From: Amphibalanus amphitrite
Taxonomy: Eukaryota > Arthropoda > Thecostraca > Balanomorpha > Balanidae
Length of the DNA stretch: 64,000 nt
Direction: 5' to 3'
Assembly: GCF_019059575.1 (NCBI RefSeq)
Contig: NW_024881971.1
Location: 1-64,000, forward strand
The notes beneath the pieces are model-generated. The model did not search any database and had not been told where the DNA came from. It saw nothing but the letters and a program-made list of their open reading frames with translations. Below, piece after piece: positions 1 to 64,000 of the stretch (position 1 is its first letter; each line of letters begins with the position of its first letter). The position numbers were made by a program, and so were the translations under genes.

Positions 1-734
1 ACTTGCAGGTTTACAGGTTTGTACTTACTTTGGTGTTGTTTACATGATTTTGGGCTTTTGAATAGTAATGTGCAATGAGGGGTGAGGGAGTGAATCGATA
101 GCGCTTTTGATAATGCAGTACGGATCATGGGCCGTTCGGTGACTGAGCGCCGCCTACCGGTGTGATTCAAATCTGACCGGGAGCTGCAGCGTTCACGGAA
201 CACTTGCAGGCTCGGCTCGCTGTATACATAAGTAGCCTTATACATGCGACATGTTGATGGCCCATGTCAGCGCGGCCGCCGGCTTGTCGCGGCGCAGCGG
301 CTCGCCATCAGATATGTACTGAGATTCACCATTGCCGGCCGAGCCTGCATTATCCATGAGTGGCGCTCGCCTCCCGAGTCCTGGCCTCCCAGGTGTCAGG
401 GGGCCGGGCCTGCATTTGACATGAGTTGGCCTCCGAGGTGCCCCGGATGGAGCCTCAGCATGCGCAGTGAATTACCATCCGGACGGTCGTCTGAGAGGCC
501 AGGCGGATCTTCTGTTGCGGCAGATTCTACCTCCCCTGGCTCACTTCACAACATATACATAAGTACGTACCTACTCTATGGAAAACAGGACAACAGCTAC
601 TTGAAAAAGTATAAAAGATATCAATCTTCTATTTTTGTTAATCCATAGATCACCAGTTAGGTCAAGGTCAAGGTCACGTAAACTGAAGTCAAATTTTCAA
701 ATTGGTCTTTTAGAAAAGAATAGGCCTACGCCTG
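1..734. other. No recognised gene
   Basis: Mixed-composition sequence with short open frames only. None shows a recognisable domain, periodicity or link to neighbouring repeats. An AGGTCA-rich patch (about 659-705) resembles the bodies of the TTAA elements further right and may be an old remnant. Confidence 0.5.
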
Positions 735-815
735 CTAACCCTCGCCCGTATTGACCATCGTCCAACGTCAAACATATATGGGGAGGGGCGTAGGACCACC
801 TGTCGTTAGGACCAC
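735..815 (+). repeat. Decayed family D terminus (TTAA-type element)
   Basis: Begins with a CTAA tetranucleotide followed by CCCTCGCCCGTATT, the outer terminus of family D seen intact at 35506. A GTATATGGGG-like second core follows about 30 bp in. No partner end was found, so this is a fragment. Confidence 0.4.
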
Positions 816-891
816 CCTGCTCGGGCTAATGCGTGCCACAAAATCGTTCCAAGTGTCCGCCTGGCTTAGCTCCGCCTGACACGTGCTCTCC

Positions 892-1035
892 GTGTCAGCG
901 GTGTCAGTGTTCGGTCGGTGTCACTGTGTCAGCGGTGTCAGTGTTGGGTCGGTGTCACTGTGTCAGCGGTATCAGTGTTCAGTCGGTGTCACTGTGTCAC
1001 TGTGTCAGCGGTGTCGGGGTGTCACCACGGTCCGT
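892..1035. repeat. 34-bp minisatellite
   Basis: The motif GTGTCAGCGGTGTCAGTGTT recurs at 892, 926 and 960 (34-bp period). A fourth, degenerate unit starts at 1002 after an 8-bp insertion. Open frames through it are repeat-encoded and not taken as genes. Confidence 0.8.
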
Positions 1036-1907
1036 GTCACCGTCCGTCGCCGCTGCCCGGGTCGCAGTACCAACCACACCACGGCCGCAGTCCCGTCCGG
1101 CCGGCCGCCGGCTGATTGACGCCACTGGCCCTGGCCGCACCTACAGCCGTGCATGGGGCCGCATTGCTGTGTCGGCGAGAGGTGCCGTCAATGGCAGCCG
1201 GACGAAGCCTCCGATGCGCACAAAGAATAACAATGAGCTCCACCGCTGCCCGGCAGGAAAGGGAATCCTCCCGAACCGCCCAGCCCGACCTCCGGTCTCC
1301 GACCTAATGAAAGCTCACTTGTTGACCTCCAACTGACCTGACCTCTACTCCCCGGTGAGTGCGCTGTCGCCGCTGCCGCCATGGAGTCAGGGGCCCCCTG
1401 GCCTCCCCAGCGGTATCTGATCGCAGGCCGGGACCAGCTCTGTCCGGCCGCGTGTCGACATGGACGGCACTGGGCCGCTCGGTGCTGCGACCCGACGCCA
1501 CTGACACGGCTCGGCTCCGGCTATGGACAGCAGACAGCGGTCCGGCGCGGCTCTCCAGCGGCCGGCGCCCGCACGGTATGCAGGCGACGCCAGATGAGCC
1601 GATTGTTTTTGCATTCGGTATAATGTGCAGGTGGTGAAGCATTGGTCAATATGCAAATGTTAGTTCCCGAGGGGCACAAGCGTTGCAATGGAAAACATAC
1701 CTACATGGTGATTGGTACCTAGCTCAGTGACGGTGACACAGACAGTAAGTTTAAAATAGTCCACTGAGATGCTGTCTCCAAAGTAGTCCCGGATCAACCA
1801 TCGTCCGGCTAGAGAGGGTGATGCAACCCCCTTCCAAGGTTTTCGCCAATAGCGTAAAAACGGCGGCGCGCATACCCTCTGGGGTAGCATATCGACAATG
1901 TTTTTTT
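1036..1907. other. GC/CpG-rich stretch, then unassigned sequence
   Basis: 1036-1640 is strongly CpG-rich, with overlapping open frames on both strands, as expected from composition alone. It could be a CpG-dense promoter or 5' region, but no exon, splice context or protein homology is visible. 1640-1907 shows nothing recognisable. Confidence 0.4.
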
Positions 1908-2058
1908 TTTTTAATTTCAGGTCTCAGTCGTTTCAGGTCAGGTCACCAATTCACAAAAAAATTATCAATGTTTGGCTTGCTCTCATTTTGGGCTCTGGCC
2001 GTCGGCTTCTAAGTCAAATCAGACTTATATTTTGTTTACGCACTTGTGAATACATGCT

Positions 2059-3068
2059 TTAACCCGCGCACCGACGGGGGGGGGCGGATATCCGCCCCCC
2101 CTGAGGTTTTTCGCGGATAGCGGGAAAATCGCGGCGCGTAGCGCCGCGAAATTTGGTATGACTATTCCCTCATCAATTTTACACATGGTGTGCAAGTTTG
2201 AACCTCCTAACTTTTAAGGTCAGGTCACCAGGTCACTTTGAATGACCCAACCTCAAGTCACTTTTTTGCAACTTTGTCACCGTGCCAGAGCTACAGTAGA
2301 TGTCGGAGGCCTTTCAAAGTCGCAGGATGTTATTAGGTCATTAGTAGCTACAATTTGTATATCTCGGAATTTTGATGTCGGTGACCTAAGGTCAGGTCAA
2401 TTTCGCGACCTCCCCATTATAAGTCAATGGGGGAAAAATCAACTCCCTGTTTTTACCACTAAAACGGGTCGGAATGGCCCCATATACCATACATGACTTC
2501 ACATACGATCAACCTTCACTACCTTGAGGTCTGTTTTGCTGTTGGGCAGCTGTAAGGTCATGTGACGTCATCAAAGGTCACCAAAGGTTTTTTGCCAATA
2601 ACTCCTTACAGGAACAAGATACAGCTGCGCGGATGGTCTCATTGTGTTCAGCTCGTCAAGACGCATCGAATGATATACATGATGACCTCGAGGTCACGTG
2701 ACTTGAGGTCAACCTTTGACCTTGACCTTTCGAGGTCAACATATATATCATTCGATGCGGATTGACGAGAGGATCACGATGATGCCCTTAGTTTGTTCCT
2801 ATCTTGACTACTTCGAAAGTTATTCGAGAAAAACCCTCTCCATATCTAGCGCCGCCATTTTGACTTTTTCGACCCCTGTGACGTCATCTTTGACCTGACC
2901 TGAAAATGACCTTGGTAAAAATTGTAGACCTTGTCCGTGCGTATCCGATGCCGTTTACCGCTTGTCGCTATCTTGCTTCGTTCTCGAGATCTCAGGGGGG
3001 GGGCGGTCATCCGCCCCCCCCCCCGTCGGTACTAAGTTGGCGCAGACCCCCGTCGGTGCGCGGGTTAA
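2059..3068 (+). mobile_element. Family B TTAA element, complete
   Basis: 1010 bp including TTAA at both ends. Terminus CCCGCGCACCGACGGGG. The A end (left) has one core, a G/C hairpin with loop CGGATATCCG and a second GC hairpin (about 2133-2150). The B end (right) has the core twice, 27 bp apart. The interior carries a central dyad (about 2650-2770) and many AGGTCA/TGACCT half-sites. No coding capacity. An inverted copy of identical length lies at 61304-62313. Confidence 0.9.
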
Positions 3069-3133
3069 ATGCCCTAAGGATAGGTACTAAACTTGTAGGC
3101 ACTTTGATTTTCAGGTCAGTGCCAGGTCATCAG

Positions 3134-3968
3134 CAGAGGTGAATAAAACGCAAAAGCTGTCACCTACGCGATGTCTAGCTGTCACCAACTTTTTAAAGTA
3201 ATCTTGAAACAGAAGGTACTTTTTGACGTTTTCTCATCACCTCTTTAGGCCTAAAAAATGAAAATGAGGCTAGAATAAAAAGAAACTGACCTTTAAAATT
3301 TCGGACTCTGGGCATTACAACGCATCACCACATTTCAGTGACACAGTACAACAAAAATAAATCATTACCATCCAACTTACCTAAACCTAGGTCTGACCGA
3401 CGTCCTAGCTCGTCCTGGCTTCCTGATCCAGTTCAATCAGAACTCATGAAAGGATTGTCAGTTGTCACTGATTCACTTGCCTTTGCTTCAGTAGTCGGAA
3501 CCAATTATCAACGCTCCTACCAAGTTTCTGGGACCGATGGTCATGGACCTCACCCCAGTTGTGGCCCAGATGTGACGTCCCCCGTCCCAGTCGCCCGGTG
3601 TTTCCCTACTCCGGCGGCGGCCAAGGCCGCGCCGGCCGCGCCGGTCCCCGCCACCGTTCAACCGGCGACGAGCGGGGACGAGCTGTCGCGCTGTCGCCGT
3701 TTTTCCTGCGTTGTCTATGGCGCTTCACAACGCACCGGCTGTCGCACCGGCGGGATTTTTCAGCCCCAGCTGTCTACAAAGAGATGACGCTGTTAAATTT
3801 TTGTGCCGTGGTCCATAGTGGCCCTCTATGGGAAGACAGCTCTGATTTTAGCGGGAACGGACTAGTTATCTATTTTAAATGCATCAACTGAGATGCTCGA
3901 ATCTGTCTCTTTATTCCTATGGCTGTCACCTACGCACGCAGGCGAGTAGCAGGGTTTTTTCACCTCTG
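3134..3968. mobile_element. hAT-type non-autonomous element
   Basis: Terminal inverted repeats CAGAGGTGAA..TTCACCTCTG are flanked by a perfect 8-bp duplication GTCATCAG (3126-3133 and 3969-3976). The 8-bp duplication plus a CAG..G-starting terminus is the hAT signature. A subterminal inverted motif (GCTGTCACCTACG) lies near both ends. Only short open frames and no transposase domain, so it depends on a transposase supplied elsewhere. Confidence 0.88.
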
Positions 3969-4019
3969 GTCATCAGAGTTCACGGAAATCTTTTATCACG
4001 CATCAGTCACATGACATAT

Positions 4020-4920
4020 CCCTCGCATGTGTGCGGCGTTTTCCAGCTTCTAATGTGTAGCGGGGGGGGGGTCGGTTGGACCCCCCCCTTGCCGTTTGGC
4101 CCCTGATCGAGCTAGAGCTTCGCGGAAAAAACGAGCGTGTTGCCCGTGATCAGAGGAAGCCGATGATACCCAATTTTAAGGTCCTAGGTCATTGATTGAC
4201 CTTCCAGGTTAGGTCAATGACCCAAAGTCGGGAAAATCGGGACCTATTAGAAAGTCGTAAAGTGTGGCTGCTAAGGGGTTTTTCGGGGTGCTGATCACGA
4301 ATATCGTGTTAGTTTTGATCACAGATGATGTCTTTAAGCATTTAGACCAAGTCGGGTCAGGTCAGGTCAGGTCAACCATTAGGCGTCGTGACGGGTATTC
4401 TTAGTACGTGTCAACCGCCTCTGACAGCTTCGTAACATGTTACGAAGGCACCAAAACTACTTCGTAAATGTTCAAATGGTTGCTAAATTCGAATTCAGCT
4501 CCAAAAAGTAGCCTAGCAACATGTAAAACTCGAAAAAGTGAACCGAGGTCACCCGAGGTCACCAAAGGTCAATGACCTGACCTGACCTTCAGGTGACCTT
4601 GACACCCACCCTAATGCATGGGAGCAACATCAAATCACATGTTTGAATGTTTGAAACCACGAAAAGCTTGCAAACGCGCGGCTAATGCGAGCCGACGTAC
4701 GTACGCCAAATCGCGATTCCGGCCAAACATGGTCTCGGAAAGGAGGTCACAGGTCAAAGATCTTTTGGGTCAGGGTCATGAAATTTTCAGGGTAGGTGTA
4801 AAATTGATCAATGCGAGGGTACTGAAAGTTTCGTCGCGATCGGCCGCTTTGTACGCGAGTTATTTGCGAAAAACCATGGGGGGGGGTCCATCCGACCCCC
4901 CCCCCCTACACATGCGAGGG
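4020..4920 (+). mobile_element. Family D element with ATAT target duplication
   Basis: Left terminus CCCTCGCATGTG and right terminus CACATGCGAGGG are inverted repeats, flanked by ATAT on both sides (4016-4019, 4921-4924). The body matches family D at 35506-36349, including the 'ccgtttggcccctgatcgag' stretch and the G/C hairpin with loop TCGGTTGGA. The core has drifted to a GTGTG form at both ends. Inserted into the old type 2 body. Confidence 0.8.
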
Positions 4921-5879
4921 ATATGTTTTAAGGTCGATTTAGACCATATATTTCCAATTGGTTATGTCGGTTGGTTATCGGTGTCGGTTATGTCATTAGA
5001 GGTCATTTTAAATTGATTTTAGCGTAGGTCAGGGAAAAAAGTCAAATTTTCAAGTTTAACCCGCGCCCTACTGGGGTCTGTGTATAACACGTCCTACTGG
5101 GGGGGGGGGCTATTCATAGCCCCCCTCCTAACTCCGAAACTACTGGGTTGATCGTCAAAATTCAAACGGCGTCTGATAGCCCCGGAAAAACTGCCAAGAA
5201 AAACCTAATTTCATTGACCTTGAGGTCACCAATGACGTCACAGGTCAGGTCAAACTAAAAATTATTAGCATTTTCGCTTGTTCACATTTTGGGCTCTGGC
5301 CGCCGTCTTACAAGTAAGATCATGCTCATTTTTGGTTTCCACACTCGTGAACAGAAGCTCTAGATATCTTGAGGGTACCAAACTTGTACTTTGATGTTCA
5401 GGTCAGGGTCAGGTCATCACAGGTCACGGAAATATTATATCATGCTTCGGTCACGTGACACATGTTTTATGGTCCATTTAGGCCATAGATTTCGAATTTG
5501 ATGTCGTCTGTGTCATTTGAGGTCATTTTGAGTCGAATTTAGCTTAGGTCAGGTCACTTTCAGGTCAAAAAAGGTCAAATTTTGAAGTTAATTTTTTTTT
5601 TTAAGGTGTCTATTGGATGCAGTTTGAGCTCAGGAACACGATGGTGCCATTTATATTGGTGTACGATGTCAAATTCGTACTGAAAAAATTGATTTGAAAA
5701 ATTAGTAATTGTGATTTTTTTTGCAATAATACGTATAACTTGCCCATTTTTGAAGATATTTAGCTAAAACTTGCTAGAGTTAGTCATATTCATGCGTTCT
5801 GTCACATATGTTCCGTTTTTTTTTTCGAAAAGTCAATTTTTTTTTTGAAAAAATATAAAAATATAGATTTTGAATATTA

Positions 5880-7075
5880 TTAACCCGCGCCCTGCTGGGG
5901 GTCCTGGATTTCCACGCCCTGCTGGGGGGGGGGTGTTTGAACACCCCCCCTTGTAACTCGGCTCCTGGGCCACGTAGCGATACGCGGAAGGCGGCGTTCG
6001 AAAGAGCGTCAAAAATAATGACGAAATCACTTCGGTCAATTTTTTGGTCAGGTCAAAGGTCAGGTCACCAGAGGTCATTGAAGGCAAAATTTCGCCGATT
6101 TCCAGGTCGAATGTCGAAAATTTCCAAGAAGGCAACGCATAACTCGGGAACCAATAGAGCTACAGCGCCGCGGAAAAGCGCATTCGATAGCCCTATTAAC
6201 GCCCTTTCTGAGTAATTCTCTCAGATTTGACCTAACGTCAACGGTTTTGCCTGCAGGGGGCAAAAACTGCAAAAATAGCCGATTTTTTCGAAAACAGTTT
6301 TTCTGCAATAACTTTTGACCCAAGCCTTGTACGAGCTTACTTTTACCGGCATCGTGTTCCTCTCGTCAAGACGCATCGAATGAACTATGACTTGACCTTG
6401 AAAGGTCAACTTGAAAATTTGACCTCAGGTCAAGGTCATGACCTGACCGGAAAGGGTCATGTTGCATATCAGTCGATCCGTATCGTCGAGCTGAACACAT
6501 CTAAGGCGTTTTCATCGCTCTAGCATGCCTCTATCAAAAGTTATTTGCGAAAAACTGTTAGATACTATTCGTGACCTAAGATGACCTCAGGGCATAAACA
6601 AGGGTCACGGACACCATTTTCAAGTTCAGTGTGTCTAAACCACTTGTAATTCGGTGTTTGGGAGTGTTTATAATGTCTTTCATCCAAAAGAGGCGCATTT
6701 CAATTTTCTCCCATTGACTTATAATGGGGAGGTCGCAAAATTGACCTGACCTTAGGTCATCGATATCAAAATTCTGAGATATACATTTTGTACATGCTAT
6801 TGCTTTCAGCAATCGCTGAAAGTTTCAAAGCGATCGGTCACTCGGTGTAGCTATGACAGACATTGAAAGTTTTTATGAGGTGAGGTCACTTCAAGTGACC
6901 TGGTGACCTGACCTTGAATGACTTTGGTCTGAAATTTTCACAACATGTGTAGAATTGATGTATGATAAGGTGTACCAAAAACGGCGGCGCTCCGCGCCGC
7001 CGTTTTTGAGATATTCGCAAAAAACCACAAGGGGGGGTGTTCAAACACCCCCCCCCCCAGCAGGGCGCGGGTTAA
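5880..7075 (+). mobile_element. Family A TTAA element, copy 1
   Basis: 1196 bp with TTAA at both ends. B end left: core CCTGCTGGGG at 5891 and 5918. A end right: single core, with GC hairpin (about 6983-7000) just inside. Loop TGTTTGAACA. The type 1 body has a central dyad (about 6365-6490) and dense AGGTCA half-sites. Inserted at a TTAA in the AT-rich interior of family C. The uninterrupted interior is visible in the inverted copy at about 62740. Confidence 0.9.
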
Positions 7076-7239
7076 ATAAAAGATTCAAAATTTTCAAACT
7101 TTTGAAAATCTGAGATAGCAGTTTGATAGCGCGGTCAATTCTAAATCCTTTCATGCAAAGAAATTGGATCTAGCTGAAAAACTGAGCTCTTGGGAGCGAT
7201 TGCCGTGGTTCAATGTTTTGCGTCGAAATCGGACGAACA

Positions 7240-7258
7240 TGACGTCACTCTGACGTCA
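7240..7258. promoter_or_regulatory. Paired TGACGTCA (CRE-like) sites, 11-bp pitch
   Basis: TGACGTCA at 7240 and 7251, one helical turn apart. The same pair, at 11-bp spacing, recurs at 9145/9156, 37325/37336, 41892/41903, 42123/42134 and 62571/62582. A degenerate first site gives 54537/54548. The CRE identity is established for CREB/ATF proteins; function here is inferred. Confidence 0.6.
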
Positions 7259-7428
7259 TTTCTGGCCGACCTATTGTAGCTACGAAGTTCAAATTTTGAC
7301 ACAAGGTGTCAAATTGATGCAGCCAAAGATACTAAAAGTTTGGCGTCAATCCGTCAAGCGGTTCGGAAGTTATTGCGGAAAAACAGGAGGGGGCTATAAA
7401 TAGCCCCCCCCCCCCAGTGGGGCGCGGG

Positions 7429-7591
7429 TTAAAATTGGGTATCATCGGCTTCGTCTCGTGACGGGCAACACGCTCGTTTTTTCCGCGAAATTCTCGCTCG
7501 ATCAGAGGCCAAACGCGAAAGGGGGGTCGTACCAACCCCCCCCCCTTGTGCCGTCAAAGGACGCAAAATGGCCTGTGCCGGCGAGGGTTAA
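7429..7591 (+). repeat. Family D right-end fragment (also 9330-9492)
   Basis: Reads 'aaaattgggtatcatcgg' then a G/C hairpin and the terminus GCGAGGGTTAA, matching the reverse complement of the left part of 4020-4920. It starts exactly at the TTAA closing family C. The rest of the host family D element is not on the other side of family C. Confidence 0.7.
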
Positions 7592-7718
7592 AAGGCGAAG
7601 ATGCAGAAGCCGATATGGAAGGTCAATGCTATCAGTGTTCTGGATCTGGCGTAGGATAGTCATTACCGACTGTCTTGATGATGGTCGGATAATGATAAGC
7701 AAGCACTACTGCACACTT
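7592..7718. other. Unique spacer (repeated at 9493-9619)
   Basis: Short non-repetitive stretch between the family D fragment and family E, present again in the tandem copy. No gene seen. Confidence 0.5.
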
Positions 7719-8433
7719 TTAACCCGCGCCCCAGTGGCTGGGAAAAGCCCCAGTCTCCGCCAACTTCGCCCTAGTGGGGGGGGGGGGCATATGTTACCAC
7801 CAACCTCTAACTCAAAAACTAAGAGGGATAAAAAGACGCGGTAAAAAGCAGTCGATAGCTCTCGATGCGTACTTTTGAATGTATTTTTTTGTCATTTTTC
7901 ATCCTAGAGCAATATTGGGGTCACCATAGGTCATCAAAGGTCAAAATTTGCGAATTGTCATTATATTTTTCAGAAAACATGCCAATATTTCAGGAACTAT
8001 GATAGCTAGAAAAATGCTGGGAAAAGCAATCGATAGCTTTTGAACTCTTCTTTTGATAAGGTCATCATCAAAAATGACCGCAGATCAACGGTTTAGCCTC
8101 CAGAGGGCAAAAACTCCAAAAATAGCTGTTTTTACGAAAAGTGTTTTTCGACAATAACTTTTGACTCAAAAAAGCTAGGACATTTATATTGCCAGAATCG
8201 TCTTCCTCTCGCCGAGACGCGTTGGATGAACTATAATCTGACCTTGAAAGGTCAACTTCAAAATTTGACCTCAGGTCAAGGTCATGACCTGACCGGAAAA
8301 GGTCATGTTGCATATCAGTCGATGCGTCTCAACAAGACAAACACAATGAGACCATCTCCAGCGTTCCATCTCTTTCCAATCGCGAGTTATTGGCAAAAAA
8401 CTGTTTGTAGCCTCAAATGACCTCGGATGACCT
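7719..8433 (+). mobile_element. Family E element, right-truncated (second copy 9620-10338)
   Basis: B end with TTAA and core pair CCCAGTGG..CCTAGTGG. Here the cores are 40 bp apart instead of 27 because the linker carries a 13-bp insertion. Matches the complete family E at 31464 until about 8433, where it switches to unrelated sequence without a terminus. Confidence 0.8.
8241..8311. promoter_or_regulatory. Cluster of seven AGGTCA/TGACCT half-sites
   Basis: About 70 bp hold seven nuclear-receptor-type half-sites. They include AGGTCATGACCT (inverted, no spacer) and TCAAGGTCA (extended monomer form). It is the centre of the type 1 body, repeated in every complete type 1 element. Receptor binding is not shown. 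Confidence 0.5.
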
Positions 8434-8646
8434 TTCCCTTGTCCGGGGTTCAACCGGTAGTTTATTATCATTAATTTATTCCTTTCAATGCATTTAGTGC
8501 AGATAACAATAAATGAGCTAATCGCAACTAGGTCAAAATAAACATAATTCGCCCGTATTGATAACGAACAATGTGACACTACCGATAGGTTAGAGTAAAA
8601 GGATATAGAACAGTTAGTCGTGTTAGTAGCGAGTCCATGTTATTCG
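8434..8646. other. Short unassigned spacer (repeated at 10339-10551)
   Basis: Sequence between truncated family E and family F. No gene or repeat recognised; present in both tandem copies. Confidence 0.5.
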
Positions 8647-9100
8647 TTAAACCCTCGCGGCCCCGGGGGGGGGGGCGTTTTTCGCCCCCCCCCCCCTGGC
8701 GAATATTTGCGATAGCTCCCGAACGCTTAGGGATAGGAAAGCGAAACTTTCAGTACCTTTTCTCCCATCAATTTGACATCTTCTGAAGTAAAAAATTTGG
8801 ACCTAGCCCCCTTGATGACGTCACAAGGTCCATTTTTCTAGACCCCTGCACGGCAAACCTCGGCGTCACAGACGCAAACTTCAAATAGCTACTAAAAATA
8901 GAGTTTTAGAGATAAAGACAAATTACGAGCACGGTTGTGTAGCGTTTGACCTAGAGAAAAATAGAAAAATACTTTCGGTGACCTGAGGTCAAAGGTCAGG
9001 TCAACGACCCCGAAATGTGGTTTTAGTTTTTCGCAAAAAAAAACCTTCGACAAAAATGGTCCTAGAGCTACGGTAGTGGTACCATCGCATTCGCCTTGCC

Positions 9101-11001
9101 GCGATTGCCGTGGTTCAATGTTTTGCGTCGAAATCGGACGAACATGACGTCACTCTGACGTCATTTCTGGCCGACCTATTGTAGCTACGAAGTTCAAATT
9201 TTGACACAAGGTGTCAAATTGATGCAGCCAAAGATACTAAAAGTTTGGCGTCAATCCGTCAAGCGGTTCGGAAGTTATTGCGGAAAAACAGGAGGGGGCT
9301 ATAAATAGCCCCCCCCAGTGGGGCGCGGGTTAAAATTGGGTATCATCGGCTTCGTCTCGTGACGGGCAACACGCTCGTTTTTTCCGCGAAATTCTCGCTC
9401 GATCAGAGGCCAAACGCGAAAGGGGGGTCGTACCAACCCCCCCCCCTTGTGCCGTCAAAGGACGCAAAATGGCCTGTGCCGGCGAGGGTTAAAAGGCGAA
9501 GATGCAGAAGCCGATATGGAAGGTCAATGCTATCAGTGTTCTGGATCTGGCGTAGGATAGTCATTACCGACTGTCTTGATGATGGTCGGATAATGATAAG
9601 CAAGCACTACTGCACACTTTTAACCCGCGCCCCAGTGGCTGGGAAAAGCCCCAGTCTCCGCCAACTTCGCCCTAGTGGGGGGGGGGGGGGGGCATATGTT
9701 ACCACCAACCTCTAACTCAAAAACTAAGAGGGATAAAAAGACGCGGTAAAAAGCAGTCGATAGCTCTCGATGCGTACTTTTGAATGTATTTTTTTGTCAT
9801 TTTTCATCCTAGAGCAATATTGGGGTCACCATAGGTCATCAAAGGTCAAAATTTGCGAATTGTCATTATATTTTTCAGAAAACATGCCAATATTTCAGGA
9901 ACTATGATAGCTAGAAAAATGCTGGGAAAAGCAATCGATAGCTTTTGAACTCTTCTTTTGATAAGGTCATCATCAAAAATGACCGCAGATCAACGGTTTA
10001 GCCTCCAGAGGGCAAAAACTCCAAAAATAGCTGTTTTTACGAAAAGTGTTTTTCGACAATAACTTTTGACTCAAAAAAGCTAGGACATTTATATTGCCAG
10101 AATCGTCTTCCTCTCGCCGAGACGCGTTGGATGAACTATAATCTGACCTTGAAAGGTCAACTTCAAAATTTGACCTCAGGTCAAGGTCATGACCTGACCG
10201 GAAAAGGTCATGTTGCATATCAGTCGATGCGTCTCAACAAGACAAACACAATGAGACCATCTCCAGCGTTCCATCTCTTTCCAATCGCGAGTTATTGGCA
10301 AAAAACTGTTTGTAGCCTCAAATGACCTCGGATGACCTTTCCCTTGTCCGGGGTTCAACCGGTAGTTTATTATCATTAATCCATTCCTTTCAATGCATTT
10401 AGTGCAGATAACAATAAATGAGCTAATCGCAACTAGGTCAAAATAAACATAATTTGCCCGTATTGATAACGAACAATGTGACACTACCGATAGGTTAGAG
10501 TAAAAGGATATAGAACAGTTAGTCGTGTTAGTAGCGAGTCCATGTTATTCGTTAAACCCTCGCGGCCCCGGGGGGGGGGGCGTTTTTCGCCCCCCCCCCC
10601 TGGCGAATATTTGCGATAGCTCCCGAACGCTTAGGGATAGGAAAGCGAAACTTTCAGTACCTTTTCTCCCATCAATTTGACATCTTCTGAAGTAAAAAAT
10701 TTGGACCTAGCCCCCTTGATGACGTCACAAGGTCCATTTTTCTAGACCCCTGCACGGCAAACCTCGGCGTCACAGACGCAAACTTCAAATAGCTACTAAA
10801 AATAGAGTTTTAGAGATAAAGACAAATTACGAGCACGGTTGTGTAGCGTTTGACCTAGAGAAAAATAGAAAAATACTTTCGGTGACCTGAGGTCAAAGGT
10901 CAGGTCAACGACCCCGAAATGTGGTTTTAGTTTTTCGCAAAAAAAAACTTCGACAAAAATGGTCCTAGAGCTACGGTAGTGGTACCATCGCATTCGCCTT
11001 G
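9101..11001 (+). repeat. 1.9-kb segmental tandem duplication, copy 2
   Basis: Repeats 7196-9098 almost identically. The junction 'cgccttg|cc|gcgattgcc' at 9092-9109 has only a dinucleotide between copies and no transposon terminus. Copy 2 continues past 11001 into the rest of family F. So copy 2's right side and copy 1's left side are the original flanks. Confidence 0.9.
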
Positions 11002-11755
11002 TCAAGCCGCGTCGAATGATATATATATTTTGTTCGGAAAAGGTCAAATTTTATGTTGACCTCATGTGACCTCGAATGACCTCTGGTTGACCTTGACACA
11101 TGAAAGGTCGTTTATGATGGATTTGTATCCGCTGATCACGAATCTGGCATCTATTTTCCTCTTAGCCTTCATTTAGAGCTTCCAGATGGCAAAATTGTCT
11201 TATTTATTATAAAGTACTTGAATTAGTGAAATAGCCTCTAGCAGGGATACTCTTCTGTGACCTTGACCTTTGAGCAGCCTTGTATCGTAAGATGAACCAC
11301 AAATAGGGAACTGATAAGCCTCAAAACATTTCAAAACATCTTGGAAGTTAGCACGCAAGATGTGCGAAAAAGTGCCAAGTTTGAGGTCAATTTTGAGCGT
11401 GACCTTGACCTTGACCTTTGATTTTGAGCACAGTTTCGGAATTCTCAAATTCTCTTCTTTCGTTTGACGCCCAATTTTACCGGTTTGATGCAGCCTGCCG
11501 TCCTCTAGAAGGCTTACTTTGAAATCACTACACATGTGCCGGTTTTTGCATTTGACCTTGACCTCTGACCTTGAAAATTGACCTGAGGTCAAAAATTTTA
11601 GGTGCTTTAGAATCGTCTCGCAAGTCGCAAGGACCTTTCGTTTGGTATCGCTTTTGTTTCCGTAGCTCCCTTATTTACGGAGTTAGACAGGGGGGCGAAA
11701 AACGCCCCCCCCGGGCTGCGGTGGTTGGGATTACCCCCGGGCCCGGCCGGGTTAA
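10552..11755 (+). mobile_element. Family F TTAA element (5' part also at 8647-9098)
   Basis: 1204 bp between TTAA sites. A end left: core GGCCCCGGGG once, hairpin loop CGTTTTTCG. B end right: CCCCCGGG at 11708 and 11734, 26 bp apart. The interior has AGGTCA/TGACCT sites and half of the type 1 central dyad near 11000. A truncated copy at 8647 ends at the tandem-duplication junction. Confidence 0.85.
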
Positions 11756-12045
11756 TGATATGGAAGGAATCGGTAGTGTCATTGTTTAACCCGCGCCCTG
11801 CTGGGGGGGGGGGGTGTTTGAACACCCCCCTTGTGGTTTTTCGCGAATATCGCACAAACGGCTCACACCTTATCATACATCAATTCTACACATGTTGTGA
11901 AAACTTCAGACCAAGGTCATTCAAGGTCAGGTCACCAGGTCACTTGAAGTGACCTCACCTCATAAAAAGTTTCAATGTCTGTCATAGCTACACCGAGTGA
12001 CCGATCGCTTTGAAACTTTCAGCGATTGCTAAGAGCAATAGCATG

Positions 12046-12301
12046 TGTTGCGGGAGCTGAACACACTCAGACTCGATGCTTTACTGTATTATCGGCAGAG
12101 GCCCAAACAAGAACCACAGAGCCAACCGCTCGTAACCACGGTCTCCCTGCCTCTCCCGGGCCGCCGACCGCCCAGCCAGCGCCAGCCCTCGACCCCGCCC
12201 GAGGGCCACGCGGCAGGGGCGGCGCCGGGCGCGGCCAGCCGGGGAGGCGCCACGGGCGGCGCCAGGCATGCCACAACGGGCGGTCACAGCCGCCCGTAAC
12301 A
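12046..12301 (-). repeat. 3' LTR of the chimeric element
   Basis: 256 bp, TG..CA termini, preceded on the coding strand by a GGGGGAGGGG polypurine tract that would prime plus-strand synthesis. Confidence 0.9.
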
Positions 12302-12411
12302 CCCCTCCCCCCTCACGGAAACAATCATACATTGAACAATGCGACACTTACGACACGCCATTTACATTACAACTATATACACACTCACAGCCTTCACCAC
12401 CTCCACCACAC

Positions 12412-14891
12412 TCATAGTCCCGCCTGGAACCTTTCAGGTGGTCGCGACACTCGGCCTGATCTGGTCACGTATGACATTGGCGGCAACATTCCCCTCTGAG
12501 CGACGCCCACATCACCAGATGGGCCAGCTCTCCCGAGTAAGTGCATTAGCGGCACCTCGAGCAGAACGCCATGCTCGTTACCACAGTCGCTCACGGGATC
12601 CACCCCCACGGCCTCACCACGTCCATTTGGACCACTCGGATCCTGAACTGGCCGCAAGTCGGTCCGACGAGGGATGAACTCCTTGAGGTCGTTGTGGTGC
12701 ACGACGCGTGTCTTGCCGCGGACGTCCTGTATCCGGTAGGTAACTTCCTCCCCCGGTGTGCCTCTTCTCTCGACGATGGTCACCGGTCCTTTAAACGGCA
12801 GACCCAGCTTCGGTTTTCCTCCCACAGCGGCAGTGTGGTCTCGTACCCACACCTTCAAGCCCGTTGGGTACGCGGTAAAATTGAGTTTGCTGTCATGGCG
12901 AACCGCCATTCGAGCAGCTGATTGGGAGGAGGCTCTCCTCACCTGTGCGAAGACCCGCTTCATGTTCTTCAGCCGTTTGTTCAGGAAGGTTTCAGCTGGT
13001 ATTGCGACTTCATCGGTTCCGTACATTACATCCAAAGGCAACCGAGGCTCAAAGCCATGGATCATGTAGAAAGGTGTGTGACCGGTGGTTTCGTGGAGGG
13101 AAGAATTGTAGGCCATGGCGTATGATCTGGTACTTTCGTCCCAGTCAAGGCCCTGGCTGTCGATGTATTTCGACACCATGTCTTTCAGGGTCCTCATGAA
13201 GCGCTCCACCATCCCGTCGCTCTCAGGATGATAAGGCGTTGTTCTAGTCTTGTGGATGCCGAGCCTCTGATACAGCTCACGCATCATCAGAGATTCGAAT
13301 TGAGCGCCCTGATCTGTGTGAAGCCTCTCGGGAACACCAAGCTCCTGAACCCAGTGAAGGAGTGCCTCCATCACCGTTTCTGTCTTCTGATTCGGCATCG
13401 GGAAGATTCGTACGAACTTTGAGAAGTAATCCATGATCACGAGCACATATCGGTTGCCTCTTCTCGACACAGGCATCTCCGTGATGTCCATGGCTATTCT
13501 CTGGAAGGGTCGTGAGGTAACCTCGGTAACCATCGGTGCTCGTCTTTTGGGTGCCGGTCTGTACCGCCGCTGACACGGCGTGCACGAGGCACAGAAGCTC
13601 CGGATGTCCTCATTCATCCCCGGCCAGACGAATCGAGCCTTCACCCGGGCGATGGTCCGTCTGCGACCCATGTGCCCGCTCGATGGATCATCATGCGCCA
13701 GTCGGATGATCTCGGCCCGTTCAGTTTGAGGCACCGCCGCCTGGAACTGTCGACCCGAGGCAATGCCGATTACTCCATTCATGACGCGCACCTTGCTCCA
13801 GTGTTTTCGCAGCACTCCCCACCCAGCGAACGCTGCAGGCCTTGGCTTCTCCTTCCTCTCGTGTGCTCTTCGGAGAGCCGACAGCGTCGCGTCACTGGCT
13901 TGCGCCTGGGCGATTGGAGGGAGGGTCCGTTCTTGGACTGATCGTGACACAGCGACTGATACAGCAGCCGGTTCCTGCGTAAGCCTTGAGAATACAGCAG
14001 TTGGAGCTACAAGAGTCACAACCGACTCAGGCGAACCGCCTTCCGTCGGCGCGGGCGAGCCGCCCGCTACTGACCCCACCGTCTCCGTTCTATCTCCTCT
14101 CTCTGAGACAGAGCGACCGGGACACCACCCCTGGCCTTGGGCTTGACCAGATCGGACCGCAGACGCCATATCTGGTGGTCTGCGAGACAGCGCATCAGCG
14201 TTCCCGTGGGCCAGACCGCTGCGGATCCGAACATTGAAGTCGAAAGAACTCAGCTCGATCGCCCATCGACCACGACGTCCTGTGCCGTCTCGCTCTGCTG
14301 CGATCGATGTCGGTATGTTTGCCAGCGGCTTGTGGTCGGTCACCACTTCAAATCTGGCACCAACAGTGTACTGACGGAAATGTCTGATGCCATGAACGAT
14401 CGCCCAGAGTTCCTTATCGTAAGTCGGCCATCTCGTCTGCTGCTTTGTGAGTGCCTTACTCTCATAGGCGATCACCTTTTCCTCATCTCCAATGCGTTCA
14501 GCCAGCACCACACCCACGGCAGAGTTGCATGCGTCTGTATACAGGACGAACGTCCCTTCACCTGTTGGCAAAGCCAGTACGGGAGGCGAGGACAGAGTGG
14601 ACTTCAACAGCTCGAATGCAATGCGCATCGGTTCGGACCACCTGATTCGTCCCTCCTCTACTGCGGCGTCCCTAAGTGGCTTTGTAATCGCGGCATACCC
14701 CTGAATAAACCGCGCGTAGTACCCGCACAGGCCTAAGAAGCTTTTCATCTCCTCCTCAGATGACGGCTGCGGCCAGGCCAGGACCTTGTCCACGTTATGC
14801 GGATCTGGAAGTATCCCTTCCTCGGAGACGAGATGTCCAAGGAAAGTCACCTCCTTGCGTGCGAATCGACATTTCTGTGCCTTTAGCTGAA
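12412..14891 (-). pseudogene. 5'-truncated Gypsy pol: RT end, RNase H, integrase
   Basis: The frame enters from the internal LTR without a natural start. It begins in the thumb end of reverse transcriptase (KCRF..FLGHLVSEEGI). The RNase H domain follows (LYTDACNSAVG, later VVTDHKPL). Next come the integrase HHCC zinc domain (H..H..CASCTPCQRR) and the catalytic core with D (MDITEM), D (LHTDQGAQF) and E (GMVERFMRT). It closes with a C-terminal tail of the Gypsy type. No internal stops are seen across about 825 codons. Protease, the RT palm with YxDD, and gag are missing, so it cannot be autonomous as it stands. Confidence 0.88.
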
Positions 14892-15136
14892 TGTTGCGGG
14901 AGCTGAACACACCGGATCCGAACGTCACTCTATTTGCAGTTTAGGGAGCACAAGCGCGTACCGCTCCACACGTCCCTCCGATCCCGTCTCCCGGGCCGCC
15001 GCCCGCCCAGCCAGGGCTAGCCGCCGACCCCGCCCCAGGGCCACGCGGCAGGGGCGGCGCCGGGCGCGGCCAGCCGGGGAGGCGCCACGGGCGGCGCCAG
15101 GCGTGCCACAACGGGCGGCCACAGCCGCCCGTAACA
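14892..15136 (-). repeat. Internal LTR of a diverged subfamily
   Basis: 245 bp sharing both termini and the GC-rich 3' two-thirds of the outer LTRs, but with a different stretch at about 14912-14990. Its own CCCCTCCCCC purine-tract complement follows at 15137. It joins the pol frame directly at 14891. It marks a junction between two parental elements. Confidence 0.85.
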
Positions 15137-15296
15137 CCCCTCCCCCACATGAGCACGAGTCATCCCACGAGCACGAGTGACCCCCCGCATGACAACCACA
15201 CCAAAAACAGCCTCAACAAAACACAACAACAACAAAAACGACAACTTCGAATCATACATTCATACACACCGTCCCGAGCGCCCTCACACATGCCGC

Positions 15297-16508
15297 CTAG
15301 CGTCGGCCGCGCCCGAGCCACCCCGGCAGGTAGTCCATCAGTCGCCGGTAGCCGGCGGCGCTGAGGTGGACCCCGTCAGCCGAGAAGAACCTGCCGTCCA
15401 TCTTAAAGCGCCGTTTCCTCCCCTCCCGCCGGCAGAGGCGTCGGCCGAGCGCGACGAAAGTGGAGTCGGTCTCGCGGCACAGTTCGCACAGCGCCCGTTC
15501 GAGCCAGAAGGCCGGGGTGGACTCCCACACTCTGCCACCGTCGCGGGCCGGCCGCGGCGTCACGCCGAGGATGGTCACGGCGCAACCAAGGCTACGGGTG
15601 TCGATGATGGTCTCCTTCAGCCGCCCCAGCGTCGCCACCACCGTGACCGGGTCGAAGGCGGCCCCCCTTGGGTAAACGTCATTACCGCCCAGCCATAAGA
15701 TGACTTGGAGGTCCGTCAGCTCCCCTTTCCCACAGACCCACGCCCTTACTTCGGTCGCGCTCGACCGCAGCCAGCGGCTCAGAGTCAGCCCGGGGACCGC
15801 GCACACGGACAGGCGCCGAGGGGGGTCACACCGGAAGTCCGCCCTGCTCAGCATAGAATCTCCTATTAAGAGCACGGCGGACCCCGGCGGACCAGCCTCC
15901 GGCGAACCGCCGGACCCCTCAGCGATGTCCCCCAAGCCAAAGTCCGTGTCGATCGGGTCGCCCAGAATCTCGCCCAATATGTCGGCACCGTCGACCCCGA
16001 CTGAAGCCCCCGCCAGGATGGCGGCGGCCGGAGATACCGGCTCGCCCAGAATTTCGCCCAATATGTCGGCACCGTCGACCGCGACTGAAACCTCCGCCAG
16101 GATGGCGGCGGTCGGAGATACGGGTGGTCGTCCGCCGCCCTCCTCGCCGTCTCCCGGGCGTCTCCTGTCAGGAGACGGGAACGATTCTCCATCTGGCTGC
16201 GTCCCCCACATGGCTTCACCCGCGGCATCACCATCCGCGGGTGGGACCTCCACCACCACCTCCACCAGGTCCGAGTCCGACGGCGCCGGCGACGACCACA
16301 GTGCGGAGGACGGCATCTCCGTCACCACCTCAGTCAGCTCCGCGTCCTGCTGCACGATCAGCGGCAGCCCGGCGTCCGCGGAAGGCATACCACCTCCCGA
16401 GAGCCCTCTGAGGAGACCCTGAAGCTGTTCCTCCAGTCGCTCGCGCTCGGCCCTTTCCTCGGCAACAGCCGTCCAGAGGCTGTCTAGCTCCAGCCGCGTA
16501 GGGTCCAT
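15297..16508 (-). CDS. Retroelement ORF with SGNH/GDSL hydrolase domain
   Basis: Start chosen at the first ATG (complement of 16506-16508); the open frame extends upstream without a Met. About 403 residues. An N-terminal charged helix (about 10-35) looks like coiled coil. An acidic middle contains a 28-residue tandem repeat (about 130-157 and 158-185). The C-terminal 190 residues carry the SGNH blocks: GDS with nucleophile Ser218, Gly240, GGND with Asn276, and DGVH with Asp378 and His381. These are the catalytic residues of SGNH esterases; substrate and activity are unknown. It lies directly before a purine tract and LTR, the place an extra third ORF would occupy in an LTR element. Esterase domains are known from some LINE ORF1 proteins, so capture from another source is possible. 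Confidence 0.75.
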   Translation of the reverse strand: MDPTRLELDSLWTAVAEERAERERLEEQLQGLLRGLSGGGMPSADAGLPLIVQQDAELTEVVTEMPSSALWSSPAPSDSDLVEVVVEVPPADGDAAGEAMWGTQPDGESFPSPDRRRPGDGEEGGGRPPVSPTAAILAEVSVAVDGADILGEILGEPVSPAAAILAGASVGVDGADILGEILGDPIDTDFGLGDIAEGSGGSPEAGPPGSAVLLIGDSMLSRADFRCDPPRRLSVCAVPGLTLSRWLRSSATEVRAWVCGKGELTDLQVILWLGGNDVYPRGAAFDPVTVVATLGRLKETIIDTRSLGCAVTILGVTPRPARDGGRVWESTPAFWLERALCELCRETDSTFVALGRRLCRREGRKRRFKMDGRFFSADGVHLSAAGYRRLMDYLPGWLGRGRR

Positions 16509-16822
16509 CTGAAACTTAAAAATACAATCACCTTTTGGTTCACGAGCACTTCTTAGCAGCACAAGTCAATATCTGCCCACCCACCCTACTTGATGTAACA
16601 GGGTCTTCCACTACTTTCGGTTTCGATCAGGAGGGACCAAATTTGATTTCCCGCCTGAAACCTTTGACACACATCCTGACCTAGTCACATAATAGACCGG
16701 TCACGCTCCTGTTCTGCCGCAAAACCGGATCGAGAAGACACATCGGTCGAGGTGGGTCAGCGCTGGAAGCGACTAACGGGCACCCACCTCGACTGCGGCC
16801 TCCCCTCCTCACGAGGGACACC

Positions 16823-17029
16823 TCAACTTTGTGACCCCGGTGTCCCGGACCTCAGCTGACCAAGACGCCCCACTGGGCAGTCCCGCCGAAAATGGTCAGG
16901 AGCACCACACCCGTAACACCCGCTAGTTTTGGACGTATCAGGGCTGAAACGAGCAACAGTGAGTGCCTCCAAGGACGACTGCAGCTGCCCAACCTCCTGT
17001 TGAAGCTGACTTACTGTGTCCTGGAGCAT
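16823..17029 (-). pseudogene. Gag fragment with CCHC zinc knuckle
   Basis: About 68 residues: a glutamine/leucine-rich helix then CYGCGAPDHFRRDC, a canonical Cx2Cx4Hx4C retroviral-type knuckle. An in-frame stop lies eight codons upstream of the Met, so the rest of gag is decayed or deleted. 17030-17460 and 16563-16822 hold no other recognisable domain. Confidence 0.7.
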
Positions 17030-17460
17030 CGCGCGCTCAGTTTCGGCGTCACGCTAGGCTAATGCTACCGACCCACTCGATGTTCGTTCCGTATCAGTGT
17101 TTCCTCCTTTATGTTTCAAAAACTTTTACCTGTCTCATACAGGGGCCGCGCATAGTCGAGTGCGACACCATCCAACAGAGGCAATAGCCGTTTACCCTAT
17201 CAAAAAAGCACGACGCTGTCTCACAGGCTAACCGCCTGCGATACTACTCAGTCTCTAAATAATAATAATAAATAATCAAGGCTAACCGCCCCGAAAAATG
17301 CCTGCGGTAACCCTACCGTCCCCTCATCCACCACTGATCCGAGCAGACCGCTCGGCTCCGGCCATTAGTTAATCGGCTACAGTCTAAACACAATCATGCC
17401 AAACGATAATAACACAACAGACTCACCGTTGCCGTCGCCGGTCCTACCGACCGCGCCAAA

Positions 17461-17716
17461 TGTTGCGGGAGCTGAACACACTCAGACTCGATGCTTTACT
17501 GTATTATCGGCAGAGGCCCAAACAAGAACCACAGAGCCAACCGCTCGTAACCACGGTCTCCCTGCCTCTCCCGGGCCGCCGACCGCCCAGCCAGCGCCAG
17601 CCCTCGACCCCGCCCGAGGGCCACGCGGCAGGGGCGGCGCCGGGCGCGGCCAGCCGGGGAGGCGCCACGGGCGGCGCCAGGCATGCCACAACGGGCGGTC
17701 ACAGCCGCCCGTAACA
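17461..17716 (-). repeat. 5' LTR of the chimeric element
   Basis: 256 bp, no differences seen from the 3' LTR. Two bases inside it on the coding strand lies a TGGCGCGGTCGG stretch, placed and starting as expected for a tRNA primer-binding site. The tRNA is not identified. Confidence 0.85.
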
Positions 17717-18200
17717 CATGTACAAAATGTATGTCTCAGAATTTTGATATCGATGACTGAAGGTCAGGTCAATTTTGCGACCTCCCCATTATAAGTCAAT
17801 GGGAGAAAATTGAAATGCGTCTCTTTTGGACGAAAGACATTATAAACACTCCCAAACACTGAATTACAAGTGGTTTAGACACACTGAACATGAAAATGGT
17901 CTCCGTGACCCCTGTTTATGCCCTGAGGTCATCTTAGGTCACGAATGGTATCTAACAGTTTTTCGCAAATAACTTTTGATAGAGGCATGCTAGAGCGATG
18001 AAAACACCTTAGATGTGTTCAGCTCGACGATACGGATCGACTGATATGCAACATGACCCTTTCCGGTCAGGTCATGACCTTGACCTGAGGTCAAATTTTC
18101 AAGTTGACCTTTCAAGGTCAAGTTATAGTTCATTTGATGCGTCTTGACGAGAGGAACACGATGCCGGTAAAAGTAAGCTCGTACAAGGCTTGGGTCAAAA

Positions 18201-19414
18201 CCCAGTAAACATGCCGACGTCGGCCCGACGTCGGGCCGAGGCTCGGCCCGACGTCGGCCCAACGTCGGTTCAACCTCCGCCCGACATCGGCTGGACGTCG
18301 GATATGCCCGCATGTTCCGACGCACAGCCGAAGTCCAGCCGACGTCGAGCCGACGTCGGGCCGAGGTCGTTTGCCGAGGTTGATGAGATCGTTTGTCGTT
18401 GGACCGACGGGGCCGACGTCGGCATGTTTAATGGGACAACGCGCCAAAAATATCAACCGGCGGCGGGATTCGAGCCCCCCAGTCGCCGACGTCGGCATGT
18501 TTACTGGGACAACAGTAACACGTCAAAAGCATCATCCGGCGATGGGATTCGAACCCCGTGTCAATTGAACGCGAGGTTAGTGCGCTAACCACTACACCAC
18601 GCAGCCAGACGGCGAATTTAGTTTGTTTTGTTGGGCTATGCCCTTTCGGTCTGACAAGACCATTTCAGAGCCGGAAGGATGATAGGATGGAGACATTGGT
18701 CTTCTTGGCGAGCACCCTGGGTCCAGTTCATATAGAGTCCCTGGTCCCATTGCTGTTACGTGACACTTATTGGAAAGAGCGACCCCACAATGGATTCATA
18801 TAGCCACTCTTACACACCTGCACCAACGTTTCCCAAAGTGTCCCTTTGATAAGTGGCACTTTGGCAAAGTGACACTTGCCGACTGGCCTTTCTATATGAA
18901 CTGGGCCCGGCCCTGGTGAGTTGACGGGGCTGAGCCTGACCAAAGGATAGGCCGAGCAGCCCCCAATCACTTACCGCACCCGGCTACGGGCGAGCTCGGC
19001 TTACGGGCAATCCCAAATGGGATAAAGTTTCCCGTCCAGTCCGGATCAGGGGGTTGCGGCGTGGAGGAAAATTTGAGTTTCCTGAGGATATTTTGAATAC
19101 AGAAGCTCTTTATGAAACACGAAACATGTATTTTATATCATTTTAACGGTCAAAACAGCGGACGATGTCGGTCCGACGTCGCCCCGACGTCGGTCCGACG
19201 TCGGCTGGACCTCAGCAATTGATCTCGGTCCGACGTCGGCCCGACGTCGGCTGGTCCTCGGCTGGACGTCGGAACATGCGGGCATATCCGACGTCCAGCC
19301 GATGTCGTGCCGAGGTTGGACCGACGTCGGGCCGACGTCGGCATGCCGATGCCGAGTTGCCGACGTCACCCCGACGTCGGCCGACGTCGGGCCGACGTCG
19401 GCATGTTTACTGGG
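18201..19414 (-). mobile_element. GACGTC-palindrome element, copy 1
   Basis: 1214 bp with perfect inverted termini starting CCCAGTAAACATGCCGACG. Flanks are AA/AA. Uninterrupted family A copies show 'tcaaaagttattg', so two bases were duplicated. Both ends consist of dense CCGACGTCGG-type palindromes (18215-18430 and 19160-19405). The middle (18430-18970) holds two B-box-like modules, a tRNA-like sequence and unique DNA. Open frames across the arrays are periodic Arg/Asp/Val/Gly/Pro products of the repeats. No transposase. Confidence 0.85.
18536..18606 (-). tRNA. tRNA-derived sequence (pseudo, Pol III boxes)
   Basis: On the minus strand: GGCTGCG acceptor-like start, A box TGGTGTAGTGGTTAGCGC and B box GGTTCGAATCC at normal distance. 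The D stem pairs. The anticodon stem and full acceptor stem do not, so it is not called a working tRNA. It is a SINE-head-like internal promoter. Confidence 0.6.
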
Positions 19415-19845
19415 AAGTTATTGCAGAAAAACTGTTTCCGAAAAAAATCGGCTATTTTTGCAGTTTTTGCCCCCTGCAGGCAAAACCGTTGACGTTAGGT
19501 CAAATCTGAGAGAATTATTCAGAAAGGGCGTTAATAGGGCTATCGAATGCGCTTTTCCGCGGCGCTGTAGCTCTATTGGTTCCCTAGTTATGCGTTGGCT
19601 TCTTGGAAATTTTCGACATTCGACCTGGAAATCGGCGAAATTTTGCCTTCAATGACCTCTGGTGACCTGACCTTTGACCTGACCAAAAATTGACCGAAGT
19701 GATTTCGTCATTATTTTTGACGCTCTTTAGAACGCCGCCTTCCGCGTATCGCTACGTGGCCCAGGAGCCGAGTTAGAAGGGGGGTGTTCAAACACCCCCC
19801 CAGCAGGGCGTGGAAATCCAGGACCCCCAGCCGGGCGCGGGTTAA

Positions 19846-20997
19846 AGACCCACCGTGTTATCATACATGCAGATCCTAAGCCATACGAGGTGAAAATACC
19901 CAGTCGTCAATCACTGTAACATACGTAAGGTATGTGGCACAGTCCATAACTTGATAGGTGGCGCCAGCAGTAATACTGGTGCAGAGAGTGTCGAAGCAAT
20001 GACAATATCGGACAATGCATTACCCAATGCCGCAACGGCAGCAACACTCCTCCCCCTTTTAGCGACTCAGCGCGGAGTTAAGGCCATTATTCATCCACCA
20101 GTACCCCCGTCGCATCCAGTTCACCGCACAGCAGAGCGTTCAGTTCGTCAGCGGCATCCCCTCTTTACCTATCAGCAGGTCGATTAGTTCATCAGCAACA
20201 GGCCAAATATGTCAGCCGCCGAGCAGACCGGCACTACACCACCCAACCAGTGGCCGCACTGCCATCAGCCACTCCATTGTGGTACGGCCACGACACTCAT
20301 GGCGGCTGCCATGGTCAGCTGAGCACCCAACAACCAAGTACACACAGCTCCAGTGGTCCGCAGGGCAGCACAAGCGCAGAAGTCACCTCCGCAGCCGCAC
20401 CTCTGATCCCGGCTCCGTCACGCGTTCTCCCCCGTGTTCACGGTAGGACTCCTTCGCCATGGTCGTCAGCTCATCCGTACTCCAGGTCGCAGGCATCACC
20501 TATCTCCGCCAGAGTCCACCATGGCTCGGAAGACAGAGACAGGCCACCAGCCAGGCGGCCAGGTGGGGACGCAGACGACATCAGCAGCGCCGCCGCTATG
20601 AGCCAGCGCCCCCACCACGCCACCCGTCGAGGGACCAGCGCAGTTAGCCGCAAGATCAGATAGATGATCTTCATGATAGTGGCCGGGTACGCCGCTATCG
20701 CCATATCCATCGCACACAGACCAGGTTAATCTGGAACGCCGGCACACTCTGAGCCATGAACCAGCGTGATAATCCCGGCAGCAGAGCCTCAGACAGCATC
20801 ACTGGTTCCCTGACGGCTTCACGTCAGCACTCCTCCTCCATCCACCCAGTCAACCAGGGTCGCAGCACCCATCGGTCACCGCCACAGCCCGAAGCCATGA
20901 CTGGGTCCGTCAGCGCGGCTAGAGGCAGACCGTCGGCCTGACAGTCAGGTAGCCGGCCGGTACTCTCCGGCCACGCCGCCGTCGGCTCCTCAGTCAA
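19846..20997. other. Unrecognised sequence upstream of the endonuclease-USP ORF
   Basis: Proline/serine-rich open frames on the plus strand (19951-20663) look compositional. The reverse transcriptase expected upstream of a REL-type endonuclease was not recognised, so the retroelement part is 5'-truncated or diverged. Confidence 0.45.
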
Positions 20998-23565
20998 GTG
21001 GTCAGCTGTCGAGGAGACAGCAAGGTTAGGCTCTCACGGGGACAAGGTAGGGGTTGGGGTGGGGCTACGTTCGGAAACGTGATTACCGAATGGCACGTCG
21101 CCCTGCCCAGCTTCATAGCTTCATTCCACCGATGTCAGCAACTGCTGTCTTCTCTTCTACCTCCTCTCTTCACTGCCGCTATTTCTAAGGAGCTGGATGA
21201 ATCGACGGCTGACTGGCTGACAAAGGCAGGTGACAAAATGACTCCAGACGCTGATGCTCGCCGCCAGCAGAAGAAGTGGGACTATCCCCTCGCAGAAAAG
21301 CAGAGAGATTCTCTGCTGGCTGCGGCCAACCAGTTTGAGCGCGCTCGACTCCTCAGCGCAGCGACACCTGAGAGCGGCGCATGGATGCGAGCATTACCGT
21401 CTGCGAGTCTCGGCACCCTTCTAGATAACAACACCGTCCGTATCGCCATAGCCCTACGAGTCGGGGCCGACGTGAACAGCAGCCATGTCTGCAAGTGCGG
21501 CGCGGTGGCAGACTGCAAGGGTCATCACACGCTCACATGCCGCTTCAGCGCTGGAAGACTTCCCCGACACACAGCGTTGAATGAGGTCATCAGGAGAGCT
21601 CTGCAGTCGGCCGGCGTGCCCGCCCTCTTAGAACCGCTCGGCATCAATCGAGGTGACGGCAAACGCCCAGATGGAATGACCATCTTCCCTTTCACACAGG
21701 GACAGTGCCTTGTCTGGGATGTTACGTGCGTCAACACGTACGCTGAGTCCCGCCTCGCCTCGGCGGTGGTCCAAGCAGGGGCAGCTGCCGCTGAAGCGGA
21801 AGAAGAAAAACGTAGAAAATACCCAGAACTCTGTCGGCGCTTCCGTTTTCAGCCAATCGCTTTTGAGACAAGTGGCTCCTGCGGCCCATCAACAAAGAGT
21901 CTTCTCCGAGAAATCGGAGCTCAGGTGTCCGCGGTCACGGGAGAGAGACGGGAGACGGAGTGGCTTCTCCAGCGGTGTTCGATCGCCATCATCAGAGGCA
22001 ACGCAGCTTCCATCCTGCTGACAAGCACTTCGCTTCCTTCCCGCCCACCTCAGCGTTTGGAGGTGGCCAAGGATGTCCGACAGCGCAGCCAGTGCCAGCT
22101 TGAGGCGCGCAAGAAGAGGAGACAAGCAGGGTCAGAGAGCAAGGCACAGACGACCAGTCACGACCTACAGCTGAATCCAGTCATCCCGCCGCTCGACTCG
22201 GACAAGAACAGCAAGGACCCACTCTACATCGGCCTGCCCAACTATGGGAACACCTGCTATCAAAACGCCACCCTGCAATCCCTGCTGGGTCTCCAACCGT
22301 TCCAGAGTGAGATGGTGTCCCTGATCTCGGGCCCGGTCGAAAGCGGCCAGTGCCGCACGCTGTGTGGCGTTGCCAAACTGATGGATCTTCGCCAGAAGGC
22401 GCTCAGCAAATTAGTCTTCAGCCACCTGAATGACCTGCGCGATGTTTTCGCCGACATCGATCCGGCGTTTCGAGGCACCGAGATGCAGGACGCCAACGAG
22501 TTCCTGTTGCGCCTGCTGGACACAATGAAAGACGAAGTCGACGCTCGACGATCGACAGACAACCCGGTCCGCGACAACTTCCATTACCAGACCCTCGAGA
22601 GTTACAGGTGCACAAAGTGTCATGAGACAGTTCTGAAGCGCCAAGAGAACATCAGCTGGTTTGGGAGCGTACCGCACCACCAGGGCACCGAGGCGCCCAC
22701 GCTGCAGGACGCGCTGCGGCTGAGCATGCGACCCGACCGGCGCCACCTGCTCTGTCAGCACTGCTGCCACGATGAGTGTTACGTCACCACCAAGATAAGT
22801 CAGCTTCCCAGGACACTGATCCTCCAACTGAACCGGTGTGTCTTTCTGGGGGATGAGGCGAAGAAGATCCGGACCAAAGTGAGCATCCCCAAGTTCCTCT
22901 CGCTGAACGAGTTTGTCGCGGACGACGTCACCCGGCCTCCCGAGTGGAACTGCACAAATCCTTCCCTGTGTACTAGGGAGTCGGAGGTTCCCTCAGGCCC
23001 ACCGGCCGCCACCGCCGCCCCAACAGCGCCCACCACTGCAGGCTCTCCAGTGTCGGCCGGAGCCACGGCGCCGGCTCGTCCTTCGCCATCGGCGACTGCT
23101 GCTGCTGAGTCGCCGCCATTGCCGCCACCCGAGCTGCAGGTGTTGGACGCCGCCAACTCATACTCGAAGCCGGGGCGGACCCGTGAGGACAAGGGTCGCG
23201 AGCTCCATGTTATCAGGAGGTCACAGGAGAGAGAGCCGGCCGGCGCCGTGGAACAGGTGCACCTTTCCGAGTTTTGCATCCAGGAAGATCAGTCGCTCCG
23301 TCCCGTCGACCTGGTCGGCGACTCTACGTATCGGCTGGTGGGCGTCATCAGCCACTACGGCTGCACCGCGCACTCGGGACACTATGTGTCTGACGTGTAC
23401 AGTGTAGGACGGGACATGTGGTTCCATTACGACGACCAGCGAGTCAGCTGCGTGGACGAGGCGTACGTCCTGAATGAAGGTCACCAACGGGACGGTTATA
23501 CCTTCTTTTACCTCCACAAGGAGCTCTGCAGCCAGATAGTCAGGATGGAGGGTGGGGGACTGTAA
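20998..23565 (+). CDS. Retroelement endonuclease tail fused to USP deubiquitinase
   Basis: One open frame of 855 codons with no introns. Its first codon is GTG; the first ATG is codon 81 (21238). Residues about 80-350 resemble the C-terminal part of invertebrate non-LTR retroelement proteins. They contain a C165-x-C167..H176..C181 knuckle followed by RPD (Asp225) and WD (Asp241), the layout of restriction-like endonuclease domains. Residues about 410-850 are a ubiquitin-specific protease (C19). The Cys box is GLPNYGNTCYQN with Cys420, the zinc-ribbon halves are CTKC and CQHC, the His box is HSGHY with His795, and Asp812 follows 17 residues on, as in USP7. It resembles the USP37/26/29 group, with a Pro/Ala-rich insert (about 660-735) before the His box. 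Likely a retrocopied USP joined to a retroelement, or a domesticated gene. Confidence 0.75.
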   Translation: MVSCRGDSKVRLSRGQGRGWGGATFGNVITEWHVALPSFIASFHRCQQLLSSLLPPLFTAAISKELDESTADWLTKAGDKMTPDADARRQQKKWDYPLAEKQRDSLLAAANQFERARLLSAATPESGAWMRALPSASLGTLLDNNTVRIAIALRVGADVNSSHVCKCGAVADCKGHHTLTCRFSAGRLPRHTALNEVIRRALQSAGVPALLEPLGINRGDGKRPDGMTIFPFTQGQCLVWDVTCVNTYAESRLASAVVQAGAAAAEAEEEKRRKYPELCRRFRFQPIAFETSGSCGPSTKSLLREIGAQVSAVTGERRETEWLLQRCSIAIIRGNAASILLTSTSLPSRPPQRLEVAKDVRQRSQCQLEARKKRRQAGSESKAQTTSHDLQLNPVIPPLDSDKNSKDPLYIGLPNYGNTCYQNATLQSLLGLQPFQSEMVSLISGPVESGQCRTLCGVAKLMDLRQKALSKLVFSHLNDLRDVFADIDPAFRGTEMQDANEFLLRLLDTMKDEVDARRSTDNPVRDNFHYQTLESYRCTKCHETVLKRQENISWFGSVPHHQGTEAPTLQDALRLSMRPDRRHLLCQHCCHDECYVTTKISQLPRTLILQLNRCVFLGDEAKKIRTKVSIPKFLSLNEFVADDVTRPPEWNCTNPSLCTRESEVPSGPPAATAAPTAPTTAGSPVSAGATAPARPSPSATAAAESPPLPPPELQVLDAANSYSKPGRTREDKGRELHVIRRSQEREPAGAVEQVHLSEFCIQEDQSLRPVDLVGDSTYRLVGVISHYGCTAHSGHYVSDVYSVGRDMWFHYDDQRVSCVDEAYVLNEGHQRDGYTFFYLHKELCSQIVRMEGGGL

Positions 23566-24053
23566 CTGCCGCACGGAGGATTGGCGCTTGAACGCCTCCT
23601 GACCGTGTCCGAGCGGGCATGTGTGTATGGGTTTGTGTGTGCGTGTGTGTGGATATGTACCGGAAATATTCTGTATCACCTTTTTATTTGTATCTTCTCC
23701 GAATGGCCTGTTGAAATTATCGGGGAATTACAATACCAAAATACCAATTTGTAATTACAATACAAAACGGGCAATTACAATACCATCAAGGTATTATATA
23801 CGAGAAATTATCAATATAACGGGCAATTACAACATAACGTCATATAGAGTTCACACCAAATGCAATAATTCAGAAAAAACATAAGCAACAGCGCAGCAGG
23901 GTAGAGGGCGCAGTGCTTCCTGAGGCCTGCCACGCTGCGCAAATATCAGTCTATATATCAGCAACGATGTATCACCATCGATAACCCAAGGGAAAGTAGA
24001 AATGATAAAGGGAAAAGTATAAGAAAAGAATGAAGAGCTAAAAAAGGAAAAAA
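23566..24053. other. Possible 3' region of the USP ORF; AT-rich
   Basis: GT-rich run (23619-23660), then an 'aattacaatac' repeat tract (23724-23830). No poly(A) addition site can be assigned with confidence. No gene recognised. Confidence 0.4.
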
Positions 24054-24657
24054 CTAGTATGAATCAATAAAGATAACCTTAATAGATTTTTTGAAGTTGG
24101 ATTTAGAGGAAGGAATGTCTCGGATATCCGGGATAAGAGGACTAATGGTTCTGTTCCAGACCCTCGGTGCTTGGTAAAATAAATTAAACAAAATGTAGTT
24201 CCTATGTTTATAATTAGGCAGCCTCTCAGCACCATCCGTGTGCACAGTTTCACAGAAATGTATGTTGCCTCTAAGATTTCGAGCCGAGTGATACAGATGG
24301 AACCTCCTGGCCAATGTCCATGGTAAATGATCATGTAGGAAGTCATGCAGCACAAGAAGAAGCTGGTACTGAAGAAGGTCAGTAATCTTCAGGAGTCTCA
24401 GCTCTCGAAATAGGGGTCCTGTATGGGCAATTCGCCCTGTTCCAGCTACTAGACGAATAGCACGTTTCTGCAGTACGATTAGCGGTTGCAAGGAAGATTC
24501 ATAATTGGACCCCCAGGTAACAAGACAATAAGTGAAGTATGGGAGAACAAGAGCGTTATCTAAGAGTAATACCTGCTTCCTATCAAATAAATATCTTGCC
24601 CTACTAATTATACCTAAGTTCCTACTGACAATGGATGAGACCTTTCCAATATGCGAC
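24054..24657 (-). pseudogene. LINE reverse transcriptase, C-terminal part
   Basis: Minus-strand frame includes a PYFTYCLVTWGS-like thumb segment and continues to LQKRAIRLVAG and the PLFRELRLLKI tail typical of Jockey/CR1-like LINE RTs, ending at a stop at 24054. Its upstream codons continue in frame at 40243-40516. The join at the TTAA reads through without a break, so the two segments are one LINE split by the family M element. Confidence 0.85.
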
Positions 24658-24805
24658 TTAACCCTATTAGTGGCAGGGGGGTGTTTTTATCCACCCCTCA
24701 GGTTTTTCGGGAATATCTCCGAAACCGCTGAAGCTACGATACTGAAATTTTCTGACTTTTCCTAAAACTAAATTGGGCACATTCCCTGAAAATTTCAAGT
24801 TCATA

Positions 24806-25082
24806 ACTTTACCAGGGGCGGCTCCAGAGCACTGGGAATTGGGGGGTCCTATTCGTGAAGCGAGTCATTTGGGCGAAGATCACGATGCTGCACCAGTTTT
24901 ACGAACAGTGAATGAAAGGTAGCACGTTATAACATATACAAAGTTATTGTGCATCCTCTTTTGACACGTTTTTGCTATAATAGGCGGATCCAGGCGTCCA
25001 AAAAGGGGGGTTATTTTTTACCTCCCAACATAGGTGCCCTGACACCGCCTATGCATGACCAATACAATTTTAGTCGGGTCCG
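24806..25082. other. Possible hAT fragments
   Basis: CAGGGGCGGCTCCAG at about 24812 and GGCGGATCCAGG at about 24983 resemble common hAT termini, but no matching ends or duplications were found. Confidence 0.35.
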
Positions 25083-25865
25083 TATCAAAGCGTCCAAAAC
25101 CGCAGCATCCAAAGTACGCAACATCCAAAACCGCAGCGTCCAAAGTACGCAACGTCCAAAATACGTCCAAAATCGGGTTTATAGGGGGCATTCACAAAGT
25201 CCAAAACCGAAACATCCAAAACCGCACCGTCCAAAAACGTATCATCCAAAAAACGCAACATCCAAAGACGCAACATCCAAAGTACGTAACCTCCAAAACC
25301 ACAACGTCCAAGACCACGACATCCAAGACACGCAACATCCAAAACCAACCTAACCTAACCTAACCTAACCTAACCGAACCTAACCTAACCAAACCGAACC
25401 TAACCTAACCTACTGATTTTTGCCTATCCCTAACCCAACCTAACCTAACCTAACCTAACCTACTGATTTATGCCTACCGGGGATAAGGAAACCCAACCTA
25501 ACCTAACCTAACCTAACCTAACCTAACCTTACCTGGGTGGCTATCAAAGCATACAAAAGCGCAGCGTACAATCCTCAAAACATACAAAATTGCAACATAC
25601 AACGCGCAAAACCTACAAAACAGGCCAGGTAGGGGACAGCCCAAACGTACAAAAGCGCAGCGTACAAAATCCCAACGTACAAAAGTTTACCGTCCAATGG
25701 GTAAAGCGTACAATGGCAAATCAAACAATGATCAGAACGTACAAAATTGGAACGTACAATGGCATATCAAACAAACGCGCATCATACAAAATTGCAACCT
25801 ACAAAACGAGATGATCGTATCATACAAAATCGCAACGTCTAAAATCGGAAGGTACAAAATGCCTC
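25083..25865 (+). repeat. Minisatellite array flanking telomere-like DNA, copy 1
   Basis: Left half (25083-25345) repeats short units of the form CATCCAAAACCGCAGCGTCC and CCAAAGTACGCAA. Right half (25540-25865) repeats GTACAAAATTGCAACxTACAAAA-type units. A CCTAA array separates them. Open frames inside are repeat-encoded Lys/Pro/His peptides. An inverted relative is at 37965-38560. Confidence 0.8.
25346..25533 (+). repeat. Interstitial telomere-type array (CCTAA)n, copy 1
   Basis: Runs of CCTAA (complement TTAGG, the usual arthropod telomere unit) broken by two copies of a 'ctactgattTatgcctacc' segment and a few CCGAA or CCCAA variants. Not at a sequence end; flanked by minisatellite on both sides. 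Confidence 0.85.
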
Positions 25866-26273
25866 TGGTTGACGCCGGGTGAATTGATATTTAACAATTC
25901 AGCCACCAGATGGGGTAATGGTGCTGTGGCAGTGGTTTTTTGGAAGCCACCAGGAAATAGAGTGGAATGCCACTAAGTCCCTTAGAAACACGATACCTCT
26001 GGACGCTCTACTGGCCGGCTATCGACGCTGCGGGCGGTCGGAGGGTGCCGAGGGGAATGGTTCCGAGCAGGCGGGAACACGATACCTCTGAACGCTGCAC
26101 CGGCCGACTATCGACGCTGCGGGTGCCGCGTGGACCGGTGCCGAGCAGGCGACGAGGAGAAACGGGCATCAGGACCGTGAGAAATCTATTATATTGGCGG
26201 GTGTGCATATGTAGGTAAATGAGGCAAACGTGCATAGGTATGTAACACCTTCATCCTTGATCACATACCCCTA
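25866..26273. other. Unassigned, with a local direct repeat
   Basis: 'acacgatacctctg..cgct..ctatcgacgctgcggg' occurs at about 25987 and 26078, a roughly 90-bp imperfect direct repeat. No gene recognised. Confidence 0.45.
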
Positions 26274-27408
26274 CCCACGCACTGCGGGGGGGGGGACTGT
26301 TTGAACAACCCCTCCGGTTTCTCGCGAATATCTAAAAAACGGCGGCTCAGAGTGCCGCCGTGTTTTGCACATCTTATCATACATCTTTTCTACACCTTCT
26401 GTGAAAACTTCAGACCAAAGTCATCCAAGGTCAGGTCACCATATCACGTCAAGTGACCTTACTACATGAAAAGTTTCAATGCCTGTCACAGCTACACCGA
26501 GTGACTGATCACTTTGAAACTTTGAGCAACTGATAAAACAACAGTATACACAATACACATAATGTATACAATAATTATAATAATGATACACAAAATTATC
26601 TCTCGGAACTTCGATATCGGTGACCTAAGGTCAGTTCAATTTTGCGACCTCTCCATTATAAGTCAATGGGAGAAAATTGAAAGGCGCCTCTTTTGGACTA
26701 AAGCCATTATAAACACTCCAAAACACTGAATTACAAGACACTAAGACACATTGAACATGAAAATAGTATCCGAGACCCCTGTTTATGCCCCTGAGGTCAT
26801 CTCAGGTCACGAATAGTATCTAACAGTTTTTCGCGAATACATTTTGATAGAGGCATGCTAGAGCGATGAAAACGCCTTGGATGTGTTCAGCTCGACAATA
26901 CGGATCGACTGATATGCAACATGACCCTTTCCGGTCAGGTCATGTTGGTAAAAGTAAGCTCGTGCAAGACTTGAGTCAAAAGTTATTGCAGAAACACTTT
27001 CCAAAAAATCGGTTATTTTGGCAGATTTTGCCCCCTGCAGGCAAAACCGTTGGCGCTAGGTCAAATCTGAGAAAATTATTCAGAAAGGGCGTTAATAGGG
27101 CTATCGAAGTCGCCTTTCCGCGGCGCTGTAGCTATATCGGTTCCTGAGTTATGCGTTGGCTTCTTGGAAACTGTCGACATTTGACCTGAAAATCGGCGAA
27201 ATTTTGCCTTTGACCACTGGTGACCTGACCTTTAGCCTGACCAAAAAAGTGACCGAAGTGATTTCGTTATTATTTTTGGCGCTCTTTCGAACGCCGCCTT
27301 CCGCGAATCGCTACGTGACCCGGAGTCGAGTTATAAGTAAGTGTTCAAACACCCCCCCCCCCCCAGCAGGGCGTGGAAATCTAGGACCCCCAGCGGGACG
27401 CGGGTTAA
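26274..27408 (-). mobile_element. Family A element, copy 3 (older)
   Basis: A end left is diverged (CCCACGCACTGCGGGG; TTAA replaced), loop ACTGTTTGAACAA. B end right has the core pair and TTAA at 27405. The interior follows family A in reverse, including the half-sites and an impaired GC hairpin (26342-26362). It lacks most of the central dyad (gap near 26945). More mutated than the other copies. Confidence 0.8.
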
Positions 27409-27515
27409 AACACATTTGGAAAATATAATATCTTCAATACAATGTGCGCTAACCAGTTTTCTCAGTAATTCAGCTAGCAAATATCGTGCTGTGTTGTTTA
27501 CATCGAGGGTCGAAC

Positions 27516-27854
27516 TTAACCCGCGCCGTGCTGGTGGCCTAAGTTTTCTGTGTCGTGCTGGGGGGAGGCGTTTTCACGTCCCCGTCTAACTCGGCTCCTG
27601 GGTCAAAGGTCACGTCACCAGAGGTCATCAAAGGTAAAATGTTGCCTATTTCAACATTTTCCCAAACACTCAACGCATAACTCGGGAACCAATAGAGCAT
27701 ACAGCGCCACAGAAAAGCGCATTCAACAGCTCTTTCAAAGGCCTTTCCGAGTGTTGTTGTTAGATTTGACCTCAGGTCAAATATAAATTGTGACGTTAGT
27801 AACAACGCACGATACGTTAGACGCTGGCAAAACACCAATACGGGCGAGGGTTAA
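27516..27854 (+). mobile_element. 339-bp element with mismatched ends (family A-like left, D right)
   Basis: Left TTAA plus CCCGCGCCGTGCTGG and a second GTCGTGCTGGGG core 25-28 bp on. Right end is CAATACGGGCGAGGGTTAA, the family D terminus. The interior keeps family A sequence near the left. Flanks 27409-27515 and 27855-27960 resemble each other (both contain 'accagtttt..gctaa' and 'gttTacat..gggtcgaactt'-like stretches). Confidence 0.7.
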
Positions 27855-28912
27855 ATCATATGTGAACCAACCAGTTTTTGAGTGGCTAACCTAGCAAACA
27901 TTGTAAATGTGTTCAGCAGGATGTTTACAGTGAGGGTTGAACTTGAAAAAGACGGATTGCACGATGGGACCGCGGCCGGAATTAGCGCGACATTGGTGGA
28001 TTTGCCGCCCTTTCCCAAACTGAGTTAGACTGTTCCACGTAGTTCAGAAATGTCCAATTCCATGGACCACGAATCTGCAAATATTTTTCGTCCATGTTGT
28101 ATAACGTCCGCGCCACATCAGCCCAAATACAAAGTTCTGTGACAAGCATCGTAGACCCGTTTTCGCACGGAGAAAAGAAGCAGCTAATGTAGGTAAGAAA
28201 AAATGTATATTAGACGGCTTTATCAATATTTTCGGGGTCTAACCTGATAGTTTAGACCATGGGCTTCACGATGGAAAGAAAAACTTATAACGGAATATAT
28301 AAATACGCTTCAAATGTTAAGTTTGTAGGTGTTTTTAAAATTGTGAGTTAATTTTACTGTTATAAACATTCTAGAATGCCGATATGAAACGTCCCGCTAG
28401 GTCGCGCTCTTCTTTTATCAATATGATCTTTACCGATCAATTGCCTTTCAGAAAATGTATAATTTAGCTGCTTCAGCCTGCTACATCGAAAATGAGGGGC
28501 ATTTTTTATTTTACTTCAGGTCGCCGGCGCTGGCCGTGCGCGGTTACCACGAGCCGGCCGGAAGCTGGGAGTAACAGATCGACAGATCCTCCTAGGAAAT
28601 GAACAAGGCTGCCAAGTGCCAACTATATTTAAGTTTTGTCCGGAAATATCCGTACCTGCTATCGGAGTGTCTGATACACTTTTCTTTCTGACCCTCACTT
28701 TATTTGTTATATAGTCCATCAGGCTATCAGATTCCCATCATGGTTTTGGTGGCTACATTATTTGCTTAGGTATGGGAATTTCCGGTTCCGTCATGACTTG
28801 ACCTGGCAGGTGATGCCATCTTATCACGTGACCGAACCGAGTCAAGGTCAACGCAGGTCAACTGATTAATTAATTAATTAATTAATTAATTAAATGACTA
28901 ATGATTATTTAC
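27855..28912. other. Unassigned region with an ATTA microsatellite
   Basis: No gene recognised. (ATTA)n tract at about 28865-28893, directly upstream of family G. Scattered AGGTCA sites at 28798-28860. Confidence 0.5.
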
Positions 28913-30874
28913 TTAACCCGCGAGTTGCTGGGGGGGGGCGTCAAACGCCCCCACTTTTTTCGCCGGGCCATAGCATAAAAACGGCGCGCCGCAGGCGCGC
29001 CAAATTTTGGGTACCTGTAGGGAATTGATTGAAGTTTATTGTGACAAAGTTTCATAAAAATCGGTCTGAAAATTTATGACATATCGAGGTTTTAGTGACG
29101 TCATGATTTCTGAGTTTTCGACCAAAAACGGCATATGTTCAAAAAATCATATAAAATCACAGAATAGACATATAGACATGCCGTAAACGCCATTAGACTG
29201 CCAATACCATGGAGAATGAAATGGCTATCTTCGATTATTGATTATCGTTCCGCATTTTCCAAAATCTTGAACTGAATCTTGGCAATTTCTCGTGACTACT
29301 TCACGACCATGATACATGAATTTCTTAAATTGAACTTTTTTAGCCAAACACGTACACATATGATAAAATGAATGTCACCATCGTGTTCTACGCCCCAAAT
29401 TACCCATAAAACATGTGGCACAGGCTGCGAATATCAGTTTTTATTTTTGGGGATATGTGCCTGCCCGGTTGACCTGACCTTGACCCTGACCTATGCTTGA
29501 CTGACCCCTGCATGGAGCTGACACTCTTGTAGGCCCTATACGATGGATTGTGCACCGTTTTGACAGAGTTTATGACGAGAGGCGCCCATTGCGAAGTCCT
29601 GAAGTCCATGCTACTGAAAGCCCGATTTCAGGTGTTTGACCTGACCTTGACCTGACCTGTGACCTCAAAATTCAACTTTAACACGCGCACTGCAGCGGGT
29701 CTGAGCCGAACACGAACTGCAGGGGGGGGGGGGTTGAAAACAACCCCCCCCCCTGAAATCTCGAAAACGGCGCAACGTAGCGACAAGCGGTAAACGGCGT
29801 TGGATAGGTTGAGATGAGATCTACAAGAAATACTAAGATCATTTTTGGGTCAGGTCAAAAACGAGGTCACCAGAGGTCACCGAAGACAAAATGTTACGAT
29901 TTTCACAACAGGAATTTCGCGGTAGTTTTTCTTGAATAACTTGTCTTGCACACAAGACAGAGGATCGATTCGAACGCCATCGTTCTTAGCTCGTCAAGGC
30001 GCATCGAATGATATATGATATGACCTCGAAAGGTCAAGTTGAAAAATACCTCAGGTCAAGGTCATGACCTGACCGAAATAGGTCATGTTGCATATCATTC
30101 GATCCGCATTGACGAGAAAAACACGATAAACGTCGAACGGAGTCTCTATCTCTATTCAATCTCAAGTTATTGAAGAAAAACCGCTGGTGACCTCAGGTGA
30201 CCTAAGATGACCTGGAGATCACCTTCCAAAGGTCAAAAGTGATATGTTTCGGTGAAATCACCAACAGGGACCTGTAATACTATGATCCTGAGCGTATTGA
30301 AGTCATAGGATGGCATTCAGAGTAAGTTGAAATTTCTCCCATTGACTTATAATGGGCCGGTCGCAAAAATGACCTGACCTTAGGTCATCGATATAAAAAT
30401 TCCGAGATATACAAGTTGTAGCTCGTGATGACTTTACTATTTCCTGTGGGTTTCAAGATCATATCTCAACAACTGTGGGCTTGGTGAGATTGCAAACTTC
30501 GAAATTTACGCTTCGAGGTAGGGTCACTTGACCTGACCTGGTGACCTGACCATAGGTCACCTGGGGTCAAAATTTTTACTCAAGGTGTGCAAAAGTTGGG
30601 AGAACAGGTATGCAAAATTTGGCGGCGCTACGCGCCGCCGTTTTCTCGCGATTTGCGAAAAACCACAGGGGGGGGGTTGAAAACAACCCCCCCCCCCTGC
30701 AGTGCGCGTGTTAAAGTACTCATCTGAAGCGTCTCGTCGCGTTCTTTCGTTTGCCGCCTCGTGCGTTTCGCTGCGCCTATTGGTTCTCGAGTTATCGGCT
30801 GGGGGCGTTTAACGCCCCCCCCCCCCCCCCAGCAAACGGTGGGTGGCGAAATACCCCAGCAACTGCCGGGTTAA
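28913..30874 (+). mobile_element. Family G TTAA element with nested family H
   Basis: A end left: CCCGCGAGTTGCTGGGG, loop CGTCAAACG, and GC hairpin at about 28981-29003. B end right: CAGCAA core at 30830 and 30857, 27 bp apart. TTAA both sides. Family H is inserted at an internal TTAA. Confidence 0.85.
29678..30714 (+). mobile_element. Family H TTAA element, complete
   Basis: 1037 bp. B end left: ACTGCAG at 29689 and 29716 (27 bp). A end right: single core and GC hairpin (about 30621-30643). Loop TTGAAAACAA. The type 1 body has a central dyad (about 29990-30115) and dense half-sites. The terminus starts CACGCGC rather than CCCGCGC. Confidence 0.9.
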
Positions 30875-31463
30875 GTATATCAGGAATTGCTTCGAAAGTA
30901 CACCGACTACCATTTGTATGATTCTATCATCCCTTTCATGTGAAAAGCGGGCACGAAACACGAAAAAGTACTGATGTCGCGCTAATTCTCGCTCCGGTCC
31001 CATTGTGCATTGTGAGAAATAGTTTTAGTGTCTATGCTACATATTTTGCGACCGATACCCCCTGAACCCGATTACGACTCGCTGACGAAGTTTTGTAAAT
31101 ACAATTTGAAAGCTCCGACCCGAACGATTTCTTGTGGAGTGAAGCTCTCATTCACTTATTGCATTAACAAACTCCACAGTCCACATCATATATCTTTATG
31201 TGTAACTAAGCTGTTGGTGGCGGTAAACAGTAAACACCCATTTGGATGTCGGCGGTGACGCCTAATGGTTGAGCTGACCTGACCCCACCTACCCAAAATC
31301 CACGGATACATCGTCTTTGATCAAAACTAGCACGAAATTCGAAATCAGAACCCCGAAAAAAACTCACATAACAACCTCATTTTAAAAAGTTAAAATAGGC
31401 CACGATTTCCCTGACTTTTAAGTCATTTACCCGAATTGAAATGCCGACTAATGACCGGCGATC
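30875..31463. repeat. Unassigned, then decayed family D sequence
   Basis: 31240-31463 aligns in reverse with the family D interior ('gatcaaaactagcacgaaat', 'accccgaaaaa'). It continues after the family E insert at 32649 with 'aaaatcgggtatcatcg'. 30875-31240 is unrecognised. Confidence 0.55.
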
Positions 31464-32648
31464 TTAACCCGCGCCCCAGTGGCGGTCTCAGCCAACTTCG
31501 CCCTAGTGGGGGGGGGGGGGCATATGTTACCACCCACCTCTAACTCAAAAACTAAGAGGGATAGAAAGACGCGGTAAAAAGCAGTCGATAGCTCTCAATG
31601 TGTACGTTTGAAAGTATTTCAGTCATTTTTCACCTTAGAGCAATATTGGGGTCACCAGAGGTCATCAAAGGTCAAAATTTGCCAATTGTCATGATATTTT
31701 TCAGAAAACATGCCGCTATCTCAGGAACTATGGTAGATAGAAAAACGCATGGAACAGCAAACGATAGCTTTTGAGCTCTTCTTTTGAAAACGTCATTATC
31801 AATATTGACCTCAGGTCAACGGTTTAGCCTCCAGAGGGCAAAAACTCCAAAAATAGCTGTTTTTACGAAAAGTGTTTTTCGACAATAACTTTTGACTACA
31901 AAAAGCCACGGCATTTCTATAGCCAGAATCGTGTTCCCCTCGCCGAGACGCGTCGAATGAACTATAATTTGACCTTGAAAGGTCAACTTGAAAATTTGAC
32001 CTCAGGTCAAGGTCATGACCTGACCGGAAAAGGTCATGTTGCATATCAGTCGATGCGTCTCAACAAGACAAACACAATGAGACCATCCCCAGCGTTCTAT
32101 CTCTTTCCAATCGCGAGTTATTGGCAAAAAACTGTTTGTAGCCTCAAGTGACCTCAGATGACCTGTCTAGAGGCTATCAGCAAAAATGACACCTTGGTCA
32201 TCACGAGTGGACTAAATCATTGTGATTCTGAAATATTTGGACTGTTCCTATGCGTACACACGGATCTAGAGGCATTTTCATTTTTCTCCATTGCCTTATA
32301 ATGGTAAGGTCACGCCACTGACCTGACCTTAGGTCACGGATATAAAAAATCCGAGATATACAAATTGTAGGCGCCCATAACATCATGCAATCCACCAAGT
32401 TTGAAACCTTTCTGACAAACACTGCAGGCTGGACATGATTGCAAACTTTTTTTTAGGCTTGGTCAGTTAACTTGACCTGGTGACCTGACCTGACATGACC
32501 TGGGGTCAAAAATTTCACACATTGTCCAAAATTGATGTACAAAAAGCTACCCCAAGCGGCGCGGCGCTACGCGCCGCGCTTTTTTATTTACACGCGAAAA
32601 ACGCGACAGGGTGGTAACATATGCCCCCCCCACTGGGGCGAAGGTTAA
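31464..32648 (+). mobile_element. Family E TTAA element, complete
   Basis: 1185 bp. B end left: CCCCAGTGG at 31474 and CCCTAGTGG at 31501 (27 bp). A end right: single core ACTGGGGCGAAGG, GC hairpin (about 32561-32581). Loop region CATATGTTACCACC. Type 1 body with central dyad (about 31945-32060). Inserted at the TTAAAATYGGG site of a family D element. Confidence 0.9.
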
Positions 32649-32947
32649 AATCGGGTATCATCGTCTTCCTTTAGCTACGGTAGGACGTTCATGTTTTCGC
32701 GAAGCTATAGTTCGGTTAGGGACTGAACGATTGGGGATCCAACAGAATTCCCCCCCCCCCCCCAATTATATGTTAGCGGCTGAAAACGCGGTCACGGAAG
32801 GGGTTTCAAAGAGCATACAAACACATTAGTCCTTAATCCTCGCCCGTACTGGTGTTTTGCCAGCCGCGAACGTATATGGGGGGGGGGTCCGTTGGAGACA
32901 TAGTTTGTTACGAGAGACGCCTAGTTCAAGGTTTAAAGTCCATGCTA
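32649..32947. repeat. Family D remnants joined to family G-like sequence
   Basis: 32649-32832 finishes the decayed family D element hosting family E. At 32833 a TTAA and CCTCGCCCGTACTGG open another family D-type end with G-tract. At about 32900 this turns into family G body ('acgagagacgcc..aaagtccatgct'). Confidence 0.55.
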
Positions 32948-33402
32948 TTAACACGCGCAGTGGAAGGGTTGCGAGTACTACGCCCAGTGGAAGGGGGGGG
33001 CGGATGTCGCCCCCCCCCCTAAGATCTCAGCTCCCACTGGAGCTAGAAAGACGAAATTTGGAGGGTAGGTGGGGGCCATGGGGAACTCTGTTGTGTGTGA
33101 ATTTCATGACCCTAGGTCAATATCTTCAAGGTCAAATGAGGTCAAATGTGGTCAAATCTGCCATATTAGCGACTTTTTTGCGTTTACACGCCGATAACTC
33201 AAAAAGTTACCGGCCGATTTTTTTAAAACTTTCACTATACGAAAGAACAAACATTTGTGAGTATGTATGGTGAATTTCTAGATAATCCAACAATAAATAT
33301 GGCAGTTAGAAGCCTGCTAAGGGTAAGATGTCGCCGGCTGAAGCGGCATCGGCCGACGCGGGAAACGCGGCAATCACAATTTTGTGTTTACACACTCATA
33401 AC

Positions 33403-34840
33403 CAGGCGCGTAACCACGAATCTGAAGTTACTGGGGACCACATGGAGGGCCGCGAATACCAAATATGATATTTCAGGATCAGCCTTCGCCGGAATGCGTG
33501 TGTGTGTGTGTGTGAAGGGGGAAGAGGGTGGGGGCGTTTTTGGCAACACTTGCCAACTTTTTTTGCGCATGTAAGGAAAACCGCGGCGCGCACCGCCGTG
33601 AAACTTGGTATAGCTTATGATATATCAATTTCGCATCGTGTGTGAAAATTTTGACCCCAAGCCACCTAAGGTCAGGTCACCAGGGCAGGGCAAGTAAAGT
33701 AACCATGCCTCTAAAAACTTTGTGACTTTGTCATTCCTATAGTTTACATCCCAGAAGTTTGAAACTCGAGTTTTTACGTGAGGAAATCAGTATGAAAAAT
33801 TCGTATACCTATCTCAAAGTTTTCACATCGGTGACCTAATGTCAGGTCAATTTTACGACCTCTTCATTATAGGTCATTGGGAGGAAATTGAAATACTTTT
33901 CTTTTGGCCGAAAACACATTCAAAAACCGTGACACAGGTAAACATGACACACTGAACCGGAAAATTGCACCTGTGACCCCTCTATGCCCCTCAGCTCATC
34001 TTAGGTCATGAAACATCTCCAACAGTTTTTTACCACAACTTTAGGTAGAAACATGCTAGAGCGCTGAAAACAGCATGAATGTGTTCAGCTCAACAATACC
34101 AATCAAATGGCATGCAACATGACCTTTTCCCTGACCAGGGGTCAAATTTTAAAGTTGACCTTTTCAGGTCAACTTATACCTAGTTCATTCGACACGTCTC
34201 GACGAGACAAACGCGATGCCGCGTAAAATCAGCGTCATACAAGTTTTAAGTCCAAAGCTATGATGCAAAAACCCTTTCCGCAAAAACGCCAGCCTGGAAG
34301 CTAAAACGTTGACCTTAGGTCAAGTCTGCGAGCATTACTCAGAAATGCTTTTGAAAGCGCTATCGAATGCGCTTTCCCGCAGCATTGCAACTCTATTGGT
34401 TCCTGACTTATGCGCCGATTTGTGAAAAGTTGTCAAAATTTGGAACAAAATTTCGTGAAAATTTTACAGTTGTTGACCTGTAGTGACCTCAGCTATGACC
34501 TGATAAAAAATGATGTAGGTAATTCTGGAAGATACTGTAGCGAGCTATCTGTTGCTTTTCACTTCGTCTTTCTAGCTTGCTTACTTTCCGATATAACCTG
34601 GTGTGGCCAAAAAGCCCCCCCCCCCATGGCGAAGTTGGCTGAGAGGCCCACCCGGGTGCTGGTTAAACAAAACATCCATAGTTTTGTCTTACGCTGACTA
34701 CATCTTTTCACGTCGATTTAGAGACAATATGTCGCTATTTAAGCAAATTGAGGTCGTCAGTTTTACTGGGGACGGTCCCCAGTAACCCAAAAGCTACTGG
34801 GGACCGGTCCCCAGTGTCCCCAGTGGTGGTTACGCGCCTG
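33403..34840. mobile_element. Second hAT-type element, 8-bp TSD CTCATAAC
   Basis: Inverted termini CAGGCGCGTAACCAC..GTGGTTACGCGCCTG, flanked by CTCATAAC on both sides (33395-33402, 34841-34848). The uninterrupted family I copy shows a single CTCATAAC (reverse strand, about 49760). Internal 'ctggggacc' motifs near both ends. It carries a TTAA-type fragment inside. No transposase domain seen. Confidence 0.88.
33526..34666 (+). mobile_element. TTAA-type element fragment inside the hAT element
   Basis: The right end reads C-tract, 'gaagttggctgagaggccc', ACCCGGGTGCTGG and TTAA. The linker is shared with family E. The body has half-sites and half of the type 1 dyad. The left end starts in a G-tract near 33526 without a clear terminus. 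Confidence 0.55.
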
Positions 34841-35258
34841 CTCATAACTCAAGTTGTTACCGGCCGATTTTCAAAATTCTTTAACCATATGATTGCCTGT
34901 ACATTTCTCAGTCTTCTCACCGAATTTGACGCGAATCTAATATAATCAGCGGTAAGGAGCGCGATGTAAAGACGGAACCGTCCCGCCCCGGCACAGTCTA
35001 CAATTCAGGCGGCGCGTAACGGCTAGCGCCGGCCGCCGCGCCGCCGCGCCGCCGCGGCGGCATGATGTTTGACTTTACACCGCTATTACTAGAAAAGTTG
35101 TGAACCGATTTGCTTACTTCTTGCGCGAGAAGATCCGCAATTCAATTCTGGACAGGTAGCCGAAATTTCACATTGATATTGTACTTGCGGCGCGAGTTAT
35201 TGGCGAAAAACAGGAGGGGTGGGCGAAATCCGCCCCCCCCTTCCACTGCGCGTGTTAA

Positions 35259-35505
35259 AAGCCTAATTTCAGGTATTTAGAATAATCTTGAACCGACCTG
35301 TGACCTCGGAACTCCACTTGAAGGTACTCATCAGAAGCCTCTCGTAGCGTTATTTTGTTTGCTGCCTCGCCCGTTTCGCTGCGCCTCGAGCTATGGGCTA
35401 TGGGCTATGGGTTCTCGAGCTATGGGCTGGGAAAGTTTACCCCCCCCCCCCTCCCACCCCCACCCAGCAAGTGGTGTGTGGCGAAATACTCCAGCAACTG
35501 CCGGG
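35259..35505 (+). repeat. Family G B-end fragment
   Basis: Resumes family G body after family I and ends with C-tract, CAGCAAGTGG, linker, CAGCAACTGCCGGG and TTAA, parallel to 30830-30874. Confidence 0.7.
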
Positions 35506-36349
35506 TTAACCCTCGCCCGTATTGGTGTTTTGCCAGCCTCGAACGTATAGGGGGGGGGGGGGGCGGGTCCGTTGGACCGCTCCCCCTTGCCGTTTGGCCC
35601 CTGATCGAGCTAGAGCTTCGAGAAAAAATTTAAGGTCCTAGGTCATTGGTTGACTTTCCAGGTCAGGTCAATGACCCACAAGTCTGGAAAATCGGGACCT
35701 GTTAGAACATCGTAAAGTGAGGTTGATGAGGTTTTTCGGGGTGCTGATCACGAATATCGTGTTAGTTTTGATCACAGATGATGTCTTAATGCATTTAGGT
35801 CAGGTCAGGCCAATCAGTAGACGTCCTGCCAGGTATTCATAGTACGTGTCAGCCGTTACTGACAGCTTCGTAACATGTTACGAAGACACCAAAATAACTT
35901 CGTAAATGCTCAAATAGTTGCTTAATTCGAAATCAGCTCCAAAAAGTAGCCTAGAAACATGCAAAACTCAAAGAAGTGAACCTAGGTCATCAAAGGTCAA
36001 TGATCTGACCTGACCTTCAGGTGACCTTGACACCCACCATAATGCATGGGACCAACAGCATATCACATGTTTGAACGCTTGAAACCGCAAAAATACTGCA
36101 AACGCGCGGCTAATACGAGCCGACATACGCCGAATCGCGATTCCGGCCAAACATGGTCTCGAAAAATAGGCCACAGGTCAAGGTTCATTTGGGACAGGGT
36201 CATGAACTTTTAAGGGTAAGTGTACAATTGATTGACTCGACAGTACTGAAAAGTTTCATCGCGATCAACCGCTTTTTACGCGAGTTATTCGCGAAAAACC
36301 ATGGGGGTGGGGATCCGTTCGACCCCCCCCCCATACGGGCGAGGGTTAA
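35506..36349 (+). mobile_element. Family D element, most complete copy
   Basis: TTAACCCTCGCCCGTATTGG at left with second core CGTATAGG 26 bp on (35518, 35544). Right end is a single CCATACGGGCGAGGG. Loop GTCCGTTGGAC. It contains the internal 'aaaaaatttaaggtcctagg' region whose TTAA serves elsewhere as a target. Its end TTAAs are shared with the elements on both sides. Confidence 0.85.
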
Positions 36350-37511
36350 CCCGCGCCCCGTAGGGCTACCGGCGGACCCTACCACCCGAAGGGGGGGGTG
36401 TCGTTTCGGCCCCCCTAAGATCTCGGAAATTTACCAGCCGATGTTCAAAATTCAAACGGCGTTCGATAGCCCCACCCGGGAACTACCTTGTGACCAAATT
36501 TCATTGACCTAGGTCAAACCGATGACGTCACAGGTCAGGTCAAAGGTCAGATTTTCACCGTTCACAGGCATTTCAAGAAATGCGTTGTGAAATTGAGTAA
36601 ATTGCTAATTTATTGAAAACCATCGATGGTACATTGTTCGTCAAACACATACTTTGCTATCTGAGGTCACTGATACCAGGTCAGGTCACAGCGAGGTCAG
36701 GTCACCGGGGTCACAATATGAAAGTGTCGTGTGATACATGTTTTATGATCCACTTTACATGACAAATGTGATTATGTGGGTAAGGCAGCCTTTGGGGCCA
36801 GCCTAGGTCACGTTTTGGTGAAGGTCAGGTCAAGGTCAGGTCAAATTAGGTCAAATTTCAAAGTTGGTATTTTTGCATAAAATGGGTGTCAATTCGATGC
36901 AGCTCGTCACGGGGAGTCTAATGGTGGTCTTTGTTTTGCTCTACGAGGTCTGGAATTGCCAAAAATTGAGTTTGAAAATTTGGCGTCATCATTTTTGAAC
37001 AGTTTTTTCGCTATAACTTGGCCAAAAGACGAGGTATCGATCTGAAATTTGGTATGTAGATAGAAAACGGTAGTTACTATCACATATATTCCGGTTTTTT
37101 TGAAACTCTAAAAACTTTTTTGATTTTTGGCTAATATATCCAAAAAAATGCGTTTTTGATTTTGGGGGGTTTAAACTCAAACATTTCGAAAATCCGAGAT
37201 AGCAGTTTTGTAGCCCTGTCAATTCTACACCTTTTATGTCTTGATCATTTTTCTGTATCTTCAAAGTTGTAGGCCTGGCAGGTCTTCGCGCGAAGGTCTT
37301 TTTTCGGTCGAAAATTACAGAACATGACGTCATTCTGACGTCATTTGTGGCCAACCTATCATAGCCTCTGGAAAATATTTTTGGTCACAATGTGTAAAAT
37401 TGATGTCCGGAGGGGTCCTGAAAGTTTGGTGGCGATATCTCCAGCCGTTTAGGAGATATCGACGGAAAAGGACAGGGGGGCCGTTTCGGCCCCCTACGGG
37501 GCGCGGGTTAA
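36346..37511 (+). mobile_element. Family J TTAA element
   Basis: 1166 bp. B end left: CCCCGTAGGG with a weaker second core (CCGAAGGGG) 28 bp on. A end right: CCCTACGGGGCGCGGG. Loop TCGTTTCGG/CGTTTCGG. Type 2 body with paired TGACGTCA at 37325/37336. Its left TTAA is the right TTAA of family D. Confidence 0.85.
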
Positions 37512-37964
37512 AGTCAGTTTAATTTCTTTTGCAGTTTTCAATTTAATTTACGAATTATGTTCCGGCAGCTATGGTCAAAATGAGCAGAATGATGTTCAAT
37601 GTACCAAGCGCAACTTCGTTCTCCGGCCCGCAGAGAGCGGGGATGTAAGTCAGGCACGACCTTGGCCGTTTCCTCTGGGGCCGCGCCGTCTGCCGAGGGA
37701 GGGGAGACCTTGCCCAGTCTGAGGGAGGGGGACGACGGCGCCACCGGGACGCCCCGTCGCTCCGAGACCGGCGCTCACTGTATAAACAAGCAAAAAACGC
37801 TGGCCGTGCAAAGCTTGGCTATGCTTTGACAGAGGAGGCATCTAGTGGAATATTTCGTAACTACACAAACTTCTAACAAAGATGTCGCTTGAAGCGCAGT
37901 TGAGATTGTAGGTTTTGATCCAACTGAAAATTGACATCTCAAGGACGACGAAATGATGTAAATT
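37512..37964. other. Unassigned
   Basis: GC-rich centre (37610-37790) with compositional open frames on both strands; no gene recognised. Confidence 0.45.
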
Positions 37965-38560
37965 TATATGAAATGGTTTTGTATGATGCGTACTTTGATT
38001 AATGCCATTAATTTTCCACTGCCTTTTTGTGTGAAACGATTTTGTACCTTGCGATTTTGTATGACACAATTTTGTATGCTGCGCTTTTGTATGTTTTGAC
38101 TGTCCCCTACCCGGCCTGTTTTGTAGGTTTTGCGCGTTGTATGTTACGATTTTGTATGTTTTGATGATTGTATGATAAGATTCTGTATGCTTTGATATGG
38201 AGCCACCTTACCTAACCTACTGATTTATGCCTACCGGGCATAAGGAAACCTAACCTAACCTAGCCTAACCTAACCTAACCTAACGGTTTTGGATGTTGCG
38301 TACTTTGGATGTTGCGTACTTTGGATGTTGCGTACTTTGGATGTTGCGTACTTTGGATGATGCGTCCTTGGATGTTGCGTTTTTGGATGATACGTTTTGG
38401 ATGTTGCGGTTTTGGATGTTTCGGTTTTGTACGTTGTGAATGCTCCCTATATACCCGATTTTGGACGTATTTTGGACGTTGCGTACTTTGGACGCTGCGG
38501 TTTTGGATGTTGCGTACTTTGGATGCTGCGGTTTTGGACGCTTTGATGGTCCCCCTTTTA
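37965..38560 (-). repeat. Minisatellite array flanking telomere-like DNA, copy 2
   Basis: 37965-38200 repeats TTTTGTATG-type units and 38285-38560 repeats TTTTGGATGTTGCGTAC units. These are the reverse complements of the two halves at 25083-25865, in the order expected of an inverted copy. Confidence 0.8.
38208..38284 (+). repeat. Interstitial telomere-type array (CCTAA)n, copy 2
   Basis: CCTAA units with the same 'ctactgattTatgcctacc' interruption as copy 1, in the same strand orientation as copy 1 although the flanking minisatellites are inverted. Confidence 0.85.
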
Positions 38561-38571
38561 GTCGTTCTCTC

Positions 38572-39790
38572 CCCAGTAAACATGCCGACGTCGGCCCGAT
38601 GTCGGCCGACGTCGGGGTGTCGTCGGCAACTCGGCATCGGCATGCCGACGTCGGCCCGACGTCGGTCCAACCTCGGCACGACGTCGGCTGGATGTCGGAT
38701 ATGCCCGCATGTACCGACGTCCAGCCGAGGTCCAGCCGACGTCGGGCCGACGTCGGGCCGAGATCAATTGCTGAGGTCCAGCCGACGTCGGGCCGACGTC
38801 GGACCGACATCGGCCGCTGTTTTGACCGTTAAAATAATATAAAATACATGTTTCATGTTTCATAAAGAGCTTCTGTATTCAAAATATCCTCAGCAAACTC
38901 GAATCTTCCTCCACGACGCAACCCCTGATCCGGACTGGACGGGAAACTTTATCCCATTTGGGATTGCCCGTAAGCCGAGCTCGCCCGTAGCCGGGTGCGG
39001 TGAGTGCTTGGGGGCTGCTCGGCCTATCCTTTGGTTAGGCTCAGCCCCGGCAACTCATCAGGGCCGGGCCCAGTTCATATAGAAAGGCCAGTCGGCAAGT
39101 GTCACTTTGCCAAAGTGCGACCTATCAAAGGGACACTTTGGGAAACGTTGGTGCAGGTGTGTAAGAATGGCTATATGATTCCATTGTGGGGTCGCCCTTT
39201 CAAATAAGTGTCACGTAACAGCAATGGGACCAGGGATTCTACCTGAACTGGACCCAGGGTGCTCGACAAGAAGACCAATGTCTCCATCCTATCATCCTTC
39301 CGGCTCCGAAATGGTCTTGTCAGACCGAAAGGGCATAACACAACAAAACAAACTTTCTTCCCTATCTGGCTGCGTGGTGTAGTGGTTAGCGCACCAACCT
39401 CGCGTCCAAATGGCACGGGGTTCGAATCCCACCGCCGGCTGATGGTTTTGGCGTGTTGTCCCAGTAAACATGCCGACGTCGGCGACTGGGGGGCTCGAAT
39501 CCCGCCACCGGTTGATATTTTTGGCACGTTGTCCCAATAAACATGCCGACGTCGGCCCCGTCGGTCCAACGACGAACGATCTCGTCAATCTCGGCAAACG
39601 ACCTCGGCCCGACGTCGGCTCGACGTCGGCTGGACTTCGGCTGGACGTCGGAACATGCGGGCATATCCGACGTCCAGCCGATGTCGGACCGAGGTTGAAC
39701 CGACGTTGGGCCGACGTCGGGCCGAGCCTCGGGCCGACGTCGGGCCGAGCCTCGGCCCGACGTCGGGCCGACGTCGGCATGTTTACTGGG
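38572..39790 (+). mobile_element. GACGTC-palindrome element, copy 2
   Basis: 1219 bp, inverted relative to copy 1 at 18201-19414. Same termini, CCCAGTAAACATG..CATGTTTACTGGG, flanked by TC/TC. GACGTCGG palindrome arrays lie at 38585-38820 and 39540-39785, with a tRNA-like module and duplicated B-box units between. Confidence 0.85.
39368..39439 (+). tRNA. tRNA-derived sequence (pseudo, Pol III boxes)
   Basis: 72 nt: GGCTGCG start, A box TGGTGTAGTGGTTAGCGC, B box GGTTCGAATCC. The D stem pairs but the anticodon stem does not. A second B-box-like GGCTCGAATCCC lies about 72 bp downstream, within an approximately 70-bp duplicated unit. Confidence 0.6.
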
Positions 39791-40242
39791 TCATAAGAAA
39801 ATTGTAGCATAACAAGACCATTGCGACCCTTTTTGGAAACAGTACCAACAAAAACCTTATTTACTATACTTTTTGTGTACCCTCAATCTCAATGATCTGT
39901 ATCCGCCTATGATTTTTGAAAATGCATATTTTTAGGATCCATGTGAATTCCTGGTTCATTCTCTATCGATCGGCAAAAGTTGCGTTAAGATTGGTTCAGA
40001 AACCTGGCCGTGATAAACAGTCTAAAATGTATCTGCAATTTGCCCGTTTTTACCCCCCTCTACCCCCTATTGACATTTTTTAATTTTATTTTTTTTTAGA
40101 AATGTAGATCTCGTTGAGCGAAATCGAATGCCGTTTGAATTTTGAAAATCGGCCCGTTAGATCTCGAGATATCAAGGGGGGTCGTAAACAGCCCCCCCCC
40201 CTGCCACTAATAGGGGTAGCCAGGAGCCTGCCACTAATAGGG
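39791..40242. other. Unassigned, then B end of family M
   Basis: 39793-40040 is unrecognised. From about 40085 the sequence is TTAA-element body with a short G/C hairpin (40176-40201), leading to the duplicated family M core. Confidence 0.5.
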
Positions 40243-40246
40243 TTAA

Positions 40247-40516
40247 AGCTTAGGTCTTCGTCGACCAGGACACCAAGATATTTCACAGTCTGTGCCCTCT
40301 TAATATGTATATTGTTGGCCATAATACTTAGACCATCAAGAGAAGTCGACGGAGAAAATATCTGATAAAATGTTTTTGAAGCTGATAGTGATAATCGATT
40401 TCAATGTAGCCACTCTAGAACTTTAGGGAATGACACAGACACAGAAGCTTGCAAGTTATTGATGCTAGAAGCTGTATAGAAAATTGCTGTATCATCAGCA
40501 AAGAGGAGAAATAAAA
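40247..40516 (-). pseudogene. LINE reverse transcriptase, catalytic part
   Basis: Minus strand: FADDTAIF at the upstream end holds the RT YxDD-type motif. KYLGVLVDEDLSF follows and continues at 24657 with KSHIGKV. N-terminal RT and endonuclease are lost at 40516, where a family E fragment begins. Confidence 0.85.
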
Positions 40517-40746
40517 GGCTATCAGCAAATTGACACCTTGGTCATCACGAGTGGACTAAATCACTGTGATTCTGAAATATTTGGACTGTTCCTTTGCGTA
40601 CACACGGATCTAGAGGCATTTTCATTTTTCTCCATTGACTTGTGATGGAAAGGTCACGCCACTGACCTGACCTTAGGTCACGGATATAAAAAATCCGAGA
40701 TATACAAATTGTAGGCGCCCATAACAGCATGCAATCCACCAAGTTT
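40517..40746 (-). repeat. Family E internal fragment
   Basis: Matches 32184-32410 of family E ('ggctatcagcaa', 'gtcatcacgagtggac') and ends abruptly at both sides without termini. Confidence 0.75.
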
Positions 40747-42480
40747 CATTCCCGTCCCGGCGGCGGTGGAGGTCGGACGCTCCGAGCGCGAGGGTCGCCG
40801 GCCGTGCCCTGAGGGACAGGTACCGGGCCGGTAGGGTCGCCTAGCCGCGCCAGTTACCGGCCGGCCGCTGGAATAGCCTTGTGGAACGCTTGTGTTTGTG
40901 TACGCCTGTACCCGTTCGCGGTGGACACAGTGATATTTTCGGCTCGTCTCGGTGTCGATGCGTGAAATGACCACGGACACTGGTGGATCGGAGCTGGACT
41001 CCGTGTTCGGTGACGCCGAGGACACTGATCGCTCCGTTCTGATAGGGAGAGGTGGCCGAAAACGTCAGTGTTCTTTCCCAGAGATGATGCAGGCTCTGGA
41101 TGACGGACACGGACAAAGACGTAAAAAAAGAGCAAGCGTTCCAGCAGAGAAAAAGACAGCGCAGAAAAAGGTGAGCACTCATGCCGTCTGGACGGCGAGT
41201 CCTTAGATGCCGTGAAATCAATTATAGATAAAGGCATCGAAAAGGTGACGAAGCTCATGGAGGAAAAGTTTAGAAGTATGGAGAGACGTATTGAAATCAT
41301 GGAAGGTGAACTGTTCTTGAAAGATGCCGAAACAAACGTACTGAAGGACAGAGTTAGCTCTCAAGAAGCTACCATTAAGGCTCTACAGGAGCAGCTAGAA
41401 GGCATAGATACCAACAGACGAATGAACAGCCTGATACTCAAGAGCGAGGAATTTGGGAAAAGGGAGCGCGATGAAGATATCGAAGGAAAGGTGATATCTG
41501 TCCTCAATCGACGCCTCCCTGAGGTACATGTCACCGGCAGCGACATCCAGACCGCTCACAGACTCCAGGGTGACAGCACAGTCATTGTAAAGTTTTTCAA
41601 GACCAAGGTTAAGGACGACATTTACGAGAGAAGGATGAAGCAAGCCAGAGTACAAAACCATGGAGATCGACCGGCGGCACCTCTCTATATCAATGAGTCG
41701 TTAACCCGGCGGCCGCTGGGCCTCCGCGCCACCCGCCGGCCGCTGGGGGGGGGGGGGCATATAGTTGCCCCCTTTTACTTCTGCGACGATATCGTCGCAA
41801 CGCGAAGAGCTAGAAAAACGAAACTTTGCATACATTTTGCTGAATACCTAGCCGAGGTTGTGTCCAAATTTGGTGTCGATCCCATTCGAAATGACGTCAC
41901 AGTGACGTCATAAGTGAAATTATAGATTTGCGACTCTCATATTCCTCACGATACATCAGATATATGGGACCGAATATAAAGGGTCGATTATTGGTCAGAA
42001 ACTAGATGGAAGTGTAGTTAGATGTTTTAGGATGACAGCAGGTGCTGTCTAGTTCATTTACAGTTGAGTTTCATGCTCAGCGTCATCAGAAACGGTCCAT
42101 ATCGGAAAACGACAAAACTTTATGACGTCACTGTGACGTCATCTTAGGTACTACAACCACCAAACTTTCCTCAAACATTGCCTAGGTATTCATTTGAAGC
42201 TATGCCAAGTTTCACGTTCGTAGCTCATCAGGTTTCGGAGATATTTCACAAAACGTAAAGGGGGGGGCAACTTTATGCCCCCCCCCCCCCCAGCGGCTCG
42301 TGGGTTATCAGCTATGAACAAGGAGATCTTCAACGCTCTGCTCGAAGCAAAAAGCGTAAAAAAATCTACACCGTGTACTCAAGGAGAGGTGCGGTCTTCT
42401 GCAAGTTGGACAGCGAGTCTCGAGGTCAGAAGATGGTCAGCATGGACCAGGTGACGTCACTCCTCGGCGGGGCCGCCCGT
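40747..42480 (+). pseudogene. LINE ORF1 (coiled coil plus RRM type), broken
   Basis: The 5' part 40747-40957 may be the LINE leader. The first ATG is at 40958. The frame shifts near 41165, in an A-run, into the frame starting about 41185. A long heptad-rich helix (MEEKFRSMERRIEIMEGE onward) is followed by NSLILKSEEF and TAHRL..IVKFF, the RRM-like pattern of L1/Tx1-type ORF1 proteins. The family L element interrupts it after YINESL at 41701; it resumes at 42309 with AMNKEIFNAL. It fades about 42480 into GC-rich sequence. Confidence 0.75.
41701..42308 (+). mobile_element. Family L TTAA-type element
   Basis: 608 bp, the shortest complete member. B end left: CGGCCGCTGG at 41710 and 41737 (27 bp). 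A end right: CCCAGCGGCTCGTGGG. Flank TTAA at left, TTAT at right. Loop CATATAGTTG/CAACTTTATG. Paired TGACGTCA sites occur twice (41892/41903 and 42123/42134), once near each end. Confidence 0.85.
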
Positions 42481-42626
42481 CCCGACGGCCGGCGTCCGGC
42501 GGCGGCTGGCGGGGCCGATGTCGATCGCTCCGGTGCCGCTGCTGCTGCTGATGTTCGTGCCGTCCGCGACGCAAACGACGACGGCGGCGGCGGAGCGCGC
42601 GGGGGCCCCCTGGACGCGCGGCTGGC

Positions 42627-42956
42627 GCCATTGAATTCGGCGTTGAGGATAATGTAGCGACCATTATTGTCACTATAAACATTGCTAAAAACGATGCCAG
42701 AGTTTGGTCGTGCTAGTATTCCCACGCCTCTGCTGTTTTTCTCTCCATGAGCGAAATATCCACTGCCTCCCCATTGATTTAACCACATCTGGGCGTCTGA
42801 TTCTGATGAATGCGTTTCTTGAAGAAGAATAATATCTATTGCTTTCTGTTTAAACCAGGTAAATATTTTACGCCTTTTTGGCATTTTTCGTTGAGCGCAG
42901 CCTCGTAGCCCGTTTACGTTGAGTGACGCTATTTTAAGCTTAGGAGACACAAACAT
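42627..42956 (-). pseudogene. LINE endonuclease (EEP), N-terminal part
   Basis: Minus strand: KIASLNVNGLRG, DIILLQETHS and NSRGVGILARP, the first blocks of apurinic-type LINE endonucleases, closest in style to the L1/Tx1 group. Stops being recognisable at 42627, where it meets ORF1 sequence of the opposite strand. Confidence 0.8.
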
Positions 42957-43241
42957 TTCCTAAATTTAGCATTCCACGGTCTGCAAGCGCATCGTTGCTC
43001 CATCTGTGAAATTTATAGATGGAGTGCAATGTAATCTTATTTCGATAATATTTTGAGTTTTGACCCGTAATGCTCCCGCAGAACCCTCCCATCCCCCCTC
43101 CCACTGGACGCAGCGTACGCACGCTGTGCCAACGAGCCGGCACCGATCGCCCTCAGCCGCACCGCCGGCCGGCCGCCAGATGGCGTTTTTATTTCGCGCG
43201 AAAAAAAATCAGCTCTCGGTTGAGGCCCGTTGGAAGAGAAA
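42957..43241. other. Junction region with a BEL gag scrap
   Basis: Unassigned DNA. Then 43211-43239 matches gag 59218-59246 of the BEL element, ending right at the LTR. This looks like an internal deletion or template switch. Confidence 0.55.
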
Positions 43242-43302
43242 TGTTAGTATTTGTTACATCTTTACGGCCGCCGGGCCGTCCGGCTGGCCGCTGCTGCTAC
43301 AG

Positions 43303-43552
43303 TGTAGTGTATTGCACTCACACATTCATCACTCGCACTCAAGACTGGACAGTGTACATTCAACTCGACTAATGTGCCCCGCGCCCTTGCCGACGGCTCG
43401 CCGGCGGGCACCCGACTCCGTCTCCCGGCCGGCCCGGGCGCGGCGCCGCGGTGCGGCCGTCCCGGTTACCTGATCCGGCCGGCTAAAGGTCGGACTGGCT
43501 CCGGCCGCCGCTGCCAGCCGGCGGGGGGCCCGGGGAGGGGTACTACACTACA
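43303..43552 (-). repeat. 3' LTR of the young Gypsy element
   Basis: 250 bp, TG..CA ends, polypurine tract immediately upstream on the coding strand. Confidence 0.92.
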
Positions 43553-43572
43553 TTCCCTTCCCCCCGAAGCGC

Positions 43573-46500
43573 TCATCTCCACCAGCGCCTCGTTGCCCGT
43601 CCCGCTCGCGTGCGGTACGGGCCCTCCATGTTTCCGGCGTCCTCGACGTCGACGTTAGAGGCATTTCCGGCAGAGTCGTTCCAGACGTCTCCACCTACGT
43701 CGACTTCGGCCGCTCCGCCGTCGCCTGTCTCCACTGCGACGGTCCCAGCGCCGCCTCCGGTGCCGTCAGGAAGCTGGTCAGGCCCGACAGCCTCTCTTCT
43801 CTCGGCTGTCTCCACGCCGACAGTCTCGGCGCCGCCGCCGGCGTCGTCAGGAAGCAGATCAGGCTCGTCAGCCTGTTCTCGCCCGCCTCCTCCGGGAACG
43901 TCAGGCCGGCGGACAGATGTATGACACGGGGAGAGTCGCTCGGCATGGACTCTGATGCCACCCTCCAGCTCGAACGACACGGGACCACGCTGTGCGGTGA
44001 CGACATATGGCTTGGAAAACCGAGGTTTTCCCTTGCGCGGCCTTGGCATCAGGCGATAGCGAACGAGATCGCCTACCTTTATGTCGGGCTTCCTTGCCGT
44101 TCGGTCATGATACCGCTTCATCTTTCGCTGCTTCTTCCGGACGTGCTGTTGGATGGCGCCGTCACCTCTGCAGTCACTGCTCTGCACCACGGCGTTCTCC
44201 AGTGACGTCCGCAGCTGGCGTCCGTGCAGCAGCTCTGACGGGCTGCGTCCCGTCGTGGCGTGCGGCGTCGCCCGGTACACCATCAGGAACTGCTGAACGT
44301 GCCGCCGCCTGTCTGCCTTCTGCTGCTCACCTATCTGGATGGCAGACTTCAGACTGCGGTTGAAGCGTTCCACAGCTCCGGAACCTGCTGGATGATACGG
44401 GGACACCTTGATGTGTTTGATCCCGTTAGCCTGCAAGAACGATGCAAACCGTGCTGACGTGAAATGGGTTCCATTATCACTCACCAGCTCTTTCGGCCAG
44501 CCTTCTCTGGTCGCCACTGACGTCAGGAAGTCAATCACGGCGTCTGTACTTGGCTCTGATACAAACGCCACCTCCGGCCACTTGGAGTAGTAGTCTGTGA
44601 GCACTATGCCGTACCTCTGATTTGCCGGACCCTGCATCGGACCAATGAAGTCCACTCCCACCTTGTCCCACGGCGCAGTAGGCAGCGAGACCGGGATGAG
44701 AGGCGTCCTGGACGTCTTGGTCGACTTGTCCGCAACAGAGCAGGTGGGACAGTTCTTGACGGCTGTCTCCACCTCGCCGTCCATCCCTGGCCACCAGAAG
44801 ACTGCGCGCAGACGCTGCTTCGTGCGCACTATCCCGGGATGGCTTTCGTGGGCAACTGTCACCACGCGGGTTCTGAGGGCAGAAGGAACAAGTATCCTCT
44901 CACCTCTGAACACCACACCCTTCTCGATGCTCAGCTCGTTCCTGTACCTGAAGTAGGGCTTCAGCACAGGCGGCACCTCCCTCAGTTTCGACGGCCAGCG
45001 CTGTGGGATCTGCGAGATCAGCGCCTTGACCTCGTCATCTTCAAGGCCTGCTGCGGCGATATCAGCGCTGCTCACCGCCGGTATCATCTCCTCCAGGGCT
45101 GCGACCAGCTGGTCCTCGTCTTCTGCAACCCCATGACTGCCGGGAAGGCGTGAGATGCCATCAGCCTGGTTCAACTTCCCCTCGATGTGCTGAACCTGAA
45201 ACGCATAGTTCATCAGCTTGACGGCCCAGCGAGACATTCGCATACTGGCCCGACCGATGCCCTTGGCAGACAGCAGAGAGCGAAGGGCAGCGTGGTCCGT
45301 CCGCAAAACGAACTCCTTGCCCCACAGGTACTTGTGCCACTTCTGACACGCCCAGACGCATGCCAGGCCCTCTCTGTCAGTTACGCTGTACTTGCGCTGT
45401 GCTGCGCTGAGCGTGCTGGAGGCGAATGCCACCACTCTCTCTCCATCTGGGTGGATCTGTGAGAGAACGGCCCCGAGACCAACGTCGCTGGCGTCGGTCG
45501 TGACGAACGTCTGCAGACTGGGGTCGAACGGTGCCAGCGCAGACGAGTTCAGGATCGCCGACTTCACATCCTCCAGCGCAGCTGTCATCTCCTCCGTCCA
45601 TCGGAAGGCTGGGGCGTCTTTCCTCAGCGGCTGCCGCAGAGGTTCTACCCGAGAGCTGAAGTTGGGCACGAACTTGCTGTAGAACGCGAGGGACCCCAGT
45701 GCAGCCTGGAGCTCCTTGGTGTTCTGGGGTTGTCCCATGTCTCGAAGACCTTGGACCCGATCTGGTGAGATTTCGATCCCACGCTCCGACACGACGAACC
45801 CCAGGAACTCCAGCGACACAACACCTAGCAGACACTTGTCCCCGTTCAGCGTGATGTCGTAGTCCTTCAGCCGCTTCATGACGGTGCTGAGCCTCGCGTC
45901 GTGCTCTGCACGGGTGGGCGCTGTGACCAGTACGTCATCCAGGTAGACTTGAACACCAGGGATGCCTTGCAGAACAGTCTCCATGAGCTTCTGGAAACAC
46001 TGCGGAAGACTTTTGAGCCCAAAGCAGCACCGCTTGTACCTCCAGGTCTGACCCTCATGCACGAAAGCAGTGAGGTTCCTGGACTCCTCGTGCAGCTCCA
46101 GTTGATGATAGGCTGACTTCATGTCGAGCTTGGACATCACCTTGGCACCTCGGAGCTTGTCCAGCATTTCCTGCATCGGAGGGATGGGGTAGCCGTTTGC
46201 GACAATGGCTTTGTTCACCGCCGTCAGATCGAGACAGATCCTCAGGCCCTCACCTCCTCGCTTCCGGACCACGACAATCGGAGACAACCAGGGCGAAGAG
46301 CCACAGGGTACCTTCTCGATGACTCCTTGGGCTTCCAGGGACTCTAGATGGTCACTGACCTCCTGCCTCACAGCGTACGGTAGAGTCCTCAGGTGTGGCG
46401 TGCTGGGCACAGCTCCGGGAATCAGACGCACCTTGTGGACGAATCCCTTGATGGCTGGCAGCACCTGATCCTGCTTCACCTGGCAGACGACACTGCCACG

Positions 46501-47730
46501 GCTCACCGTGACTCCGAGCTGATGCTGGAGATCACGGCCCATGATCGGTACATCACCCACCGCCACGTACAGTTCCGCTGGAACGGAGAGCTGGTCCGGT
46601 CCTGTGACGTCAGCTGACATCTTACCCAGCACCTTAATGCCGCTGCCGTTCCACTGGGCGAGCTTACCCGCAGGACGGAGAGGGACGTGACTGAAGAGCT
46701 GCCAGTACGTCCTCGCTGGGACGATGCTGACCGCCGAGCCGGTGTCAACCAGCATCCTGACACGCTTCATCTCAATGAAGGCATCATAGTACGGGCACGA
46801 CACTGTCTGAACGACAGGACATACGTCATCCTTAGCAGACACGGACAAAATCTGCACATTGTCAACAGCACCGGTCTTGTTAGAACGAGGACAACACTTG
46901 CTTAAGTGTCCGACAGTGTTACACTTGAAACATTTCAGGTTCCTCGCTCTGCACTCCTTGTCATTTGCCCAGTGACCCGGTCGACCACAGGCACGACACG
47001 TACCTGACTTCTTCACAGGAGGCTGACGCTGCGTCTGCTTACGCGCTGAGTCACTGCGGCTCGTGCTGCGCCGCTGCCCAGTATACGCCACCTCCACCGC
47101 AGGAGCTGAAGGTGAAGTCGCACCGGCAGATGAGTCGTGCAGTAGAGCTTTTCGCTGCAAGCCCCGGTCGTGGGCCTCGGCCACAGCCTCTAGCTTGGAG
47201 AGAGATAGGTCATCAATCATTATCAGCTTGTCACGAAGCTGGTCAGAGCGACAACCCTCGATAAACTGATCACGCAGTATGTCGTCAGTCAGGGCACCAT
47301 AACTGCAACAGGCCACTGCCTCGCGGAGGTTGGCCAGGAAAATCACGCATGACTCATCCGGGCCTTGGGTGCATTTCCGGAATTTCAAGCGAGCAGAACG
47401 AACATCAGAATCGCTCTCAAACAGTTTCTTGAAAACAGCTACAGCAGCATCGAACTGAGACACAATTGCAGCACCAGCGCCGCCGGCGTCAGTGTCACTT
47501 ACTCCAGGTTCGATGTTCTCCTGCTTGGTAGCTGAAGCAGCAGCTCGGTAGAGTCGACGTGCCTCCGCTCCGACTGCTGTCAACAGGAACGCTGTCCGAC
47601 GACCGTCCGTCCAGTCCAACCACCCGCTGGCCTCAGCGAAGACCAGGAAGTCCTCGTACCATTGTCGCCAGCTCCCAGGACGCTGTCCCGGCCGCGACAG
47701 GAACTCCGGTGGCGCCGGTGACTGGAACAT
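43573..47730 (-). CDS. Gypsy Gag-Pol polyprotein, single frame
   Basis: 1385 codons from an ATG 45 bp inside the 5' LTR to a stop 20 bp before the 3' LTR. Gag-like region 1-240. Two CCHC knuckles lie at 245-280 (CRACGRPGHW.. and CFKCNTVGHLSKC). Aspartic protease DTGS at 329-332. Reverse transcriptase has YLDD at 596-599. RNase H begins near DASDVGLGAVLSQ. The integrase has the HHCC domain and D, D, E core (VDFIGPM, VSDNGTHF, AVERFN). A Pro/Gly/acidic C-terminal tail ends in basic residues; no chromodomain seen. Gag and Pol share one frame, with no frameshift needed. No stop or frameshift seen, so this copy may be competent. Confidence 0.92.
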   Translation of the reverse strand: MFQSPAPPEFLSRPGQRPGSWRQWYEDFLVFAEASGWLDWTDGRRTAFLLTAVGAEARRLYRAAASATKQENIEPGVSDTDAGGAGAAIVSQFDAAVAVFKKLFESDSDVRSARLKFRKCTQGPDESCVIFLANLREAVACCSYGALTDDILRDQFIEGCRSDQLRDKLIMIDDLSLSKLEAVAEAHDRGLQRKALLHDSSAGATSPSAPAVEVAYTGQRRSTSRSDSARKQTQRQPPVKKSGTCRACGRPGHWANDKECRARNLKCFKCNTVGHLSKCCPRSNKTGAVDNVQILSVSAKDDVCPVVQTVSCPYYDAFIEMKRVRMLVDTGSAVSIVPARTYWQLFSHVPLRPAGKLAQWNGSGIKVLGKMSADVTGPDQLSVPAELYVAVGDVPIMGRDLQHQLGVTVSRGSVVCQVKQDQVLPAIKGFVHKVRLIPGAVPSTPHLRTLPYAVRQEVSDHLESLEAQGVIEKVPCGSSPWLSPIVVVRKRGGEGLRICLDLTAVNKAIVANGYPIPPMQEMLDKLRGAKVMSKLDMKSAYHQLELHEESRNLTAFVHEGQTWRYKRCCFGLKSLPQCFQKLMETVLQGIPGVQVYLDDVLVTAPTRAEHDARLSTVMKRLKDYDITLNGDKCLLGVVSLEFLGFVVSERGIEISPDRVQGLRDMGQPQNTKELQAALGSLAFYSKFVPNFSSRVEPLRQPLRKDAPAFRWTEEMTAALEDVKSAILNSSALAPFDPSLQTFVTTDASDVGLGAVLSQIHPDGERVVAFASSTLSAAQRKYSVTDREGLACVWACQKWHKYLWGKEFVLRTDHAALRSLLSAKGIGRASMRMSRWAVKLMNYAFQVQHIEGKLNQADGISRLPGSHGVAEDEDQLVAALEEMIPAVSSADIAAAGLEDDEVKALISQIPQRWPSKLREVPPVLKPYFRYRNELSIEKGVVFRGERILVPSALRTRVVTVAHESHPGIVRTKQRLRAVFWWPGMDGEVETAVKNCPTCSVADKSTKTSRTPLIPVSLPTAPWDKVGVDFIGPMQGPANQRYGIVLTDYYSKWPEVAFVSEPSTDAVIDFLTSVATREGWPKELVSDNGTHFTSARFASFLQANGIKHIKVSPYHPAGSGAVERFNRSLKSAIQIGEQQKADRRRHVQQFLMVYRATPHATTGRSPSELLHGRQLRTSLENAVVQSSDCRGDGAIQQHVRKKQRKMKRYHDRTARKPDIKVGDLVRYRLMPRPRKGKPRFSKPYVVTAQRGPVSFELEGGIRVHAERLSPCHTSVRRPDVPGGGGREQADEPDLLPDDAGGGAETVGVETAERREAVGPDQLPDGTGGGAGTVAVETGDGGAAEVDVGGDVWNDSAGNASNVDVEDAGNMEGPYRTRAGRATRRWWR

Positions 47731-47775
47731 GTCGTCTTGAATGCAGTCCGCTTATCTCAGCCTCTTGTCGCCACT

Positions 47776-48025
47776 TGTAGTGTATTGCACTCACACATTC
47801 ATCACTCGCACTCAAGACTGGACAGTGTACATTCAACTCGACTAATGTGCCCCGCGCCCTTGCCGACGGCTCGCCGGCGGGCACCCGACTCCGTCTCCCG
47901 GCCGGCCCGGGCGCGGCGCCGCGGTGCGGCCGTCCCGGTTACCTGACCCGGCCGGCTAAAGGTCGGACTGGCTCCGGCCGCCGCTGCCAGCCGGCGGGGG
48001 GCCCGGGGAGGGGTACTACACTACA
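47776..48025 (-). repeat. 5' LTR of the young Gypsy element
   Basis: 250 bp, one difference seen from the 3' LTR. The primer-binding position follows after two bases. Confidence 0.92.
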
Positions 48026-48735
48026 TACAGCGAGCAGCGCTGCGGCGCAGTCTACCTGGCGGGCGCTCGGCCGCGCTGCGCGGCGCGTTCGCTGATTGGT
48101 GACCCGTGGATCACGTGACTGGCGGTGATGTGGGGCCGGTGCCGCGGCGGCGGCGCACGCTCGCAGGAGATTCGGGCGGGACCGGAACGTTGTCCGTGTG
48201 GTGTGGATCTCGGAGTCGGACTGATGTGCCGGCTTTGTCCGCTCGCTCCGCGGCAACGTGTTCGGCGTAATTTGTTGCACGCTGTTGAGAATGGGACTAC
48301 TGTCCTGTTCGAAGCCCACCAACTAAATTGCGCCGAACAGCCAAAATCTTAAGAGGTGGGATTGCAGTCCTGCTCTAACATCAACCTCGTTCGGCTACCG
48401 GTACCCGACGCCTGGCCATGTTAATATCAGCTATATTAACATGGCAGGCCCCCATTAGGGATTTACTTACATTTCCTCGGCAATTATTTTGCATACACAC
48501 GGCCTCACCGTGATTCAAGGAGGCAATTTACGGGTAGCGACTGCGCTCATGTCGCATTCGAGTCATATTGTAATATCAAGTCATTGCATTGCACAGTTTT
48601 GTTTGTCTGTTTGCTTGACCATATCGTGGCAATAAGACGTGAGGAACCAAATCCAATGTCTTTTGGTTAGATCTGATTTGGACAAAAAGCCAGAGGCGAG
48701 ATGGGAATCTGAACAGTCGGGCTGAGTTCCTGACA

Positions 48736-49027
48736 TAAGTCCACCGGGGCCGGATCGTCTTTTCTTTCGTTGGGACTTCCGTCTTGGCGATTGGACTGGC
48801 TTCGTTGGGACTTCTGTCCTGGCGATTGGGCTGGCCTTCGTTGGGACTACCGTCTTGGCGATTGGACTGGCTTTCGTTGGGACTTCTGTCCTGGCGATTG
48901 GGCTGGCCTTCGTTGGGACTACCGTCTTGGCGATTGGACTGACTTTCGATCCCTACTTTGCTATAGTTTGTTTACATACAGTCCGCTTTATATCTTAATT
49001 TAAATTGAATTTGATACCTGTCACATC
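48736..49027 (+). repeat. BEL leader 1 with 36-bp tandem repeats
   Basis: After the LTR end, five units of a roughly 36-bp repeat containing CGTTGGGACT and TGGCGATTGG (48768-48955) precede the gag ATG. The other leader has three units. No TGG-starting primer site directly follows the LTR. Confidence 0.75.
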
Positions 49028-49352
49028 ATGGATGAACTTTTGAGTACGAGAACAAAACTTCGTTCAAAGGCCACGAAACTGTGCAATGAGCTTCGAATTT
49101 ACCGAGAAGGTGATCGTAAAAACTTGGACCCAGACCTACTTGCCCTCAAGCTCCACCATGTTCAGAAGGTGCAGAGCGAGCTGCACAGCACTCAGGCTGA
49201 GCTCGACAAGCTAGGGCATGCAGATGATTCTAGTCACATACAGACCATGGAGGATGAGGTGTTTGTGGGCTCTCGCCTACTCACCCGCCTTGAAAGGGCT
49301 GAGGAAGCTAAGGAAAGGGCTGAACCACCGACTGCGTCGGGCAACACCGATA

Positions 49353-50215
49353 TTAACACGCGCAGTGGAAGGGGGGGCGGATTTCGCCCACCCCTCCTGT
49401 TTTTCGCCAATAACTCGCGCCGCAAGCAAAGTATCAATGTGAAATTTCGGCTACCTGTCCAGAATTGAATTGCGGATCTTCTCGTGCAAGAAGTAAGAAA
49501 ATCGGTTCACAACTTTTCTAGTAATAGCGGTGTAAAGTCAAACATCCTGCCGCCGCCGCGGCGCGGCGGCGCGGCGGCCGGCGCTAGCCGTTGCGCGCCG
49601 CCTGAATTGTAGACTGTGCCGGGGCGGGACGCTTCCGTCTTTACATCGCGCTCCTTACCGCTGATTATATTAGATTCGCTTCAAATTCAATGAGAAGACT
49701 GAGAAATGTACAGGCAATCATATGGTCAAAGAATTTTGAAAATCGGCCGGTAACAACTTGAGTTATGAGTGTGTAAACACAAAATTGTGATTGCCGCGTT
49801 TCCCGCGTCGGCCGATGCCGCTTCAGCCGGCGACATCTTACCCTTAGCAGGCTTCTAACTGCCATATTTATTGTTGGATTATCTAGAAAATCACCATACA
49901 TACTCACAAATGTTTGCTCTTTCGTATAGTGAAAGTTTTATAAAAATCGGCCGGTACCTTTTTGAGTTATCGGCGTGTAAACGCAAAAAAGTCGCTAATA
50001 TGGCAGATTTGACCACATTTGACCTCATTTGACCTTGAAGATATTGACCTAGTGTCATGAAATTCACACACAACAGAGTTCCCCATGGCCCCCACCTACC
50101 CTCCAAATTTTGTCTTTCTAGCTCCAGTGGGAGCTGAGATCTTAGGGGGGGCGACATCCGCCCCCCCCCCTTCCACTGGGCGTAGTACTCGCAACCCTTC
50201 CACTGCGCGTGTTAA
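49353..50215 (-). mobile_element. Family I element in gag
   Basis: 863 bp between TTAA sites; single core at left (A end), core pair 27 bp apart at right (B end). The uninterrupted site 'gatattaagtctt' is seen in int2 at about 58521. Confidence 0.92.
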
Positions 50216-50601
50216 GTCTTCCATCTCCGTGGAAAATCCTACTTTTCACGGGGACATCATGAAATGGTCCGAGTTCTTGGAACTATTTGAAATCTCTGTC
50301 CACAACAATCCTGGCTTCGCAGACGTGCAGAGATTCGTAGTGCTCAAGTCGCACCTGGCTTGGGTGGCACTTAAATGCGTGCAAGGCATTCCCGTCTCAG
50401 GTGGCGGGTACACTGAGGCCGTCTCAGCTCTCAAACAGCGCTTCGAGCGTGATGACGTCCGCCGAGAAACTCTCATGAAGGACATGCTGAACATGCCGGC
50501 AGTCCATCAGAACGATCTGAAGGCCATGAGGTCTCTCATCGATCATCTGACCACACATACTCGCGCTCTGAGCACTCTGGGTGTCAGTTCCGACAGTTTC
50601 T

Positions 50602-51794
50602 CTAGCCCGCGCCCGGCTGGGGTCCTGGATTTCCACGCCCTGCTGGGGGGGGGTGTTTGAACACCCCCCCTTCTAACTCGGCTCCTGGGCCACGTAGCGA
50701 TACGCGGAAGGCGGCGTTCGAAAGAGCGTCAAAAATAATGAGGAAATCACTTCGGTCATTTTTTTGGTCAGGTCAAAGGTCAGGTCACCAGAGGTCATTG
50801 AAGGCAAAATTTCGCCGATTTGCAGGTCGAATGTCGACAATTTCCAAGAAGCCAACGCATAACTTGGGAACCAATAGAGCTACAGCGCCGCGGAAAAGCG
50901 CATTCGATAGCCCTATTAACGCCCTTTCTGAGTAATTCTCTCAGATTTGACCTAACGTCAACGGTTTTGCCTGCAGGGGGCAAAAACTGCAAAAATAGCC
51001 GATTTTTTCGAAAACTGTTTTTCTGCAATAACTTTTGACGTAAGCCTTGTAAGAGCTTACTTTTACCGGCATCGTGTTCCTCTCGTCAAGACGCATCGAA
51101 TGAACTATAACTTGACCTTGAAAGGTCAACTTGAAAATTTGACCTCAGGTCAAGGTCATGACCTGACCGGAAAGGGTCATGTTGCATATCAGTCGATCCG
51201 TATCTTCTAGCTGAACACATCTAAGGCGTTTTCATCGCTCTAGCATGCCTCTATCAATAGTTATTTGCGAAAAACTGTTAGATACCATTCGTGTCCTAAG
51301 ATGACCTCAGGGCATAAACAGGGGTCACGGACACCATTTTCATGTTCAGTGTGTCTAAACCACTTGTAATTCAGTGTTTGGGAGTGTTTATAATGTCTCT
51401 CGTCCAAAGGAGGCGCATTTCAATTTTCTCCCATTGACTTATAATGGGGAGGTCGCAAAATTGACCTGACCTTAGGTCATCGATATCAAAATTCTGAGAT
51501 ATACATTTTGTACATGCTATTGCTCTTAGCAATCGCTGAAAGTTTCAAAGCGATCGGTCACTCGGTGTAGCTATGACAGACATTGAAACTTTTTATGAGG
51601 TGAGGTCACTTCAAGTGACCTGGTGACCTGACCTTGAATGACCTTGGTCTGAAATTTTCACAACATGTGTAGAATTGATGTATGATAAGGTGTACCAAAA
51701 ACGGCGGCGCTCCGCGCCGCCGTTTTTTAGATATTCGCGAAAAACCACAAGGGGGGGTGTTCAAACACCCCCCCCCCAGCAGGGCGCGGGCTAG
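50602..51794 (+). mobile_element. Family A element, copy 4, TSD CTAG
   Basis: 1193 bp, near-identical to 5880-7075, flanked by CTAG instead of TTAA (50602-50605, 51791-51794). int2 shows the single CTAG at about 58914. B end left (cores 26 bp apart after a lost G), A end right with GC hairpin. Confidence 0.92.
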
Positions 51795-51811
51795 CCTGAT
51801 GCTGCCGGTCG

Positions 51812-54030
51812 TTAACCTTCGGCCCAGTGGGGGGGGGGCATATGTTACCACCCTGTTGCGTTTTTTGTGTGTGACTAAAAAACCGCGGCGCTACGCGCCG
51901 CGCCGCTTGGGGTAGCTTTTGGTACATCAATTTTGGACAATGTGTGAAATTTTTGACCCCAGGTCATGTCAGGTCAGGTCACCAGGTCAAGTTAACTGAC
52001 TAAGCCTAAAAAAGTTTGCAATCATGTCCAGCCTGCAGTGTTTGTCAGAAATGTTTGAAACTTGGTGGATTGCATGCTGTTATGGGCGCCTACAATTTGT
52101 ATATCTCGGATTTTTTATATTCGTGACCAAAGGTCAGGTCAGTGGCGTGACCTTTCCATTACAAGTCAATGGAGAAAAATGAAAATGCCTCTAGATCCGT
52201 GTGTACGCATCGGAACAGTCCAAATATTTCAGAATCACAATGATTTAGTCCACTCGTGATGACCAAGGTGTCATTTTTGCTGATAGCCTCCAGACAGGTC
52301 ATCCGAGGTCACTTGAGGCTACAAACAGTTTTTTGCCAATAACTCGCGATTGGAAAGAGATAGAACGCTGGGGATGGTCTCATTGTGTTTGTCTTGTTGA
52401 GACGCATCGACTGATATGCAACATGACCTTTTCCGGTCAGGTCATGACCTTGACCTGAGGTCAAATTTTCAAGTTGACCTGTCAAGGTCAAATTATAGTT
52501 CATTCGACGCGTCTCGGCGAGGGGAACACGATTCTGGCCATAGAAATGTCGTGGCTTTTTGTAGTCGAAAGTTATTGTCGAAAAACACTTTCCTTAACCC
52601 TCGCCCTGGCAGGGCATTTTTCATAACACGGCCTGGCAGGGGGGGGGGTCGATGCGACCCCCCCCCTCGCGATTGGCTCCTATGGCACCTAGAAACACCA
52701 AATTTGGTAGGTAGGTGGGCCCCATGGAGTTCTCGCCCCTGTGCAAATTTGGTTGCTCTAGGTCAATATTTAGGGGGGTTTTGGGGGTATAAATGTAAAA
52801 ATTTCGTTAAAAACAGGTCAAAAGTTTTTCGCTTATAACTTTTGATCTAATTAAGATAGAGCAAAAAGAAAAGCACCAGTGAACTCAGCACGTCAAGGCG
52901 CGTCGAATGATATACTTTTTAGCTTGCTTAAGTGTACTTAAAGTTTTTCTTAAATTTTAAGTAAACTTAAATTAATAAATTAAGTTAAAGTTAACCAAAT
53001 TGCATCATATCGCATATCATTCGATTTGGCTGATCACCAGGAACACAATGATACCATTTTTAAAGCTCTAGCGTCATTATGTGCCAAGTTATTGGCAAAA
53101 ACGTCATTTGACCTCAGTTGACCTCATTTGACCTGACCCATGGATAAGTAATCCAAACAAAGAAGCACCAAGTGACCTGCTGTTAAGTACTGTGGTTTCA
53201 AAGCACAAAAGTGATAGAACGAAGCGGATATCTCCAGTATTTTCCGAATTTAGTATTTTCCCATAGGCTTAACATTACGACGTAATGACCTCTAACTGAC
53301 CTCAGGTCACTGACCTCAAAAAACCCGAACTATATGTTATACAACTCGGTGACCTTAGCACATCCTGAAAGTTTGAAGGAAATCAGTGCAAAACTGTGAG
53401 TTGGACAGGTGCGAAAAGAAAATTGAAATTTGACCATGACCTTGTACCGGTTTTTCTGACCTGGTGACCTGACCCAAGGTCACCCGGACCTGAAATTTTC
53501 AGGTCATATGCAAAAAGGTTGCCCCATAGGCTGTGCCAAATTTGGCGGCGCTGCGCGCCGCCGTTTTTACGCTATCTTCGAAAAACCTTAGGGGGGGGGT
53601 CGCATCGACCCCCCCCTGCCAGGGCGAGGGTTAAAAACAGCTATTTTTGGAGTTTTTGCCCTCTGGAGGCTAAACCGTTGACCTGAGGCCAATATTGATA
53701 AATGACCTTTTAAAAAGAAGAGTTCAAAAGCTATCGTTTTCTTTTCCATGCGTTTTTCTAGCCACCATAGTTCCTGAGATAGCGGCATGTTTTCTGAAAA
53801 ATATAATGACAATTGGCAAATTTTGACCTTTGATGACCTCTGGTGACCCCAATATTGCTCTAAGGTGAAAAATGACCGAAATACTTTCAAACGTACGCAT
53901 TGAGAGCTATCGACTGCTTGTTACCGCGTCTTTCTAGCCCTCTTAGTTTTTGAGTTAGAGGCGGGTGGTAACATATGCCCCCCCTCACTAGGGCGAAGTT
54001 GGCTGAGACCGCCACTGGGGCGCGGGTTAA
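51812..54030 (-). mobile_element. Family E element in gag, with nested family N
   Basis: TTAA flanks; int2 has 'ggtcgttaaggaaaa' uninterrupted at 58930. A end left with GC hairpin (about 51890-51910), B end right. Without family N it is 1182 bp, against 1185 for the copy at 31464. Confidence 0.9.
52594..53634 (+). mobile_element. Family N TTAA element
   Basis: 1041 bp. B end left: CCTGGCAGG at 52605 and 52632 (27 bp). A end right: single core and GC hairpin (about 53543-53565). Loop TCGATGCGA. Central dyad present (about 52895-53030), but its middle is an AGTTTAC/TTAAGT-rich stretch instead of AGGTCA sites. Confidence 0.9.
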
Positions 54031-54259
54031 GGAAAAAATCCCAGAAAGCTGGCGTCTTGAGTGGGCCAGACGAGAGAGCAGCGACTTTTCCGAGTTTTTG
54101 GAGTTCCTGCAGCATGAGATGCGAGTCCGGGAGTCTGCCAGAGGGAACACAGTATCGACTGTCTCCTCTGAAGTTCCGATCTCGGCACCATCTGCCATCA
54201 GCAGCTTGCACACCCAACGCATGGCCCGCAACGGGAACAGACCCAGCGCGCCGGTGTGA

Positions 54260-57138
54260 GGATGCTGCAGACATGGCTCCCATAGATTGGATCAATGCAC
54301 GAAGTTTCAGCAGCTCTCGGTTGAGGCCCGATTGAAGAGCGCTAGAGCTCTAAAGTCCTGTTATCCTTCCAGGCGGTGGGGGGGGCAATTTTTTGCCCCC
54401 CCCCCCTTTACTTTTTTCGATATATCTCGAGAACCGCTGCGCCGATCGTCACCAAACTTTCAGTACCCTCCCGGGAGCAGCTAGCGCACATGGTGACCAA
54501 AAATTTTTCCAAAGGCTATGATAGGTTGGCCGCTAATGACGTAAGAGTGACGTCATTTTTGCCATTTTCGACCCAAAAAAAGGTTTCGCGGGAAGAGCTG
54601 TCAGGCCTACAGCTTTAGAGATACAGAAAAATGTTGTAGACATAAAAGGTGTGGAATCAAAAGGGCTACAAAACTGCTATTTCGGTTTTTCAAATTTTTG
54701 GATTTTGACCCCCAAAAATCAAAAAATAGATTTTTTGAATATAATAGCCAAAAAATCCAAATTTTTTTTTTGAATTTCGAAAAAACCGGAATATATATGA
54801 TAGTCCCTACCGCCTTCTATCTACATACCAAATTTGAGATCGATACCTCGTTTTTTGGCCAAGTTATAGCGAAAAAAATGTTCAAAATTGATGACGTCAA
54901 ATTTTCAAACTCAATTTTTAGCAATTCTAGACCTCGTAGCGCAAAACAAAGACCACCATTAGACTCCCCGTGACGAGCTGCATCGAATCGATACCCATTT
55001 TGTGCAAAAATATCAACTTTGAAATTTGACCGTTTTTGACCTGACCTTGACCTGACCTCCACCAGAAAGTGACCTAAACCGTACCTGATGCTCTTATAAC
55101 CAACACCATTGAGTTGGAAATGAAAAACTGGCCATAAAACATGCATCACATAACCTTAGTAAAGTTGGGCTCATGTGGTGACCCTTGGTGACCTTTGGTG
55201 ACCTGACCTGTGACCTGACCTGGTATGACCAGTGACCTCTAATAGCAACATATGTACTAGACAACTGACGCCTTATCGCTGATTTTCAACAAAATGCGTT
55301 TTACTCGGTGTTATAGCGCTTTCCCTAGAAGCCCTGTGAACGGTGAAACATTTTATCTTTGACCTGACCTGTGACGTCATCGGTGACCCCGAGGTCAATG
55401 AAATTTGGTTTCCCTCGACAAATTTGACAGGACTATCGAACGCCGTTTGAATTTTTCGGATCCGTCCAGTAGTTTCGGAGATACGGGGGGGGGGGGCAAA
55501 AAAGTGCCCCCCCCCCCCCCCCACCGCGTGGAAGGTGGCTGGTAGGCCCACCGCCTGCCGGGTTATCAATGTCTTCGGTCGGGACATTTGGCTGCAGCCT
55601 GTCGTGGCAACTCGTGCCCCATCTGTGGCAAACGGCATCACTCATTGCTTCACTACGCGAGTGCTGCACCACAGAGAAACGGTGATGAGAGACCCCGGTT
55701 GTCACCCGAAGCTCCATCCTTCTTCCCTTTTCAGACCACAGCTCGGCGCACCCAGTCTGATGCTGACACTCGAGATGCTGTCCATCAGGGTACCCATCGC
55801 TACAATGCCACAAGCATGTCTGGAAAGGAAACCTTTTTCCAAACGGCATTGGTCGATATTGAGGGACCCGGAGGCAAGGAGAAGGCACGTCTCCTCATTG
55901 ATGGAGGTTCGGACGCCTCCTATATCAGGACCTCTTTGGCAAAGGAGCTGGAGCTCCCGGTTACAGATACGGGCACGTTTGCCTGTGTCGGATTTCAGGA
56001 AAAAAAAGGAAGACGCCAGGTCCTATGAGCAGGTCCAAGTGACGCTCCGCGGTCGGTTCGGTGGCGAGCCTGTCACGTTAAAGATGTGGAGCACGGAGTT
56101 CTTGTGCTCGCCTCTCCCGGCAACCTCACCACCCACTGGGCCTTCCGAACTGCCGGATTTGATGGCCGACGATTTTGACGGTGGGGAGGTGGACCTCCTG
56201 ATCGGCATAGATTATCTGTATCATGTCGTGTTGTGGGAGCAAATCGAGTTCGGAGAGGGGCTGCGGGCCATAGAAACCGTCTTTGGTTACGTGCTCCATG
56301 GGTATAATGGTGACTGTTCACAGACTCAGCCTCGTCACCAGACTTCCCACTGCCGTCAGCTGAGACAGGTGTGGCGTCTGGATGAGATGAGGCTTGGCCA
56401 GAATGCGGCCATGGGAACCGAAGGCATGCTGCCTCAACCAAATTGGAGCGAGCCAGTGGGCTGCTCCAGTGCAGAGATGTCTGTGACATTGGAGTCGCAT
56501 GATCGCTCCTCATTCGACCATGATTCCGCAAGGTCACGAACCTCGCAGATTTCAGAGCTGCTGAATGCCGAAAAGACTCACCTGTGTGGTGAGCAGCACA
56601 AAACATTGACAAATAAAGGTGGGGAGATGACTCTCTCTGTCAAAGGGTCAAATGATGACCCAGAGCAAAATGGTGTTGGCGGAGCCGGGCTGTCGCCGGG
56701 CGAACACGACTCCTGGGCTGTGGCCCGGAGTCAGGGTCTAAGGCCCTCCTCGTCTCTCCATGGGGAGATCGCCCCATCATCTGCGGTGGACGGGGTGGAC
56801 CGGGGCCAATGGAGTGCTGAAGCACCCCGGCGGCCCCGCCGGTGCCCGTCAACGCCGAATCTGGGTGACTGTCGGCAGCCGTCTCCGAAGAGACGACGTC
56901 TTCGGAGCCGCTGGAGGAGCGACGGCCCAAGACGGAGGTGGAGCCGGAGCTGGAGGACGCCTGCACCACCGGCAGCACCGCCTCACTTCCCAGCGTTCCC
57001 ACGCCTATGGAAGAGGAGGAAGAAGAGGACGCAGCCGATGACGCTGGCCTCCGGTCCAAGGACCCATGGCCAGCTGCGGGAGGACTGACGAGGCCCGCAA
57101 CGACAGCCGCAACCAAGCTCGCGTGCGGCCAGTGAAGT
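54260..57138 (+). pseudogene. BEL zinc knuckles and protease, internal region 1
   Basis: Family K splits the knuckle region at 54361, between the codons for the first half (CY) and QC. The frame resumes at 55567, with RGNSCPICGKRHHSLLH. The aspartic protease domain follows (LLIDGGSDASYI at about 55890-55925). The frame shifts at an A8 run near 56000 and continues as DUF1758-like sequence (DLLIGIDYLYHVV) to about 56310. A Ser/Pro/acidic tail follows; no RT or integrase. Confidence 0.8.
54361..55566 (-). mobile_element. Family K element, TSD TTAT
   Basis: 1206 bp flanked by TTAT on both sides; int2 reads 'cctgttatcaatgtc' at 59265. A end left: CCTTCCAGGCGGTGGGG. B end right: CCACCGC at 55521 and 55548 (27 bp). 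Loop CAATTTTTTG/CAAAAAAGTG. The type 2 body resembles family J in reverse, with a TGACGTAA/TGACGTCA pair at 54537/54548. Confidence 0.9.
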
Positions 57139-57221
57139 GAAGTGTGTCTGCTTGTGAATGTGTGCGCGTTTGTGTTGAAAATGTGTTAACTTTAGAGTTC
57201 CCACATTTTGGTGGGGAGAAA

Positions 57222-57975
57222 TGTTAGTATTTGTTACATCTTTACGGCCGCCGGGCCGTCCGGCTGGCCGCTGCTGCTACAGCCAGCAGCGCTGCGGCGC
57301 AGTCTACCCGGTGGGCGCTCGGCCGCGCTGCGCGGCGCGTTCGCTGATTGGTGACCCGTGGATCACGTGACTGGCGGTGATGTGGGGCCGGTGCCGCGGC
57401 GGCGGCGCACTCTCGCAGGAGATTCGGGCGGGACCGGAACGTTGGCCGTGTGGTGTGGATCTCGGAGTCGGACTGATGTGCCGGCTTTGTCCGCTCGCTC
57501 CGCGGCAACGTGTTCGGCGTAATTTGTTGGACGCTGTTGAGAATGGGACTTCTGTCCTGTTTGAAGCCCACCAACTAAATTGCGCCGAACAGCCAAAATC
57601 TTAAGAGGTGGGATTGCAGTCCTGCCTCTAACATCAACCTCGTTCGGCTACCGGCACCCGACGCCTGGCCATGTTAATATAAGCTATATTAACATTGCAG
57701 GCCCCCATTAGGGATTTACTTACATTTCCTCGGCAATTATTTTGTATACACACGGCCTCACCGTGATTCAAGGAGGCTATAAACGGGTAGCGATTGCGCT
57801 CATGTCGTAATTGAGTTATACTGGCCATTGCACAGTTTGTCTGTACGATTGAATGACCTGATTTATTGTGGCAATAAGACGTGAGGAGCCAAATCCACAG
57901 TCTTTTGGTTAGACCTGATTTGGACAAAAGCCAGAGGCGAGAGGGAAACCGAACAGTCTGGCTGAGTTCCTGACA
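57222..57975 (+). repeat. BEL LTR2 (754 bp)
   Basis: Begins TGTTAGTATTTG directly after a GGTGGGGAGAAA purine tract and ends CTGACA. Contains a single TACAG where the Gypsy element entered LTR1. It differs from LTR1 and LTR3 in about 57800-57870. Confidence 0.9.
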
Positions 57976-58197
57976 TAAGTCCACCGGGGCCGGATCGTCT
58001 TTTCTTTCGTTGGGACTTCCGTCTTGGCGATTGGACTGGCTTTCGTTGGGACTTCTGTCCTGGCGATTGGGCTGGCCTTCGTTGGGACTACCGTCTTGGC
58101 GATTGGACTGACTTTCGATCCCTACTTTGCTATAATTTGTTTTACATACAGTCCGCTTTATATCTTAATTTAAATTGAATTTGATACCTGTCACATC
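57976..58197 (+). repeat. BEL leader 2 with three 36-bp units
   Basis: Same leader as 48736-49027 but with three repeat units (58010-58118) instead of five. Confidence 0.75.
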
Positions 58198-59031
58198 ATG
58201 GATGAACTTTTGAGTACGAGAACAAAGCTTCGTTCAAAGGCCACGAAACTGTGCAATGAGCTTCGAACTTACCGAGAAGGTGATCGTAAAAACTTGGACC
58301 CAGACCTACTTGCCCTCAAGCTCCACCATGTTCAGAAGGTGCAGAGCGAGCTGAACAGCACTCAGGCTGAGCTCGACAAGCTAGGGCATGCAGATGATTC
58401 TAGTCACATACAGACCATGGAGGATGAGGTGTTTGTGGGCTCTCGCCTACTCACCCGCCTTGAAAGGGCTGAGGAAGCTAAGGAAAGGGCTGAGCCACCG
58501 ACTGCGTCAGGTAACACCGATATTAAGTCTTCCATCTCCGTGAAAATTCCTACTTTTCACGGGGACATCATGAAATGGTCCGAGTTCTGGGAACTATTTG
58601 AAATCTCTGTCCACAACAATCCTGGCTTCGCAGACGTGCAGAGATTCGTAGTGCTCAAGTCGCACCTGGCTGGGGTGGCACTTAAATGCGTGCAAGGCAT
58701 TCCCGTCTCAGGTGGTGGGTACACTGAGGCCGTCTCAGCTCTTAAACAGCGCTTCGAGCGTGATGACGTCCGCCGAGAAACTCTCATGAAGGACATGCTG
58801 AACATGCCGGCAGTCCGTCACAACGATCTGAAGGCCATGAGGTCTCTCATCGATCATCTGCCCACACATACTCGCGCTCTGAGCACTCTGGGTGTCAGTT
58901 CCGACAGTTTCTCTAGCCTGATGCTGCCGGTCGTTAAGGAAAAAATCCCAGAAAGCTGGCGTCTTGAGTGGGCCAGACGAGAGAGCAGCGACTTTTCCGA
59001 GTTTTTGGAGTTCCTGCAGCATGAGATGTGA
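58198..59031 (+). pseudogene. BEL gag, internal region 2 (premature stop)
   Basis: 277 codons from ATG. An N-terminal coiled-coil-like region (about 1-95) is followed by the BEL/Pao gag core (IPTFHGDIMKWSEFWELF, LKSHLAGVALKCVQG) and the PESWRLEWARRE segment. It ends at a TGA after LQHEM where int1 has CGA. The same frame continues after it towards the zinc knuckles, so the stop is probably a copy-specific lesion. Confidence 0.8.
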
Positions 59032-59112
59032 GTCCGGGAGTCTGCCAGAGGGAACACAGTATCGACTGTCTCCTTTGAAGTTCCGATCTCGGCACCATAT
59101 GCCATCAGCAGC

Positions 59113-60791
59113 TTGCACACCCAACGCATGGCCCGCAACGGGAACAGACCCAGCGCGCCGGTGTGCGGATGCTGCAGACATGGCTCCCATAGATTGGATC
59201 AATGCACGAAGTTTCAGCAGCTCTCGGTTGAGGCCCGATGGAAGAGCGCTAGAGCTCAAAAGTCCTGTTATCAATGTCTTCGGTCGGGACATCTGGCTAC
59301 AGCCTGTCGTGGCAACTCGTGCCCCATCTGTGGCAAACGGCATCACTCATTTCTTCACTACGCGAGTGCTGCACCACAGAGAAACGGTGATGAGAGACCC
59401 CGGTTGTCACCCGAAGCTCCATCCTTCTTCCCTTCTCAGACCACAGCTCGGCGCACCCAGTCTGATGCTGACACTCGAGATGCTGTCCATCAGGGTACTC
59501 ATCGCTACAATTCCACAAGCATGTCTGGAAAGGAAACCTTTTTCCAAACGGCATTGGTCGATGTTGAGGGACCCGGAGGCAAGAAGAAGGCACGTCTCCT
59601 CATTGATGGAGGTTCGGACGCCTCCTATATCAGGACCTCTTTGGCAAAGGAGCTGGAGCACCCGGTTACAGATACGGGCACGTTTGCCTGTGTCGGATTT
59701 CAGGAAAAAAGGAAGAAGCAAGGTCCTATGAGCAGGTCCAAGTGACGCTCCGCGGTCGGTTCGGTGGCGAGCCTGTCACGTTAAAGATGTGGAGCACGGA
59801 GTTCTTGTGCTCGCCTCTCCCGGCAACCTCACCACCCACTGGGCCTTCCGAACTGCCGGATTTGATGGCCGACGATTTTGACGGTGGGGAGGTGGACCTC
59901 CTGATCGGCATAGATTATCTGTATCATGTTGTGTTGTGGGAGCAAATCGAGTTCGGAGAGGGGCTGCGGGCCATAGAAACCGTCTTTGGTTACGTGCTCC
60001 ATGGGTATAATGGTGACTGTTCACAGACTCAGCCTCGTCACCAGACTTCCCACTGCCGTCAGCTGAGACAGGTGTGGCGTCTGGATGAGATGAGGTTTGG
60101 CCAGAATGCGGCCATGGGAACGGAAGGCATGCTGCCTCAACCAAATTGGAGCGAGCCAGTGGGCTGCTCCAGTGCAGGGATGTCTGTGACATTGGAGTCG
60201 CATGATCGCTCCTCATTCGACCATGATTCCGCAAGGTCACGAACCTCGCAGATTTCAGAGCTGCTGAATGCCGAAAAGACTCACCTGTGTGGTGAGCAGC
60301 ACAAAACATTGACAAATAAAGGTGGGGAGATGACTCTCTCTGTCAAAGGGTCAAATGATGACCCAGAGCAAAATGGTGTTGGCGGAGCCGGGCTGTCGCC
60401 GGGCGAACACGACTCCTGGGCTGTGGCCCGGAGTCAGGGTCTGAGGCCCTCCTCGTCTCTCCATGGGGAGATCGCCCCATCATCTGCGGTGGACGGGGTG
60501 GACCGGGGCCAATGGAGTGCTGAAGCACCCCGGCGGCCCCGCCGGTGCCCGTCAACGCCGACGCTGGGTGACTGTCGGCAGCCGTCTCCGAAGAGACGAC
60601 GTCTTCGGAGACGCTGGAGGAGCGACGGCCTAAGACGGAGGTGGAGCCGGAGCTGGAGGACGCCTGCACCACCGGCAGCACCGTCTCACTTCCCAGCGTT
60701 CCCACGCCTATGGAAGAGGAGGAAGAAGAGGTTGCAGCCGATGACGCTGGCCTCCGGTCCAAGGACCCATGGCCAGCTGCGGGAGGACTGA
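59113..60791 (+). pseudogene. BEL zinc knuckles and protease, internal region 2
   Basis: Frame 59113-59745 holds CGCCRHGSHRLDQC, CYQCLRSGHLATAC and CPICGKRHH knuckles and the protease motif LLIDGGSDASYI. At an A-run near 59705 the frame changes and 59742-60791 continues with the second protease-associated region (DLLIGIDYLYHVVLWEQIEFG) and a low-complexity tail. The same shift exists in int1, so it is either old or translationally bypassed. No polymerase or integrase follows before the purine tract at about 60912-60923. Confidence 0.8.
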
Positions 60792-61303
60792 CGAGGCCCG
60801 CAACGACAGCCGCAACCAAGTTCGCGTGCGGCCAGTGAAGTGAAGTGTGTCTGCTTGTGAATGTGTGCGCGTTTGTGTTGAAAATGTGTTAACTTTAGAG
60901 TTCCCACATTTTGGTGGGGAGAAATGTTAGTATTTGTTACATCTTTACGGCCGCCGGGCCGTCCGGCTGGCCGCTGCTGCTACAGCGAGCAGCGCTGCGG
61001 CGCAGTCTACCCGGTGGGCGCTCGGCCGCGCTGCGCGGCGCGTTCGCTGATTGGTGACCCGTGGATCACGTGACTGGCGTTGATGTGGGGCCGGTGCCGC
61101 GGCGGCGGCGCACTCTCGCAGGAGATTCGGGCGGGACCGGAACGTTGTCCGTGTGGTGTGGATCTCGGAGTCGGACTGATGTGCCGGCTTTGTCCGCTCG
61201 CTCCGCGGCAACGTGTTCGGCGTAATTTGTTGCACGCTGTTGAGAATGGGACTACTGTCCTGTTCGAAGCCCACCAACTAAATTGCGCCGAACAGCCAAA
61301 ATC

Positions 61304-62313
61304 TTAACCCGCGCACCGACGGGGGTCTGCGCCAACTTAGTACCGACGGGGGGGGGCGGATGACCGCCCCCCCCCCTGAGATCTCGAGAACGAAGCAAGA
61401 TAGCGACAAGCGGTAAACGGCATCGGATACGCACGGGCAAGATCTACAATTTTTACGAAGGTCATTTTCAGGTCAGGTCAAAGATGACGTCACAGGGTTC
61501 GAAAAAGTCAAAATGGCGGCGCTAAATATGGAGAGAGTTTTTCTCGAATAACTTTCGAATTAGTCAAGATAGGAACAAACTAAGGGCATCATCGTGATCC
61601 TCTCGTCAATCCGCATCGAATGATATATATGTTGACCTCGAAAGGTCAAGGTCAAAGGCTGACCACAGGTCACGTGACCTCGAGGTCATCATGTATATCA
61701 TTCGATGCGTCTTGACGAGCTGAACACAATGAGACCATCCACGCGTCTGTATCTTGTTCCTGTACGGAGTTATTGGCCAAAAACCTTTGGTGACCTTTGA
61801 TGACGTCACATGACCTCACAGCTGCCCAACAGCAAAACAGACCTCAAGGTAGTGAAGGTTGATCGTATATGAAGTCATGTATGGTATATGGGGCCATTCC
61901 GACCCGTTTTAGTGGTAAAAACAGGGAGTTGATTTTTCCCCCATTGACTTATAATGGGGAGGTCGCGAAATTGACCTGACCTTAGGTCACCGATATCAAA
62001 ATTCCGAGATATACAAATTGTAGCTACTAATGACCTAATAACATCCTGCGACTTTCAAAGGCCTCCGACATCTACTGTAGCTCTGGCACGGTGACAAAGT
62101 TGCAAAAAAGTGACTTGAGGTTGGGTCATTCAAAGTGACCTGGTGACCTGACCTTGAAAGGTAGGAGGTTCAAACATGCACACCATGTGTAAAATTGATA
62201 AGGGAATAGTCATACTAAATTTCGCGGCGCTACGCGCCGCGGTTTTCCCGCTATTCGCGAAAAACCTCAGGGGGGGCGGATATCCGCCCCCCCCCCGTCG
62301 GTGCGCGGGTTAA
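61304..62313 (-). mobile_element. Family B TTAA element, inverted copy
   Basis: 1010 bp, the same length as 2059-3068. B end left: ACCGACGG at 61315 and 61342 (27 bp). A end right with GC hairpin (about 62222-62241). Empty site 'aaatcttaagaggtgg' in LTR1 (48348) and LTR2 (57597). Confidence 0.93.
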
Positions 62314-62395
62314 GAGGTGGGATTGCAGTCCTGCCTCTAACATCAACCTCGTTCGGCTACCGGTACCCGACGCCTGGCCATGTTAATAAGCTATA

Positions 62396-63582
62396 TTAAC
62401 CCGCGCCCCACTGGGGGGGGGGGCTATTTATAGCCCCCCCTCCGGTTTTTCTGCAATAACTTCCAAACCGCTTGACGAATCGACGCCAAACTTTTAGTAC
62501 CTTCGGCTGCATCAATTTGACACTTTGTGTCAAAATTTGAACTTCGTAGCTACCATAGGTCGGCCGGAAATGACGTCAGAGTGACGTCATGTTCGTCCGA
62601 TTTCGACGCAAAACATTGAACCACGGCAATCGCTCCCAAGAGCTCAGTTTTTAAGCTAGATCCAATTTCTTTGCATGAAAGGACTCAGAATCGACCGCGC
62701 TATCAAACTGCTATCTCGGATTTTCAAAATTTTGAAAATTTCGAAAATTTTATATAATAATATTCAAAATTTATATTTTTATAATTTTTTCAAAAAGTTT
62801 TTTACTCTTCGAAAAAACCGGAATATATGTGACAGAACGCATGATTGTGACTAACTCTAGCAAGTTGTAGCTAAATTTCTTCAAAAATGGCCAAGTTATA
62901 CGCATTATTGCAAAAAATTCACAATTATTAATTTTTCAAATCAATTTTTCAGTACGTATTTGGCATCGTACACCAATATGAATGGCACCATCGTGTTCCT
63001 GAGCTCAAACTGCATCCAATAGACACCTTTTTTGTTGAAAAATTTGAACTTCAAAATTTGACCTTTTTTGACCTGAAAGTGACCTGACCTAAGCTAATTT
63101 CGACTCAAAATGACCTTGAATGACACAGACGACATCAAATTCGAAATATATGGCCTATATTGACCATAAAACATGTGTCACGTGACCGACGCATGATGTA
63201 ATATTTTCGTGACCTGTGATGACCTGACCCTGACCTGAAAATCAAAGTACAAGTTTGGTACCCAAAAGGTATCTAGAGCATCTGTTCACGAGTGTGGAAA
63301 CCAAAAATGAGCCTGATCTGACTTGTAAGACGGCGGCCAGAGCCCAAAATGTGAACAAGCCAAAGTGCTAATAATTTTTACTTTGACCTGACCTGTGACG
63401 TCATCGGTGACCTCGAGGTCAATGAAATTAGGTTTCGCTCGACAGTTTTTCCGGGGCTATCAGACGCCGTTTGAATTTTGACGATCGGCCTAGTAGTTTC
63501 GGAGTTAGGAGGGGGGGCTATGAATAGCCCCCCCCCCCCAGTAGGGCGTGTTATACACAGACCCCAGTGGGGCGCGGGTTAA
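62396..63582 (-). mobile_element. Family C TTAA element, inverted copy
   Basis: 1187 bp. A end left with single core, B end right with the core pair. Loop CTATTTATAG. Paired TGACGTCA at 62571/62582. Empty site 'tatattaacat' in LTR1 and LTR2. Confidence 0.93.
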
Positions 63583-63900
63583 CATGGCAGGCCCTCATTA
63601 GGGATTTACTTACATTTCCTCGGCAATTATTTTGCATACACACGGCCTCACCGTGATTCAAGGAGGCAATTTAGGTACGGGTAGCGACTGCGCTCATGTC
63701 GCATTCGAGTCACATTGTAATATCAAGTCATTGCATTGCACAGTTTTGTTTGTCTGTTTGCTTGACCATATCGTGGCAATAAGACGTTAGGAACCAAATC
63801 CAATGTCTTTTGGTTAGATCTGATTAGGACAAAAGCCAGAGGCGAGATGGGAATCTGAACAGTCGGGCTGAGTTCCTGACATAACCACCGAACCGACTGC

Positions 63901-64000
63901 GTCAGGAACTCAGCCCGACTGTTCAGATTCCCATCTCGCCTCTGCCTTTTTGTCCAAATCAGATCTACCCAAAAGACATTGGATTTGGTTCCTCACGTCT
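63901..64000 (-). repeat. Inverted BEL LTR arm
   Basis: Reverse complement of the last 100 bp of a BEL LTR, facing LTR3 across a 20-bp spacer (63881-63900). Several differences from LTR3 (near 63944-63970) match LTR1-type sequence better, so it belongs to another copy. Continues beyond the window. Confidence 0.85.

What the first reader, a model, noticed from the sequence alone, without database searches (positions are those of the whole stretch)
2059..63582. Family-specific end core duplicated at one end with a fixed 26-27 bp pitch across 13 unrelated TTAA families
Each family has its own terminal core, present twice at one end and once at the other. Start-to-start distances read from sequence are: A 5891/5918 (27), B 61315/61342 (27), C 5067/5093 (26), D 35518/35544 (26), E 31474/31501 (27). 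Then F 11708/11734 (26), G 30830/30857 (27), H 29689/29716 (27), I 32958/32985 (27), K 55521/55548 (27). Finally L 41710/41737 (27), M 40201/40228 (27), N 52605/52632 (27). Family J is weaker (28), and the truncated family E at 7719 has 40 because of a linker insertion. Cores differ completely between families (CCTGCTGG, ACCGACGG, ACTGCAG, CAGTGGAAGG and so on), so three copies per element co-vary while spacing stays fixed. This looks like an asymmetric transposase-binding architecture evolving in concert. piggyBac ends are also asymmetric, with an internal repeat at different distances, but I know of no such recoded set.
Basis: partly seen in the sequence, partly recalled or inferred. Interest (0 to 1): 0.95.

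Follow-up and report, generated by a model that had tools for sequence, protein, structure and literature searches.

The report
Barnacle piggyBac transposons, canonical doubled end
A stretch of barnacle DNA holds many families of piggyBac-type jumping genes whose right end carries its recognition word twice, about 27 letters apart, just as in the moth piggyBac used in laboratories; the spacing is known, but seeing it survive so many different recognition words in one genome is useful evidence for how these elements work.

Summary
In the window, 25 of 29 hand-listed double (D) ends carry a family-specific core twice, 26-28 bp apart. None of 21 single (S) ends does.

The architecture is not new: the Trichoplusia ni piggyBac right end has the same duplication at exactly 27 bp, and disrupting it halves activity (published). 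Nor are the families unrelated: 12 of 13 complete ones are linked by interior homology.

The window is from an acorn barnacle, Amphibalanus amphitrite or a near relative. I read 31 of 116 piggyBac transposase loci of its genome. All 7 with a T. ni-type transposase (4 families) lie between such D/S ends; 13 of another branch have simple ends; 11 are unresolved.

Four insertions have clean empty sites, at TTAA (two), CTAG and TTAT. One element shares 97% of its interior with family B but has different ends, so interiors seem to be exchanged between families while each end set stays matched.

The parts
5880..7075 (+). Family A element, D-end 5880 (CCCTGCTG x2, pitch 27), S-end 7075; nested in the C element 5056-7432
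   Evidence: TTAA both sides; self-BLAST
50602..51794 (+). Family A copy at a CTAG target; empty CTAG site at 58913-58916 in the paralogous retroelement copy
2059..3068 (-). Family B element, S-end 2059, D-end 3068 (ACCGACGG x2, pitch 27)
61304..62313 (+). Family B element, D-end 61304, S-end 62313
5056..7432 (+). Family C element (pitch 26) with nested A
62396..63582 (-). Family C element, S-end 62396, D-end 63582 (pitch 26)
35506..36349 (+). Family D element (CGTAT core, pitch 26); shares TTAA 36346-36349 with J
31464..32648 (+). Family E element (CCC[C/T]AGTG, pitch 27)
51812..54030 (-). Family E element with nested N; empty TTAA site at 58934-58937
7719..8436 (+). Truncated family E copy, core spacing 40; tandem duplicate at 9620
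10553..11755 (-). Family F element (pitch 26), S-end 10553, D-end 11755
28913..30874 (-). Family G element (pitch 27) with nested H
29678..30714 (+). Family H element (ACTGCAG, pitch 27)
32948..35258 (+). Family I element (CAGTGGAA, pitch 27), interior interrupted
49353..50215 (-). Family I element; empty TTAA site at 58523-58526
36346..37511 (+). Family J element (pitch 28)
   Evidence: second J copy L016
54361..55566 (-). Family K element (pitch 27) at a TTAT target; empty TTAT site at 59268-59271
41701..42308 (+). Family L element (CGGCCGCT, pitch 27); flanks TTAA / TTAT
52594..53634 (+). Family N element (CCTGGCAG, pitch 27) nested in E, TTAA on both sides; the related site in the E copy at 31863 lacks an intact TTAA
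40176..40246 (-). Family M D-end (TAGTGGCAGG with its tip, x2, pitch 27); M D- and S-ends both present in L032
7521..7591 (-). Family O D-end (CGGCACA, pitch 27); O ends flank a transposase ORF in L027
27516..27600 (+). Family P D-end (CGTGCTGG x2, pitch 27)
57278..61307 (+). Retroelement copy (DUF1759; BEL/Pao-like by recalled association) that supplies four of the empty sites

Best explanation
These are non-autonomous relatives (0.6-1.2 kb without nested insertions) of T. ni-type piggyBac transposons in a barnacle. Each family's ends are read by its own transposase lineage. The S-end is the equivalent of the T. ni left end: tip, core, palindrome. The D-end is the equivalent of the right end: tip, core, spacer, second core, palindrome. 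By homology with T. ni piggyBac, the outer cores (D1 and S) are held by the catalytic transposase dimer that cuts and joins. The second core (D2) is held by an inner, non-cutting dimer. [quoted passage not shown] A core-to-core distance of 26-28 bp (about 2.5-2.7 helix turns) keeps the two dimers in register, so it is kept while core and palindrome letters change with the transposase. Interiors are exchanged between families by recombination or conversion, which is why families with different ends share interiors. SHOWN: architecture, spacing, matching cores and palindromes, insertion with 4-bp duplication, transposases between such ends, the tree, one clear mosaic. INFERRED: which domain binds which site, the tetramer, one transposase lineage per family, recombination as the cause of mosaicism.
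For: Pitch 27 also in the T. ni right end, 8/8; 'RE bp 34-63 almost identical to LE bp 7-35' and a CRD-dimer palindrome; 5-bp insertion or second-core mutation each cuts activity about 50% (published). 7 of 7 fetched loci with a T. ni-type transposase lie between D/S ends: C33, C527, C44, C778, C702, C1173 and C42. They are 4 families: C527, C44, C1173 and C42 are one. The C702 result was predicted in a note before its wider flanks were read; C1173 and C42 were fetched expecting D/S ends, because their scores resembled C527, but no note records it. 0 of 13 resolved loci of the other branch have a duplicated core at their own ends. Tree (unrooted): the five barnacle T. ni-type rows in it group together (100/95), next to 10 T. 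ni-like rows (100/100; 7 from named insects, 3 unnamed). DDD triad and T. ni-pattern CRD; PF13843. Empty sites. Window families align to autonomous elements. Cores D1-S 97% within, 43-46% between; palindromes 86% within, 42% between, 0 of 20000 permutations. Drift simulation never reached 56/56. Mosaic B/Q.
Against: In the C527 family (4 copies seen) D and S cores differ at 2-3 of 8 bases, so matching is not absolute. D2 is only 83-85% identical to D1 or S. Palindromes at the two ends match poorly in D (0.22) and J (0.64). The distance from core to palindrome centre is 16.5-30.5 nt (leaving out the family D S-end, where the script hit another inverted repeat at 48), against 18.5-19.5 in T. ni; this follows G-run length and is not what a rigid CRD position predicts. 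Outside the window the automatic caller gave 18 D calls, of which 11 are at 27-28 with at least 7/8 and 7 fall below. In L021 a D/S pair also encloses a transposase of the other branch, but there the transposase has its own simple TTAA ends inside (2667-5347 within 2507-6420), so it reads as a nested insertion. In C778 the flanks are TTAA and TTAG and other elements are nested, so the link of ORF and ends is less firm. Of the 4 autonomous families only O also has an end in the window. 11 of 31 loci are unresolved. Genome-wide copy counts could not be made (pattern search did not complete). No binding or transposition data for any barnacle protein.
Confidence: 0.88

Rival explanations
1. The duplicated core is a chance or neutral terminal tandem duplication, and all families are one ancestor drifting by substitution.
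For: Interiors of 12 of 13 complete families are connected by homology. In M the tip is duplicated along with the core, as a simple tandem duplication would give.
Against: D1 and S cores are identical in 56 of 56 positions over the seven families with the best-aligned interiors, while 0 of 20000 drift simulations reached that at 67% or 79% interior identity (the simulation assumes ends as old as interiors, which mosaicism puts in doubt). Pitch stays 26-28 in 16 window families and further loci, and T. ni has the same pitch.
Confidence: 0.05
2. Matching cores arise by gene conversion or copying from one end of an element to the other, not by selection from the transposase.
For: In K the S tip CCTTCC matches the sequence before the second D core 6/6 and not the D1 tip (3/6); in E 5/6 against 4/6.
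Against: Palindromes of the two ends differ in the middle or are inverted in B, C and H while their arms match. Sequence inside the palindromes is unlike at the two ends (by eye). The C527 family keeps unlike D and S cores in 4 copies.
Confidence: 0.12
3. The G/C-run palindromes act as hairpins or G-quadruplexes in the process, rather than as CRD binding sites.
For: G(n)-loop-C(n) palindromes at both ends of most elements; run lengths vary widely.
Against: Loop arms are family-specific and match at both ends, as expected of a protein-read site; T. ni has a CRD palindrome at a similar place; the transposases carry a T. ni-pattern CRD.
Confidence: 0.1
4. The elements are moved by another TTAA-specific superfamily (for example Kolobok), not piggyBac.
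For: TTAA target alone is not diagnostic (recalled).
Against: PF13843 transposases sit inside D/S ends in 7 of 7 T. ni-type loci (hmmscan and DDD triad checked on 4 of them); tips begin CCC, CAC or CCT.
Confidence: 0.01

Closest known systems
Trichoplusia ni piggyBac LE35/RE63 ends (Chen 2020, PMC7351741; passages and section 13 read)
   Same: TTAA target, CCC tip, core starting at about bp 7, single core + CRD palindrome at one end, core duplicated at 27 bp + palindrome at the other; DDD transposase with the same CRD pattern
   Different: Different core and palindrome letters; palindromes framed by G and C runs of variable length, so core-to-palindrome distance varies; many families in one genome; transposases only 29.5-33.7% identical to the 99%-identical T. 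ni relative P0002
CMITEs of Acropora corals (PMC2872659; abstract, passages, section 10 read)
   Same: TTAA-flanked non-autonomous piggyBac relatives whose interiors are more alike between families than their ends; one element with another family's interior
   Different: About 100 bp long, no duplicated core or palindrome described in what I read; the puzzle left open there is answered here in one case by a mosaic element
piggyBat of Myotis lucifugus (PMC11707139, PMC13405395; passages read)
   Same: Repeated core + palindrome units and an asymmetric transpososome with outer catalytic and inner non-catalytic dimers
   Different: Motif pitch 44 bp at the left end, no repeat at 26-28 bp in LE85 or RE75 in my scan; different CRD fold
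Other barnacle piggyBac elements of the same genome (13 loci, such as L011, L021)
   Same: TTAA target, CCC tip, PF13843 transposase
   Different: Simple ends (TTAACCCATTAGTGCC and similar), no duplicated core, no G-run palindrome at their own ends; separate branch of the tree

Membership tests
piggyBac superfamily | TTAA target site duplication and seamless insertion | tested here: met
   Clean empty sites for 4 insertions: TTAA for I and E, CTAG for A, TTAT for K; N has TTAA on both sides but its reference site is mutated. 15 of 18 complete elements have TTAA on both sides, F with one extra A at one end; the exceptions are one A copy (CTAG/CTAG), K (TTAT/TTAT) and L (TTAA/TTAT)
piggyBac superfamily | CCC-type tips as inverted repeats | tested here: met
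   18 complete elements, tips CCC, CAC or CCT
piggyBac superfamily | DDE_Tnp_1_7 transposase with DDD triad encoded between matching ends | tested here: met
   C33, C702, C527, C44, C1173, C42, C778; hmmscan and triad on C33, C702, C527, C778; none of the 116 listed PF13843 matches is on the window's contig C474
T. ni-type piggyBac (LE35/RE63) | Core duplicated at 27 bp at one end only | tested here: met
   T. ni 27; here 26-28
T. ni-type piggyBac (LE35/RE63) | Transposase groups with T. ni PB | tested here: met
   Tree, 100/100, with P0002 standing for T. ni
T. ni-type piggyBac (LE35/RE63) | C-terminal cross-brace CRD of T. ni pattern | tested here: met
   Cysteine/histidine pattern by eye in 4 proteins; no structure predicted
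T. ni-type piggyBac (LE35/RE63) | Palindrome at a fixed distance from the core | tested here: inconclusive
   Palindrome present, distance varies with G-run length
T. ni-type piggyBac (LE35/RE63) | Activity needs one LE and one RE | not testable with these tools
   The 18 complete window elements are all D+S, which agrees
CMITE-like piggyBac MITEs | Interior shared between families with different ends | tested here: met

The most novel reading that the evidence does not exclude
One barnacle genome carries 20 or more end-recoded T. ni-type piggyBac systems that evolve as plug-in parts. The set of five binding sites (three cores, two palindromes) stays matched to its transposase lineage and its 26-28 bp phase, while interiors are freely swapped between families by recombination. 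The sets would then be largely non-cross-reacting, a natural library of orthogonal transposons and a direct test of which transposase residues read the core.
Probability: 0.45. Interest if true: 0.72.

Novelty: new member of a known kind. Interest (0 to 1): 0.5.

Why it matters
The duplicated right-end core of piggyBac was called a 'puzzling arrangement' when its structure was solved, on one element. Here the same spacing is kept through 16 different core sets in one window and eight more in other loci, and among the loci that I could resolve it follows the T. ni-type transposase branch. That is independent evolutionary evidence that the spacing, not the letters, carries the function. The matched sets of core and palindrome, with their transposases, make the code between transposase and end readable by comparison. 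The B/Q mosaic offers an answer to why piggyBac MITE interiors can be more conserved than their ends.

Tried and rejected
Transposase in the window: 10 of the 30 ORFs of 150 aa or more were scanned and gave no PF13843, and none of the 116 genome matches lies on contig C474. Public collections: the S-end pattern found 0 in viral contigs and 1 in genome contigs (L001), a bacterial chance match without palindrome or homology. A T. ni-type protein alignment found no relative in viral contigs or genome contigs. Daphnia Pokey paper: my five terms on end repeats had 0 occurrences. The first 20 piggyBac loci looked like evidence against (simple ends, note), until T. ni-type ones were separated from the rest. 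Of 31 loci, 11 gave no credible own ends and enter no count: L010, L013, L017, L019, L025, L028, L032, L033, L035, L038, L039. C702 showed no own ends in its first narrow stretch and needed a wider one. In L042 the best-scoring end pair joined a neighbouring family N D-end; I took the second pair, whose S-end belongs to the C527 family. In one search the automatic caller labelled two D-ends as S because of an ATAA inside the D spacer (L030, L037) and made one spurious D call (L038 4211); I reclassified these by eye. In one search the A copy at 50602-51794 was measured two bases off at both ends; its right coordinates are. A ninth outside core set (L012/L035, pitch 28 at 7/8, 5/8) is doubtful and not counted. 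Families M, O and P lack an S-end in the window, so 13 of 16 families entered. Literature: the title and abstract listings showed no paper on a fixed core pitch across piggyBac families; Luo 2022 is not held. I did not search for other G-run-framed palindromes.
Full report
WHAT WAS CLAIMED.

All 13 coordinate pairs give the stated distances, with 6 to 8 of 8 bases equal. A repeated 8-mer was found at pitch 27 in 22 sites and at pitch 26 in 3; other pitches had 0 to 7 (3 of the 22 are overlapping TTAAs at 28866-28874). Of 29 D-ends that I listed by hand, 18 have their best pitch at 27, 6 at 26 (D 27854 with 6 of 8 bases only), 1 at 28, and 4 do not fit. None of 21 S-ends reaches 7 of 8 at any pitch from 18 to 45. 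The 18 complete elements that I assembled all have one D-end and one S-end.

MORE THAN CORES CO-VARY. Inside each G-run/C-run palindrome is a loop, 9-10 nt in 24 of 26 ends, whose arms are family-specific and alike at both ends: mean similarity 0.86 within elements (better of the two orientations) against 0.42 between, 0 of 20000 permutations. Two families match poorly (D 0.22, J 0.64). In H the D and S loops are reverse complements of each other, as a two-fold site allows. The cores are 97% identical between D1 and S, 85% between D1 and D2 and 83% between D2 and S within elements, against 39-46% between families at the same site; the mean within-element identity was reached by 0 of 20000 permutations.

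THE FAMILIES ARE RELATED. Interiors of 12 of 13 complete families are connected by BLAST hits with E up to 1e-3: A, B, E and H at 67-72% over much of their length, C, J and K in pieces at 65-85%, the rest partly by stretches as short as 18-40 bases; only D stands alone among them. D matches the O element in L027.

THEY MOVED. A retroelement (DUF1759) is present twice in the window. One copy was hit by elements I, A, E and K; the other shows the clean empty site for each: TTAA, CTAG, TTAA and TTAT. N sits in an E copy with TTAA on both sides; the other E copy gives the related site, without an intact TTAA. Two of the four clean cases are thus non-TTAA targets.

IT IS THE KNOWN RIGHT END OF PIGGYBAC. 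Chen 2020 (PMC7351741; passages, section 13) describes the T. ni left end (35 bp) and right end (63 bp), the latter with an insertion and a sequence duplication, called puzzling. They state that right-end bp 34-63 are almost identical to left-end bp 7-35, a shift of 27. From the end sequences printed in PMC7846023 (one passage) my script gives pitch 27 with 8 of 8 bases. They report that 5 bp inserted in the right end, or a scrambled second repeat, each lowers transposition by about half, and that with the native transposase only the left/right pair both excises and integrates. They propose a catalytic dimer at the tips and an inner non-catalytic dimer. piggyBat has a 44 bp motif pitch at its left end and no repeat at 26-28 in the oligos I tested.

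THE HOST. The Ty3-like ORF at 43573-47730 is 99-100% identical to Amphibalanus amphitrite proteins over the parts aligned (78% and 42% of it). The transposase of C33 is 96-97% identical to A. amphitrite proteins over half its length. The genome held is 808 Mb in 2644 contigs.

THE TRANSPOSASES. A search of that genome for PF13843 gave 116 matches, many with long open frames (only the best candidates are scored). I read flanks of 31 of them (wider stretches of C33 and C702). 13 have resolvable own ends of the simple kind (TTAACCCATTAGTGCC and similar) with no duplicated core, 11 are unresolved, and 7 have a transposase much closer to T. ni PB (196-269 bits in phmmer; the next is 91). All 7 lie between D/S ends. 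C33 (4723 bp, frame of 666 codons) has D cores CCCTGGTG twice at 27 bp and S core CCCTGGTG. C527 (3971 bp) and C44 (3975 bp) have D cores CGACCAGG twice at 27 bp and S core CGCCTAGG. C778 (L027) has family O ends around a T. ni-type ORF, with nested insertions and flanks TTAA/TTAG. For C702 I noted the prediction of D/S ends before reading its wider flanks, and found D cores CCCCGTTG twice at 27 bp and S core CCCCGTTG. C1173 and C42, fetched with the same expectation, turned out to be the C527 family again, so the 7 loci are 4 families. In the tree the five T. ni-type rows then at hand group together (100/95) next to 10 T. ni-like rows (100/100), 7 of them from named insects; the 11 distinct simple-ended rows lie elsewhere (100/100); the root is for drawing only. 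The catalytic DDD residues and the T. ni pattern of CRD cysteines and histidine are present in the 4 proteins checked.

A CASE THAT COULD MISLEAD. In L021 a D/S pair (2507 and 6420) encloses a transposase of the other branch. That transposase has its own simple TTAA ends inside (2667-5347), so I read it as one element nested in another.

WINDOW FAMILIES ARE DERIVATIVES AND MOSAICS. E aligns to C33 at both ends (1-701 at 71%, 812-1185 at 67%), as expected of an internal deletion; A also aligns to C33, J and K to C702, D and O to C778. Element Q, nested in C702, is 97.4% identical to B over B 45-725, as alike as two B copies are to each other over their whole length (97.0%), but falls to 54-72% beyond that and has different cores. 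The simplest reading is a recent exchange of the interior between elements with different ends. J and K also look patchy. This weakens the drift simulation, which assumes that ends and interiors are equally old.

RESULTS AGAINST. The C527 family keeps D and S cores that differ at 2-3 of 8 positions in all four copies, so the rule of identical cores is not absolute. The distance from core to palindrome centre is not constant. Pitch 26 and 28 occur and are kept in both copies of C and both copies of J, while one A copy has 26 where three have 27, so the tolerance is about one base either way. Four of 29 D-ends fail. Outside the window the automatic caller made 18 D calls, 10 at 27 and 1 at 28 with at least 7 of 8, and 7 below that, one of them spurious; those loci were chosen for transposase matches and are not a random sample. 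A genome-wide count was not obtained.

VERDICT. A true and informative observation on a known architecture. The elements are members of T. ni-type piggyBac with palindromes framed by G and C runs. What is new to me, and not seen in the literature listings named under Tried and rejected, is the constancy of the spacing across so many recoded families in one genome, its restriction to the T. ni-type transposase branch among the resolved loci, and the exchange of interiors under conserved end sets.

Noticed in passing
50602-51794 and 54361-55566: Two elements inserted at CTAG and TTAT instead of TTAA, each with a clean empty site in a paralogous retroelement copy; relaxed target choice in these families would be worth counting genome-wide.
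   Followed up: partly
C702:33975-34969 (in L040/L031) against window 61304-62313: Element Q has the interior of family B at 97% but different ends: a mosaic transposon.
   Followed up: partly
54361-55566 and 31464-32648: In K (6/6) and E (5/6) the tip of the S-end matches the sequence before the second D core better than the D1 tip, as if the S-end came from the inner half of a D-end. C33 shows the same by eye (CCTTCG).
   Followed up: partly
7196-11001: Tandem duplication of a 1.9 kb segment (99.3% identical) carrying C, O, E and F element parts.
   Followed up: no
43303-48026: Ty3-like LTR element with an open 1385-aa ORF and 99.6% identical 251-bp repeats at its ends, so probably recently inserted.
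   Followed up: no
20998-23565: 855-aa open frame with a ubiquitin C-terminal hydrolase domain in one piece; host gene or captured gene not determined.
   Followed up: no
L030:50-160: Two S-ends of the C527 family meet head to head at one TTAA, as if two copies inserted side by side.
   Followed up: no
window, G-runs next to the cores: Length of the G-run differs between copies of one family (A D-ends: 7 to 13), suggesting slippage and changing the core-to-palindrome distance.
   Followed up: partly
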